The notes under the pieces are model-generated. The model saw only the letters and a program-made list of their open reading frames with translations. It did no database searches and was not told the DNA's origin. Of a stretch of 64,000 nt of DNA, positions 1 through 64,000 are shown piece by piece (position 1 is the stretch's first letter; each line of letters opens with the position of its first letter). Source of the stretch: Rhododendron vialii (lineage: Eukaryota > Streptophyta > Magnoliopsida > Ericales > Ericaceae). The stretch lies in assembly GCF_030253575.1 (NCBI RefSeq), contig NC_080558.1, positions 5,962,001-6,026,000 of the forward strand. The letters run 5' to 3'. A program made the translations under genes and the position numbers.

Positions 1-250
1 GCGACTATGATCTGCAAGGCACTACCTCCAAAAGTCGTCGGACTGCACGGCGGAGGAGGTGGAGAAGTGGCAGATGGTGGTTTGGGGAGGAGGATGGGGG
101 TGAAGGGGGAAGGAGAAAAAACCTTCGAGATCTAAGATGAGGAGATGAAAAAACTCCACAAGGGAGAAAAATCATTTCCCTCCTGTCACCCATTAAGGTG
201 TAAAACCCTGGGGGAGGGGAATGAGGAGATGCGGAGCGACGGCTTCTTTA

Positions 251-278
251 GAGAGAGAGAGAGTGTGTGTGTGTGTGT
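251..278. repeat. (GA)n(GT)n microsatellite
   Basis: Compound dinucleotide run of GA followed by GT, about 28 bp, upstream of the first SPH gene. No other feature is visible in positions 1-370. Confidence 0.9.
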
Positions 279-370
279 TGAGAAACAATTCTCCTAACCA
301 AAAAAAGATTATTGAAATCTCAAATTAATTCTAAAGTTATTTGCAGATTTAAAAGAGTTGAAAATTAATC

Positions 371-378
371 TATAAATA
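371..378 (+). promoter_or_regulatory. TATA box of SPH copy 1
   Basis: TATAAATA lies 49 bp before the ATG at 427. The same spacing is seen at the other SPH copies, which supports it as a core promoter. Confidence 0.7.
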
Positions 379-426
379 CACGCATTGTATACAAAATTTC
401 AAAATGTGACAATTCCAAGCAATACA

Positions 427-894
427 ATGGCTCGCTTCCTTCCATTAGCTATTGTCGCATTACACTTTGTTAGCTTGCAAACATTCTGTGATGATCAGCA
501 ACAACAATGGTTCCATCTTTACGCCGAACGCGCGGTTTACATTATCAACAACGTTCCTAATCCGCCATTGAAGTTTCGTTGCCAATCCAAAGGTTATGAC
601 TTATTGAATCGAACAATCACCAAGGGTCAAGTTTTTTCTTGGACGTTTCGTCCCGGCCTTTTCTTGTTGACTCGCTACTCCTGTCATTTCTACTGTTGTT
701 TGCAAGACAAAAGTATTGATGTTTACAGTAAGCAAATCGATCAATCCTGTAAAGACGATAACGGCAAGTTTAACTGCTATTATCGTGTGCAACCTGACGG
801 GTTGTATTTTAGCAACGATAACTTAAACTACAAACTAATAAATGACTGGGGCCCACCCAAAAAAACTGCTAGTACTACTGGGCACAACGATTAG
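427..894 (+). CDS. S-protein homologue (SPH) 1, with C-terminal extension
   Basis: Small secreted protein of the plant self-incompatibility S1 family, 155 residues, single exon. Residues 1-21 form a hydrophobic signal peptide, so it should enter the secretory pathway. The family core follows: a beta-rich domain with conserved Cys 52, 86, 108 and 117 (contexts FRCQSK, YSCHF, QSCK, NCYYRV) and the motif GLYFSND near the end. The start at 427 is chosen because MARFLPLAIV matches the paralogues and lies about 50 bp after a TATA box. After INDW, where SPH 7 stops within one residue, this copy carries 14 extra residues created by a 32-bp insertion. The closest relative is the copy at 25,234. Papaver PrsS is the founding S1 protein and acts in self-incompatibility; most homologues have unknown roles, so no specific function is claimed. 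Confidence 0.9.
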   Translation: MARFLPLAIVALHFVSLQTFCDDQQQQWFHLYAERAVYIINNVPNPPLKFRCQSKGYDLLNRTITKGQVFSWTFRPGLFLLTRYSCHFYCCLQDKSIDVYSKQIDQSCKDDNGKFNCYYRVQPDGLYFSNDNLNYKLINDWGPPKKTASTTGHND

Positions 895-965
895 TTCATA
901 TGATAGGAACCCTAAACAAATGGTCGTGGCGTTACTCTATGTACTAGACCATTTATATATGCATC

Positions 966-971
966 AATAAA
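966..971 (+). terminator. Polyadenylation signal of SPH 1
   Basis: AATAAA about 70 bp after the stop codon. The surrounding 3' flank is conserved with that of the copy at 25,234, where AATAAA occupies the same relative place. Confidence 0.65.
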
Positions 972-1650
972 ATTTTACAATAAGTTACCGTTTGATCCTT
1001 CTCATCTGTCGTCGTTCTTGATCAATTTAGTTTAGATTTATACAATGGTTTTGATTTTGATAATCGAGTAATGTAATCCGCAATTGAAGTTACACGAGAG
1101 CTAGTTCGGTGTAATATTGGAGTACATATTTCTTGACATCAATTCCGAAATTGGAAGGAATCTAGCAAGTTCGGGCTACTTGTAACGAAACTCTATCCGG
1201 CTAATTTTCTCTATTGTCTATCGATGATATCAATTAGTTATCGAAAATTGTTGTGGGAATAATGTTTTTCACTATATTGCCTTTGGATTTTGGAGATACA
1301 AATGAAAAAAAAGGATTTTAATCAGATAAGGAATCAACCCAAAAAGACTCCAAAAAAACTAAAAGCCCAATACAGATAAACCCAAAACGTGCCTAAAAAC
1401 AAGACTCCAAAATCAGGACTTGAAACTAACAGTGCCCTTTGGCTAGTGGGCCCACTGTATTTTGCGAATTTTTTTTTTGGTAAAATATTTAGCAAAGTTT
1501 ATTTGTATTTACCTTCATGCGTTTCCTCACACTTTCCTTCTTAATTTCCTTTCATTTCCATAGGTACCAAACAAAGGGTTTCACGTTTCCTCTCTCTTAA
1601 GTTTTGAAGGGGCTTTCTTTTATTCTGAAACTATTTTTTTTAAAGAATGT
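972..1650. other. Intergenic, no gene seen
   Basis: AT-rich. Up to about 1090 it is still alignable with the flank of the SPH copy at 25,234. Beyond that nothing coding or repetitive stands out. Confidence 0.5.
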
Positions 1651-1654
1651 TACG

Positions 1655-1950
1655 TACACAAATCTCGACCACAAAAATTTGGACACAATTGCATCCAGAG
1701 TCGTTCGATGCACATGGGTTCACAAGCGTCGAATGGCTACGATCTACGGACCCAATTGTGTCTGGACTTGTGGTCGAGTCGTCAAGAGTTGGTCGGATTT
1801 AAAAAAACAATTTTGTTGTCCAAGGAGGGAGGGTTGCCAAGCCCGCCCAAGACCTTGTGGGGCTTACCCGAGCAGGCTCTATCCAAAAGAAAAACAAAAA
1901 TGACTATCTTCATGGCGCTTGTACAAAAAAACCCTTATTTAATTTCCCGA
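1655..1950. repeat. Duplicated SPH upstream block, copy 1
   Basis: This stretch is repeated at about 2790-3075 with many substitutions. Shared landmarks include GATGCACATGGGTTCA, TGGTCGAGTCGTC, GGTTGCCAAGCCCGC and CTTCATGGCGCTTGTACAAAA. It continues into the SPH 2 promoter, so block plus gene were duplicated as a unit of roughly 1.1 kb. Confidence 0.8.
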
Positions 1951-2137
1951 AAAAAAAATAATAGTAAAAGCTAATTATTAGGTTAACAAATAAGAACATT
2001 ATACACCATAATCTCTTTCTAATTCTTTGCGAGCTAATGCCAAATAATAAATTCAAATGTCCATAACTAATGACTTTTCCATTTTTAACTTGGTACACTA
2101 AATTATCAATTGAAAAAAATCGAATTGCCTTCCACAA

Positions 2138-2149
2138 ATATATATACGC
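2138..2149 (+). promoter_or_regulatory. TATA box of SPH copy 2
   Basis: ATATATATACGC about 60 bp before the ATG at 2207, followed by the shared leader motif CATTCCAAAC at 2181-2190. Confidence 0.6.
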
Positions 2150-2206
2150 ACCTTTTTTTATATGCCTACCACATGTTAGACATTCCAAACATTACTACAA
2201 AGTACA

Positions 2207-2602
2207 ATGAGGTACATCTTCCTCCTTCCATTAGCCATTGTTGCATTTCACTTTCTTTGCATGCAAACATTGTGTCATGAGGAACAAGATTTGGTCATTC
2301 TTTTTCCTCGACGCACAATTTCGATTAAATTCATAGATTTTGCGGGGCCTTTAAATTTTCACTGCGCATCCAAATACTATGGTACCGGACAGCAGACACT
2401 CTACGATCAGCAAGAATTTCACTGGGACTTTAATCCCTACTTTACGAAAGAGGTCCCGAGCTACTCGTGTCATTTCAACGATAGGACGCTGAAGAAAACT
2501 TTGGTTGTTTACAATCTGAAGTTCGATAAATTGTGCACACGCGGCAACAAACATATCTGCTACTGGTTGGTGACTAATAGAGGTTTTTATTTAAGACCCT
2601 AA
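2207..2602 (+). CDS. S-protein homologue (SPH) 2, C-terminally short
   Basis: S1-family secreted protein of 131 residues, single exon. Signal peptide is residues 1-23 (hydrophobic run ending TLC). The four family cysteines are at 53, 88, 110 and 118, in contexts FHCASK, YSCHF, KLCTR and ICYWLV. It is nearly identical in design to SPH 3 but stops after GFYLRP, about 14 residues earlier, so it lacks the terminal strand seen as GNDGASFRLYKTGW in SPH 3. All four cysteines are kept, so it may fold, though loss of the last strand makes function less certain. The upstream region is shared with SPH 3 and the broken copy at 6651, showing local duplication. The start matches the paralogues. Confidence 0.82.
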   Translation: MRYIFLLPLAIVAFHFLCMQTLCHEEQDLVILFPRRTISIKFIDFAGPLNFHCASKYYGTGQQTLYDQQEFHWDFNPYFTKEVPSYSCHFNDRTLKKTLVVYNLKFDKLCTRGNKHICYWLVTNRGFYLRP

Positions 2603-2789
2603 GTTTTTCCACGTAAATCGTGCGTCTCTCGTATCAATTTTATTTTACTGCACTACTTGAGTTTAGGTTTGGATTAATCGATAATCAACCCATTCATCTA
2701 TATTAATTTTTAATCAGTGAATTTACTTTCAAATTGGTTTTTTTTTTTAATCAAAACTCCTATTCACCCCTTTCTAGGAGTAGTTTCAA

Positions 2790-3075
2790 CGCTTCCACAT
2801 AATTTCAATACGGACACAGTTGCGTCCAGAGTTGTTTGATGCACATGGGTTCATAAGTGTCGAATGGCTACGGCCTACGGGCCCAGTTATGTCTAGACTT
2901 CTGGTCGAGTCGTCGAGAGTTTGTTGGGTTTGCAAAAAAATAATTTTTGTTGTCCCATGATGGAGGGTTGCCAAGCCCGCACGGGGGCTTTGTGGGGCTT
3001 ACCCTGCCGGGCTGGCTCAATACTAAGAAAAACTAAAATGACAATCTTCATGGCGCTTGTACAAAATCTTTATTT
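2790..3075. repeat. Duplicated SPH upstream block, copy 2
   Basis: Second copy of the block at 1655-1950, diverged by substitutions and small indels, leading into the SPH 3 promoter region. Confidence 0.8.
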
Positions 3076-3185
3076 AATTTCCTTGAAAAAGAGAGAGTAA
3101 AAGCTAATTATTAATTAGGTTAACAAATAAGAAGATTATATACCATAATCTCTTTCTTTCTTTTTCGGTCAAACAGAAATTCCCA

Positions 3186-3470
3186 TAATCTCTTTCTAAT
3201 TCTTTGCTATCTATCCCAAATAATAAATTCAAATACCCATAATATCTTTCTAATTCTTTCAATAGAAAAATTGAATAATCTCTTTCTAATTCTTTGCTAT
3301 CTATCCCAAATAATAAATTCAAATACCCATAAGTATATATACCACATCTTGACATAATCTCTTTCTAATTCTATCCCAAATAATAAATTCAAATACCCAT
3401 AATATCTTTCTAATTCTTTCAATAGAAAAATCGAATTGCCTTCCACAAGTATATATACCACATCTTGACA
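3186..3470. repeat. Shuffled tandem repeats in SPH 3 promoter, with two TATA blocks
   Basis: A unit of about 55 bp beginning TAATCTCTTTCTAATTC and ending AAATACCCAT occurs at 3186-3240, 3276-3330 and (9 bp shorter) 3355-3400. A second unit beginning AATATCTTTCTAATTC is at 3241-3270 and 3401-3430. A third 24-bp unit carrying the TATA box (AAGTATATATACC...TTGACA) is at 3331-3354 and 3447-3470. Only the last copy is followed by the leader motif and ATG. The other SPH genes have a single copy of these units. Confidence 0.88.
3450..3458 (+). promoter_or_regulatory. Proximal TATA box of SPH copy 3
   Basis: TATATATAC about 45 bp before the ATG at 3496. An identical block at 3331-3354 lies upstream without a start codon next to it. 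Confidence 0.65.
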
Positions 3471-3495
3471 TTCCAAACAGTACCTACGAACTACA

Positions 3496-3930
3496 ATGAA
3501 GTACTTCTTCCTCCTTCCATTAGCCATTGTTGCATTTCACTTTCTTTGCATGCAAACACTGTGCCATGAGGAACAAGATAATTTGGTCATTCTTTTTCCT
3601 CGACGCACAATTTCGATTTATTTCATAGGTCCATCGGGGCCTTTAAATTTCACTTGCGAATCCCAGTACGATGGTGCCGGACCGCGGACGCTCTACCCTC
3701 GACAAGAATTCCATTGGGAGTTCAATCCCTACTTCACGAAAGAGGTCCCCAACTACTTGTGTCATTTCAACACTAGGACGCGGAAGAAGAGTTTCGTAGT
3801 TTACAACCTGCAGTTCGATAGATTGTGCACGCGCGGCGAACAACATATCTGCTACTGGTTGGTGGGTGATAATGGTTTCGCTCTGGGCAACGATGGCGCT
3901 TCATTCCGTTTATATAAAACTGGGTGGTAA
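3496..3930 (+). CDS. S-protein homologue (SPH) 3
   Basis: Full-length S1-family secreted protein, 144 residues, single exon. Residues 1-23 are a signal peptide. Family cysteines are 54, 89, 111 and 119 (NFTCES, YLCHF, RLCTR, ICYWLV). There is one N-glycosylation sequon NFT at 51-53 next to the first core cysteine. The C-terminus FRLYKTGW is complete. The start is set by paralogue alignment and by the leader motif CATTCCAAAC at 3469-3478. It shares a long 3' flank with the broken copy at 6651. It is probably a secreted ligand-like protein as for other S1 members, but no partner is visible. Confidence 0.9.
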   Translation: MKYFFLLPLAIVAFHFLCMQTLCHEEQDNLVILFPRRTISIYFIGPSGPLNFTCESQYDGAGPRTLYPRQEFHWEFNPYFTKEVPNYLCHFNTRTRKKSFVVYNLQFDRLCTRGEQHICYWLVGDNGFALGNDGASFRLYKTGW

Positions 3931-3939
3931 GAACCCAAT

Positions 3940-4890
3940 GCATCCACAGAGATGTATCCTGTTTGATGCACTATCGTGTTTGATGAACTCAACAACTCAT
4001 ATTCGTAATTAATAATAAGAAGTCATGGGTGATTTATGGTGTTCTCCTTCGTCTCAACTTCCTTTTTATTTACCGATTAACGTTGTGTCTGTTCGATCCA
4101 CGGGGTCGAAAAAAAATATCATTAAGAACTTTTTTCCTACATGCATAGCAGGTCGACATGTATAACTTTTGGAATTTACTCCCTTCTCTATTTACTCGCA
4201 TTTTTAAAAGAATTGGTTTTGCTGCGCACACACTTATATTTTCGCAAAAAAAAAAAGGAAAAGAAGGGAAATTCCACAACAATAACAGAGGAAAAACAAA
4301 GAAAGAAATAAGATAAGTTTCAAGCAAAATAAAGTCCATAACTGTTATGTTAATGATTAAACTTAATTTCTTTTTTCAAGCAAAATGAATTATATTTTTT
4401 CAGTGGAGGAGTTAGGATTAAGAATCCCGAGGAGCCAAGTCATAACGAAAATAATTTAATGTTAAATTTCTCTCTATTCCTTACTCAACAAACAAGTAAA
4501 AAAAAAACTACCAATGTACTTGCATTCCATAGTCAAATGATAAGCCAAAATACATTTTCCAAGATTGATTATGATCAAAATAAAACAAAAGTAGTTTAAC
4601 AATTTATCAAAGTAGAACCAACATGTTTTCAAATCTCGAAAATCATCTGAGATAAACTAAATTGCATTGCAATTTAATTTAATTTCGATATATACAATCA
4701 CCTCTTTGCTGAAATCAAACATTCAAGCCAATTTAATTAGGCAATTTCAAGCTGATTCAATCAAAGAACAACACGAAAAGCAACGCTGTGTTCGTAAGTC
4801 GTCAAAAAAGATGGAAGGAGAAGGAAGGATTTTGTTTGGAATTAAAGCTTTGTTTTATTTGTTCAAGAGTAAAAGAGACACTCAAATGTA
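3940..4890. repeat. SPH 3' flank, duplicated at about 7100-8040
   Basis: Long noncoding flank after SPH 3 that aligns with the flank after the broken copy (7100-8040). Shared landmarks are AAGTCATGGGTGATTTATGG, TAGCAGGTCGACATGTATAA-like sequence, and GTGGAGGAGYTAGKATTAAG. No coding potential was seen. This shows the SPH 3 / SPH 4 duplication covers at least 1.4 kb. Confidence 0.8.
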
Positions 4891-5201
4891 TTTGGTAACA
4901 TGATGATTCTGATAACTCAGATATCCAGACCTGCTTACGTGTACATTGAACTAATTTTGCCGTCGGAAATAATTATCTTACTTGGTAAGTACTGACCCTC
5001 TAACTTTCCTCTATGAAAGTGTACAATCGTGATTCGTGGCCAACAAGCAAACTCAATTGATTTATTTAGCACATATTTTTAAAAACATATAAGAAACTCA
5101 TCGATCAAAAATGACAGCAAGGGATTTTGGGGGTCATGTATTTTTTGGCATTTCTTGTTTTTTGAGAGTCGGGTTTTATTTCAGCCGGGGCTATTTCGCA
5201 T

Positions 5202-5784
5202 AACTACGCCAAATTTTAGCATTAGCGGCATGAGAAAACTGCCGTTAATAGTCCCAAAATTGCCGGTAATACTCAAAACCGTCGGTAATAGTTCAAAAAC
5301 CGCCGGAAATAAACCGCCGGGAAAACAATTGTCAGAAAAACAAAAGCAGCATTAGAAAACCGCCGGTAATACTAAAAATGGCGGTAAAGAACCGCCGGCA
5401 ATAAAATCAGTGGTTAAATTTTTTTGCTTTCTTTGTGACTCGAACCCGGAACCTCCGGATCTTTGAACGCGTGTGCGACCAACTCGGCTAACCCGCATTA
5501 TGGTTCAACTAGGATAAATAATATTATTTATATTATACAGGTCGGTTTTATTATAAACGGCGGTAATAAACCGCCGGTAATAAAAATAACCGTACATTCT
5601 ACTTTTTCCGGCAATAATTAAAAAACCGCCGGTAAAAATCACTAAAAACGGCAGTTTTTGGATTACCGCCGTTTTAGGGTAATTATTACCGGCGGTCTTA
5701 TTAATGCCGCTAAAAGTGTCTTTTAACGGCATTAAATTAATGCCGGTAATACTATCGCCGGTAAAGCCAAAATTTGGCGTAGTT
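5202..5784. mobile_element. Non-autonomous DNA transposon, 583 bp, possibly CACTA-like
   Basis: Terminal inverted repeats AACTACGCCAAATTTTAGC (5202-5220) and GCCAAAATTTGGCGTAGTT (5766-5784) match at 18 of 19 positions. Inside are many copies, in both orientations, of a subterminal motif CCGCCGGTAATA / TACCGGCGG. Short ends plus subterminal repeats are typical of CACTA (En/Spm) elements. The first base is A where CACTA ends normally have C, and no clear 3-bp target duplication was found, so the superfamily is an inference. No transposase is encoded. Confidence 0.75.
5435..5497 (-). other. tRNA-like Pol III promoter segment inside the transposon
   Basis: On the minus strand an A-box-like TAGCCGAGTTGG (5479-5490) is followed by a B-box-like GGGTTCGAGTC (5437-5447). 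The spacing resembles a tRNA or tRNA-derived SINE head. A proper acceptor stem and anticodon stem are not evident, so it is not called as a tRNA gene. Confidence 0.5.
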
Positions 5785-6220
5785 TTATGGGTTTTTGCGG
5801 GTGTGGTGTGTGTTTCGCGATGTGATCTTTTGCAGTGGATCTTGCTAGTCATGTTTTTTTTCTGGTGTACATGTTTTTGTGGTTCTTGGCGGGGGTGTTT
5901 TGGTGGTGTCGTGATTCGGTTTTTGCTGCCCGTGCTTTCGCTTGGTTGGGCTGCCGCGTGTACACGGCACACGGCCTTCATCTGTTCCAATTCCTCTACG
6001 ACACACGATTCCCCTGAAATTTGGATAACTTACCGAGAAAAACGAAAAGAAGATTTAGGGGCATTTGATTCTGTTAACGGTGTTAAAGTAGAATCCAAAA
6101 CCACGAGACGGCGTATTGGTCATTTCCAAGTGAGATAGGCAATGTGCCAAAGAGGCTGTGGAAAGTGAAAGGTTGCTAGGGTAAAGGGATGGGTTAGAGA
6201 GAGTGTAACTTGTTTAAAGA
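5785..6220. other. Intergenic, GT-rich unclassified stretch
   Basis: GT-rich sequence after the transposon. An open frame crosses it but matches nothing recognisable and shows no splice context. It may be part of the older repeat into which the 5202-5784 element inserted. Confidence 0.35.
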
Positions 6221-6224
6221 AGAA

Positions 6225-6360
6225 TTTCATTAATAAAAGAAGAAAGGAGAGTACAAGTAAAGGCTTAGGGGTAAAAGCATCACAACGCAAAAGTAACATC
6301 CCAACTATGTTGGCACCTTACCCCGCGACAATTATCTGTAACTTAGCTCACAAATTGTTA
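6225..6360 (-). mobile_element. Retroposon 3'-end fragment
   Basis: Shares the phrase ACATCCCAAYTATGTTGGCAC and the following CCCCRCRACAAT with 58350-58395. Both have an AATAAAA-like segment at what would be the 3' end in minus orientation. It is probably a decayed tail of a LINE or related retroposon. Confidence 0.45.
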
Positions 6361-6650
6361 AGGAATCAACTTGAGATCACGGCTCTCGTACAAAACCTTT
6401 ATTTAATTTCTTGAAAAAAAATAGTAGTAAAAGCTAATTATTAGGTTAACAAATAAGAAGATTGTACACCATAATCTCTTTCTAATTCTTTGCTATCAAT
6501 CCCAAACACTAAATTCAAATATCCACAACTAATGACTTTTCCAATTTTAACTTGGTACACTTAATTATCAATTGAAAAATCGAATTTGCCCGCTTCCTCA
6601 AGTATACATACCACATCTTTTGACATTCCAAACAGTACCTACAAAGTACA

Positions 6651-7090
6651 ATGAAGTACTACTTCCTTCCATTAGCCATTGTTGCATTTCACTTTCTTTT
6701 GCATTCAAACACTGTGTCACGAGGAACAAGATAATCTGGTCATTCTTTTTCCTCCGCACCGAATTTCGATTAAATTCATAGGTTTCGCAGGGCCTTTAAA
6801 TTTTCGTTGCGCATCCAAATACGATGGTACTAGACCGCAGACACTCTACAATCAACAAGAATTCCATTGGGACTTTAATATATCCCTACTTTACGAAAGA
6901 GTTCCCGAACTATTTGTGTCATTTCAACATTGGGACGCTGAAGATGAAAACTTTGGTTGTTTACAATCTGCAGTTCGATAAATTGTGCTTGCGCCCTGAC
7001 AAACATTTCTGCTACTGGTTGGTGACTGATAAAGGTTTCGCTTTAGGCAACAATGGTGTTTCATACGAATTATATAAAACTCCATGGTAA
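6651..7090 (+). pseudogene. S-protein homologue (SPH) 4, frameshifted
   Basis: Fourth copy of the SPH 2/3 type. The ATG context, TATA region and leader motif CATTCCAAAC (6624-6633) are intact. One extra T near the end of the signal peptide shifts the frame, giving a stop after 27 codons. A further 4-bp insertion lies before the PYFTKE block. The remainder reads as a good S1 domain, with FRCASK, YLCHF, KLCLR and FCYWLV cysteine contexts and a complete C-terminus ending LYKTPW. The gene therefore decayed recently from a full-length ancestor close to SPH 3. Sequencing or assembly error is a less likely alternative because two independent indels are needed. Confidence 0.85.
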
Positions 7091-7099
7091 AAACCCCTT

Positions 7100-8040
7100 G
7101 CATCCACGTATGTGTATCATGGTTGATGTACTCAACAACTCATATTCGTAATAACAAGAAGTCATGGGTGATTTATGGTTTTCTCCTTCGTCTCAACTTC
7201 CTTTTTATTTACCGACTAGCGTTGTGTGCGTTCGATGCAAGGGGTCATTGACAATTTTTTTCCTGTGTGCGTTCGATGCAAAGGGTCATTGACAACTTTT
7301 TTCCTGTTGTCCTATGCATCAGCAGGTCGACATGTATAACTTTTGAAATTTACTCCCTTCTCTATTCACTCACTTTTTTGAAAGAATTGGTTTCCTTCAC
7401 ACACACGTATATTCTTGCCAAAAACAAAAACGAAAATTCCACAACAATAAAAGAAATAAATAAGATAAGTTTCAAGCAAAATAAAGTCCATATCTGTTAG
7501 TATGTTATTGATTGAACTTAATTCCTTTTTTCATGCAAAATAAAGTATATATTTTCAGTGGAGGAGCTAGTATTAAGAATCCCAAAGGGGCTAAATCATA
7601 ACGGAAAAAATATTAACGTCAAACATCTCTCTATTCCTTATTCAACAAACAAGTAAAAAAAAAACTACCAATATAAATGCATTCCATAGTCAAAGGATAA
7701 GCCAAAATACATTTTTCAAGATTGATTATCATCAAAATAGAATAAAAGTAGTTTAACAATCTATCAAAGTAGAACCTACATATTTTCAAATCTCAAAAAT
7801 CATCTAAGATTGACCGATTCTAAACACAATTGCATCGCAATTTCTATTTCGATATATATAATCTTCTGTCTGTCGAAATCGAACATTTTGGCCAATTTAA
7901 TCAAGCAATTTCAAGCTGATTCAATCAAAGAACAATACAAAAAACAATAGGAGTCGTTGAGTTTGTAAGTTGTCAAAAATAATGGAAAGAGAAGGAATGA
8001 TTTTGTTTGGAAGCTTTGTTTTATTTGTTCAAGAGTAAAG
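7100..8040. repeat. SPH 4 3' flank, copy of 3940-4890
   Basis: Second copy of the long SPH flank, colinear with 3940-4890. It contains a small internal tandem duplication around 7206-7300, where GTTGTGTGCGTTCGATGCA-like sequence occurs twice. No gene seen. Confidence 0.8.
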
Positions 8041-8174
8041 TACATGGAAACATAAATAGAACAATGAATAAAAAGATGAAAAAATGAAAAACATCTCATG
8101 TTGAAAAGGGAATTAAGGATAGAGCTTCCTTTAATTTCAGGTAATTACATTCTCTTAGTATCTATATATAGTAA

Positions 8175-8547
8175 GGCCTTGTTCCGGTAAGCTTTTTGGG
8201 CATTCTTTATTCAAAAAATACACTTTTGTTAGCTTCACACCAAACATTTGGAGATTATTGATTTATCTCCACTGGAGAAATCGAAAAACCCAATTATTTT
8301 TTTTTTTACCCAAATGTTTTGAGAAATATCCAAGATAAAGCCCCCAAAACTGGCTTTTTGGGCTTGATCTTGGTTATTTTCAAAAATATTTAGGTAAAAT
8401 AATTTTTTATTTTTTTAATTTCTCTCATCAAAACGAATCAATAATCCACAAAAAAAAAAGTTTGGCGCTAAACTAACAAACGCAATTTTTTTTTATAAGG
8501 ACAAAACTCTAAAAAAAAAAACCCCAAAAACTTAGCGGAGCAAAGCC
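8175..8547. mobile_element. Tourist-like (PIF/Harbinger) MITE, 373 bp
   Basis: Terminal inverted repeats GGCCTTGTTCCGGTAAG and the complement of CTTAGCGGAGCAAAGCC pair with few mismatches. TAA flanks the element on both sides (8172-8174 and 8548-8550), the expected 3-bp target duplication of this superfamily. AT-rich interior with no open frame. Confidence 0.85.
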
Positions 8548-8774
8548 TAAGAGCATCCATAATGGCATAAAAAAAATCAAAAGGTTGCAAAGGTTAACAA
8601 TATCTACTCAAAAAAGTGCTTATATTGGAATAATAAAAATTAGCAACCTCTTAGCAACTAACCAAATTTTGGCCATTGGATAATCAAACCTAGCAACATT
8701 TTGCAAATAACTAAATTTAGTGGACCCCACATCTTCTAAATCAAGTACATCTCTCATTTTTTTTGCCCATATTT

Positions 8775-8910
8775 TATATTTTTTTTAAATACCAAAAAAG
8801 ATTTTATTAATTTTTGAAAACGGATTACAAAGATTTCCAAGCAAAGGCATCAAACCAGAGGAAGGACCAACCACAAGAAGGCAAGACCTAACTCCGACAA
8901 CCATAGTTTG
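8775..8910 (-). mobile_element. Retroposon 3' tail
   Basis: Read on the minus strand it ends with TTAATAAAATCTTTTTTGG followed by an A-rich run. This resembles the 3' tails at 58255 and 27560-27662. It directly abuts the SINE copy at 8911-9068. Confidence 0.45.
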
Positions 8911-9068
8911 CAATATTTTATAGTTAGTGGGAAATTAGTCAACGGAGAGTCTCAAAGGCTATTCATAGCCCTAGAACTCCAAACCCCACCTCTCGTGAGA
9001 CTCGAACCTTGGTCTCCACGGAGAGAGGACATGAACAAACCTGTCGAACCATCTCACCGAACATGATT
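8911..9068 (-). mobile_element. tRNA-derived SINE, copy 1
   Basis: Minus strand. It carries a B-box AGGTTCGAGTCTC (complement of 8997-9009) and a body that aligns with the plus-strand SINE at 46056-46207, sharing the phrases TTCATGT, ATGAATAG and CCGTTGACYAA followed by CCCACTAACT. Two copies of the same body at distant sites define the family. Confidence 0.7.
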
Positions 9069-9415
9069 TCTCACAACAATTAACTTTAGGTCGAAATAGT
9101 AAAATTATTCAAACTCAACCACTCACTTTACACATGCACACCGGAGAGTGTGCCCCAACCGCTAGTTTGCATAAAAGCCTATGAATGTAAGATGCTTATT
9201 ATTAATTATTGATTGGAAATCCAATTGCGAAAGGTAATTGAATTATGATTTGTCCATTAACCTTGATTTTATCAGCCAATTACCTAAATAGTAGCATCCC
9301 ATGTTCTCTTTCTATGATTTCTCTACACAGATAATTAATTCAACTATCCATAATTAATTAACTCATTTTCCATTTTTGAACTTTATCGAGTCAAAATCTA
9401 CTTACCTCAGACATG

Positions 9416-9423
9416 TATATAAA
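9416..9423 (+). promoter_or_regulatory. TATA box of SPH copy 5
   Basis: TATATAAA 37 bp before the ATG. Leader motif CATTCCAAAC is at 9435-9444. Confidence 0.7.
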
Positions 9424-9452
9424 CCCCCTGCTCGCATTCCAAACACAGTACG

Positions 9453-9890
9453 ATGGCGCGCTTCCTTCCGTTAGCCATTGTCGCATTTCACTTGCTAGTT
9501 TGCTTGCAAACATTGTGTGATCAGCAACAAGCTACTTCTGCCGGCCTCGTCCCTCCGCGGGTGGTTACCATTGTTTGCGCTGTTCCGAATGCTCAGCTGT
9601 TGAGAATCCATTGCCTCTCCAAGGAAAACGATCTCGGAGAGCACGCACTCGTCTACGGTCAAGAATACTACTGGGAAGTGACCGTTCCCAGCAACTCGAC
9701 GGATTACCCGCGCTATTTCTGCGGTTTCACCTCGGGCTCGAAGAAACAATTTTTGGTCGTTTACGATGCGAAGGTAGATCCTTCGTGTAAAAACAACGAC
9801 AAACATGAATGCTACTGGTTTGTGAGTGAACAGGGTTTCTTTTTCAGCAATGTTGGCAAGGATTATCGTAAAATAGCTGGTTGGGCATAA
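9453..9890 (+). CDS. S-protein homologue (SPH) 5
   Basis: Full-length S1-family secreted protein, 145 residues, single exon. Signal peptide is residues 1-22. Core cysteines are 54, 90, 112 and 120 (IHCLSK, YFCGF, PSCKN, ECYWFV). N-glycosylation sequon NST is at 81-83. It ends KIAGWA like SPH 6, with which it forms a second subgroup. It is more G+C-rich at codon third positions than the SPH 2/3/4 group. The upstream block (CTCTTTCTATGATTT, CCATAATTAA) is shared with SPH 6, so promoter and gene were duplicated together. Function within the plant is not deducible from sequence. Confidence 0.9.
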   Translation: MARFLPLAIVAFHLLVCLQTLCDQQQATSAGLVPPRVVTIVCAVPNAQLLRIHCLSKENDLGEHALVYGQEYYWEVTVPSNSTDYPRYFCGFTSGSKKQFLVVYDAKVDPSCKNNDKHECYWFVSEQGFFFSNVGKDYRKIAGWA

Positions 9891-9944
9891 CCGTAATTAT
9901 ATGCATCGACAGATATATGTATTAATGTATACTATGTTGGGTGT

Positions 9945-9950
9945 AATAAA
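9945..9950 (+). terminator. Polyadenylation signal of SPH 5
   Basis: AATAAA 55 bp after the stop codon in an AT-rich context. Confidence 0.6.
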
Positions 9951-10031
9951 ACTATTAATCATTTTGAAAAAATGTGGGATCATATGAGTCAAACTTCAAT
10001 AAAAAGTTTAAAGCTGTCGTTGCAATTTGCA

Positions 10032-10289
10032 AATGATCTTCGTTCATTTTTAAGTGTCCAATTTCGTAACTCTAACTCATTAATGAGACATTATCATTAC
10101 ACCTTTTATATCAACTTTTATCTCAATTTTCCTTACTTACCCTCTATGAAACGTCATCATTACGCTTTTACTCAATAACTTTTAATTTTAAAATAGAATC
10201 TATTTTTATGGGCAAAATGAAAATGAATACTTATTAAGCGACAAATCAAAATAAAATACTACTAGACTCTAAAAAAGGGATAGAAAGAG
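10032..10289. mobile_element. Decayed Stowaway MITE
   Basis: Aligns in reverse orientation with the better-preserved Stowaway at 22661-22932. Shared segments are CGTAACTCYAACT, ATCATTACACCTTT and ACTTATTAAG. The right end GGGATAGAAAGAGTA is a worn version of the GGGACGGAGGGAGTA terminus. Confidence 0.7.
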
Positions 10290-11380
10290 TAGTACATATT
10301 TTTGCTTCTATTTACCACCCTTCTGCTTGAAATTAAGGATGCTTTCAATCGATTAATTTCAGCTTCATTTTTCATTTCGCAGTATCCAAATGATAACGCC
10401 AGAAATGTTTTTGTTAGCGCCAAAACTCTAGTGCACAAAAAGGCTTGTACCATGTGCAATGTACAAAACATTTATCTATTGAAGTTTTGGCACCAACAAA
10501 AACAATTTTGACATTTTCACTTCCCTACATCATCAGTTGAATTGAAGTCAAGAAGTTACTGGATTAATTCCGGCAATCTGAGCTTGACGATCTGAATGTT
10601 TTTACTAGCGCAATTTTGAAGCACATTGGTATAGGGTTAGGCTAGAAATTTAATTATTAATGCAAATAAAATGAAAAAAATGTTTAACATCCTTAAGCAT
10701 TTTATCAATTCTTTATTTTACTGCTACAAAGTTATGAGTTTTTAACATAAAAGTTGCAAAACACACCAAAATGTTACAATTCTTAATGCAAATGTAATGA
10801 ATTCTATTTTGAAAAGTAATGAGTTTTTAGTATAAATGTTACCAAACGCACCGAAATATTACACTTCCTAGTGAAAACATTATGAATTTTATTTTTTGAA
10901 AAGTTACGGGTAAATTAATACCTTTTAAGGGCTGTGTATTGTAGTCTTGTAGACTTTGCATGTATGCCTTAAGTTCAAGGAGAAAAACTTCTTTGGGGTC
11001 GTTTCCGTGAAAAACGGTTTACGAAGCTTAGATCGCACATGTCTAAAGTGAATTGGACTGTCCAGATTTTAATAAAACTTTTCCAGAGAAAAATTAAACT
11101 CTTCGGAAAAGTTTCATTAAAATTCAGACCGTTGATTGCCAAAACGGATGACTGTGATTTGACGCTTTCACAAATAACTTGTTCAAGGCTGCGCCGTGAA
11201 TAAGTCTCTTTAATTCAAGACTGGTATAGACTCTGTTCTCCCTCCTCAAGTTTGGAAAGAGAGAAAAATATAGTATAGAAGCTAAATATTAGCACAAGAT
11301 TACCATGACCTCTTTCTATGATTTTCCACACGGATAATTAAGCCAACTGTCCATAATTAAATCACTTTTCCCTATTAAAC
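10290..11380. other. Intergenic with a two-unit tandem repeat
   Basis: AT-rich. At about 10730-10910 two diverged units of about 90 bp lie in tandem, each with TATGAGTTTTTA/AATGAGTTTTTA and a following AACRCACC. No gene seen. The last 100 bp are the SPH 6 promoter, alignable with that of SPH 5. Confidence 0.5.
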
Positions 11381-11427
11381 TTGATCGAATGAAAAAACTA
11401 TACTTAATTACCTTCAACATTTACTCC

Positions 11428-11435
11428 TATATAAG
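11428..11435 (+). promoter_or_regulatory. TATA box of SPH copy 6
   Basis: TATATAAG 51 bp before the ATG at 11479. Leader motif CATTCCAAAC is at 11462-11471. Confidence 0.7.
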
Positions 11436-11478
11436 TATAAACCCACATATACACATGTTGGCATTCCAAACGGGTACG

Positions 11479-11910
11479 ATGACTCGCTTCCTTCCCTTCG
11501 CCATTGTCGTCGCGCTTCACTTAGTTTGCATGCAAACACTGTGCGCGCAACAAGGCGCCTTGACCGTTCTTTTCCAAGCACGGGTGGTTCACATTTTCAG
11601 CGCTCTCCCAAACACTTCGCCGTTGAACGTTCGTTGCCTCGCCAAAGGCGACGATCGCGGGACGTACACGCTCAACTACAGTCAAGAACTCTACTGGCAA
11701 TTCAATCCCTACAACACTTCGGGAAACCCTATCTATTTCTGCCGCTTCAACTGGGGTTCGAAGCAGAAAACATTGGTTGTTTACGATATAGAGTTAGATC
11801 CTTTGTGTAAGCACAATGACATATATGAGTGCTATTGGTTTGTGGCTTCCAATGGTTTCTATTTTAGCAATGACGCCATGGATTATCGTAGAAGAGCTGG
11901 TTGGGCTTAA
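11479..11910 (+). CDS. S-protein homologue (SPH) 6
   Basis: Full-length S1-family secreted protein, 143 residues, single exon. An upstream in-frame ATG exists at 11389, but the start at 11479 is chosen because it aligns with all paralogues and places the TATA box and leader motif in the usual positions. Signal peptide is residues 1-22. Core cysteines are 53, 88, 110 and 118 (VRCLAK, YFCRF, PLCKH, ECYWFV). Three N-glycosylation sequons (NTS 45, NYS 66, NTS 79) make it the most heavily glycosylatable copy here. It ends RRAGWA like SPH 5. Codon third positions are G+C-rich in the middle of the gene. Confidence 0.9.
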   Translation: MTRFLPFAIVVALHLVCMQTLCAQQGALTVLFQARVVHIFSALPNTSPLNVRCLAKGDDRGTYTLNYSQELYWQFNPYNTSGNPIYFCRFNWGSKQKTLVVYDIELDPLCKHNDIYECYWFVASNGFYFSNDAMDYRRRAGWA

Positions 11911-11929
11911 GAAAAATCATATTTAGAAC

Positions 11930-11935
11930 AATAAA
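11930..11935 (+). terminator. Polyadenylation signal of SPH 6
   Basis: AATAAA 20 bp after the stop codon. This is close, so a downstream site could be used instead. Confidence 0.4.
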
Positions 11936-11997
11936 AAGTCATCTGAGACTGTGTTATTAGTATGAGATATCGTGCTTCTTTAGTGATTGCTTGGAGG

Positions 11998-12312
11998 TAG
12001 GGCTGATTAATTGCTTCGAGTTTGAATTCGTGTTTGTTCGTTAAAAACTCGTTTAAACTCGATTCGTTGTATAAACAAAACCAAATTTGAACAATTTTTC
12101 GAAACTCGATAAACTATCAAACCAGGTCAAACAAGTTACTACTCAGCTTATTCGGCTAGTGATGTATTTAAAGAATTCAAACTAATTGTGATTTGATCAT
12201 GTTTGACTCAGTTAAAGCTCGTTCGAGATCAACTCGTCTCATAAAAAAGCTAAGCTTGACACTCGATAAATTTTCAAACCAAGCTTGAATAACTAGCTTC
12301 ATTTGACACCCA
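11998..12312. mobile_element. hAT-like family A element, copy 1
   Basis: Starts TAGGGCTGATTAATTG and ends TTTGACACCCA. It is full of CTCGTT, AAGCTCG and AACAAG-type words typical of this dispersed family. Six other copies occur in the window. No target duplication could be recognised for this copy. Confidence 0.6.
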
Positions 12313-12950
12313 CGTTCCCACCTCACCAGCTATTTCCAGTAGATTTCAGTTACCTAGCCTTTGTTCGGTTTCCTTTTTAACTTTCATTTTCATTTTCATT
12401 TTTGTTTTCAATCATTATTCCTATCTTTTCCCAATCATTACCCATATTTTCAATTATTACTTTAACTTTTTCTCTCTATATCTCTCCAATTATTACCCTT
12501 ATCTCCCAATTATTACCCCTATTTCTCTCCACAATCATTATCCAAAACCAAAACCAATAATTTTTAGTATTGTCTATTTTCCTTTAAAGTTATGTGGCAT
12601 CTCATCAATCCACCCACATTTGAGAACAATTTAGATGTAACATTATTTGCAATGCTCCTTCCACATGGGGTGAGACCTACACATATGTGGAATCCACTCC
12701 ATACTAGAATTGTGGCCGTTCGATGCACAGGACAATAAAAAAAAAAAAAAGATCACGTTTAGGTTTTCTTACGAAGAGGCACGACGCTAGAATAATGGCG
12801 AGTCAGCGACAACAAAACCTCGTCTTCTGTTCTATTTCAATGAAGGGCAGTCGAGCAAAATGCAATGCCACAAATGTAAAGCAAAGCGATTGATGGAGAG
12901 TGGGGTTGGTATGTGACAAATTTGGAATCCAGATTTCCTAAGCTTATATG
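12313..12950. other. Intergenic, pyrimidine-rich then mixed
   Basis: A pyrimidine-rich stretch (about 12360-12600) with repeated CAATTATTACCC words, possibly one end of an unrecognised MITE. No gene seen. Confidence 0.4.
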
Positions 12951-13625
12951 TTGGGGTGATCATGGACTGGGATTGGTTCGGTTTTATAGTAAACCAAGAA
13001 CCAAACCACTATGTACGGATTACGAATTTAGAGAACCAAACCAACTCATAAAATGTATAGAACCAAACCATTAAACTATGGTTTGGTTTCGGTTTCGAAC
13101 TACGGTTTACTTGAAACTAATATATCATCTTCGTAAACTATTTAAAGTACTCAAAATTGTGGAGATAAACTAAGAATTGGCTTCCATTTATAGAAATATA
13201 GGACAATTTAGGAATTAATTGAGCCGTGGAATTACTACTCACTGAATGTTATACCATGTGCTTTTGGTGTACCAAAATTATAGAAATGAATTGTGATATA
13301 CAAAAGTTTATGCTAAATAATTTTTGTAATTAATGAATATTGAATAGAACAGTGGATTGTATAGATTATTAATTCAGGAAATTAGTTGACTATAACTCCC
13401 ACGTATACCAAGTATATCTAAATTAAATGAGTAATATATATACACAGTTCGGATCAATTTGGAATCAAAACCATTAACGTAAATCCACAGACCAAACCAT
13501 TTAACGAGGTTTCTAATTTTTTAAAACCAAAACCAAACCACACTACTAAAAAACCAAACAAAATCATTCAGTTCGGATTGGTTTGGACTGGATTCGCGGT
13601 TTAATGGATTTTTTGCTCACTCCTA
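12951..13625. mobile_element. hAT-type non-autonomous element, 675 bp
   Basis: Flanked by a perfect 8-bp target duplication CTTATATG (12943-12950 and 13626-13633). The ends TTGGGGTGATCA and TGCTCACTCCTA form short imperfect inverted repeats. Subterminal regions are rich in AACCAAACC / GGTTTGGTT words in both orientations. The 8-bp duplication and short ends indicate the hAT superfamily. No transposase is encoded. Confidence 0.88.
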
Positions 13626-13633
13626 CTTATATG

Positions 13634-14058
13634 AGTAATGATTTTGTTTAGTTTGCTATGGAAAAAAAGGAAAAAATTGCGTAAGCACCTTTATATATTT
13701 ATAAGAAAATTCCGAAATATATTCAAACAAAAGCACTTTGCGTTAGCCGCTGTTCTGCTTTACACGCAAGTATAGGGCTGCGTATGAAAAATAACACCTA
13801 TACGTTATACAGATACCTCAAAAGTACATCAGAAACCATATCTGAAACAAGAAGGATTTATGTTCAAGCAGTATACAATGAGGTGATGCTTAAGGTACAA
13901 AAACATAGCAGCTCTCGTGGAAGAATATTGATTTTTCTTGATTCCGACGCTAAAAGTTCACGATTAGACTGAATAGAATGAAACGAGAAGTAACAAACAA
14001 GAAACCATGAGTACCTGCAATCATGGAAGCAAGAACTTGAGCCAAGTCGCGCTCAAAA
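13634..14058. other. 3' flank of the minus-strand gene
   Basis: Probably the 3' UTR and downstream region of the gene at 14059-17918. A few ATGs and a short open frame occur, with no recognisable product. Confidence 0.4.
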
Positions 14059-17000
14059 CTATAGCATCTTAGTCCACGAACCCAAGAACGGGAAAACAGC
14101 AACCAGCAACCTCAACAATAACGGCATTTCCCTTTCTCTCTCTCTTCTACTAAACTTGCCCTTCACCGCTGACCTTCTTGAATATTTCATATCAAACTCC
14201 TTTGTTCTATCCAAATCGTCCCACCCCCCAAAAGTGGAGGGATTTTGGTGCTCCTCATTAACTGGAAAATCATCTCTACCAACCCATGATCGATACCCCG
14301 TTCTCCCCTTTTGTGCCCATTTGCTTTCTTCCTCCTCGAATTCAATTTTGCTAGCAGTGTTGACACGTACCTTTCTCTTGGATTTGTTTTTCCGTTTGGG
14401 GTTGTTTTGTATCTCGCCCCACAACTTCTTGAATGCGAAAGTAAATGCTGACTGCACAATGAGAAGTGCTAATGACAGGAGGAAAGCAGTGGGACCCGTT
14501 GCTAGGAGCATCGATACGAGGAAGGCTGGAAGCAACGGGAAATAAGATCCGAATACCTGCACTGTCCCATTTGAAACATCGAGAAATATCAGTTATTCAA
14601 ACCCTTTTCCAGCTCTTTACAAGTTATTCTCCATATTTTGAGGAAATTCCTTATTCAGGAGAATCAAGTTAGAGCCCCAATTCGGTATGGAGCATGGTCG
14701 GAGTGGCTTCTCCTACATTTAGCAAATTTGAGTTATGCCCTCGGCATGGAACGTCAAGTACTATACCTAGCCAACCAGGCTGTCTAATCACCACCCAGTT
14801 GGCAGTGGATAATGGACATAAAAATAAAACAATCAAAATTTCAATGCATATTTCAAAGATATCAATATGTTGTCGCAGATTTTTATACATGGTTAACAGA
14901 ATTCAATGCACTTTTTCGCTAGTATCCACCACCTAGTGGGCAAGTCGTTAGCATTTTTCATCAAGCACTAAAGAACAGAAAAGAGGCGGGCAAAGAAAGA
15001 AAAACAATAGTGAAGTGCATTCTTTTTCAGACATTATTGTTGCTCAATTACTTCAGCAGAACAATTGTACTCCAAAAAGGCACTTGGAAAAGGATGAAAT
15101 TAAGAAAAAAGACAGACAGAGAAGGAAAAAGGCAGCACGAATACAAAGCTAGTTGCATATTATTGTTGCTGAATCTGATCCAAGAAGTGCAAAATTGTTG
15201 TAGTTATGAAACATAAACAGCAGACCAACAGTGAGTTCTTTAAGCATGACAAAAACTATTGTAGTGAAGGCGAAAGGATAGATTTTTCAATCAGTTAAAA
15301 AGCTTTCCTAGAAGTTTTACCGACCCAATATCCTGAAAGAAAAAGAAAAAAAGCCAACTACATCACATGCTGAAAAAGATGAGTATATAGAACACTGGCA
15401 AGTTGTAAGAGCAAAGCCATGCAACATTATAGCCAACGAAACATCAGAAACGAGAAACATCATGAAAGCCATTGGCAATTGAATCAAATCAACATAAAGC
15501 ATCACCCCATATTCTCCAAATTAAAGGGCTAGGAGCCACAGAAACAAAATACCCAGTTCACAGCGCTCCCACTTACAACAGGGTCTAAGAGAGTAGTAGG
15601 TAGGTAGTCTTTTCCGCAATTTTTTTGTGGCGTGTTTGATTCGGATTACTCAAACCCCCACCACATATCCATACGCCATGCCAGATGACACTTCCTATTG
15701 CGCAAGGTCACAACTTCTTCAACGAAATAATCGGTCTTGCTAACCAGTTACGGTAACATGCAAGAATCCCATTCAGGGGGTTCGTGGATAAGCAGATATT
15801 GTAGGATGGGTGTCGCAGGTCTCACTCATCTGCGCGCCCTTGCATCCCAATACACTTTTCAGTGATTCCAGAGTACTTCTACAATTGCTGACACATTTTT
15901 CACTCTTTTTGAACACTTTATGCAGTTTTCTCGAGGTTGTCCGCTACTTATGGGGCGGTGGTTGGTGTCCTAAAAATAATTGAAAACAACAAGAAATGAA
16001 ACAAGCCAAGGCACTAAATCCCAACAATATTTTACACAGTAACAAAATTAGCAGAATGCATGTTTCTCCACCCTTCATTTCTAAGCTCTAATGATTTCCT
16101 TTTCTTTTCTCTTTAGTTAGCTGGAAGTTCGACAGAAGTAGGTCTCCTATACATTGCATATACCAATATCTCTACCTGAAATCTTTAGAAAAGCATATTC
16201 AACACCATTCCTAACATAATCCACTTCAAATCCTCTCCCACTCATACCATTTGCTAAGAGAGGTAACATTAAGTTTAAACCTCTCAGCTTCTCTCCACCA
16301 GTAAAAATGATTTATAAATTCGTCAAATGACACACAAATCTAGCGATCGAAAATTGCCAAAGAGGAGACAATATAAGCATGAAAGCTAAATTTTGAAGCC
16401 TGGTCAACTGAGCAATAACATTTCCTTCATGCACCCCCCCCCCCCCCATATGCCTGCTTCTCGGATAGAAACTAGCTAAGCATTAGCCGCAGGCAACAAA
16501 CACTTGGCAAGGTTAGGAATCACTCTGTGCAGAGTATTTGGAAAGAGGCCTGGCACACTTGTCCCCAGCACCCCAACCCATAGTAATAAAATGTTCAAAT
16601 GTCTCCTCCTTCATAGCTGCCTCTCTACGTGAAATGTCCATAAATGCTACCCTTGTTTATTGTTCAATATACAGCAGCAAAAGGAGACCCGTCAGAGAAG
16701 AAACCCTTCAGCATCCCCAACCACTTTCTGACTCTACTGTTCCATCTCCCTATACATGTCTTCTTCTCCTACAAACAAGGGCGAGACATGAAGTTGCCTA
16801 TTCTCTGTACAATCTCTCTCTTAACTCCACTGCATCACTCCTTCTTCAATGTATTCTGGCAAACATGTTCATACTTAATACCTTTTTCAGCTTGAGATCC
16901 TTAACTGCTAGAAGACCAACATTTTCTACTCCACGCCTTCAAATATTCAAATGTCACCAGTGATTTCCCTAAATTACCCACTCAATCATATCCAACTCAA

Positions 17001-17918
17001 GTTCAAGAGGTTCAGCAATTGTACTATGGAAAAAGAACGAAATCATAGCCAATTAACATGTAGAGGGTCAACAATCATACTACCGAAAAAAAGCCCAAAG
17101 ATTCAAAGAATCTTTTTTATGGAAAAAGATTCAACAAATCTTAAGTCGAATATAAAGTTTCTAATAGCAACTTATAAATGAAAAAAACATAATCAAGTAG
17201 CTATACTTCAATATTAAATACCTACGTACATAAAGGTTTTCAAGCCTTCTGATACCGTTACACTCCTATATTACGGTTGAATAAAAAATCGCATGCATAT
17301 TGGCCGGTTCTCATTATGTATCGGTCCGAATTCCGTGAAAAATAATTTTCAAGAAATTCTCTACCGATACAACTGATCCCCATTACGTATCGTTCCATAC
17401 TCAAGATATCATTACACCGCGACCGTTACCTCCTGATACCGTTATTTAAACCTTGGCAACAATAACAATACGGTGAAAAATTACCAATAAGGCAATAACA
17501 GATAAAATTCAAGACTTTAAATTACTACTAATATCTTATTAGTCGCATATAACCTCAAGTCTGTATCTTTTTACATCAAAGCACATCATAACCATGAGAT
17601 GAAGCAAAATTTGAGTAATTAATACAATGAAAAAATTACCTTAATAATCCAAATACTATCAATGAATTCCTCAAGAATCCCAGGTCCTTGGTCCCGCGGC
17701 GAGTAATCATACCACCACCGCCTCTGCGGGCCAAATTCTTTATCATCGTCGGCATTTGAGTCCCGGCGACGGTACCTGGTCCGTATAACGGGGCGGCGAA
17801 AGTGAGGAAAGAGATTAGGGTTTGGAGGAGAGAGAGAGGTAATGGGGATTGTGAAGGGGCACAGGTGAGATTGGTGAGAGAATGTAAGAACAGAGACCGA
17901 AGCAGTGGCACTCCTCAT
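14059..17918 (-). CDS. Plastid-type membrane protein of unknown function (two exons)
   Basis: Exon 1 is 17918-17640 (93 codons, donor AAG|GTAATT) and exon 2 is 14556-14059 (165 codons plus stop, acceptor TGCAG|GTATTC), giving 258 residues in frame. Residues 1-45 are Ser/Thr/Pro-rich with few acidic residues, like a chloroplast transit peptide. An acidic-basic stretch follows, then [29 protein letters not shown], and a hydrophobic segment [20 protein letters not shown] of one to two membrane spans. The ATGPTAFL region is what I recognise from uncharacterised plant chloroplast membrane proteins. A basic and acidic tail and a short final hydrophobic patch complete it. The 3.1-kb intron is unusually long beside the coding length and contains a 14-C run. 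Biochemical role unknown. Confidence 0.8.
16434..16447. repeat. Homopolymer C(14)
   Basis: Uninterrupted run of 14 C in the intron of the 14059-17918 gene. Its length is likely to vary between reads and individuals. Confidence 0.9.
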
Positions 17919-18060
17919 CCTGGCGAGCTCTTTTCAATTATCCTCCGTGCTGAGCTCCCTGTATTTTTAGGTTCATATTTTTTTTTTTTCATAATTTTTG
18001 TTTCGATGGTTCGAGTGTCGAGGTCAACTTAAGCTCACCTTGATTATTTCACTTTTCATT

Positions 18061-18281
18061 TAGGGCTGTAAAAGAGTCAAGTCGAGATTTATTAAATTCA
18101 AGCTCGACTCATTTAATAAAGGAGCCAAAAACTTGAGGTCGATCTCGACTCGAACATTAATTAGCCAAGCACTTAACGAGTCAAGCGTGAAAATTCTTTG
18201 GCTAGCCACTTTCAAAAATAAATGTTTTGGTTAGGCATAATTTTTAGAGCCAAGCGTGAAAATTCTTTGGTTAGGCACTTT
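18061..18281. repeat. hAT-like family A fragment followed by tandem repeat
   Basis: Begins TTTAGGGCTGTAAAAGAG with AAGCTCGACTC words, as in family A, but the right end is missing. From about 18180 a unit of about 70 bp (AAGCGTGAAAATTCTTTGG ... AAATAAATGTTTTGGTTAG) is duplicated. The second unit is split by the element at 18292-18667. Confidence 0.6.
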
Positions 18282-18291
18282 CAAAAATAAA

Positions 18292-18667
18292 AGAAAATTT
18301 ATAGAAATGGTCCTTCTAATTTCATCCGAGTCTCATTTTCGTCATCCAAGTATCAATTGCAACTCTTTTGACCTCCAAGTTTGGTTTTCGTACCAAGTTG
18401 GTCCAATTGATAATATTTGTCAGCCAAACTAGAAGAAAAAAAATCAGATTGAGGGTAGACGTTATCAATTGGACCAACTTGGTACGAACTGCAATGTACA
18501 AACTGCGATCAATGTAATTTTTTCTGTCAAATTTGTCTGATAGAAGTTATTAATTTGACCGATTTAGTACGAAAATCAAACTTGAAGGTCAAAGGAGTTG
18601 CAATTGATACTTGGAGGACGAAAATGAGATTCAGATGAAACTAGGAGGACCATTTCTATAAATTTCC
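18292..18667. mobile_element. MULE-type MITE with about 120-bp inverted repeats
   Basis: Left arm 18292-18415 and right arm 18548-18667 pair over about 120 bp. Landmarks are TTTATAGAAATGGTCC at each end, TCAATTGCAACTC, and TTTTCGTACYAA near the centre. It is flanked by a 10-bp direct repeat CAAAAATAAA (18282-18291 and 18668-18677). Long inverted repeats with 9-10-bp target duplications fit Mutator-like elements. It has no coding capacity. Confidence 0.88.
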
Positions 18668-18677
18668 CAAAAATAAA

Positions 18678-19180
18678 TGTTTTGGTTAAGCATAAAATTT
18701 TTTTTTTTTTTGGTTCTAACAGAAGGGGTGTCGACCAACTTTCACGCACCTCATCACATTTTTCGATCCAGTCAAATGCAGACCATCCACATCAGAATTA
18801 AAAAATTACATTATAGAGGTCCGGGCCAAGCTATACTCAGCTCAAGTAATTTCGCTCTTTGTGCCAATCAAATGCATCATTCACGCTGGGACTAAAAATT
18901 CATAAAAATACTCCAATTTTTCAGTAGCATAACCTCAAGTATCCAACATGATCAATTGTGTAGGGAGGTAACTCAACAATCAATCGAACTAACTCCGAGA
19001 TATATTACGTATGATAAAAATAATAGAATCCATGATATTCAGGTCATGTAAAAATATTCATAAAAATAAATAAATGGTTTAAATTGATTCGGATTCAGCA
19101 TTATGGATCTGAACCATTCATATACTTTCGTGAATATTTTCATGGTCCAGATGTCATGGATTGCCCCGATCCTCTGGCCA
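18678..19180. other. Upstream region of SMAP1
   Basis: Resumes the tandem unit interrupted by the MITE, then AT-rich intergenic sequence. A short stretch at 18724-18760 (GGTGTCGACCAACTTTCACG) resembles repeat sequence also present at 43490 and 43910. A TATA-like CATAAATACC is near 19180. Confidence 0.4.
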
Positions 19181-19275
19181 TAAATACCCAACGCCGTCAC
19201 AAAGGATTCTGCTCTCGTTGACACCAAAAAACTGTTTACTGCGAGCCCACGCTTCCGACGGAGAGAGAGAAGGAG

Positions 19276-19464
19276 ATGAAGCCGTCGCCGGTGGACTACT
19301 TCGCAGAGACGGAGGACCATGGATCGTCGATGGCCATGGACGTTGACGACAGCGAAGCCCTAGAAATGTTCGGAGAAGGCCCGATTTCCTTCGACAACAA
19401 AATCGCCGACGCCGACTTCTATAACTCCTTCGAAGACGACTTCGACGACACCGATATCAACTGA
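19276..19464 (+). CDS. SMAP1: Small acidic protein 1 (SMAP1-type)
   Basis: Complete 62-residue acidic protein in a single exon. The central MAMDVDD and the C-terminal DADFYNSFEDDFDDTDIN closely match the conserved tail of Arabidopsis SMAP1, which has the same length. In Arabidopsis SMAP1 and SMAP2 act in the response to the synthetic auxin 2,4-D and connect to the auxin/COP9-signalosome regulatory network; this role is from known family work, not from this sequence. The Phe/Asp-rich end is the diagnostic part. There is no signal peptide or membrane segment, and it is presumably nuclear or cytosolic. The start is the first ATG in frame with the conserved core, preceded by a GAGA-rich leader. 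Genes this short are often missed by annotation pipelines. Confidence 0.9.
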   Translation: MKPSPVDYFAETEDHGSSMAMDVDDSEALEMFGEGPISFDNKIADADFYNSFEDDFDDTDIN

Positions 19465-21815
19465 ACTCTCCACATAGTCCTCTTTCTAGTGTTTTTCGGA
19501 TGTGAGGTATACTTTTCGTTTTTTTTTTTTTTCCTTCAAGTTTTTACGTATGGTTGTTTTGATGGAACGTACGAGGAATCCATAACCAGATACAATTTGT
19601 CGCGTCGATTTTGATGCGAAGCTATGATTGAATTAGCTGTTTGGTTTTTGTCCTTGGGCAAATTTGTGTATCTGTTCTTCATATTGTACTGTTAAAACTT
19701 AAAATGACTCGCCCTGTTTGTTTGACCGGATATCAGTATCGCATTGGATTGTATGTCAAATTTGATTATATATCCTGTTTTTTGGGTAGATGTTGATGAT
19801 CCGAATTAAACATGCTTTGGTGTTTTCAAGTCGGGTATCGTGTGTATTGTTTTTTCCACTTTAGGAATGGCATCGGGATACGTGTCGCCTACCGTAGGAT
19901 ACATTAACAAAAGCTAATATACAATTAAAAGTTAGTTATACCTAATTTCAATCTTGAAATCTGAGATATCTGTGAAAATAAGTGTTTTATTCTATGGAGA
20001 ATAAGTTTTTAGGATGAAAATTTTCAAGTCTGCGAAGTGGAGTCTATCACATTGAGACTTTATGGTGCCTTGTTCAAGGGAAGGGGAGAACAACCGTTAT
20101 CTGATTCATGCAAAACATGATCGAAATGTGTTCTTTTTTTAAATTCAAGCTCCAATGGATTGATTTTTGGGTTTCTGAAAATGGTTTAAATGTCTCCATC
20201 ATTAGATCGAACGATTTAGAACACGTCTGGTGTTGTTCTTCTTAAAACATGGTATGACTTTCTTCAGTAAGTAGTAAGTAATCATAGGATGCATACTGAA
20301 TCGGGATACACAAATGTATCGTTGGATACGTCATCATATCGTAGGATTTCTATGCAAAAATGAAATGGGATGCGATGCATATCGTTTTTTGGAAGTGGAC
20401 GATACATATGGTAAGTCTTTAACAACTATGGCTTCGGTTGTATAATCTCACAGAATTTGATTTCGACAATACTATGGGTTTCTATTGAATAAACAACAAT
20501 ATAAGGTTGGCTATTTGTATGTATAATTGTTCATATAAGGTCGATTAAATGAAGATCAAGACAATATTGTTTTCCTGCCTAGTTGTTTCTTCCCCCATGT
20601 TAAAGAATTGATTGATCTTGTAGTATCTTCTGATGTGTGGTAAATGCTTGCCCAAATTGCTACCTGGTATCAAGCATTGTTTGGATACTGATGGTGGTGT
20701 GCAGAATCTTGCACCATTTTATTGAGTGTTGGCTACTTAGTACCCATGTTGCTGTGAATAAATGTGGAATGTTTGTCTCCTTTGTGGTCTTTCACTCGTG
20801 CTCTTTACAATTCTGTTACTGTTAGGGGAGGCCTAGCAACAACAAAAAAATATATCTGTTAGGGGGGGGGGGGGTTGAATCACCTCAACCAAAGTAAGGG
20901 GAACCTTTGATGCAATTGGTAACTTAGAAATGCAGATATTGTTGCATATCTTCGCGTATATTCAGCAACGATATTACTCCCTTTAAGTTACCAAGCATTT
21001 GATGCTTCCAGATTTTGTATTTTGGTTCTCTGTTCCTTTTTCCGCGTACGTTTTAAAGAACCCCTGTTGATTGTTATGATTCGATCAAATGGTTCTTTCT
21101 TCTTGTGTTTTCTATTGTCTTATATGGTTTACCGAGTTTTTTCGAGTCTGATGAAACAAGATAACAATCTTGACATTTTAAGCATTATTTGTTTCACCGA
21201 AATTCATGTGTGATGATGGTCTGGTCAGTCAATCTTTAGTTCACATTGCTCTGCCGGTGATGTAGGGATATGGTAATCACAGCCTTTTGTGTATGCAGCT
21301 TAGAAACAGGCCAACTCGTGTTTATAAACACTATGGCTCTGGTGTTTGTCTGGTTTTGGTTTGGAGACTCTTGGTGCTACACCTTGAGGGAAGACTTGGT
21401 GTGGTCTATGATATGTTTACTTATTGATTGTTTTGTAATGCGGGTATTTTGGCTCAATTAGGACTTTGTTTCTTGCTTGCATGGTTCTTGAAGGTGTTGT
21501 ACGTTGTAGCCCAGTTGGCCACCATGGCGGTCTCTTCCTCGGGGTTTAGGTCATTGGTTCCTCTCTTTGATTCTGCATAAGTTGCCGACTGTTAGCCTTG
21601 GGTTCAAACTCTTTCTGGTGACGCGTGTGGAGTCAACTGATTGCGTTTATTCGGGACTTGCTTGGTCTAATGTGGTTCTGCCTTGAAAAGGTTCCTTGAT
21701 AATTAAGCTGCTTTCAGATGTTTCTGTTGTGTAAGCCCGTTTGTTGGGTTGCTTTTGGTGATATAAAAAAAGAGCTGCTTTCCAGCCTATTTGGTCAGAA
21801 TTCATGTGCCTTATT
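19465..21815. other. Long intergenic stretch, no gene seen
   Basis: Begins as the SMAP1 3' UTR (about the first 250 bp), then T-rich sequence with only short open frames lacking recognisable products or splice structure. A 13-G run is at 20862-20874. The region 19870-20420 has several ATCG-rich words (GGGATACG, ATCGTAGGAT) suggesting an old repeat. Confidence 0.4.
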
Positions 21816-21819
21816 ACCT

Positions 21820-22066
21820 GGGATTTGAGTCATCCGATAAACGAGCTGAGTTTGACTAATTTCCTTGACAAGCCGAGCCTATAAAACATGCTGAGTTTTG
21901 TGAGCCGAGCCCAAGTTTGGCTAATTTACTTGACGAGCCGAGCTTATAAAACATGCCGAGTTTTTGCGAGCCAACTCGAGTGCTGAGCTCGGCTCGATTA
22001 CTAAACGAACCTTAACGAGCCGAGTGACGAGCTGTTTGCGAGCAGCTCGGTTCATTTGCAGCCCAT
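21820..22066. mobile_element. hAT-like family A element, copy (right end)
   Basis: Dense GAGCTCGGCTCG, CGAGCCGAG and ACGAACC words, ending GGTTCATTTGCAGCCC. This is the mirror of the family left end (GGGCTGCAAATGAACC-type). The left end is not clear. Confidence 0.6.
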
Positions 22067-22660
22067 GCATTCAAAAAAAAAAAAGGTTGAGTACAAGGTT
22101 TTTCAAATGCATTAGACTTATTTAGACATTAAGGCTCCGTTTGTATGACCGTAAAATATTTTTGTGTAAAATGTTTTACACCTATTTTCCACTATTTGGT
22201 TGCACAAAATATGAGTAAAATGTTTTACGAGTAAAATATTTTTCCTCAATTGAGGTAAAATAACTTACCGGCAAAAACTCCATAAGTTAATTACCGTTTC
22301 GATGATCGGCCCTCCGAACCAGCAGAGCAGTTATTAAACCAACCAAATTTGTTCCCCCTCCCTCACATGTCTTCTTTGTGTGGGCCGTGTGGCCCATCAT
22401 GACTCTCTCTCTCTCTCTAACGTGTACAATGTACATATTCTTATATACACCCACATATATCCTTTACTAGGGAATATGAATTAAAAAAATATTCCAAATC
22501 CTCCCATTAATCGATTGGGGTAAATATAATTGCATTGGAAAAGTATCTTACAACCAGGGAAAATGACTGGCAGGTGGAGTACGAAAGACTTAATTGCCAC
22601 TTTTATGGGCTACACTTTCGAAATGACTCATACATGGTAGGAAACTTTTAATAACAAATA

Positions 22661-22932
22661 CTTCCTCCGTCCCTTTTTTTGTGTCCAGTATTTCATTTTT
22701 GGCTGTCCCTTAATAAGTGTCCATTTTGTAAAGTTAGGGGGGTAAAAGTTGGTGTATTGTCTATTTTGTCCCTAAAAGTAGATTTTATTTTGAAAAGTTA
22801 GTGAGTAAAAGTGTAATGATGATGGGTAAGTAGGGAAAGTGGAGGAAAAAGTTGATGTGAAAGGTGTAATGATGATGTCTTTTTAATAAGTTGGAGTTAC
22901 GAAGCAGGACACTTAAAAAGGGACGGAGGGAG
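22661..22932. mobile_element. Stowaway (Tc1/Mariner-type) MITE, 272 bp
   Basis: Ends CTTCCTCCGTCCC and GGGACGGAGGGAG form the classical Stowaway inverted repeats. TA is duplicated on each side (22659-22660, 22933-22934). Nested within the 22133-24246 element. A decayed relative is at 10032-10289. Confidence 0.9.
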
Positions 22933-23044
22933 TACATGGTAACCATAACCCCGGTGAAATAGTTGGGACAATTTTGCCTCTGAATATAAAACGGCACCAT
23001 TTGTAATCAGAAGCTCCGCTCCAACCTTATTTGGGCCAAAAAAT

Positions 23045-23540
23045 GGCAAGTCAATATATGAAACAGATGTTTTATTATATTGAAATAAACCATTATTTTT
23101 ATTGATAAAGACCAAGTCATATCATGTTCAATGAATGTCATCTCCCATTGGAGCTCAACCAACCTTATTTTGGTCAAAAAAAGGCAAGTCAATATATGAA
23201 ACAGACTTTTTATTATATTGAAACAGACCATCATTTTCATTGATAAAGACCAAGTCATATATTGTTCAATGAATGCCATCTCCCATTCAAGCTCAACCAA
23301 CCTTCTTTGGGCCAAAAAAAGACAAGTCAATATATGAAACAGACTTTTTATTATATTGAAACAGACTATCATTTTTATTGATAAAGACCAAGTTATATCT
23401 TGTTCAATGAATGTCATCTCCCATTGAATCTCAACCAACCTTATTCATCCAGAAAAGGGCAAATCAATATATGAAACAGACGTTTTATTATATTGAAATA
23501 GACCATCATTTTTATTGAACTATGTCATCTCCCATTCTCC
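23045..23540. repeat. Tandem array of about 138-bp units
   Basis: Three full units start at 23045, 23182 and 23321, with a partial fourth at 23458, giving spacings of 137, 139 and 137 bp. Each begins GGCAAGTCAATATATGAAAC (or a close variant) and contains TTTTATTATATTGAAAYA and GTCATCTCCCATT. On the minus strand the array keeps one open frame with a repeating 46-residue pattern. This is most simply a consequence of a unit length divisible by three. Confidence 0.9.
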
Positions 23541-24249
23541 TGTTCCTCTTCACCGCCACCAGGCCCACCACCATCTCCTACAGGATCGGCACCCCTCAAC
23601 TTCCATAGCAACCACCACCCCCAGCCATTCCCACCTCTCTCTCTCTCTCTCTTACTCAATTTGAAAACTCCCAATTCACTGTTATTCACAAACCACAAAA
23701 TCCATTAATCTCTTCACCGCACCACCATCTCCCTTCTCCGGCACCATCACCCCTCAACCCCTATAGCAACCACCACCAAATTTTTTTGAAAGGCAAACCC
23801 AAATTAGTTCTGATTTTTTCCAACCAAAACCTAAATCAGTAGAGGCTAATTGCGCTTACCTAAGAGAGAGAGATACCAGAGTGAGAGAGGAGTCGCTTGG
23901 TGTGAGGAGTGGCCTGGTGTGTTGAACGATGAGAGATTGGGGGAGGAATGAGTTTTAGGGCTAATAAGTGATATATAAAGGAGGGTAAAATAGACATTTC
24001 AAGTTGGCACACCATGTATTAGTCAATATTTTTCCTCTTGTCGTGAGAGTGGTAGTTTCAAACTTTCAAGAGTGCAGACCATGATTTTGGGATTAATCCG
24101 GGTCAACACCTGTGACCTGTAATTTTCCCTTACAACTACTAACCAAACATTGGAAAACAAAAACGAAAACTTTATTTTAAAAAAAATTATTTTACATGAA
24201 AAATATTTTCAAGCGTAAAACATTTTACGTCGAAACAAACGGAGCCTAA

Positions 24250-24950
24250 GACCACCTCTTGGTACTACAACCACCCCTACTGATCCATTCAAATTTGGCC
24301 AAAGTGAGCCAAAACATATCAAACAAAAAGTACTCGAAGTGAAGTTAGAATACTCAAAGAAGGGGAATAAAAGAAATTCCTTTCATTGTTTGGTTTGAGA
24401 AAGTAGATGACAGAAAATGGGAAATAGAGTTTAAAAGCACAGTAAAAATTTCCTTTCATTTTCTTTTCCCATTTTTGTTGTTTTTCTCCCACTTTCTTTC
24501 TTAACCATTTTTGTTGTTTTTCTCCCACTTTCCACAAGCCAAAAGAAAGATAAACAAAGATGGTATACAAATAATGAATCCAACCTCACATAACCGGATT
24601 GTTTAAATCCTAAATTTTAAAAGTCAAAATCAAAGATATGCATGTAAGATTGTGTAGAAAAACAATAAATACAATCTTGCCCATTTAAAAATTGTTGAAA
24701 TCTACCAATAAGGAGTTGGTTCAGTGGTGAAAACTCATAAACTAGTTGGACGATGCCCAAATTAAAGTTCTCATAGCCCCTTATTGCACTAAGCGTACTC
24801 TCAACACCACCCACATATTGTGTGTCAGACTTTAGATTCAGTCCTAACTTGGGTGTGGTACATATAGTGGTGTGCTGTGGGGGACACTACTCCTTGACAG
24901 AAGTCACAAAGTACCATATCCGCACTTCCATTTGTTAGAAAAAAGGAAAA
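24250..24950. other. Intergenic, no gene seen
   Basis: AT-rich. A 40-bp direct repeat (TTTTTGTTGTTTTTCTCCCAC) occurs twice around 24470-24535. No coding potential recognised. Confidence 0.45.
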
Positions 24951-25192
24951 AAAAGGATTGTTGAAATCTCAAAATCTTAAGTTATCTGCAGATTTTACAT
25001 ATATGTTTGCAGATTCTCTAAACTTCCACAAGAAGAATTATTCGGTCTTTCTATTGTCAGCCCACTGGATTGACGATAAGCACACTAGAAGACAAGGCAA
25101 ACACGTATTTATGTGTACTTTTTACACCCTTTAATACACATTCACACAATTACTATTGTCAGCCCATTGGACTGATTTTAGAATTTTCCATC

Positions 25193-25200
25193 TATAAATA
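25193..25200 (+). promoter_or_regulatory. TATA box of SPH copy 7
   Basis: TATAAATA 34 bp before the ATG. Leader motif CATTCCAAGC is at 25218-25227. Confidence 0.7.
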
Positions 25201-25233
25201 CATGCATTAGATACTGACATTCCAAGCAAAACA

Positions 25234-25659
25234 ATGGCTCGCTTCTTCCTTCCATTAGCTATCATCGCATTTCACTTTGTTTGCTTGCAAACACTGTGCG
25301 AGCAGCAAGAATTGATCCATCTTTACGCCCCACGCATGGTTCACATTGTTAGCAACGTTCCAAATCCGCTGTTGAAGTTTCGTTGTCAATCCAAAGACAG
25401 TGATCTTGGGTTGCGCACACTCAACGATGGTCAAGAATTTTCTTGGAAGTTTTATCCCCATATCTTCTTCAGGACTCTCTTCTTCTGTCATTTCTACTGG
25501 GAGACAAAGGACAAAAGCTTTGTTGTTTACAATCAGGAAATTGATGGTTCGTGTAAAAACAAAAAAAGTGAGTTCAACTGCTATTTTCGCGTGAGTCCTG
25601 ACGGGTTCTATTTTAGCAATGATAACGTGAACTACAAAAAAATAAATGATTGGGCATAA
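25234..25659 (+). CDS. S-protein homologue (SPH) 7
   Basis: Full-length S1-family secreted protein, 141 residues, single exon. Signal peptide is residues 1-22. Core cysteines are 51, 85, 107 and 116 (FRCQSK, FFCHF, GSCKN, NCYFRV), and it ends KKINDWA. It is the sister of SPH 1, 25 kb away. Similarity extends from about 270 bp upstream (GAAATCTCAAA, GTTATYTGCAGATTT) to about 180 bp downstream, past the AATAAA. Unlike SPH 1 it keeps the ordinary C-terminus. It lies outside the main cluster, separated by two unrelated genes and many transposable elements. Role unknown beyond the family's secreted ligand-like character. Confidence 0.9.
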   Translation: MARFFLPLAIIAFHFVCLQTLCEQQELIHLYAPRMVHIVSNVPNPLLKFRCQSKDSDLGLRTLNDGQEFSWKFYPHIFFRTLFFCHFYWETKDKSFVVYNQEIDGSCKNKKSEFNCYFRVSPDGFYFSNDNVNYKKINDWA

Positions 25660-25735
25660 TGGTTAGTCCATATGATAGTAAGTACCCTTAGTTGTCTGAT
25701 GTTACTCTATGTACCAGACCATTTATATATGGAGC

Positions 25736-25741
25736 AATAAA
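25736..25741 (+). terminator. Polyadenylation signal of SPH 7
   Basis: AATAAA in the conserved context GCAATAAAATTTTACT, shared with SPH 1. Confidence 0.65.
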
Positions 25742-25859
25742 ATTTTACTGTTTTCTCCTTTTCATCGATCCGTCATTCTTTACCAAATTACTAGTTCTGA
25801 CTACACAATGGTGAAGATTTTGATCGTCGAGTAGGAGGTTGAGAGACAAAGAGATAGAG

Positions 25860-26795
25860 TGTTATATTTCATCCCTTTGGATTTCAATTTCTACCCCCTA
25901 TACGAACAAGGCGATTCGAGTTGTTACTTGAGAAAATAAAAGTGGAGGATGGTTGTGCTTAGTGGCTGTTCTGCCTGATCACTCGGCGGGTTAGGTGCAA
26001 CAAAAACGGTTTTGGTTCTATCCTCTGTATATCACGCCGCTTAAATTGTTCAATACTCTCATACTCAAAACTAAAGACACATATCCATATAATGACCCCA
26101 TAAAAGTAATCTACTTTTATCTGCTGCCAACCGTGAACTGTGAAGTGACTTACGCGCTGAATTTGTTTCCACTCTGATGAGTATGCTGGAACTCATAGTC
26201 TGGTAGTGTAATTTGCCCAAAAATAGCATGCAAACTTCTAAAGATTTGACCTCTACTGATCATTTTCTGTCAAAGAGTTTGAGCTCATAAAGTTGGAACT
26301 ACATTGTCTGGTAGACAGATCGAAGGTTTGCTGTAACCGTGACTGAGAAGATCTGCCTCACAAGTTAGCATCCAAGCATCAAGAACTTGAACTGAGTTCA
26401 ATGATGGTTGAACTTGGAACCATCGCTTTAATGCTTTTGCAGGAGAATAACCGAGTTCAATGACCGTTGAACTTGAACCTCTCTCAGATTACCCTAAGAG
26501 TTGATTGCGGTGGCATATAGTATCGCAGTAAGGCCCTGGCTTAGTTTGTGCATTCAAAAGATTCTGACATAATATCTAATTGTAGAAGTCTAATGTTGAG
26601 AGGTTTGGTTATATCTTCTCCTTTCTCCTTGTCCTCCAATTCGGTCGTAAAAGGGGAAGAAGACACCAAAGGAACCCATATCAAATTGAAATTGTAGTAA
26701 ATCGCAATCACTTCGTAAGCAGTAGTCGTACTACCCCGAGTATGCTGATATATAGGGCCTAGGGGTAGACAAAGCTTTCTCAATCGTTATATTAT
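25860..26795. other. Intergenic, no gene seen
   Basis: Mixed-composition sequence. Two adjacent phrases on TTGAACTTGRAACC / GAGTTCAATGA around 26390-26480 are locally repeated. No product recognised. Confidence 0.4.
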
Positions 26796-26799
26796 ACAG

Positions 26800-27662
26800 G
26801 ACGGGGGCTTACGCATGAGAGTGTTGTAAGTCTATCTGATGGTAAAATGTTAATTTGCGGCCTTTGTGCAACTGATATTTCCAAAGAGGATGAGGTTGTT
26901 TGGACTTTGACTCCAAATGGTTGTTATTTAGCAAAATCTGCCTGGATGGCCCTTCGAAATAAAGCCCCTACTGTGGATTGGGCTCATATGGTTTGGCATA
27001 AAAAATATGTTCCTCGCTGGTCTTTCATTTTATGGGTGGCCCTTCTGGGTAGTCTATCCACTAAAGACAGATTGATGGAGTGGGGGGTAACTAATGCTAA
27101 GAACTGTGTCCTCTATTATGGAGGTTAGGAATCTCATAGCCACTTATTTTTCGAATGTCAATATGCTACCTTGGTCTAGACTAGTATCAAGTTCAAGTGT
27201 TGTAGGCATGGGGATAGCTTGAGTCTGTTGGCTGAAGTCCAGTGGGGATCTCAACATTGTTCCAAGTCAGTCTCAACTATTATTTACCAGTGGTGTTTAG
27301 CAGCCTTAGTGTACTTCCTTTGGCGGGAGAGAAATTCTCGAATATTTAGACAAGTTGGAGTAGATTCCTACACCCTAGTTAAGAGAATTGAGGAAGAGAT
27401 TAGAGCTTGCTTGGTATCAATGAAGCTATCCATACATTCTGATTTTGATGCTGCTGTTTGTCAGGCCTGGGGGATCCAATTCGGAGTAGACAATTAGAAG
27501 GGTTTGGTGTTTTGTGCTTTTCTTTTGTTGTGAGCAGTTAGGTTTTCTGGTGGCCATAGTTTTGGTAAGAGTTTTGTAATTTCTGTCCCAAGGCTATCTC
27601 CTTGGTCTTTCGGGCTTGGTCCCTTTATAAAATTCGCCTTTTTTCCAACAAAAAAAAAAAAA
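26800..27662 (+). mobile_element. 5'-truncated L1-type LINE (3' end with zf-RVT domain)
   Basis: From about 26847 the plus strand encodes the reverse-transcriptase zinc-binding (zf-RVT) region typical of the C-terminus of plant LINE ORF2: SAWMALRNK, VPRWSFILWVALL, STKDRLMEWGV, then in continuation FFECQY. One in-frame stop (TAG at 27126-27128) interrupts it. The last part (YFLWRERNSRIF) ends at 27497. The 3' UTR ends in a 13-A tail (about 27650-27662). The left boundary is uncertain. It matches the domain order of the longer LINE at 61949-64000. Confidence 0.85.
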
Positions 27663-27892
27663 TACTACTAAAGTCGAAGGTGAGATGTTCAAGTTAAGAA
27701 TTTCGCTTGATGACACAATGCTTTGAGCTGAGCACGTAGTCGGTGCCCTTGTATACCAACCTTCGACAGGAGCTTTCGGTGTAGTTTCTTCAATGAGGGT
27801 AAAGGCCTAATACATCAAGATGGAGTGGAGGAGGGCCTTGCATTAGGGGCACTCGATAATTTGAAGTGAAATCATCACCAATGCATTATCAT

Positions 27893-28640
27893 CGTTACCA
27901 TCATTGTATTCCACATTCTTCACGATGAAAAACAGAACACACTAGATACAAGAGGCAGATACTAGTGTTTTCTGCTAAAATCAGTGAAATTAAAACTTCA
28001 ATTCATTTCTCACATCTTTTCTGATCATAAAAAAAAAAAAAAACTAAATACATTGTTGGGAGATGCGGGCATGGATTGAAACACTACTAATACAGCGGGA
28101 GTAGAGATGCCAAGCCACCGGGCTAGTTCATCAGCTCATCTCTGACGATTTGGGAAGTCCTTTTTTGCGACTCCGGGTTGCATCGATCCCATCTCCATGC
28201 AAGTTAGCTTCAGATTTCAACAGGAAATGCTTCCTACTAACTGTTTACAACAAAGAAATCTGAGAACACCTCAAGATATATACTCTTATTTCAGTACCAA
28301 CCAAGAACCTGAAAGTTAAAAACAGGCCCCAAAAAGGGGGCATGGCTTTGGGTTAACTATTAGATAGATCCACCGATTACGAATGCACTTGGCAGTTACG
28401 AGTCCTCAACCAGTATTCAGTATGCCCTCAGCAGGTTTCAACAGGAAATGACTGTAGTGATCCTTAGAACTGGTCAGTAGCTTGTCCTTAGAGTATTATG
28501 CTAACCAAGGATAATACCACGATCATTGAACCCACAGAACAGCAACTACCTAACTACCAAAGCAACGACATTTCAAGAAATCATCAGATATCCCCTTTTA
28601 GAAAACCTGCCCAAATATGCAACGAAAAAACTGACGCAAA
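27893..28640. repeat. Segmental duplicate of the WD40 gene 3' region
   Basis: Aligns in the same orientation with 31920-32455 and then 33540-33645. Shared landmarks are CCACATTCTTCACGATGAA, TGTTGGGAGATGCGGG, GCCAAGCCACCGGGCTAG and TTAGAGTATTATGCTAACC. The 1.07 kb between 32455 and 33535, which holds the last coding exon of the WD40 gene, is absent here. It carries no coding function I can support. Confidence 0.85.
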
Positions 28641-29154
28641 AAGAGTGTTGCAAACAGTATGTTCAGCAGCTTTCGACATGAACAAAGTAAAAAAAAAAAA
28701 TCATCTGCAAAACATAAGAGATGGCGAGCATGCAAGCTATGACCTATACCTTATGGAGCATTTCATTCCCTGATATGCTCTTCTCGAACTGTCTTGAACA
28801 ACCATTTAGGACTTTCCTCACTTAAGTCAAGTCGTAGAGTGGACTACCGTTCCCAATAAAGTGAATACTTGATGTATCTTGGAACATGAGTTTGAATGCA
28901 ACGGTGACATGGACAATTTTCAGAGAGGCGTGCTACAAAAATATACATAAGCACGGATCTATAAGAAGAATAGTCTTGTCAATTAGGTAAGGTCACCGAC
29001 CCCTCGATTTTGTTCCATTGATAAAGTGGGAAAATACTTGACAAGATCCTGTATGCACTATTCTTAGCTTGAGGAGGGATGGCAGGAACATCAAACTTGT
29101 TCTTACCACAATCCAAAGTTTGAGTAACACTGATCTTTTCTTGAATAAAATAAA
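28641..29154. other. PPR gene 3' flank
   Basis: Between the duplicated segment and the PPR stop codon. No feature recognised. Confidence 0.4.
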
Positions 29155-31054
29155 CTATAGAGGAAGTGCATTTTGTGAATTGATGCACTCAAGAGGAAAT
29201 TTCTTGTATGGCAGTTCAGCAAACCTGGAAAACATAACCTTCAGATATTCTCGCCAGATGAATCTACCATGTCCATATGAATCTACTATTATGGACATGG
29301 TAGATTCATCTGGCGAGAATTTCCTGTTGATTATTTCTTGCAGAAGTATCTTAATCTTGTGTTTGTCTCTGCTCTTCAGGAATGCCTGGACCACAATATT
29401 GTAAGTCACATCATTTGGTGGGCACCCATCTCCCTCCATTTGCAAGAGTAACTCCTCAGCTTCATCTAGTAGAGCCTCCTTGCAAAGTCCACTAATCATC
29501 GTGTTGTAGATCTTAACATTGGGTTTCAATCCTTTAGCTAAAATGGTACTAAAAACTTTTCGAGCATCTTCAATCTTTCCAGCTTTGCACATGCCATTAA
29601 TGATGATAAGATAAATAACGATATCAGGAACTATTCCTTGATCTTGCGTTGAACGAAACACCTCTACTGCCTTGTCAATCATTTGGTTCTTAAAGAATCC
29701 GTCTAACAAGATTCTGAAAGTTACAATGTCCGGATTTTGACCGCTACACATAATCTCATGAAATATATGATCTGTTGCATCACATCTCCCTGCGTGTAAC
29801 AGCCCCTTTAACAAAGTGTTGCAAGTATCAGTTACAGCTTTTAACCCTTTACGAGGCATTTCTCTAAAGAGATCCATGGCTTCGTCTATATTCATCTTAT
29901 TGCACAAACCATTGATTAAGATATTATAGCTACGGATATCAGGCTTAAGGCCCCTATCCACGAGGGAGTTGAACACTTCTTTTGCTTTCTTCATGTGGCC
30001 TTGCAAACAATATCCGTCCATCTGTATACTATAAGTGACAACATTGGGTTTCACACCTCTTCGAATCATGATCTGGAGTATGCCCTCCGCTTCTTCGGTC
30101 TTTCCCTCCTTGCAAAGTGCATCTATCAACATATTGAAGGTTATAACATCAGGGAAAATGTTTTGCTCTGTCATGTCACTCAATATTTTTGCGACATCCT
30201 TCCCTCGACCTGATTTGCATAAGCCATCAACCAAAGAGCTGTAGGTCACCACGTCAGGCATAATATCACAGCCTCTCATCTCCGATAAGAGCCACAAAGC
30301 ATCATCTATGTTCCCATCCTTACTAAGGCTGTCGATGATTGTGTTATACATCACACAGTGGGCCTATAGTTGCATTTCTGCATACTCCTCAGCAAACGTA
30401 TAGCCATTGTAGTGTCTCCTACTTTACAAAGCCCTTTTATGATCATCCCAGAGGTGATTTCATTGGTTCGATGTCTCCATATTTTATCAACCTTACAAAC
30501 AAATTCACAGCCTGAGAAGTCTTACCTTTTAAAACATACCCATTTATCAGAGTGGTGAAGGTAGCCACATTTGGAGTATAACCACACTTATAGAAGATAC
30601 CCAAGATAGCAAATCCAAAATCCACTCGATTCAAGCGGCAACAACAATTGATCAAAATAGTCAGCGTATATTCATCAATTGGAATGCTCAACTCGCGGAT
30701 TTCTTTATACAGAGAAATGACGGATGAATATTCCTTCATCTTGGCAACAGCAGTTAACAGCTGATTAAAATCGATCACAGAAGGCAGAGTTCGAAATTGG
30801 GCCATTCGATGGAACAAACTAAGAGCATGGTCTAGCTTGTGAAAACCCGTTTTAGATTTCTCCAGCAACAACTTCTGTAGTTGCTGCCGGATCGTGATAG
30901 CAATGACATCAGGGGGATTAGGGTTTGTTGAAAAATTGGTATTATGAAACAAGAGGGTATGATGATGGACAAATGGATTACCTTTTGGATAGTTACATGC
31001 TGTCGTTGTTGGGCTGAAAATCAAAGCAGCAGCAGCCATTCTTCTTGTTCGCAT
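29155..31054 (-). pseudogene. P-class pentatricopeptide repeat (PPR) gene, two frameshifts
   Basis: The 5' part (31054-30443) starts MRTRRMAAAALIF with a probable mitochondrial presequence and runs through about four 35-residue PPR motifs. The 3' part (30354-29155) carries about ten more (for example VTYSSLVDGLCKSGR, SYNILINGLCNK, IYNTMISGLCKEA). The two parts are in different frames. The 90 bp between them encode an intact PPR segment (GMIIKGLCKVGD, AIRLLRSM) in the third frame, so one frameshift lies near 30448 and another near 30352. P-class PPRs bind organellar RNA, and the repeat style resembles Rf-like proteins. The C-terminal tail is altered by an inverted duplication. Most likely a recently broken gene; two assembly indels are the alternative. 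Confidence 0.85.
29247..29320. repeat. Perfect 30-bp inverted repeat with 14-bp spacer
   Basis: Arms 29247-29276 and 29291-29320 are exact reverse complements, beginning ATTCTCGCCAGATGAATC and ending GATTCATCTGGCGAGAAT. The spacer repeats ATGAATCTAC. It lies in the last exon region of the PPR gene, and the left arm (plus strand) corresponds to an added C-terminal stretch. Confidence 0.97.
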
Positions 31055-31900
31055 CTTGATCGGAAAGAGTTTCTTTTTGAAGCCAACAAGAAGCCTCTAT
31101 CGTGTGATTGAACCGAACAAAACCAAACCACCATGGGAAAATGACAAAGGAGTATAACAAAACGGAGAAAACGGCATCGTTCCGTCGGCCAGAAACATCG
31201 CACTTGAGAACACGAGGTTCAACCAGAGTGATCCGAACAACCAGAGTGATCCGAACTGTTCATTTTTCTTAAAACATCTATGACTGATTAGCCCAATGTA
31301 TTCTGAAAAAACTCTTACCAATATTCGATTGGGATAAATTTTTTACGGAAATCTATAATAACATAACTTAAGAAACTATTCACTCTAGGAATATTGAAAA
31401 AGCCACTCCTGATATTCGATTAAGATGACTTTTTTACAAAAAAGATAAAAACGCATGAAAGATGTATTAAAAAAAATAATCGGTTTAGATCTTTACGGGA
31501 CCAGGTAGGCCCCTCAAGAAATCTGTGCATTATCTATGTCTAGTTTGTCTGCAAAAACCGACTTTTCGTTGATGAGAAGGGTGTGCTAGTAATGTGGCAA
31601 CCAAACAGCCGCTAAAATGGGCTTAGAAAGATAGTTATGAACAACCAATCCATATGAACAACCAATCCATATGAACAACTGATTCAAGCCGAAAAGGCTA
31701 CAAAGACAAAAAAAAAAATTAATAATAATTGCAACTTTAGATTTGCTTAATTTTCCCGCGCAAATTCATGCAAAACGGTACATAACTATAAGCAGATAGC
31801 ATTCACTCTTCTAGTTGTAAGATAGATGTAAAATGATTGAAGACAAAAGGGTCAATATCCAAATATTCTTTTCAAATTTTCCTCTCTTTGTTTTTTTTCA
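31055..31900. other. Intergenic between PPR and WD40 genes
   Basis: Upstream flank of the PPR gene. A 19-bp direct repeat (GAACAACCAATCCATAT, twice at about 31640-31675) is present. No gene recognised. Confidence 0.45.
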
Positions 31901-31919
31901 TTTTCCCAATGCAAGTCCT

Positions 31920-33469
31920 GATATACAAATCCACATTCTTCACGATGAAGAGCAGAATACACTAGATACAAGAAGCAGATACCAGTCTTTTCTGCTAAAG
32001 TCAGTGAAATTAAAACTTCAATCCGTTTCTCACATCTCATCTGATCATAAAAAAAAAAACTAAATACATTGTTGGGAGATGCGGGTATGGATTGAAACAC
32101 AACTAATACAGTGGGAGTAGAGATGCCAAGCCACCGGGCTAGTTCATCAGCTCGTCTCTGACGATTTGGGAAGTCCGGTTTTGTGACTCCGAGTTGCATC
32201 GAGCCCATCTCCTTGCAAGTTAGCTTCAAATTTCAACAGGAAATGCCTCCTACTAATTGTTTACAACAAACAAATCTGAGAACACCTCAAGATATACAAA
32301 CTCTTATTTCAGTACCAATCAAGAACCTAGAAAGCTTTAAAACAAGCCCAAAAAAGGGGGGCATGATTTTGGGTTAACGATTAGATAGATCCACCGATTA
32401 AGAATTGCAGCACTTGGCAGTAACAAGTCCTCAACCAGTATTCAGTATGCCCTCTGGATCATCCCCTGGGACAAAGATACATATTCTTAATGTTTGAAGA
32501 GTGATGGATGAAATACAACGAAAAAAAACAGCGGGAAAACAGATATATGAGGTGAAACTCAATGAAAATGATGGATATTACGAATATGGAAATATGCTTC
32601 CTTTGCAGAGAGGGTCTCTCTCAAGAAGCTTATCAAAGCCAACAACAGTTACAATGAGAAACAAGTTTCACTACTCTTTTTCTCTAAAGACAAGCTTCAA
32701 TATGCTCCGAGTCTTCATGACACAAAAAATTGCTTGAAAGAGTATCTACATCCAGGAGATGATCAAACCTTATTGGTAAATTACTTTACATTGAAAAAGA
32801 ACCACCAAATTGAAGAACAATTAATTTTAAAAGGAAACAAAAACTACCCCCTAGACAACAGACAAGACTCCTGAGACTTAAATCTCATGTCAAAATTCCA
32901 CTCACTACTGATAAACTTATTCTCTGAGGTCACGCGCAAATGCAAGACCTACCATCCTCTCTAAGGATGGAGTGTGTACAAGTCCTGAGGGGCTTCAACA
33001 GTTCAAGAAATTACTACCATAGTTCAAGAAAATTACTCTCTGGATACTCCAGATCCAGATCATCTTCTTTTATCCTCTTCCTTTTAATGCAGTCATAAAA
33101 ACCCTTACGGCATCAATCCAAAATGAACTTTCTCATTAACCACCTTTTCGCTTCCTTTATGTACAAGAAAACAAGTTTTGTTGATAAAGAAGCAAGCTTG
33201 ACACTAGGAGTTTAGGTTCTCCAAACTTCACAATTCAACAACAGTTGGATTTATATGCATCTCCAAACGGGCCATGAAAACTCAGGTGATGCTACATCAT
33301 TCAAATTCATGCAAGCATTAACGGCAGCTGTCTACTTATAGTGATTTATTTATGTAAGTATGCAAGAATAAAAAAAGGAACAATCAACATCACAAAGGAT
33401 CATTGGAAAGAGAAGATACCATTTGGACAGAGTTAATGCATCCTTTACATTGACAGCAATTGGTCCTTA
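31920..33469 (-). other. Probable 3' UTR / downstream region of WD40 gene, partly duplicated
   Basis: Follows the WD40 stop codon on the minus strand. Its two ends (31920-32455, and 33540-33645 in the last intron) are the parent sequence of the copy at 27893-28640. A minus open frame of 125 codons at 32229-31852 shows no recognisable product and is disrupted in the duplicate, so it is not called as coding. Confidence 0.5.
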
Positions 33470-36400
33470 TTAGCATTCTAAAGCATATGTTGGGACCTAC
33501 AGGGAAAAAAGAAGAAAAATAATTAGATGAAATGACTCTTGTGATCCTTAGAACTGGTCGGTACCTCGTCCTTAGAGTATTATGCTAACCAAGGATAATA
33601 CCGTGATCTTTGAACTCACAGAAGGGCAACTACCTAACGACTAAAGCAATAACAAGTCACCACTTCTGTATGGATCCCTTCCTAACAGGGACGATACAGG
33701 TCACAACAGACTCGAGACACTAAAATTTTTATATTTTTGCAAACATATGATATGCATACAGAGAATAGTTTATTCAAAGGTATTAAAAAAGAGCAACATG
33801 ACGCTAATTAAAACTATAAAGTCTATCACTTAAACATTAAGATATTATCCATAGAATATTGTATCATAATACAATGATAACTATTGATAAACCTTACACA
33901 TAATGCGTTCATCTTACACATGTTCAGAAATATATTAAGTTAGTTGCGTCAAAGAAAGCAAAACAATGTTACTACGAAGAGATTTATTATAGAGTTTGTG
34001 TTCAAAGGTTTCAAGGAGCGTCGCAAAGGTAATTCTTCAAATGTCTCGAATATGTAATTCTTCAAATCAAGACCTATTATAAAAGTGTTCCATACACTAA
34101 ATTAGGAGACTATGAGTGTCGGTGCCCAAAGGACACTGGACACACTTGCTCCATTGAGCTACCTGTGCTTTTAGTCTCTCACAGTTCACCATCCTCCAAT
34201 GTTGCACTTTCTGCTACTAATATTCCATTAAAATTTCTAATGCCAGAAAACTCAAAAAATATTCTCTCAATTAACTGCAAAGCACTAGCTATGCATAAAA
34301 TGTATGACAACAGCCAAGCAATTGTATACGAATACGAATTATAAAGTAAAAATGAAAGTCATAAAGTTTGGTCCTTCAGGCTTTGCTATACCTCAAGCAT
34401 GTTCTCATCATGAAAACCAGATATTGTGCAATTCAAGCTCTCAGAATTTTCGTATTGGAGTACCCGGAGTTTCCCTTCCTGCATTTTATAAGAAGTCAAC
34501 CTTTTGAAGTCCAAAATATTTCCACAAACCAAAATTGTGTTTGTAAAGAAAAGAAATAGTTATGTGCTAACCTTGGTTCCATAGACAAGGCCACTACCAA
34601 CTGAAGGATGGAAACAAGCTACATTAACCTCATCCTCTGCACTAGGAAGCACTCTCACAAGTTCCATATCAGAAACTCTGTAGATCTGAATGACAGAAAA
34701 AGATCGAGTTTTGTGGAAGTAAAGATACTGATTGCTAAAATTTTGGTAAATGAAATTCATTTTTGGTGCTGCCTCTCGATTATTTGCTGCATCTAGTCTG
34801 TAGTGCGCAATCATTAGAAACAACTAAAATGGATCAGGAGCAGCAAGAGTGCAACCCTTTGATTTTTTCTTAAAAGAACAATGTTTTCACAGAGTATATT
34901 ATCTAACCTTTTACTGCAGTCTAAATTTATCAAAGTCAACTACAATCTCAAAACTAATGGTGAGGAATAGGGAACCAAATTAAGTATGCCCCTGGGAAAA
35001 ACACCCTTAATGTGCCGACATATTTGGAAATATAAGATCCCAGGTTCTGCTTTGAGAAAATTATCGCTGAATTTCTAACTTAAAATTCAGCCTTTTAGTG
35101 TAGTACCAGATGTCCTCATCGCAAGTAAGAAAATGGAGAGTCCACGTTGCTTATGTCAATTAAATGTGCTCTGTAGCCTATTCTACAAGGGACTCATTGG
35201 TAATCATTTAACATTAACTGGGAGTTTGGTGCAAATTTTTTAGGGTAATTATGGATTCTAGATGCGGATTTTGCATTCCGAAACTGTTTGGAGCAGATTC
35301 TGAGAAACCATTCTCAAAACAGGCTTAAGGAGCCACAATTTGAAAAGTAGCTACAGAGCATTTATATGGTAAATACATATACACTTATACCGGAGTATGA
35401 ATATTTTGTTCAGCTATATTATATGTATTCATTTATGTGCATGAACATACATACGTGTATGCGTAAACTTTTTGCCTCGTGTAAATGTCTCACAGAATAT
35501 GCATAAACATATATATATATATATATATTTATTTATTTATTTATTTAAGTACTACCTCTGTCCCAAAAAAATTATCTAGTCTGCAAAACGAGAACTTTAA
35601 ACTAAACCATTTCTGTTGGAAAAAAGTTCAAACTTTTTGCCACTAGTTACTAAATATAAGTGAGTTTTCTTAGCAATTGAAATTTTCTTGATAAAAATGC
35701 ATCTTTTGTAAGTTCTTGTTTTGTGGAGCAAACAACCTTTTTGGGACGGAGCCACAGAGGGAGTGTTATATATATATTAGGCAATTGCTTCATTTGCTTG
35801 AGCATTAAATTTATTCATTGTTATACTACTATAAGAACAATTTTAATATGATCATACTATGTAAATACATTTACCTAAGCATAGTCATTTATAGAGTCAT
35901 TTGAATAATTTTTTGAAATGTTTGCAAAGTTTTTGAAATGTTTGCAAAGCTATATTTCTAAAATAAGAAACAATACTAAGGGAGTCCCACCTCTAACCCA
36001 CTATCTAGTAATCTGATTAAATCACCAAACATTTTCAAGATCCATAACCTACTTTTAATAATTAATATATTCACCAAACACTTTCACAGATTCTAATTAT
36101 GAGCTTTTAGAATCTAGAACAGAATTTACAATCCAGAATCTACTATCGAACAAAATACTCAGCACCAAACACCCCATAAGAAACAAAGAGTCCCAATATG
36201 TCATGTGAGAATCAAAGCAGCAACACTCAATTCAAGTCCAAAGGATCAAATTTAGTATCTGGATGAGCACAGATAATTGGTAACAAGCATTTTAAAATTT
36301 CAATTCCTTTTTAACACTTCAAAATTCAATTTCCATATAAAAGTTTTCAGAACCACTAGGCCACAGGACGTCAAATATCAAAATGATAGGAAAGGATTCT

Positions 36401-39400
36401 TACCTCCAGAATAGTGTAGATTGGTACTGTTGTATCTCCATCAATCACAACACTCTTAAGAAGTGAACTATGGCGACGGCCATAGGCTAGTAACAAGTGC
36501 TCTGATGTGGGAGAGAACTTCATAAACAAAATAAATATACAAAGTTCAAAAAAAATTAGTAGGATCAATGCCCCATTTCTATATACAATGCAAAACACTC
36601 CTACATAAGCATAACCGGTAGCAACGTTGAACAAAGTTGATAAACTCATGATGGTGAAGCCTTTTGAGATAGGCTAAAAGGCATCTTTGTAAGCGATTAG
36701 CTGATGGATGTTCTCGTAAACTAGTTGGCACTCTCTAACTGCTGATTAAGTTTTTATGCATTGACATAAGAAACCAAACAAAGCTTTAAGTATAAATTAA
36801 TTGGGGTTGGCTACATGAATCTACTTTCCCCACTGAGTTCTGTTGAGGGCATAGTGTTCAATGATATGCATAAAACTTAGGTCCTTTCAAACTACCGCCT
36901 CTCAGGTTAATTTTGGCTCTTCCCTTACTACTACCATCTACCGTCATCACTCCTCTTAACTACCGCATCGACTGACATATGCAGATATCAAAGTTATCTG
37001 CTCTGTTGCTACTCACATAACAAAGGGCAGCAACAAGACCAGTACATCCAATATAATTCCCTTCGGGAGGTATCCCACCTATGACCAGTACATCCAACAT
37101 AATTCCCTTTGGGAGGTATCCCACCTATCCATGATGCCAACAAATTTTTGGAACTCTCAACCACTAGACTCCATACTCAAATAAAGCATAAAGACAAATA
37201 AGAAAGGAGGCTGAAGAAGTAGCAATCTCTCATCACAAGCCAGGGACCCCCGCTGCTACAAAGATTTCTGCTTTTTCTCTGGTTAATTAAGCTCTCGAGA
37301 ATGGGTTCATTATCCTTTCTTCTACCCCTTTTTTTGTAGCCATACAATTAAACCTGAAATCCACAGAGATAGGCAAGCCTCAAGATTCTCGATGGTGAAC
37401 CTCAAAAAGACTAATGTCCTCATAGGGGAACTTACTATTTCTCACCAGAAATCTATCCAGTTAATATGCTTATGTTTTCTTTACTGATGAGGCTCACAGG
37501 TAGTCATCATATCAAGGTCCAACACACATTATGCAGACCTCTTCATATTCAAAAGGCCAAGCCTTGTAGATGGTGAGTCCATCCAATAAATATTAAGGGC
37601 TAGTCTTCTTTCTATTTGATGCTGGACTCTTAACTCTGCACATGTTCCAACAAATCACCCTTGTGTGAGTGGAACAATAGACTAATGCCCCCTTAAATCT
37701 TAAACTATCACTCCCTTTTGCACTTCCCTTTGCACCCGAAATAGTTGAGTACATACCATCGAAAGCTCCCGTTAATTCTCCTCAATTACTCTCCCAACAC
37801 TCTTTGCTATTAGACAAAACACCCACCATCGCGAGCCACCATGCAATTTGAATTAATAGACTAAGAGGACTCAAAGTTAAAGTCCAATTAAATGGGTGAT
37901 GGGATTGACAGAGTCCCCATCACCAATACCAAGGTAAAATATGTATTATCTGGAACTCATACCCTACTCAAAAGGCCAAGCCTTGTAACTTCACGTGTTC
38001 CAATAATGAATATGTGAACTAGAGTGTTCCTTTTATCCCGTATAGCTGCAGAATGACTGTCAATAGAGTAAGCATCTCTTTTGGGAAACGCTCAATATTG
38101 AACTGGGGTGTTACTTATCAAAAAAAACAATATATATATTGAACTGGGGTTTCCTACCACACCGCTTAGGTGTAGAATTTTGCATCTAACTGTTCATACG
38201 TAGGCTTTTGTTGGCAAAAAATGTTGACTCCCCAGTGGGAGCTACAATACTTTCTCTTAGCTTATTAGAAATTTGAATTCTACTGTAAAGCAATGATACA
38301 AAAAACTCCATAAAGAAACCGACCTGAATAGAAGTTAAACAATGAGCAGCCCTGATTGGCCTTGATGAAAGCACCAAACCAAAACTACATACATGAAAAT
38401 TAAAGTCAATAAGGGAGCTGAAAATATCTATGATAAAGACCCAGAGAAAGTAAGGAGTTTAAGCTTACGTTGCTTCCTCTAGGGAATATATCCGAAGCTC
38501 ATAAATGACTTGGTGGGCTGAGATAGGGTGCCGCGTAGGAGATGTTGAAGCTCCAATGACATCATGGTGGACTTGGCTGAGAAAACCAGGATCGCCTTCC
38601 AGATGAGGCAGTACGCATGCAACACAAGCTGCTAGAAATCTGCCACAAGGAGAAAAATGGGCACCCATTTCGCTGCCAAAAAAATAAACAAAAAAAACCT
38701 TACATATAAGCATTCGAAGAGGTTGGATCACAAACTATGCAATCTATCTTGTAACTTGAAGGTGGTGTAACTGCCAGAGACGTTCAATAGCTTAGATATC
38801 AACATGATAAAGCTGGGAGATTATTCACACGACCTACATTCTGGAAACTGGAAGTACCAAACAAATTTAAACAAATCTCGTTACACCTGGAAACTAATGA
38901 TTGGTATTAGAAATTGAGTAGATACAAATAGAGACACAAATTTAGCAAGTAAGATTCCATACCTACAAAGCACAGCATGTGATATCGTTAACCGACATCT
39001 ATCAGCATCAAGAGGTGTACACGCGTCTTTAAGTTCATGTGTCCAAACTCTGAGCCTCACGGTGCAAGGTAACTCAGCCGCAGCTACTGTAGTCAATGAT
39101 GTGGCGATTTCTGTCTGGATGCGAGTAGTGTTATTAGAAGAAACACCTTCACTAGATCCAGTTACGGGTACCATGCGAGCATGTGAAGAATGGTGCCGTG
39201 AATCCGATCCACTGGTGACTCTAGATTGGCCAACCCTAGATGGCACAACTGAGGGAACCATCACAGCAGGATTTTCTATCTCACTAAATGCAGATGAATT
39301 TTCATAAGCACCACTATCAGGAGGACGTCTCATTCTTTGGCCAGCGTGGCTTTGGCCAATCAACCAACCCTGCAAGAATGGTAATTCCCAATATCTTGGG

Positions 39401-42400
39401 TCACTGAATGAAAATAACTGATTACTTCTATCTTCAGGCTCCGCTTCAGCAGATTCCATAGCATCATTGATTGCAGGCGGAGGAACAGCATTTTCCGTTT
39501 CCATAAAATTAGAAGTAGCTTGTTGTTCTTCTGGCACAGTGGAGGTACTAGGTTCCATAGGAGATAACAAAAGTTCATACTGCCCCGACGGAGCTGAATA
39601 TGTGAGAAGCCTAACTGAAGTAGAAGGACCCACTCTATGAGCTGCATTAGTTGAACCAACATTTGGGTCAGTATTAACTTAGATTATCCCAATATTCATA
39701 TGTGGATCCACAGGCTAAGGTGGTTTGGGACACCAGAAGACGCAATAGATGCAACAGCTAAGACACCAATGGTAACGCCAATGCTGGTAGAGGGGAAGGT
39801 TTAAATTAACATAGGATGCTAGTTGTAAAAAAGGAGCACAATTTAAGTACATTTAATGGTTTACATGGCCATTGAAGAGCAGAATGGAGAAGACAGATTC
39901 ATCTAGTAGACAAATACACCATAGGGTAGACTGTAGAGACACAAGATGCAATTCATTTGCCAACTTAGAATGATTACCAGAATGAGCATCTGCCAAATAT
40001 ACAGTAGGGGGAGGATAGTGCAAATAACCAGGAGATGTTGCGAGTGTCATTGAGGAATCTGAGTCCATATCGTTGACCTGCAAATCAGGAAAACAATGAG
40101 AAATACGTGGCAGGAGAGGAAAACTATTAATTTAAAGATGTGAAAGTTACCTCAGCAGTCAATAGAAAAGGGGCACCATGTGGATGAAAATGCACTGCCC
40201 GAAGCGAACGACGTGTCTTCAGAACAATGGTTGGTGAGGATGTGTCCCCTCTCCTGTTGTAGTGCCATATATATAGCTACCACAGATTCCAAGGTAAGCC
40301 ATAAGCCATCATAGCACATCAAATACGAATCTAAAAAACATGCTCGAGTGGCGATTCTTCACCTTGTGGCCTGAAGCTACAGCCAGAAGTTCCCCTTGGG
40401 CGTGGAAAGCAATAGATGCAATAGGACGATCTGCGGGGAGGAACATAATTGGTAACTCAGATATTCTAGATATGATTGGAAAGAAAAGAAGTTTGTATCA
40501 GAAATGTAGGCATAAGTCAGAGAAGTAGTTACAAAAGTCACGTGATCCTATGCATTCTGCAGTATTTGCATCCCATAACCGAACTTCATGGTCCAAACTT
40601 CCACTTGCTAGAATTTCTGGACACAAAGGGTGGAATCTAACCTGCAAGAGTTCCATCGCTAAAACATTGGTAATGAGCAGCTCAAAAAACTTCACTTCGA
40701 ACAAATTAATAGTGTCTTACACATACACATTATGGTTCAGATGGCATTGCACCAAACAAAGAGATAGATCAGAAGAATAGGCAAGCAATACAAGAGACTG
40801 AACATATTTAAAGCAAGATAACAAGGAACTATAGGTTTAACATTCATTCATTTTTCATAACTCATGACTCAATTCAACTTAAGCTAAGAAAGTGCCAGAA
40901 TCCAAACAAGCAGAAACCCCGTTAAAGGTATAATAATTGGACACCAAAGCAGTTTAAACACCATGAAAAGGAAAAAGGGTCTTTCAGGGAATATCCATGC
41001 TTTTAATACAACATACAAGCCAACAAAAGAATGATCATGTCAGGAGCTCTTACTTATCAAACCTCTTCTATGGACTTTCATGAGAAGAATTAGGGTTTCT
41101 TTTCCTTTTCTTTTCTCAACTCTCAAGTGTCCTCAGCTCGTAAAGATACAGAGCAGAGGAACAGAGCAAAATGGTTTTTTTAACAGCCGAACTCCTATTA
41201 AAATACCCGCAACTTAGAATAAATTCTCCCACCGTCATGCTTTGAATACAAGATTATTGAATACCAATCCATGTTATGAATCCTTATGGCAACTACCTAC
41301 AGTAGCGAAACCAATGACAATTTTTCACTTCTATGTCGTTTCTACTATTTCTTTCACTGCCAAGGCATAATCCAATTTTTTCCAACCCAAGGAAACATGC
41401 ACACAGACAAGAAAAAAAGGAAAGAACTGCATATATATGGCAAGATATTTTAAGAGTTCAGGAAACTCTTATTCATAAGAAACAACTTGCGCTGCAAACG
41501 AACCAAACAGAGTCAAGCTTTAGAATTTTCAGGTTTTGTTTGTTAACTTTTTAACGAACTTGGGCTCGAGTTTGAGTCCAATAAAAATTTTACAAGCCGA
41601 GCTCGAGCTGAATTGGCCTAGGCTTGAGTCGAGCTCGACCTTGTTCACTGGCCAAAGAAATACAGCTCTAGAGCTGCAAATAAAATTTTTATTGTGGACG
41701 TAAATAAGTTCATGCTTATTAAGGGGTGTTTCAACTACACTAATGGACTAAAGCCCACATCTTCACGGATTTCTAGACAGTTCATTCTCCTCGTACATAA
41801 ACTAAAATACCGTTTAGCAAAAACTTTTGACTGTTGTCATTAGCCTGAAGCAAAAAATATAGCGGAAATGCACCCTAAGATTTATTAAAATTCTACATAA
41901 GTTTATAGCACATGCAAAAGGTTATGCATATAAAAACATAAAGATTTTATTATGTATAAATATTTTATACATGAAATTTGCGTTGTGTACATATACTCTA
42001 GGTTTGCGAGCCTAATCCAGCCGAATATTGTGCTTGGGTGCTCGGCTCATTTATTAAATGAGCCTAAAATTGAGTCTCAAATTCAGTTTGTTTAACAGAT
42101 GGATCAAACTCGAACGAACTTTTGCCAAGTTGAGCCTCGAATAGTTCTTGAACGGCTCGGTTCATTTGCAACCCTAAAAACAACCTCAGCATCAACTAGC
42201 CATTCATTAATTCTTTGTCAACGAGAGGCAAAGTTAAAAAACAAAACTTTTTCGACTTTTCAAAAACAAAAGTTGGAATTTTACAGTTAGTTAAAATTAC
42301 AGGGAAATAACAAGCGTACTGACTATAACGAGAACCGATTCAAAACGGGAAAATTACGTGAAAGGGATAACGTGAACATTTCAACAAACACAGGCTTACC

Positions 42401-44338
42401 ACCCAAGGTGTCCTCCGATGGCCACTCAACACTTTTAAGCATTTCCCTGTTTGGCAATTGATTACTTTCACTGTATGGTCTCCACTGCAGGTACAGAAAC
42501 AAAAGATTGTTTCAGAAACTAGCCCCTTTAGGTGCAAATAAAATTCCACACTAGTCAACTAAGCTCTTTGTCGAAATCAAAATACAAGAATGGAACATAC
42601 TGCGTTGAAGCAAGTGTTTTCCCATCAGGACTAAAGGCTGCTGCTATAGTTGACCTAGGAGGAGGCTGCAGTGGACAATACATGGCTGACAAATGCCGCA
42701 ATGACTTAGCCTCCACCCTAATGTAACAGAAAGAATTAAAAAGACTTGCAGTTAGCTTTATACTGCAAAAAGCCAATACTCTTTCCCAAATTCCAAAACG
42801 GAAGTGCTTATAATCACACATGGCTTCACAAAAATGGATAAAATATCATGGAGATCCAAGTTAACAAAATCACCATGAAACAAGACCATGTCTTGCATCT
42901 CCTGCTGCTTCACATTTCGAATCAACATGAAACTTGGAAGCTGCTCCACAAAACTTCTTCGAACAACGTTTCGTTCGAGGAGATACCTCTCTTTGTGCGA
43001 GTAGTCGGAAGACATTGCTACCACTGGATTAAAAGCAGGCTAAGTGAGTGCATGAGATAGTTACTCCATTTAGACTTGAAATACAAGGATGTGTAAATAC
43101 AAAATCTCATGTTCGAAGAATAGAAGACACCAAAAAGAACCCCATCTAACCTGCATATAAATTAAAGTTTCGATGTTGCTCCATTCAAAAGACCAATAAT
43201 GCCCAAGATGATTTCTAAGAACCCAAATAGAGTAAACCTCTAGACGAAGCCGAATTCTAATGCCGATAACACTTTCAGTGGATTTATGGGCACGATAATT
43301 ACAAAATTCGAATTTCTCAAAATCTATAGCTGAGATTCCATTGCAACGAGCAGCCAATACGTTACAATTCAAAACTTCTACCTCTGTCGAAAACGCCAAT
43401 TTTACCATCAAAAGCACACACAAGACCTAAATCAACATTTACCAAATTGAGGCAAAGAAAAAGCAATCCTTTTCCCTTCTTTTTTTAAACTTGGTGTCCA
43501 GACCAACTTACGCGCACCTCAACTAATCCTGGGGACCCAATCCCACCGTCCACCAGCAGGAATTTAACACACATTCCCAAACCCAGATCACCCCTTATTT
43601 CCAACTTGAATTCAAAACAAAATCCATCTAAAAAAATCAAATCCTCAACAAATTGGCTCAAAATCAAAACTTTATCACAAAGACAAACAAAAACCCAGCT
43701 CTCCGCCCCATCTACACTTTCAGAAAGCCCAATTTTAAAAAATCACACGAAATAGACGAGAAAAATCACAAATCTGGGGCTCTAAATTGCACCTGTGCTT
43801 GGAATTGAGGTGACCGAAGGAAGCCCGATGCATATCAAAAACACCAATTTTAACATCAAATGCTCACACAAGACCTTGAGGCAAACAACAAGCAATCATT
43901 TTTTCTATTAACCCATGTGTGGGGGCCTGCTTACACGCAACTCAGCTAATTCCCGGGACCCAATCCCACCCTCCACTAGCGGGGATTCAACGACTCAACG
44001 TAGGTTTCAAACCCCAGATCAAACCTTAATTCCCACTTGAATTTTTTTTTAAATTCATCTCAAACACCAAATCCTCGATAAATTTGCTCAAGATCAAAAC
44101 TTTATCACAAAAAAACAAAATCCCAGCTACCCGCGCCATATACACCTTCAAAAAGCCAATTGCACAAAATCAAATGAAATACACGAGATAAGATCACAAA
44201 TTGGGTCTCGAAATCGCACCTGTGCTTGGAATTAAGGTGACCCGAGGAAGTTCGATGCGTAATTGAGGTTGATGGATCGCTTGAATCGTCCGCCCACAAC
44301 GAAGACCTCATTTTAAAATTTTCCACAAATCGGGGCAT
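33470..44338 (-). CDS. AMBRA1/DCAF3-like WD40 protein, 15 exons, 739 residues
   Basis: Exons: 44338-44220, 43023-42874, 42717-42601, 42484-42400, 40641-40533, 40430-40363, 40276-40151, 40077-39918, 39641-38963, 38672-38469, 38384-38324, 36517-36404, 34685-34572, 34478-34392, 33496-33470. All junctions are GT-AG and phases agree, giving 2,220 bp. N-terminal WD40 units carry FSPDGKTLAST, GKCLKVLSGHRRTPWVVRFHP and ASGSLDHEVRLWD. The GHRRTPW and LDxEVRxWD phrases match animal AMBRA1, a substrate receptor of CUL4-DDB1 ligase and autophagy regulator. A Ser/Pro/Thr-rich middle comes from exon 9. Later exons give HFSPCGRFLAACVACV, FSPTSEHLLLAYGRRHSS, EDEVNVACFHPSVGSGLVYGT and a short last exon VPTYALEC. 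The join of exons 8 and 9 is the least certain. Introns hold several transposons. The plant role is inferred from family only. Confidence 0.85.
35552..35764. mobile_element. Stowaway-like MITE in a WD40 intron
   Basis: Ends CTACCTCTGTCCCAAAAA and TTTTTGGGACGGAGCCACAG...GAGTG are diverged Stowaway termini, with AT-rich surroundings including (AT)n and (TTTA)n runs just upstream (35510-35545). Lies in the intron between exons 12 and 13. Confidence 0.65.
37040..37135. repeat. 46-bp tandem duplication in intron
   Basis: CAGTACATCCAAYATAATTC followed by CCTTYGGGAGGTATCCCACC occurs twice in a row. It lies in the WD40 intron between exons 11 and 12. Confidence 0.85.
41487..42176. mobile_element. 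hAT-like family A element, 690 bp, in WD40 intron 4
   Basis: Ends TTGCGCTGCAAACGAACC and GGTTCATTTGCAACCCTA are inverted repeats. The flanks GAAACAAC (41479-41486) and AAAACAAC (42177-42184) are an 8-bp target duplication with one mismatch. The subterminal parts are rich in GAGCTCG and GAACTCG-type words. Confidence 0.8.
43430..44270. repeat. Tandem duplication covering exon 1 end and intron 1 of the WD40 gene
   Basis: About 415 bp is duplicated: 43430-43855 aligns with 43860-44275. Each copy holds GACCCAATCCCACC, AACTTTATCACAAA and CACCTGTGCTTGGAATT. The last phrase on the minus strand is the end of exon 1 with its splice donor (AAGCACAG|GTG). The distal copy is the one joined to the ATG. 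The proximal copy is a second donor inside intron 1. Confidence 0.85.
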
Positions 44339-44355
44339 CAAATTCGTGCTGCCAT
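44338..44355 (-). promoter_or_regulatory. Short upstream ORF overlapping the WD40 start codon
   Basis: Minus-strand ATG at 44355 opens a five-codon frame (MAARI) whose TGA overlaps the presumed main ATG as TGATG. Such stop-start overlaps can allow termination-reinitiation. Alternatively the true start is the in-frame ATG at 44311. Confidence 0.4.
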
Positions 44356-44693
44356 GTTTCGCGGGATTTTTCCGAGGACTTGATTTGGTTAAAATGAAAA
44401 AGTTTCGAGATTTCGGACAGAGACGGCTGTAATTGTTCGGACAGAGGGAAATGATGGATCGTTTAGACTGGGAGGATGTCTAGAGATCTCTCGAGGGGAG
44501 GAGACGAGGGCAAATTGGGAAAGAGGAAAGTAGTAGAAGTAGAGAATGTCCGAAGATTAACATGGAGATTCGAGAGGGCATCTTGGCGATTTATCAATGG
44601 CTGCCTCTTTTTTCCTTCTTTCTTTTCTTGGATAATAAAAAATGACAATGCTAAATACAAAAAATAAATGTACAAACTCGGACGTAAATGTGT

Positions 44694-45040
44694 CTGAGCA
44701 ATTGTTTGGTCTCGTAAGTCAAATGGTTTATTTTTTATCCTTATTAAAAAAATCATATTTGGTAGTTTTTTGTCGATTATTACTTCGTCGTGACAAGAGA
44801 AATTTAAAAAATAAAAAATTACGATCGAAACTTAAATTTTTTTGAATAAAGACAAAAATAAGTCTATTTTTTATTTTTATTCAAAAAAAATTGGATTCCA
44901 ATTGTAATTTTTTACTTTTTAGATTCTTCTCTTCATGACGAAGTAATAATTCATAAGAAATTCACGCCAACAAATGCAAAAAAAAATTGAATAAGATCTA
45001 AAAAAAAAATCATTTGACTTATTAAGCTAAACAACTCCGG
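44694..45040. mobile_element. Foldback MITE, about 345 bp
   Basis: Long imperfect inverted repeats. The left contains ATTGTTTGGTCTCGTAAGTCAAATG and ATTACTTCGTCGTGAC; the right carries their complements (CATTTGACTTATTAAGC, TCATGACGAAGTAAT). Arms are roughly 150 bp. No target duplication recognised, so superfamily not assigned. Confidence 0.7.
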
Positions 45041-45597
45041 AGAATTATCCGCCCGTGAGGCTTATAAGATTAATGTAAGACTATAAATATCAAACGGTTT
45101 AGAAAACATCCATAGTTTTCTAAATCTGAATTTATGTATTGATATGTGTGTAGATTTTTTGATGGCAAATATCTCTGCCTTCTGATGATGTCAAGATTGT
45201 ATATTTGGGCATTTTTGTAATACGAATATCACGTTCAGTTGATTGGACCGAAATGCCCTCCGATCAAGTTCTTTTTTAATAGTGTGAGGCCTTTCCCATT
45301 GAAACCTGGCAAATGATCCTCCATTTTCTATCAGGTGTCCTCTATAGTCTTATTCTTTCTCCCGTGATTGTTGAACAACAAAAGGAGAATAATTTAGACA
45401 TGAACAAATAAAATATTTTAAAGCGTAAAGAGCCCGATAAAATAAATATGAAAAATGTGACTATTTAAAGTTTAAAAAAAAAAGTGGTCTATAATTTGGC
45501 TTAAATTTAGTGAGGCTAAAAATGACTAGTCTAACCCCCGACTTCCATGACCAACGAACTTAGTATCAAACTCGCATTTTTGCAGTTGCTATAGTAA

Positions 45598-45955
45598 GAG
45601 CATCTCCGACCATTGACATCAAATTGGAGATTTCAATTTTTTTTGAAGGCTGGTGTGACATTTTGGCATCTCCAATTTGACATTAAAATCTCTTTTCCAA
45701 CCCTTATGTTAAATTTTATTTATTTGACATCAAATTATCTCTCTCCAACTCTTATGTTAAAATACAAATGGCCATTTTTTGAAATTTGGCATGGAGGAGG
45801 GTGGCTGTCAAAGTTTACATGAGAAGGCTTCTCTTCAAATCTACATGTATTTGGCATCAAAGAAAACTGTTAGATTGGATTGAATTTTTGTGTCAATTTT
45901 TACCTTTAGGACGTCCACGTAGGAATATAATTGACATCTCCCATTGGAGATGATC
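45598..45955. mobile_element. MITE with GAGCATCTCC ends, 358 bp
   Basis: Left end GAGCATCTCCGACCATTG, right end CCATTGGAGATGATC. TAA on both sides (45595-45597, 45956-45958) is the target duplication expected of PIF/Harbinger. Interior words TTGACATCAAATT repeat in both orientations. Confidence 0.8.
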
Positions 45956-46055
45956 TAAGTTGCCAGACTAAGCGAGTTACCGTGCAAATCCTCTACTTAT
46001 TTTGATTTTTAGAATGAAATTGCAATTGTATGAAAATTAAGGTAGTAAAGTGCCA

Positions 46056-46207
46056 AGCTAACACAATTGATAAAGTTCATGTTCTCCTTTGAGGTGGCCT
46101 AGGTTTGAACTCCACAAGGGATTTGATTTGGGATTTCAGGGTAATGAATAGTCTCTGAGTCCTCCGTTGACCAACGTCCCACTAACTCCCGCTAATTATT
46201 CAAAAAA
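46056..46207 (+). mobile_element. tRNA-derived SINE, copy 2
   Basis: Flanked by the direct repeat AAAGTGCCA (46047-46055 and 46208-46216). Pol III B-box AGGTTTGAACTCC is at 46101-46113. The 3' end is an A run. The body aligns with the minus-strand copy at 8911-9068. Confidence 0.82.
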
Positions 46208-46636
46208 AAAGTGCCATTAACCCCAAATGATTGATCAACATCAAAAGTAGTAGTGTCGGGTTCATAATTTGTATTTAGCGGAGCTCTGGCGACATGTATT
46301 TCTACATGAAGAAACGAAATTGTGTGCATATATAAATATAATCGTCTTTAAATTTTACATGTTCGATCAATTTTTGTTGATAACTTGAAATTTTAGTAAT
46401 TTTTTTACACGCGCGAGAAATTTTAAGAACGTTCAAGCTTCAAAGGATATACAGGGACCAATCCGGTAGAATTCTTTCAAATTAGATAGAAAATTTTATT
46501 TTAATCCTCCTAAATAGAGTTCCACAATGTTGGGTTGGAGATATTCTCAAGAGGCCAATCGTAGGGCATTCAAATTGGATTATTAGAATTCATTGGTGGC
46601 CTACATGATCATCAAAAATCAGACTACTCGATTTGA

Positions 46637-46780
46637 GAAATTTTGGGAAATGACGGTCGATGACGTATTCTGATAATTAATATCAAGGACATGTTGAGAA
46701 TATTTGTTAATACTGAAAATGTTTTTGGCGGGTATTAATTATCAAAACACGTCATTGACCGTTATTTTCCCAAAATTTTT
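46637..46780. repeat. Hairpin with about 47-bp arms
   Basis: Arms 46637-46683 and 46733-46780 pair with few mismatches (AAATTTTGGGAAATGACGG against CCGTTATTTTCCCAAAATTT), with weaker pairing a few bases further out. It could be a small foldback MITE. Confidence 0.8.
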
Positions 46781-46953
46781 TGAGTGTCGAACCAGTACTA
46801 CTTGGCAGTGTCCGTCGCGATTTTATTTTAGAGGGCCTAGATTTATTCCCTCTCTCTTTCCCCTCACCCAATCACTCTGTCTCTTTCTTTTTTCTATCTA
46901 AAATGTAAACCGTTCAAAATGCGTTTGGACAACTGGAATCGCCAATAAAATAC

Positions 46954-47887
46954 CACGTGTGTATCGCTTGACACCCAAAAACTTGTCGATTCAGCCAAGA
47001 AGATGAATCACACAACATCAATCTTTGGGCCTAAACGTGTCACTTGACGTGACCCTGCTCTTCCTTTCGTGGACGCAAAAGCAGCCGTAGAAATCAAAAC
47101 GACAGCTTCAACCGAAAGTTTAGGAGGACGCGTGACCTCACCCGATTTGCCCTCAACTTAAAGCAAAAATTATCCAGTGTTCCGAAATGTGTTCCACGGC
47201 TTTTTCGTTTTTCATTTTCAGTAGTACATAAAAATCAACAGAAAGTCTTCACACACACCTTTAAAACAGAATTTCAGACACAAATTGTCTCTGGAGTCAG
47301 CTCCAGACACATTTGTATTTGTCATTCTATCTTAAAGGAGTGTGCGTATCTTTGCTCTAAAATTAATAGCGAGATAACTTACTTAGCAAAGATATTAGGC
47401 TTACAACATAGTTACAATATCTTTACATATTAGCACTGGTTTTAAGAGAGATGGTGGAATTCGACATTCTAATTTAACAATAAAAAACCAACATCCTAAT
47501 TCTTTTACACATGAGCAGAAAAATACCGAAATAACTAGCCGTGTGAATTCCAAATTGGGAGTGTTGCATCCGACGGCTCAAATCTCATCTCGACAATGAA
47601 CTGTTGCTGATCATCCATAACCAAGATGAAATCTGAGCGATCAGATGTACGATCTGACGGTTTGGATCGTACACAACACGCATGTTGTGCACAACATGCC
47701 CCCAGGATTCGTGAATTCCACGGGAGAGCAAAAAATCAGAAGCACTGAATATTCTCTCCAACCAAAATGCTAGTAACGTCCAAGCGAGTTGGCGCTGGAA
47801 CTTTCGCGGATATCCCACTGTCTATTTCACGTGATCCCATCAATCTTTACCGTCACCTCCGCAGTCGCTCTTGGCCTAACACGTGTC
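46954..47887 (+). promoter_or_regulatory. Cluster of G-box/ABRE motifs upstream of beta-amylase
   Basis: CACGTG occurs at 46954-46959, 47828-47833 and 47880-47885. ACGTGTC-type ABREs are at 47035-47041 and 47881-47887, and ACGTGAC is near 47047. These bind bZIP factors of the AREB/ABF class. Arabidopsis BAM1 is known to be stress- and ABA-responsive, so the cluster fits, but spacing of up to 1.3 kb makes only the two near 47.8 kb strong candidates. Confidence 0.5.
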
Positions 47888-48235
47888 CCGCACCCACATG
47901 GCTACTAATTAACGGTTCGATTCCACATTATCTTTAACCTTATCTGGATCTAAAATCCTATATATCTCCACACTCGAAAATACTTCCCTCCCATCATCTC
48001 CTCCGCAAAAACTTCGCATTCGAAACGCTCTCTCTCTCTTCAATTTCACAACACGAAGCAGCGAAGAACAGTTTTCTCTCTCTATATCGTACCTGTGTAT
48101 AAACATACATACATATATATATATCTATAGTATTCAATTACGCATATTCACGTATATACGTACACGTAAACACAGCCGTTTCATTTTGTATAGTAGCATT
48201 CGAGTTCGGATTGATTCAGTTGTACGTAGCGGGAC

Positions 48236-52687
<4,452 letters not shown>

Positions 52688-53121
52688 TAGAAGTTTTAGG
52701 GTTAGTTTATTTTGTACTAAAAATAGGTGAGTTATCCATTGAAGGCTTCATGTAAGCAAGGTGATAGAGCAGAGAAACTGAGTTGGGTCTCTAGCCTCTC
52801 TCGACTTTGATTTGGGGTATGGTTATACAGCATAAACAACATCCTTTTAGTTCCTCTATTTTTTTGAGGTAACAGGAGGACTGCTAGTTTTTAAGAGCAG
52901 CCATTTGTCAAAGGTTAGGTGGATCTCCTGTTCTTCTCGCCTATACCAAGTTGATTAAAAATTACATGGATACTATCACCGGTGTTGTATGTACTAGTTG
53001 ATAGGTAGATACACCTTCTTTTGTGCATCTTTTATGTTTGTATTATTTCATGGGGCCAAGATAAGAATGGCACAGAAGTTAAACTATGCATAACTATAAT
53101 TCATGTACTCCATCTTTTATA

Positions 53122-53153
<32 letters not shown>

Positions 53154-53630
53154 GTTGTAAAGTGTTGGGCTCAAAAATGGCAATTGCTCTCTTGATTTGT
53201 GTTCATGAGAGAGATGTGGTTATGTAAGTGTTTGTTCAATTTAGGATTTGTGCAGCTTCAACTTCAATTTTCGATGGTGTTTTGTTATGGCTTTATGTTA
53301 CGAAATGTCAATTTCACCCTTCATGTTAAGTCTGATTTGGATTGTCGTCCCTGGTTAGACGCATGAGCTGAAATTAGAAATATTATGAACAAAGTAGCTG
53401 CAATTGAAAGTTTAAGAACGAAATAAACTACTACTAGTGAATAACTTTAAGGATGAATGTTCTAGAATAATCTATAGAATATTCTAAAAATATCCATGTG
53501 TAGAAGACTCTAAATATATGTGTAGAATGTTCTAAAGGAAAATATCTAGATATTAGTTTGGAATAGTTAGATATTAGCCAGATGTTGAATTACCACAAAA
53601 ATATCTTTGTAAGAATATCTTAAGTCTAGA
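52688..53630. other. BAM1 3' region, no further gene
   Basis: 3' UTR then intergenic. A (CT)n microsatellite lies at about 53122-53156. Nothing coding recognised. Confidence 0.5.
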
Positions 53631-53639
53631 ATCATCTAT

Positions 53640-53745
53640 TGAGTAGTATAAATAGGGATAGTTAGGGGTGGGAAGATTATCTTAGATCTAGATCCATCGA
53701 TTGAGTAGTATAAATAGGGATAGTTAGGGGTAGTTAGGAGTGGGC
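53640..53745. repeat. Short tandem duplication
   Basis: GAGTAGTATAAATAGGGATA followed by GTTAGGGG occurs twice, with flanking TCTAGAATCATC / TCTAGATCCATC also repeated. Unit about 60 bp. Confidence 0.85.
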
Positions 53746-54250
53746 CTCATGTCATGTCGATTTACTGTCTTTTCAGGTTGGTGTTAAAATACATGTTATC
53801 ATAAACATGTCAAATATCTTAACGCTAATCCGACCTGTTTAAAATCATATCGTATTTGGGTTGACATTATTAAGATCCTTTTATTTTTTAATATTTACAT
53901 AAAATTATGTACTTTTCCAATGTTGTGCATGACTACTTATTTAATTCAATAACAAAAATTGAAGACATTTTTCGATACCATCATAATTACAGAAATGATA
54001 AAATCAGTCAAATAATGACATTGAAAATGTCTTAAGCCATAATTAGACATAGGTCTCAAAATCAAATAATTTTGTTTGAATTTCTAGAACAAATCGAGAT
54101 CTATCAAACAAGATATATATTTGATATAAAATTTATTACCAATTTAAAGATATAACTAATTTTTTTATCCAGCTAAAATAGAATTGAGACAAGTAAATTA
54201 TGACAGACGGAGTATTATTTAGTAAACAATAAGTTATGAACTACACACAA
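53746..54250. other. Intergenic, AT-rich
   Basis: No gene or repeat recognised. Confidence 0.4.
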
Positions 54251-54253
54251 ATA

Positions 54254-54342
54254 CACAAATACTTACACACACTCACAACAATAGAGATAGGCCCTACACA
54301 CTCTGAAACCTACCCTATTATGAGTGTGTGTAAGTGTTTGTG
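54254..54342. repeat. 22-bp inverted repeat, 45-bp loop
   Basis: Arms 54254-54275 (CACAAATACTTACACACACT plus CA) and 54321-54342 are reverse complements with one mismatch. Purine-pyrimidine rich in CA/TG. Confidence 0.9.
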
Positions 54343-54615
54343 TGGTCCTAACATTGTTGTTTAGTCCCCTAAATTAGTAGGTTGTTGATAAAGCGACTTT
54401 TATTATAATCATTGATAAAGTTCTAAATTTGCCGCACGAGCCGCAAGAGGGGCCCATGAGGTGCCGTTCATCACCGTTGCCATTACTTTTTCTAAGCATA
54501 GGACTGAGAATCCTACTATTTCAAAATGGCGTCGGTGATGTTCACCAACTGTTCATCATCTACGGCGGCGGCGACTCTTCTTCTTCCCTCAAGCAGATAC
54601 AGAACAGAGTCTGAC

Positions 54616-56960
54616 TGTCACGACCCGCTACCCCTAGTCCCTTTATAAGGGAACCACGGCCCGTGACCGGCCAACAAGGCCCTCTTACATAACCAAATAG
54701 GCTCAGAAAAAGGGCTCTAAATTAAAAAAAAAAGAACATTTGAGGAAGCAATTAAGAAAACTTCACTTAAATTTATGAGGTCTATTGATAAAAGTAACCA
54801 TAAACAAGTTTAAGCAAAATGAGCACAACCCATTTGGTCTAGAGCATCCATACATTGATAACTTTCATGATATCATAATTACATTAGCATGAATATCCAT
54901 AGCCTTCCCTAAATTACATAGCTTACGTACATCACTTTGCAAAAATTATATACATCCTTGATCATAAGGGAAACAAGTACAAAACATGCCCAAAAATATA
55001 AGTCTTCTTTCTACTTCCTTTCTATATGCAAAACGATTCCATGAAGCCCAAACTTGCACAAAACATTGCACCTATAAGTTATCATACTTCATCACCTGAA
55101 ATTGGTAATTAAACCGTCAGCTGAAAGCTCAGTGAGTAAAGCCCATACTCTAATTTGGATTTTGAATATTCAACACATATATAGCACACTAGTTACGAAC
55201 ATTTAAAAGACATACAAAAGATATTTTACATGAAAGCATAAAGTACTCAAACACATTTACATAGCCAATATCGCCAAGCTTATCACACACATACATACTT
55301 GACACATATCGGGTTTCCGGCCGATTATTAGTACCCATCAGCAAGGGCACATACCTGGATTTTATGGAACCCTCCAGGAAGGCACATACTGGATATTATA
55401 GAACCCTCTAGAAGGGCACATAATGCTGGCTATTATGGAACCCACCAACGGGCACATACTATAAAGCAAGGGGCATGAAATACATACTTCGTAAAAACAA
55501 AACTTGTAATATACATACTTCAAACATTTTAGGAATTACATTAAGGAACATTTTCATCATAACATAGCACTCAAAACACTTAGACATATCACTTCATAAC
55601 ATAGAAAATCAAGTCACACTTCATAGGGAAAAAAAAAAAAAAGAGTTCATAAAATTTCCCATTTCAAAGTATGAGGTTACTCACCTTCCTTTGCACTTCA
55701 ACTAAACATCAACTTGTATCTCTTGTATCCTTCGCTTGATCACCAAATCCCAAGTATTGTATATGCACATATATTATTTACACAAAGAATTCCTGAAAAC
55801 AAAAATGCACATGCATGATTCCTAAAATGACAACTCAACGTACTTTCACTTAAAGAATTATTGAGAACAAACCATACAGAACTAGGTCCTAATACTTTTA
55901 CCACATAAAGATCACTTATATGCATATGCTATCAAAATTAGTCAAGAATTAACAAGGTCAAGAACTGTGCCCTTGAATTAAAAGAACAAAGACTAAGACT
56001 GCAGAATTCAGCACTGTTCGAAACAGAACGCAGCTTAATAAACTAATTGTTTAAAATTATTCTCTTTGAGTTTTACTCTAATTTTTGGACACAATACACT
56101 AGACACATATGGGTACCTCACATAAAAATTTCAGAAAATAACGTGATGAGAAACTAGGTCAAACACATCAAAAATCGAAGGTCAAAACAGAGATTCAGCA
56201 GTAGCAGTAAAACAGAGTGCAGTCTAGTGCGAGATTTTTCTAGACTTCGTTTTAAGAAATATTAATCCCAAATTTTTACACAACATTGTAGACTCATTGA
56301 GAAACATCTCATAAAAATTTCGTAATTTTTGAAGATGATTTACTATGTCTAAAAATTCGTGGCTTAGGGTACAAATTCCAGTAAATTTCTGGACAGATTT
56401 CTCTTCAAACTCACTATAAGAAAACTTACCTCTTTTAGGTTTAAACCATGGATTGAGAGAGCTTCAAACAATTGGGTGAGAGATGGATTTGAGATTGAAT
56501 CTTATTCCAAGAACTTGATTGAACCCTAGAACCAAAACCTTAGAAGTAGAAGATGGGGGGACTTCTTGATTTTTTTCTTGAGAGGAGTGAGAGAGATAGG
56601 ACGTTGGAAGGAATGAGAGGGTGGGGGCTGTTATTTTTTTCTTCCTCCTACGTCTAGATTTGTCTAGAAGAATGGTGGTCTAATTATCACATGAACCCTC
56701 ACATAACATTATTTTTAAATAAGGATCCAATAATATTTTCACATTGACCCATAACCTTGTTTTATGAATTTCTATTTTTTTTTTGTCTTAGGAAACTTGA
56801 CTCATAACACATAAATCATATACATGGCATAACATAATTCATTTGTGTCTCATAGCACATAAAGGACACGTAAGCACTTAAAACCACATAATTTAACATC
56901 TATGATTAACTTATACTTAAATAAGCATGATTAGCATAATTAAACATCTTGGGTATTACA
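54616..56960. mobile_element. Solo LTR of an LTR retrotransposon, 2.3 kb
   Basis: Begins TGTCACGACCC and ends GGGTATTACA, the TG...CA ends of an LTR. It is bracketed by a perfect 5-bp target duplication CTGAC (54611-54615 and 56961-56965). No internal coding domain and no second copy of the ends is present, so it looks like a solo LTR left by recombination. The long LTR and TGTCACGACCC start suggest Ty3/Gypsy, which is an inference. The perfect duplication argues for a fairly young insertion. An internal short tandem repeat (AGGGCACATA-type units) lies at about 55340-55460. Confidence 0.85.
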
Positions 56961-57149
56961 CTGACATAGCGTCCTTCATTCTCTCCGGGCGATGCCCCTG
57001 CAGCTCGCACCTGTTAAACTTATCTTGCTCAGGACCACCGCCACCATCAGTCATGCATGAGCTTCTCCCTCTATCATCACTGGTACTTCTCCTTCATAAT
57101 TGCTTCCATTCTTGTTTTGAATAAAGCAAATCCTCCCTGTTATCCGTGT

Positions 57150-57389
57150 TAGGGCTGATTAACCGGTCAAATGAGCAGAGCAGTTAGTTGTTCAAGTTTG
57201 GTTTGAAAATTTAAATTAGTTGATCAAGTTGTTTGAATTTTTTATACATCATAAGCTTGTCCATGTTTGGTTTGAAAGCTTCAAAGAAAAATGTTTTAAT
57301 TTGTTCATGTGTTAAGCCGATCTTGAACAAGCTTTTAGCGTACAAACACAAGCTTATACTCAAGTAGCTTGGTTCGTTTATCATTCCTA
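57150..57389. mobile_element. hAT-like family A element, 240 bp
   Basis: Starts TAGGGCTGATTAACC and ends GGTTCGTTTATCATTCCTA. Flanks ATCCGTGT (57142-57149) and ATCCATGT (57390-57397) form an 8-bp target duplication with one mismatch. Confidence 0.82.
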
Positions 57390-58250
57390 ATCCATGTGAA
57401 AGCTGGAGGGTTTTTTTTTTTTTTTGAGAGAAGTTTCCTGATCATTGTTTCTATTGAGGGAAGGCGGGTTCACGCTTTTTATGGGGCATGTGTTAGTTGT
57501 AGTTCTACACTTACAATTTAATGTTTTTTTTTTTTTTTTTTGGCATTGTTCTCCACTAGTTTATGTGTTTCAATTTCAATTTATATACAAGTGATATTGC
57601 CCTCGTGGACGTGAAATGTTGTAATTTGTATCCATGGTTAGGGTTTCATTTAGTTGTGCTTGCGCCAATGAATGATAGTGCATTTTGTCGAACAAGTTGA
57701 ATGTTTCAAGTTCTCTGTACAACCCATGGGTGAAAGGGGATTCCTTGCCCCTTACCAAAAAAGGTTTATGTATGCATGAGATTCAGCTGTTTGAACTAAG
57801 AGTTATCTCATAGATGCCCCTCAAATCTTTGTATGGCTACACCACAGGTCATTGTTTTCATAAAGCAAGTGCTGATTAAGGATTGAGTTTCTTTCTCTAT
57901 AAAGTTGTTTCCTGATCTGTAAAGGAAGATGAAGAAAATGACATGCCTCTCTTCCATAACTAGAATTTATGGCTCACAATATGTAAGGTGTTCATTAGAG
58001 CCTACTAGTCAGATATCCCATTGAATCCATAAATGAAAGTATGATATTTTATTCTTGTCTCCTTGAGAGTATGAACAAGAAGTGATGTGACAATATTGAG
58101 TTAAATCTTGTTCACATTCTTTGTTAGACGGCTTTTTAATTTTAAAAGAAATCTTCATATCAATTGAATTTGGCCATCTTGCTTCTGTAATGGAATACTT
58201 TGCACAAGATTCTCAAGTGAAATTGGCCATCCCGCTTCTATGTATTGGTT
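57390..58250. other. Intergenic, with T-runs
   Basis: Two T-runs of 15 or more (about 57411 and 57525). No gene recognised. Confidence 0.45.
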
Positions 58251-58500
58251 TTTTTGTTTTTTGTTTTGAACACCGAAAGAAGAGATTTTATTGATCACAA
58301 GCTTCAGCACACAGAGATTAGAAGGAGGCAAAGAAAAGGCATCATAATATGAGACAACATCCCAATTATGTTGGCACTCAACCCCACAACAATCGCTTGC
58401 CCACAAAGCCCCCCAAGAGAGGAAGAGTAAACATACAGAGTTGCCCATGAGGCAACCAAAAGAACAAACATATAGGCAACCAAAAGAACAAACATATTAC
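58250..58500 (-). mobile_element. Retroposon 3'-end fragment
   Basis: On the minus strand it reads toward AATAAAATCTCTTCTTTCGG and an A-rich tail. It shares ACATCCCAATTATGTTGGCAC with 6297-6320. A 19-bp direct repeat (GGCAACCAAAAGAACAAACATA, first part) sits at 58450-58495. Confidence 0.5.
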
Positions 58501-58858
58501 ATGATCAAAAACCTAGAAAGCAACAAACCCAACAGCTTGGTCACCCCATAGGAAAATAAGTAACCATTTGCTTCTATGTATGGGCTATTTCACACTACTT
58601 TGTCAAGTGAACTTCAATACGTCCAGATTATCGGTGCCTGTATGGAATTATACTCATTCTCAGACCTTAAGGATAATCCAGCTGTATTTTCTCTAGGAAG
58701 CTAAGAAGTTCCATGGCTTGTTAATCTCAGATGCTTCTCTCATTTGAATAGTGTAAATGAGTCGGTTAAACAGATTTTCTTTATATGATAAAAAATTCGT
58801 TACTTTTCTTTGTTGGGCACATTTGTTGAGTACATCTCTTGAGTTTGATTTGGAAGCC

Positions 58859-59165
58859 TAGAGGTGTCAAACGGGCCGGGTAGGCACTGGCACGGCACGA
58901 GCACGACAGGTTTAAAGGCGGCACATCACTCCACAGGCACGGTTTAATCCTGGCACGACATGGTCTTAGTGGGCATGCGGCACGACACGGGCACAGAAGT
59001 GAGCGGAAACGACATGGGCATGACATGGAAGTTAGCCCGGCACGACACGGGCACAACACGGAAGTGAGATGGGGCACGAGCATGAGCACGAAAGTAGGAC
59101 GGGCATGGCACGACACAACACGGCTCTCGTCAGGCACGGCAAGACACGATACAGCACGACACAAG
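58859..59165. mobile_element. Fragment of a GGCACG-rich hAT-like repeat
   Basis: Begins TAGAGGTGTCAAACGGGCCG, a common plant hAT-type terminus, followed by many CACGACACGG / GGCACGAG words. The far end is not recognised. Confidence 0.55.
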
Positions 59166-59655
59166 GCATGAAAAAACCAAAAAAAAAAAGTTATTAAATA
59201 AACAAGGGATTTTAGATTACAGTATATTTTACTTTATTTCTATGTATTTTTTGATAATTTAATAATTTATTAATCTTTTCCATTTATTTAACTAAAATAA
59301 ACTTTTAAAATATTTTATATAATTAAGAAAATTTGAATCAAAATTCAAACATGATAATATACCAATTACCACACATATACATTGCATTTTATCTAATAAA
59401 GATTTTTAAAAAAATACATAGAAAATAAAAAAAAACTAATTTTAAAGAAAAAACCTTGGCCATTAGTCATGTTATGTTTTTTACTTGTAACAACTAAAAA
59501 TAAAAAATAAAAAAAATTAGTTTGAAAAAATTAATCTCTATGGGTTTGAACCCAAGTTGTTGAGGACTTGATACAAATCTCAAACCACCGAGGCCAACAA
59601 TCTTGTTGAGCTTATAATTGGAACAACTACTATATATTATATAATTCTATTCTAT
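59166..59655. other. AT-rich stretch
   Basis: Very A+T-rich, possibly the body of the preceding element. No gene seen. Confidence 0.35.
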
Positions 59656-59659
59656 AAAA

Positions 59660-60710
59660 ATGGGTCTCTTCTACGGTAGACACACAATTGCAACACAATT
59701 ATGATGATCCATACTATTCATTTTGTTGTTCTTGGTGTTTTAATCACTCTCGCAAATTTTTCGCGTCTAACGGGTTTTGGAAGCCCTTTCATCGGGACGT
59801 AAATTCATTAATATGAAATTTTTTGTTATGTATGATCAAATATATAACGATAACCAATTTACTTCATTTTTTGCACGAATGATATAATTACTCCCACATA
59901 AAAGGTAGACGGTTCCGATTTTCAAAAAACAGCTCAGGTAGCCCTCAAATGGTGCATTATAGGACTTTAACGCCTTTGGCAGCACCAAATGTAATCCGAT
60001 CAAATGGTTTTTGACATCCGATTATCATCTGTTTGGGGGAAAATGATAAATTTGATAAGATCTTAAATCGTACTCCCTCCGTCCCGGTTTGTTTGTCCCC
60101 TTTTTGACTTTTTGAGAGCGTTTGACCTCAAAGAATTGGCTATAATTTTCAATTCGTAATGTTTTTAATAGGCAATATGGATCTTGTTTGATAGATCTCA
60201 ATTAGTTTTATTATACAAAATTTTCAAAATCATAAAAAATATTATAAATTGTAAGATATAAGTATATTTTTGAAAAACACGTATTTCGACAATTAGACAA
60301 ACAAATTGGGACGGAGGGAGTAACAGTTTAGATTGAACATTCAAAAAAATAAGTCTGCTGCTACCTTTCAAATGTATACACTCAACTGATCTGGTTCTAA
60401 ACCAATGTATTCCGCTATAGTCTAATGTATGCTAGCCACACGATTGCGACACAATTATGATGATCCATACTGTTCATTTTGTTGTTCTACCGTTTATTTT
60501 GTTGTTCTTGGTATTTTAATCATTCTTGCAAAATTTTCGGATCTATCAAATTTTTGAAGCCCTTTCATCGGGATGTAGATTCATTAATAGAGAATTTTTT
60601 TTATGTGCAATCAAGTATATAATGAAAACTAATTTATTTTATTTTTCACTAATTTATTTTATTTTTCGCACGAATGATATAATTCAAGTGGTGCATTACA
60701 GGACTCTACA
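59660..60710. repeat. Direct repeat pair flanking a Stowaway MITE
   Basis: 59660-59975 and 60425-60710 are about 290-bp direct repeats. Shared landmarks are ACACAATTATGATGATCCAT, GAAGCCCTTTCATCGGGA, CGCACGAATGATATAATT-type sequence and GGTGCATTAYAGGACT. The space between holds the Stowaway at 60073-60320. Confidence 0.8.
60073..60320. mobile_element. Stowaway MITE, 248 bp
   Basis: Ends CTCCCTCCGTCCCGGTTTG and CAAATTGGGACGGAGGGAG are near-perfect inverted repeats with TA duplicated on both sides (60071-60072, 60321-60322). Better preserved than the copy at 35552. Confidence 0.93.
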
Positions 60711-60837
60711 GAGAATTTTTCTTTATGGCGCGACTGTTGCACACGATCAGGCACTACTATAAATAGAAAGAGATAGAGAAGCGAATGTCCTAGCAGCTGA
60801 CTCTCTTCTCTCGGTTTCTCTCACTGTCATCTCAACG

Positions 60838-60856
60838 TCTCTCTCTCTCACTCTCA

Positions 60857-60895
<39 letters not shown>
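60838..60895. repeat. (CT)n microsatellite
   Basis: CT dinucleotide tract of about 34 bp with shorter CT runs around it. Such tracts are common in plant 5' UTRs, which fits a possible gene start downstream. Confidence 0.9.
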
Positions 60896-60900
<5 letters not shown>

Positions 60901-61117
60901 AGTTAAGCCACTCAACTCCCCATTTTCCTTCAGTTTTGCATCATTCATCATCTCTTGCAGTACTACCAGGTACCCATTTCGAACAATTTTTTTGCATAAT
61001 TACGAGAGGTTTATCTTTTTCGCATCTCTCCATATCATCTTCTCCGATACGTTTGGTTGCTTACCCACTGTCCATGGCCAAAAAATTAGTGGATACAAGG
61101 AAGGAAAGGCAGCTGGA

Positions 61118-61247
61118 ATGGCTTCTTTGCAGCACACAAGTATCAATACCACAGTTTTATGCAAAAAAGGGACGATTTCCGTAATGGGTGTTTCGGCTCT
61201 TCCGTCGTCACTACCGAGGTTCAGAACCATTGTGGGTTTCGCGACAG
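61118..61247 (+). CDS. Possible first exon of an unidentified, perhaps plastid-targeted protein
   Basis: ATG at 61118 opens 43 codons (MASLQHTSINTT...FRTIVGFAT) and reaches a donor-like CGACAG|GTAAAG at 61247/61248. The Ser/Thr-rich, acid-poor N-terminus resembles a transit peptide, and the (CT)n-rich 200 bp upstream looks like a 5' UTR. No continuation is found before the window ends, where a LINE occupies the space; a later exon could lie beyond it. I do not recognise the protein. It may equally be a chance frame. Confidence 0.3.
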
Positions 61248-61312
61248 GTAAAGTAGATAGTTCTTAGTGGAGATTTTTATACATCATGAATTGGAATTGG
61301 TTTCGTTCTAGT

Positions 61313-61661
61313 TAGGGCTGATAAACGACCCAGGCTACTCGAGTTCGAGTTCGAGTTAGAGCTTGTGCTTGTTTCTTAAAAGCTCGTTCAAGATCAGTTT
61401 GGTACATAGATAAACCAAGCTTGAACATTTTTCTAAAGCTCATTTAAGCTTTCATAGCAAGCTCAAAAAAGCCACTACTCGCTCCTTCGGCTTGTGATGT
61501 ATAAAAAATTTCCGAGATACTCGAGATCGTCTATGGCTCGATAAAGCTCGTTCGAGATCGGCTCATCACATAAACAAGCATAAACTTGAACATGTTTTGA
61601 AGCTCGTTAAGTTTCAAATCAAACTTGAACAATTAACTGTTCGACCCCTTTATGACCCCCA
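61313..61661. mobile_element. hAT-like family A element, 349 bp
   Basis: Starts TAGGGCTGATAAACGACC and ends TTTATGACCCCCA. Interior words are AGCTCGTTC, AAGCTTGAAC and TCGAGATCG. Flanks GTTCTAGT and ATCCCAGT agree at five of eight positions, all differences being transitions, so this may be an old target duplication. Confidence 0.65.
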
Positions 61662-61824
61662 ATCCCAGTGAAATGATGTGTATATCTAAATCTGCACGTT
61701 GGGATCTATTCTGTGAATATTCTCTGTGGGATTTGGCACGTAGTTTATTTTTATTGTTTTATAATGTTGGAGTAATCTAAATTTGCTTATTAGGTACTGC
61801 ATTTCAATTAAACTCCCCATAAGT

Positions 61825-64000
61825 TTTTTTTGGGTAAATGATGCATTTTATAACCAACCAACCAAAAACCACGGGAATAACCCACTACACAGGAAAAAAA
61901 CTGTACAAAGAAAAACCTATTACAAACTACAAAAGAATCAAACCACTCTTAACAAGTGGTAATACCCAGAATTCGAGGAGAGATATTCCAAAGATGACAA
62001 AATCTTTGGTTTTCCATTGAATTAGGAATATGTTTCCAAGAGCTGACTCGAAGTCTCAAATTGTCTTCTATGCGAGCAAAAATCACATCGGAATTCATTG
62101 GCCTTCCCCCAAACACCCTAGAGTTTCTCTCAAGCCAAATATAATACACCCCTGCAGCTAAAGACAGCTTGAAGAGGAGTGCTCGAAAGGAATTATCTTT
62201 ACAATAACCCATAGCCCATATAAGTTCGTCATCCCAATTTCCTGGGCTTCTGTGAACTTCAAATCGGCTTAGAACTGAACGCCAAACCTGTCTTGAGAAA
62301 TTACATTGAAAGAATAGATGATTGGCTGATTCATTATGCTGAGAACAAAGACTACAGAGGGGGTCAATAGGCAGTCCCCACCTTCTAAGTCTATCTTTAG
62401 TGGCAAGCTTCCTTAAGCAAGCAATCCACAAAATAAATGCCCACTTGGGGACGTTTTTTGAGAACCAAACAAGTGAAGACCAACACACCTTGGGTCTCCT
62501 ATTTCTCAGAGCTTCCCAAGTGTGCTTAGATGAATAACTGCCAGTAGGGGAGATAATCCAAGTAATCACATCCTCCCTATCGTCATGTGGGATGAAAGAG
62601 TTAGGAATAGAATTTTGAATCTGCTGAATAATCCTATTACGAGGTCTAGGCCAATGCCAAGCACCATTAGCAATAACAGAGCTGACTTTATCATAAAGAG
62701 AAGGGCCCAGCCTGGATAAAGTTCTGTCATCAAAGAGTTTGTAAAGAGGGCCATTTGGATGCCAATTGTCCAACCACAAGAAAGTGGCCTTCCCATTGCC
62801 TATTGTGTGCTTTACAAATTTATGCCCCAAATCTCTTAACTTCATGAGCTTTCTAACTGTCCAAGAACAGTCATACGGAATAGGCATGTACCAGAAGTTG
62901 CCGCCTTTTATAATATAGGTATGAACCCATTGAACCCACAGAGTGTCCTCCTTTTTACTTAGAGCCCAAAGGTGCCTCATCATGGATGCTTTATTCCACA
63001 ATTTCAAGGATTTGAAACCCAAACCACCTTCAGATTTTGGAGAACAAACATCCAGCCACTGCACTTTAGCCCCTGTCTTCTTTAGATTAAGCCCAGACCA
63101 AAGAAATGCTCTAAGCATGGCTTCCACCTCTTCCACAATTTTCTGTGGTAGGACAAACAATGAGCACCAATATGTTTGCATGCTAAAAAGAACAGACTGG
63201 ATTAGCAAAGCTCTGCCCCCAAAAGAAAGAGATCTATTTGTCCAGCTTTCTATTCTTTGCTTGGTGTTCTCCTTTAACTGCACACAGTCTTCATACTTCA
63301 ATCTAGTAGAAATAAGAGGCACTCCAAGATACTTCACAGGCAATGAGCCCTCTGGGATGGGAAGTAATCGAAGAATGTCATCCTTAACCTCATTACTAAC
63401 ACCAGAAAAGAATATAAGACTCTTCTGTAAATTTGGCTTCAACCCAGAAGAATGAAAAAACTCATCCAAGACTTCCTTGATAATACCAATAGAGGAGCAA
63501 TCAGCTCCAGACAAGAGAAATAAGTCGTCAGCAAATGCCAAGTAGGAAATGGAGAGTTCACTACATTTGGGATGGAATGTAAACTGCCCCTGAGAAATTT
63601 TCCTTTGCAAGATAGCATACAAGCCTTCCATAACCAACAAAAAAAGATAAGGAGAAATAGGGTCTCCTTGCCTTAGCCCCTTTTCCCCTTTGAAGAAGCC
63701 CTCAAGTTCCCCATTAATAACCACTGAATACATAGCAGTAGAGATGCATATCCTAATCCAGGAAATAAACTGAGCAGGAAACTCCATTGCTACCATAACT
63801 TCAAACAAAAATTCCCAGTCTACTGAATCATAGGCTTTCATTAAGTCTATCTTTATTGCACATCTAGGAAGACCACAATCTCTTTGATAATTTCTAACAA
63901 GCTCTTGCATTAGTAAAATGTTGTCTGATATTGATCTGCCCTTAACAAAAGCAGCCTGAGCTTTGTTGATAATAAGAGGTAGAATGGGCTGAAGTCTGTT
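61825..64000 (-). mobile_element. L1-type LINE, 3' part, continuing past the window edge
   Basis: Minus strand. The 3' end is an A-run at about 61825-61832 (T-run on plus), preceded by about 115 bp of 3' UTR and the ORF2 stop at 61949. The 5' end lies beyond 64000. It encloses the reverse-transcriptase frame listed separately. It sits in or beside the unidentified gene start at 61118. Confidence 0.88.
61949..64000 (-). CDS. LINE ORF2: reverse transcriptase and zf-RVT (5' end off window)
   Basis: One open frame of 683 codons plus stop up to the window edge, without interruption. The visible part begins NRLQPILPLIINKAQAAFVK. Numbering from the Met at 63910, RT motif A is DLMKAYD (22-28), then GLRQGDPISPYLF (78-90) and the catalytic FADD (126-129), followed by the thumb region with KYLGVPL. 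The zf-RVT domain in the last third has WAFILWIACLRKLATKDRL and a Cys-rich PLCSLCSQHNESANHLFFQC. No RNase H domain follows. This order is typical of plant L1 ORF2. Intact RT residues and the open frame suggest a fairly recent copy; the endonuclease part would lie outside the window. Confidence 0.93.
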   Translation of the reverse strand, partial: NRLQPILPLIINKAQAAFVKGRSISDNILLMQELVRNYQRDCGLPRCAIKIDLMKAYDSVDWEFLFEVMVAMEFPAQFISWIRICISTAMYSVVINGELEGFFKGEKGLRQGDPISPYLFLLVMEGLYAILQRKISQGQFTFHPKCSELSISYLAFADDLFLLSGADCSSIGIIKEVLDEFFHSSGLKPNLQKSLIFFSGVSNEVKDDILRLLPIPEGSLPVKYLGVPLISTRLKYEDCVQLKENTKQRIESWTNRSLSFGGRALLIQSVLFSMQTYWCSLFVLPQKIVEEVEAMLRAFLWSGLNLKKTGAKVQWLDVCSPKSEGGLGFKSLKLWNKASMMRHLWALSKKEDTLWVQWVHTYIIKGGNFWYMPIPYDCSWTVRKLMKLRDLGHKFVKHTIGNGKATFLWLDNWHPNGPLYKLFDDRTLSRLGPSLYDKVSSVIANGAWHWPRPRNRIIQQIQNSIPNSFIPHDDREDVITWIISPTGSYSSKHTWEALRNRRPKVCWSSLVWFSKNVPKWAFILWIACLRKLATKDRLRRWGLPIDPLCSLCSQHNESANHLFFQCNFSRQVWRSVLSRFEVHRSPGNWDDELIWAMGYCKDNSFRALLFKLSLAAGVYYIWLERNSRVFGGRPMNSDVIFARIEDNLRLRVSSWKHIPNSMENQRFCHLWNISPRILGITTC

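Follow-up and report, generated by a model that had tools for sequence, protein, structure and literature searches.

A tandem array of SPH genes in Rhododendron vialii as a candidate set of diversifying secreted ligands

The 64,000-nucleotide stretch of Rhododendron vialii DNA analysed here (the window; C2:5962001-6026000) covers just the right-hand part of what is probably a tandem array of secreted four-cysteine S-protein homologue (SPH) ligands, diversifying by duplication, exchange between copies and selection. Computation established membership in the S1 family, the fold, a local expansion in three subgroups, the occurrence of broken copies, a conflict between half-gene trees and excess amino-acid change at some mature codons. 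We infer that the copies are expressed and that their products are exported to serve as recognition molecules outside the cell, which makes them candidate ligands.

Gene content and extent of the arrays

A sequence-only reading of the window had recognised seven S1-family copies, and all seven were confirmed at their positions, on the plus strand. The six open copies matched the Pfam profile PF05938 (Self-incomp_S1) with scores of 48 to 85.4 bits (E 2.1e-12 to 4.8e-24) against a curated cut-off of 24 bits, each having its S1 domain within a single open reading frame (ORF), while the seventh copy is broken. Subgroup 1/7 comprises SPH1 (W1; 427..894, 155 aa, 66.5 bits), whose C-terminal extension is common to the upstream copies A5932 and A5948, and SPH7 (W7; 25234..25659, 141 aa, 85.4 bits), which is the final Pfam match of the array. 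Subgroup 2/3 includes SPH2 (W2; 2207..2602, 131 aa, 48 bits) and SPH3 (W3; 3496..3930, 144 aa, 49.2 bits), and subgroup 5/6 is made up of SPH5 (W5; 9453..9890, 145 aa, 62.4 bits) and SPH6 (W6; 11479..11910, 143 aa, 60.7 bits). Homology to its sisters places the start of SPH6 at 11479, whereas its mechanical ORF runs from 11389, and the piece that gave its score began four codons ahead of position 11479.

Six copies had been described as intact and, although all six are open, this does not fully hold for SPH2, in which the PF05938 match reaches only as far as position 90 of the 104 in the profile and the stop occurs 12 to 13 residues ahead of that of SPH3. SPH2 therefore lacks the C-terminal end of the family, yet it retains the four mature cysteines. 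SPH4 (6651..7090, plus strand), previously regarded as frameshifted, is indeed broken, and the damage goes further, as its homology is split among three reading frames and at least two frame breaks are thus required. The 88-aa tail ORF of SPH4 showed no Pfam match at E 0.01, and at the DNA level its best partners were SPH3 (79% identity over 1.6 kb) and SPH2 (84% over 0.7 kb). A comparable segment of 1.0 kb at 87% is common to SPH1 and a copy located 13 kb upstream, so that gene-sized duplications are visible in the array.

The cluster of seven turned out to be too small a description of the locus. The array contains 15 PF05938 matches spread over about 58 kb (C2:5,929,829-5,987,653), its left end lying about 32 kb before the start of the window, and a second array of 17 matches is located about 89 kb beyond it (C2:6,076,413-6,140,253). 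By open frames the left array holds 12 genes with complete or near-complete domains, six in the window and six to the left, two of the latter being on the minus strand and belonging to a separate SPH clade. A profile built from the window genes detected broken pieces between the Pfam matches in both arrays. The whole assembly (532,647,506 bases in 13 contigs) returned at least 112 PF05938 matches, a lower bound in which pieces are counted separately; 43 of them are on the contig of the window and 80 of the 112 occur in clusters, defined as three or more matches with gaps of at most 50 kb. The 50-base repeat described as the probable centromere of R. vialii (PMC10338486) has 5,867 exact occurrences in the assembly (4,756 + 1,111), against none for the pattern read backwards.

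Four conserved cysteines are present in the mature part of all six open window copies and, across 57 aligned S1 proteins, the four positions are kept in 57, 57, 53 and 54 sequences. A structure model of the mature part of SPH7 showed a predicted beta-sandwich fold like that of Arabidopsis SPH15 (PDB 6g7g), which it matches at 18% identity; SPH15 is described as having no known function (PMC6439154). A single-sequence search of the PDB returned seven entries up to E 1, none of them an SPH. The N-terminus of the open copies is hydrophobic and was taken as a putative signal peptide, judged by eye with an assumed cleavage site, and a TATA-like element was also recognised by eye upstream of each of the six.

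Subgroups, exchange between copies and selection

A tree was calculated from 57 S1 proteins out of 64 ORFs in the fetched loci, with support expressed as bootstrap/SH-aLRT. The 57 rows are open frames, some possibly incomplete (one C12 row lacks the leader), one locus (L038) had no ORF among those listed, and the seven ORFs left out consisted of one duplicate, a gene present in two loci, and six fragments including the SPH4 tail. Six window genes, four upstream genes from the left flank and ten genes of the second array formed one clade (99/97), within which the second array is itself a single clade (100/100). This 20-gene clade is a local expansion within the S1 complement of the genome. The three subgroups originally proposed from the window were all recovered: three upstream genes joined SPH1 and SPH7 (98/93), a single upstream gene joined SPH2 and SPH3 (100/100), and SPH5 paired with SPH6 at weaker support (96/66). 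SPH4 stands outside the tree, and its assignment to SPH2 and SPH3 relies on the DNA alignment.

The trees of the two gene halves conflict, the AU test of the tree from the other half giving p values of 0.011 and 0.089 in the window clade and of 0.012 and 9e-5 in the second array. The copies therefore seem to exchange sequence, and recombination may inflate site tests.

Codon site models (M0, M1a, M2a, M7, M8a and M8, with F3x4 frequencies) were fitted to the mature codons by a self-written program and not by PAML, with branch lengths taken from M0 and a single scale left free. In the five genes of the SPH1/7 subgroup, M0 omega was 0.96 and the M8a-M8 comparison gave a 2dlnL of 21.3, with omega 5.1 at 18% of the mature codons. 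The corresponding values were 13.7, with omega 2.0 at 33%, for ten window-clade genes and 14.5, with omega 2.15 at 24%, for ten genes of the second array. The signal was weak for SPH2, 3, 5 and 6 with one upstream gene (M8a-M8 5.7, p 0.017; M1a-M2a p 0.061). Simulations under the M8a null, with branch lengths fixed apart from the scale, reached a maximum of 5.87 for SPH1/7 (n=73) and 4.69 for the second array (n=64), in both cases below the observed values; 8% and 5% of the simulations exceeded 2.71, so the test holds its nominal level or is slightly liberal. When each half was analysed on its own tree, positive selection was still favoured in SPH1/7 (18.0 and 9.3) and in the second array (5.2 and 11.9), the first half of the latter being weak (M8a-M8 p 0.023, M1a-M2a p 0.14).

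Some of the mature codons, in the predicted exported part, thus show more amino-acid change than expected under neutrality, a pattern suggestive of recognition molecules that diversify. The birth, loss and diversification attributed to these genes by the sequence-only reading agree with the class of omega above 1 favoured in SPH1/7, the ten-gene window clade and the second array. The dN/dS comparison it had proposed was positive by site models, and these tests, which address sites and not single branches, do not show the neutral dN/dS in all branches that would have spoken against it. In the window clade pairwise dN/dS (NG86) ranged between 0.33 and 1.82, and only 4 of 45 pairs exceeded 1; the range in the second array was 0.31 to 1.04, with only 2 of 45 pairs above 1. 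Four further sets taken for comparison, each with 4 to 6 other SPH genes, gave M8a-M8 values of 1.07 and 1.12 (not significant), 5.09 (p 0.024) and 5.50 (p 0.019; M7-M8 p 0.0006); one of the sets (C12set) includes two minus-strand genes located in the left array. The weaker positive signal in two of the four sets indicates that this array is not alone in showing selection.

The same data could be produced by relaxed constraint, in which the array would be redundant, its copies would drift to pseudogenes, and the high omega would reflect weak purifying selection together with exchange and not adaptation. The broken pieces in both arrays, the truncated SPH2 and the broken SPH4, M0 omega values of 0.85 and 0.96 in two window-clade sets and the conflicting half-gene trees are all consistent with this explanation. 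However, the M8a null already permits a neutral class and was rejected, within the halves as well, the cysteines and the predicted fold are retained, and two of the four comparison sets lack the signal, though the other two show it weakly. We therefore consider relaxed constraint an unlikely, if still serious, account of the array.

Distribution of change along the genes

In terms of raw distance, the putative signal peptide has diverged less than the mature part in all 14 pairs compared within window-clade subgroups and in 43 of the 45 second-array pairs. Pooled pN/pS, signal peptide against mature part, was lower in the former for SPH2/3 (0.35 vs 0.82) and SPH5/6 (0.24 vs 0.64), and not lower for SPH1/7 (0.76 vs 0.72) and the second array (0.64 vs 0.50). 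Each pair offers about 70 synonymous sites. A conserved proximal promoter was considered as a general feature and dropped, because lower divergence in the 100 bases upstream than in the mature part was seen in 10 of the 14 window-clade pairs and in no more than 8 of the 45 from the second array. Within the window this holds for SPH2/3 and SPH5/6 and not for SPH1/7, SPH7 being without the near-identical promoter of its subgroup. Beyond 300 bases upstream, identity computed in bins drops to 60% or less in 8 of 11 pairs. The pattern of divergence in leader and upstream region may come in part from the boundary of the duplicated segment or from exchange.

Selected sites, taken as naive Bayes calls with P >0.8, were not enriched outside the strands of the structure model in the window clade, where 5 of 11 sites (the mapped ones of 12) and 10 of 19 lay outside against a background of 54 of 112 (p 0.69 and 0.43). 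In the second array 13 of 18 selected sites were outside the model strands, as a simple count.

Possible roles and relation to known SPH systems

Under the preferred reading of diversifying secreted ligands, each predicted SPH ligand would bind a partner that itself varies; duplication, exchange and selection would continually generate new binding surfaces, and copies no longer used would decay. By analogy, the pollen-pistil interface would be the most likely setting, because it is where poppy PrsS and SIPS, an SPH homologue, act, with development or defence as other possible settings. The known or proposed roles of SPHs are mostly reproductive (PrsS, SIPS and TsSPH1), and to our knowledge no function has been assigned to most of these proteins.

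A more specific proposal is that the array is a self- or cross-incompatibility locus, whose copies would serve as female or male recognition factors in the manner of poppy PrsS or SIPS. PrsS is the stigma determinant of poppy within the SPH family, and the SPH homologue SIPS (SRK-interacting interspecific pollen signal) has a role in interspecific pollen-pistil interaction (PMC13033167). Moreover, 17 SPHs were described in Brassicaceae pollen coats (PMC9856046), an S1-family protein is among the tabulated pistil-specific secreted proteins of tomato (PMC5500324), and a few positively selected codons were reported in S-like sequences of Papaveraceae (PMC3166141). The window copies share with Papaver rhoeas PrsS the small size, four conserved cysteines, the beta-rich structure, the SPH family and positive selection at some codons (PMC13033167, PMC3166141). 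However, an S-locus of the PrsS type consists of one female gene with many alleles and the linked pollen gene PrpS, whereas many tandem paralogues occur here, and no partner-like gene was recognised among the ten other window ORFs submitted to Pfam. Five of these matched (one reverse-transcriptase zinc domain, two PPR and two beta-amylase pieces) and in the remaining five nothing matched at E 0.01. PrpS is also said to have no homologues outside Papaveraceae (PMC13033167). Lacking the layout of one gene with many alleles and a recognised partner among the scanned ORFs, self-incompatibility is a minority reading, which we judge decidedly unlikely. A function in defence or stress, with secreted SPHs binding variable partners from microbes or membranes, appears very improbable.

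A close parallel in genomic arrangement is found in Turnera subulata, with the TsSPH1 paralogues, and in Passiflora organensis, where adjacent SPH genes and species-specific expansion were described (PMC9862265). The resemblance extends to the size of the family, 83 SPHs in Turnera (PMC9862265) against at least 112 matches here, pieces included. The adjacent sets in those species comprise seven and nine genes, compared with the larger arrays of 15 and 17 matches in Rhododendron, in which selection among copies was tested and no S-locus link is known. TsSPH1 is said to be the likely control of filament length (PMC9862265).

Plants including Arabidopsis and Turnera have some 80 to 100 SPH proteins, and the SPH gene family itself is already well known. 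No open-licence paper was found that joins Rhododendron with S1/SPH terms, nor was one found on self-incompatibility S1 proteins with tandem arrangement and positive selection; among the papers listed, none describes such a locus by its title or the opening of its abstract. Within the open-licence literature searched for these terms, the description of the locus as unstudied is thus fair for Rhododendron.

We know of no identified self-incompatibility gene in Ericaceae. It is conceivable, although quite improbable, that the two linked SPH arrays form a multi-gene recognition locus of Rhododendron reproduction, with many parallel secreted ligands under positive selection at the pollen-pistil interface. 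If this were true, the locus would parallel the S-locus of poppy, with "many paralogues" in place of "one gene, many alleles". Rhododendron is a genus bred by hybridisation, and the array provides concrete paralogues and candidate codons for testing ligand activity in it.

Sequence surroundings of SPH7

The open S-protein homologue (SPH) copy SPH7 (window 25234-25659, + strand) has a short way to its right a reverse-transcriptase zinc-binding (zf-RVT) piece at 26769-27128 on the + strand, which is likely the remnant of a retroelement. At window 23021-23518 the sequence repeats itself in direct orientation, shifted by 138 bases and with 90% identity across 361 bases; a repetitive ORF of 136 aa on the minus strand overlies this repeat.

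Other genes in the window

A PPR gene was located at window 29155-31096 on the minus strand as two ORFs with PPR_2 matches, the first (29155-30363) containing ten PPR_2 stretches and the second (30443-31096) two, separated by either an intron or a frame break. Between the left and the second SPH arrays, at 49367-52687 on the + strand, a pair of ORFs gives matches to beta-amylase (glycosyl hydrolase family 14); the two are probably exons of a single gene.

SPH genes of other clades and contigs

Within the left array, the minus-strand SPH genes L009 (C2:5930590-5931042) and L011 (C2:5947338-5947784) fell in a different SPH clade of the tree, together with three C12 genes (bootstrap/SH-aLRT support 95/84); codon site models detected no positive selection in this five-gene set. 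On C9, the SPH genes L006 (C9:8135160) and L007 (C9:8169699), spaced about 35 kb apart, encode proteins with a single difference in 139 residues, and the pair is a very recent duplication.
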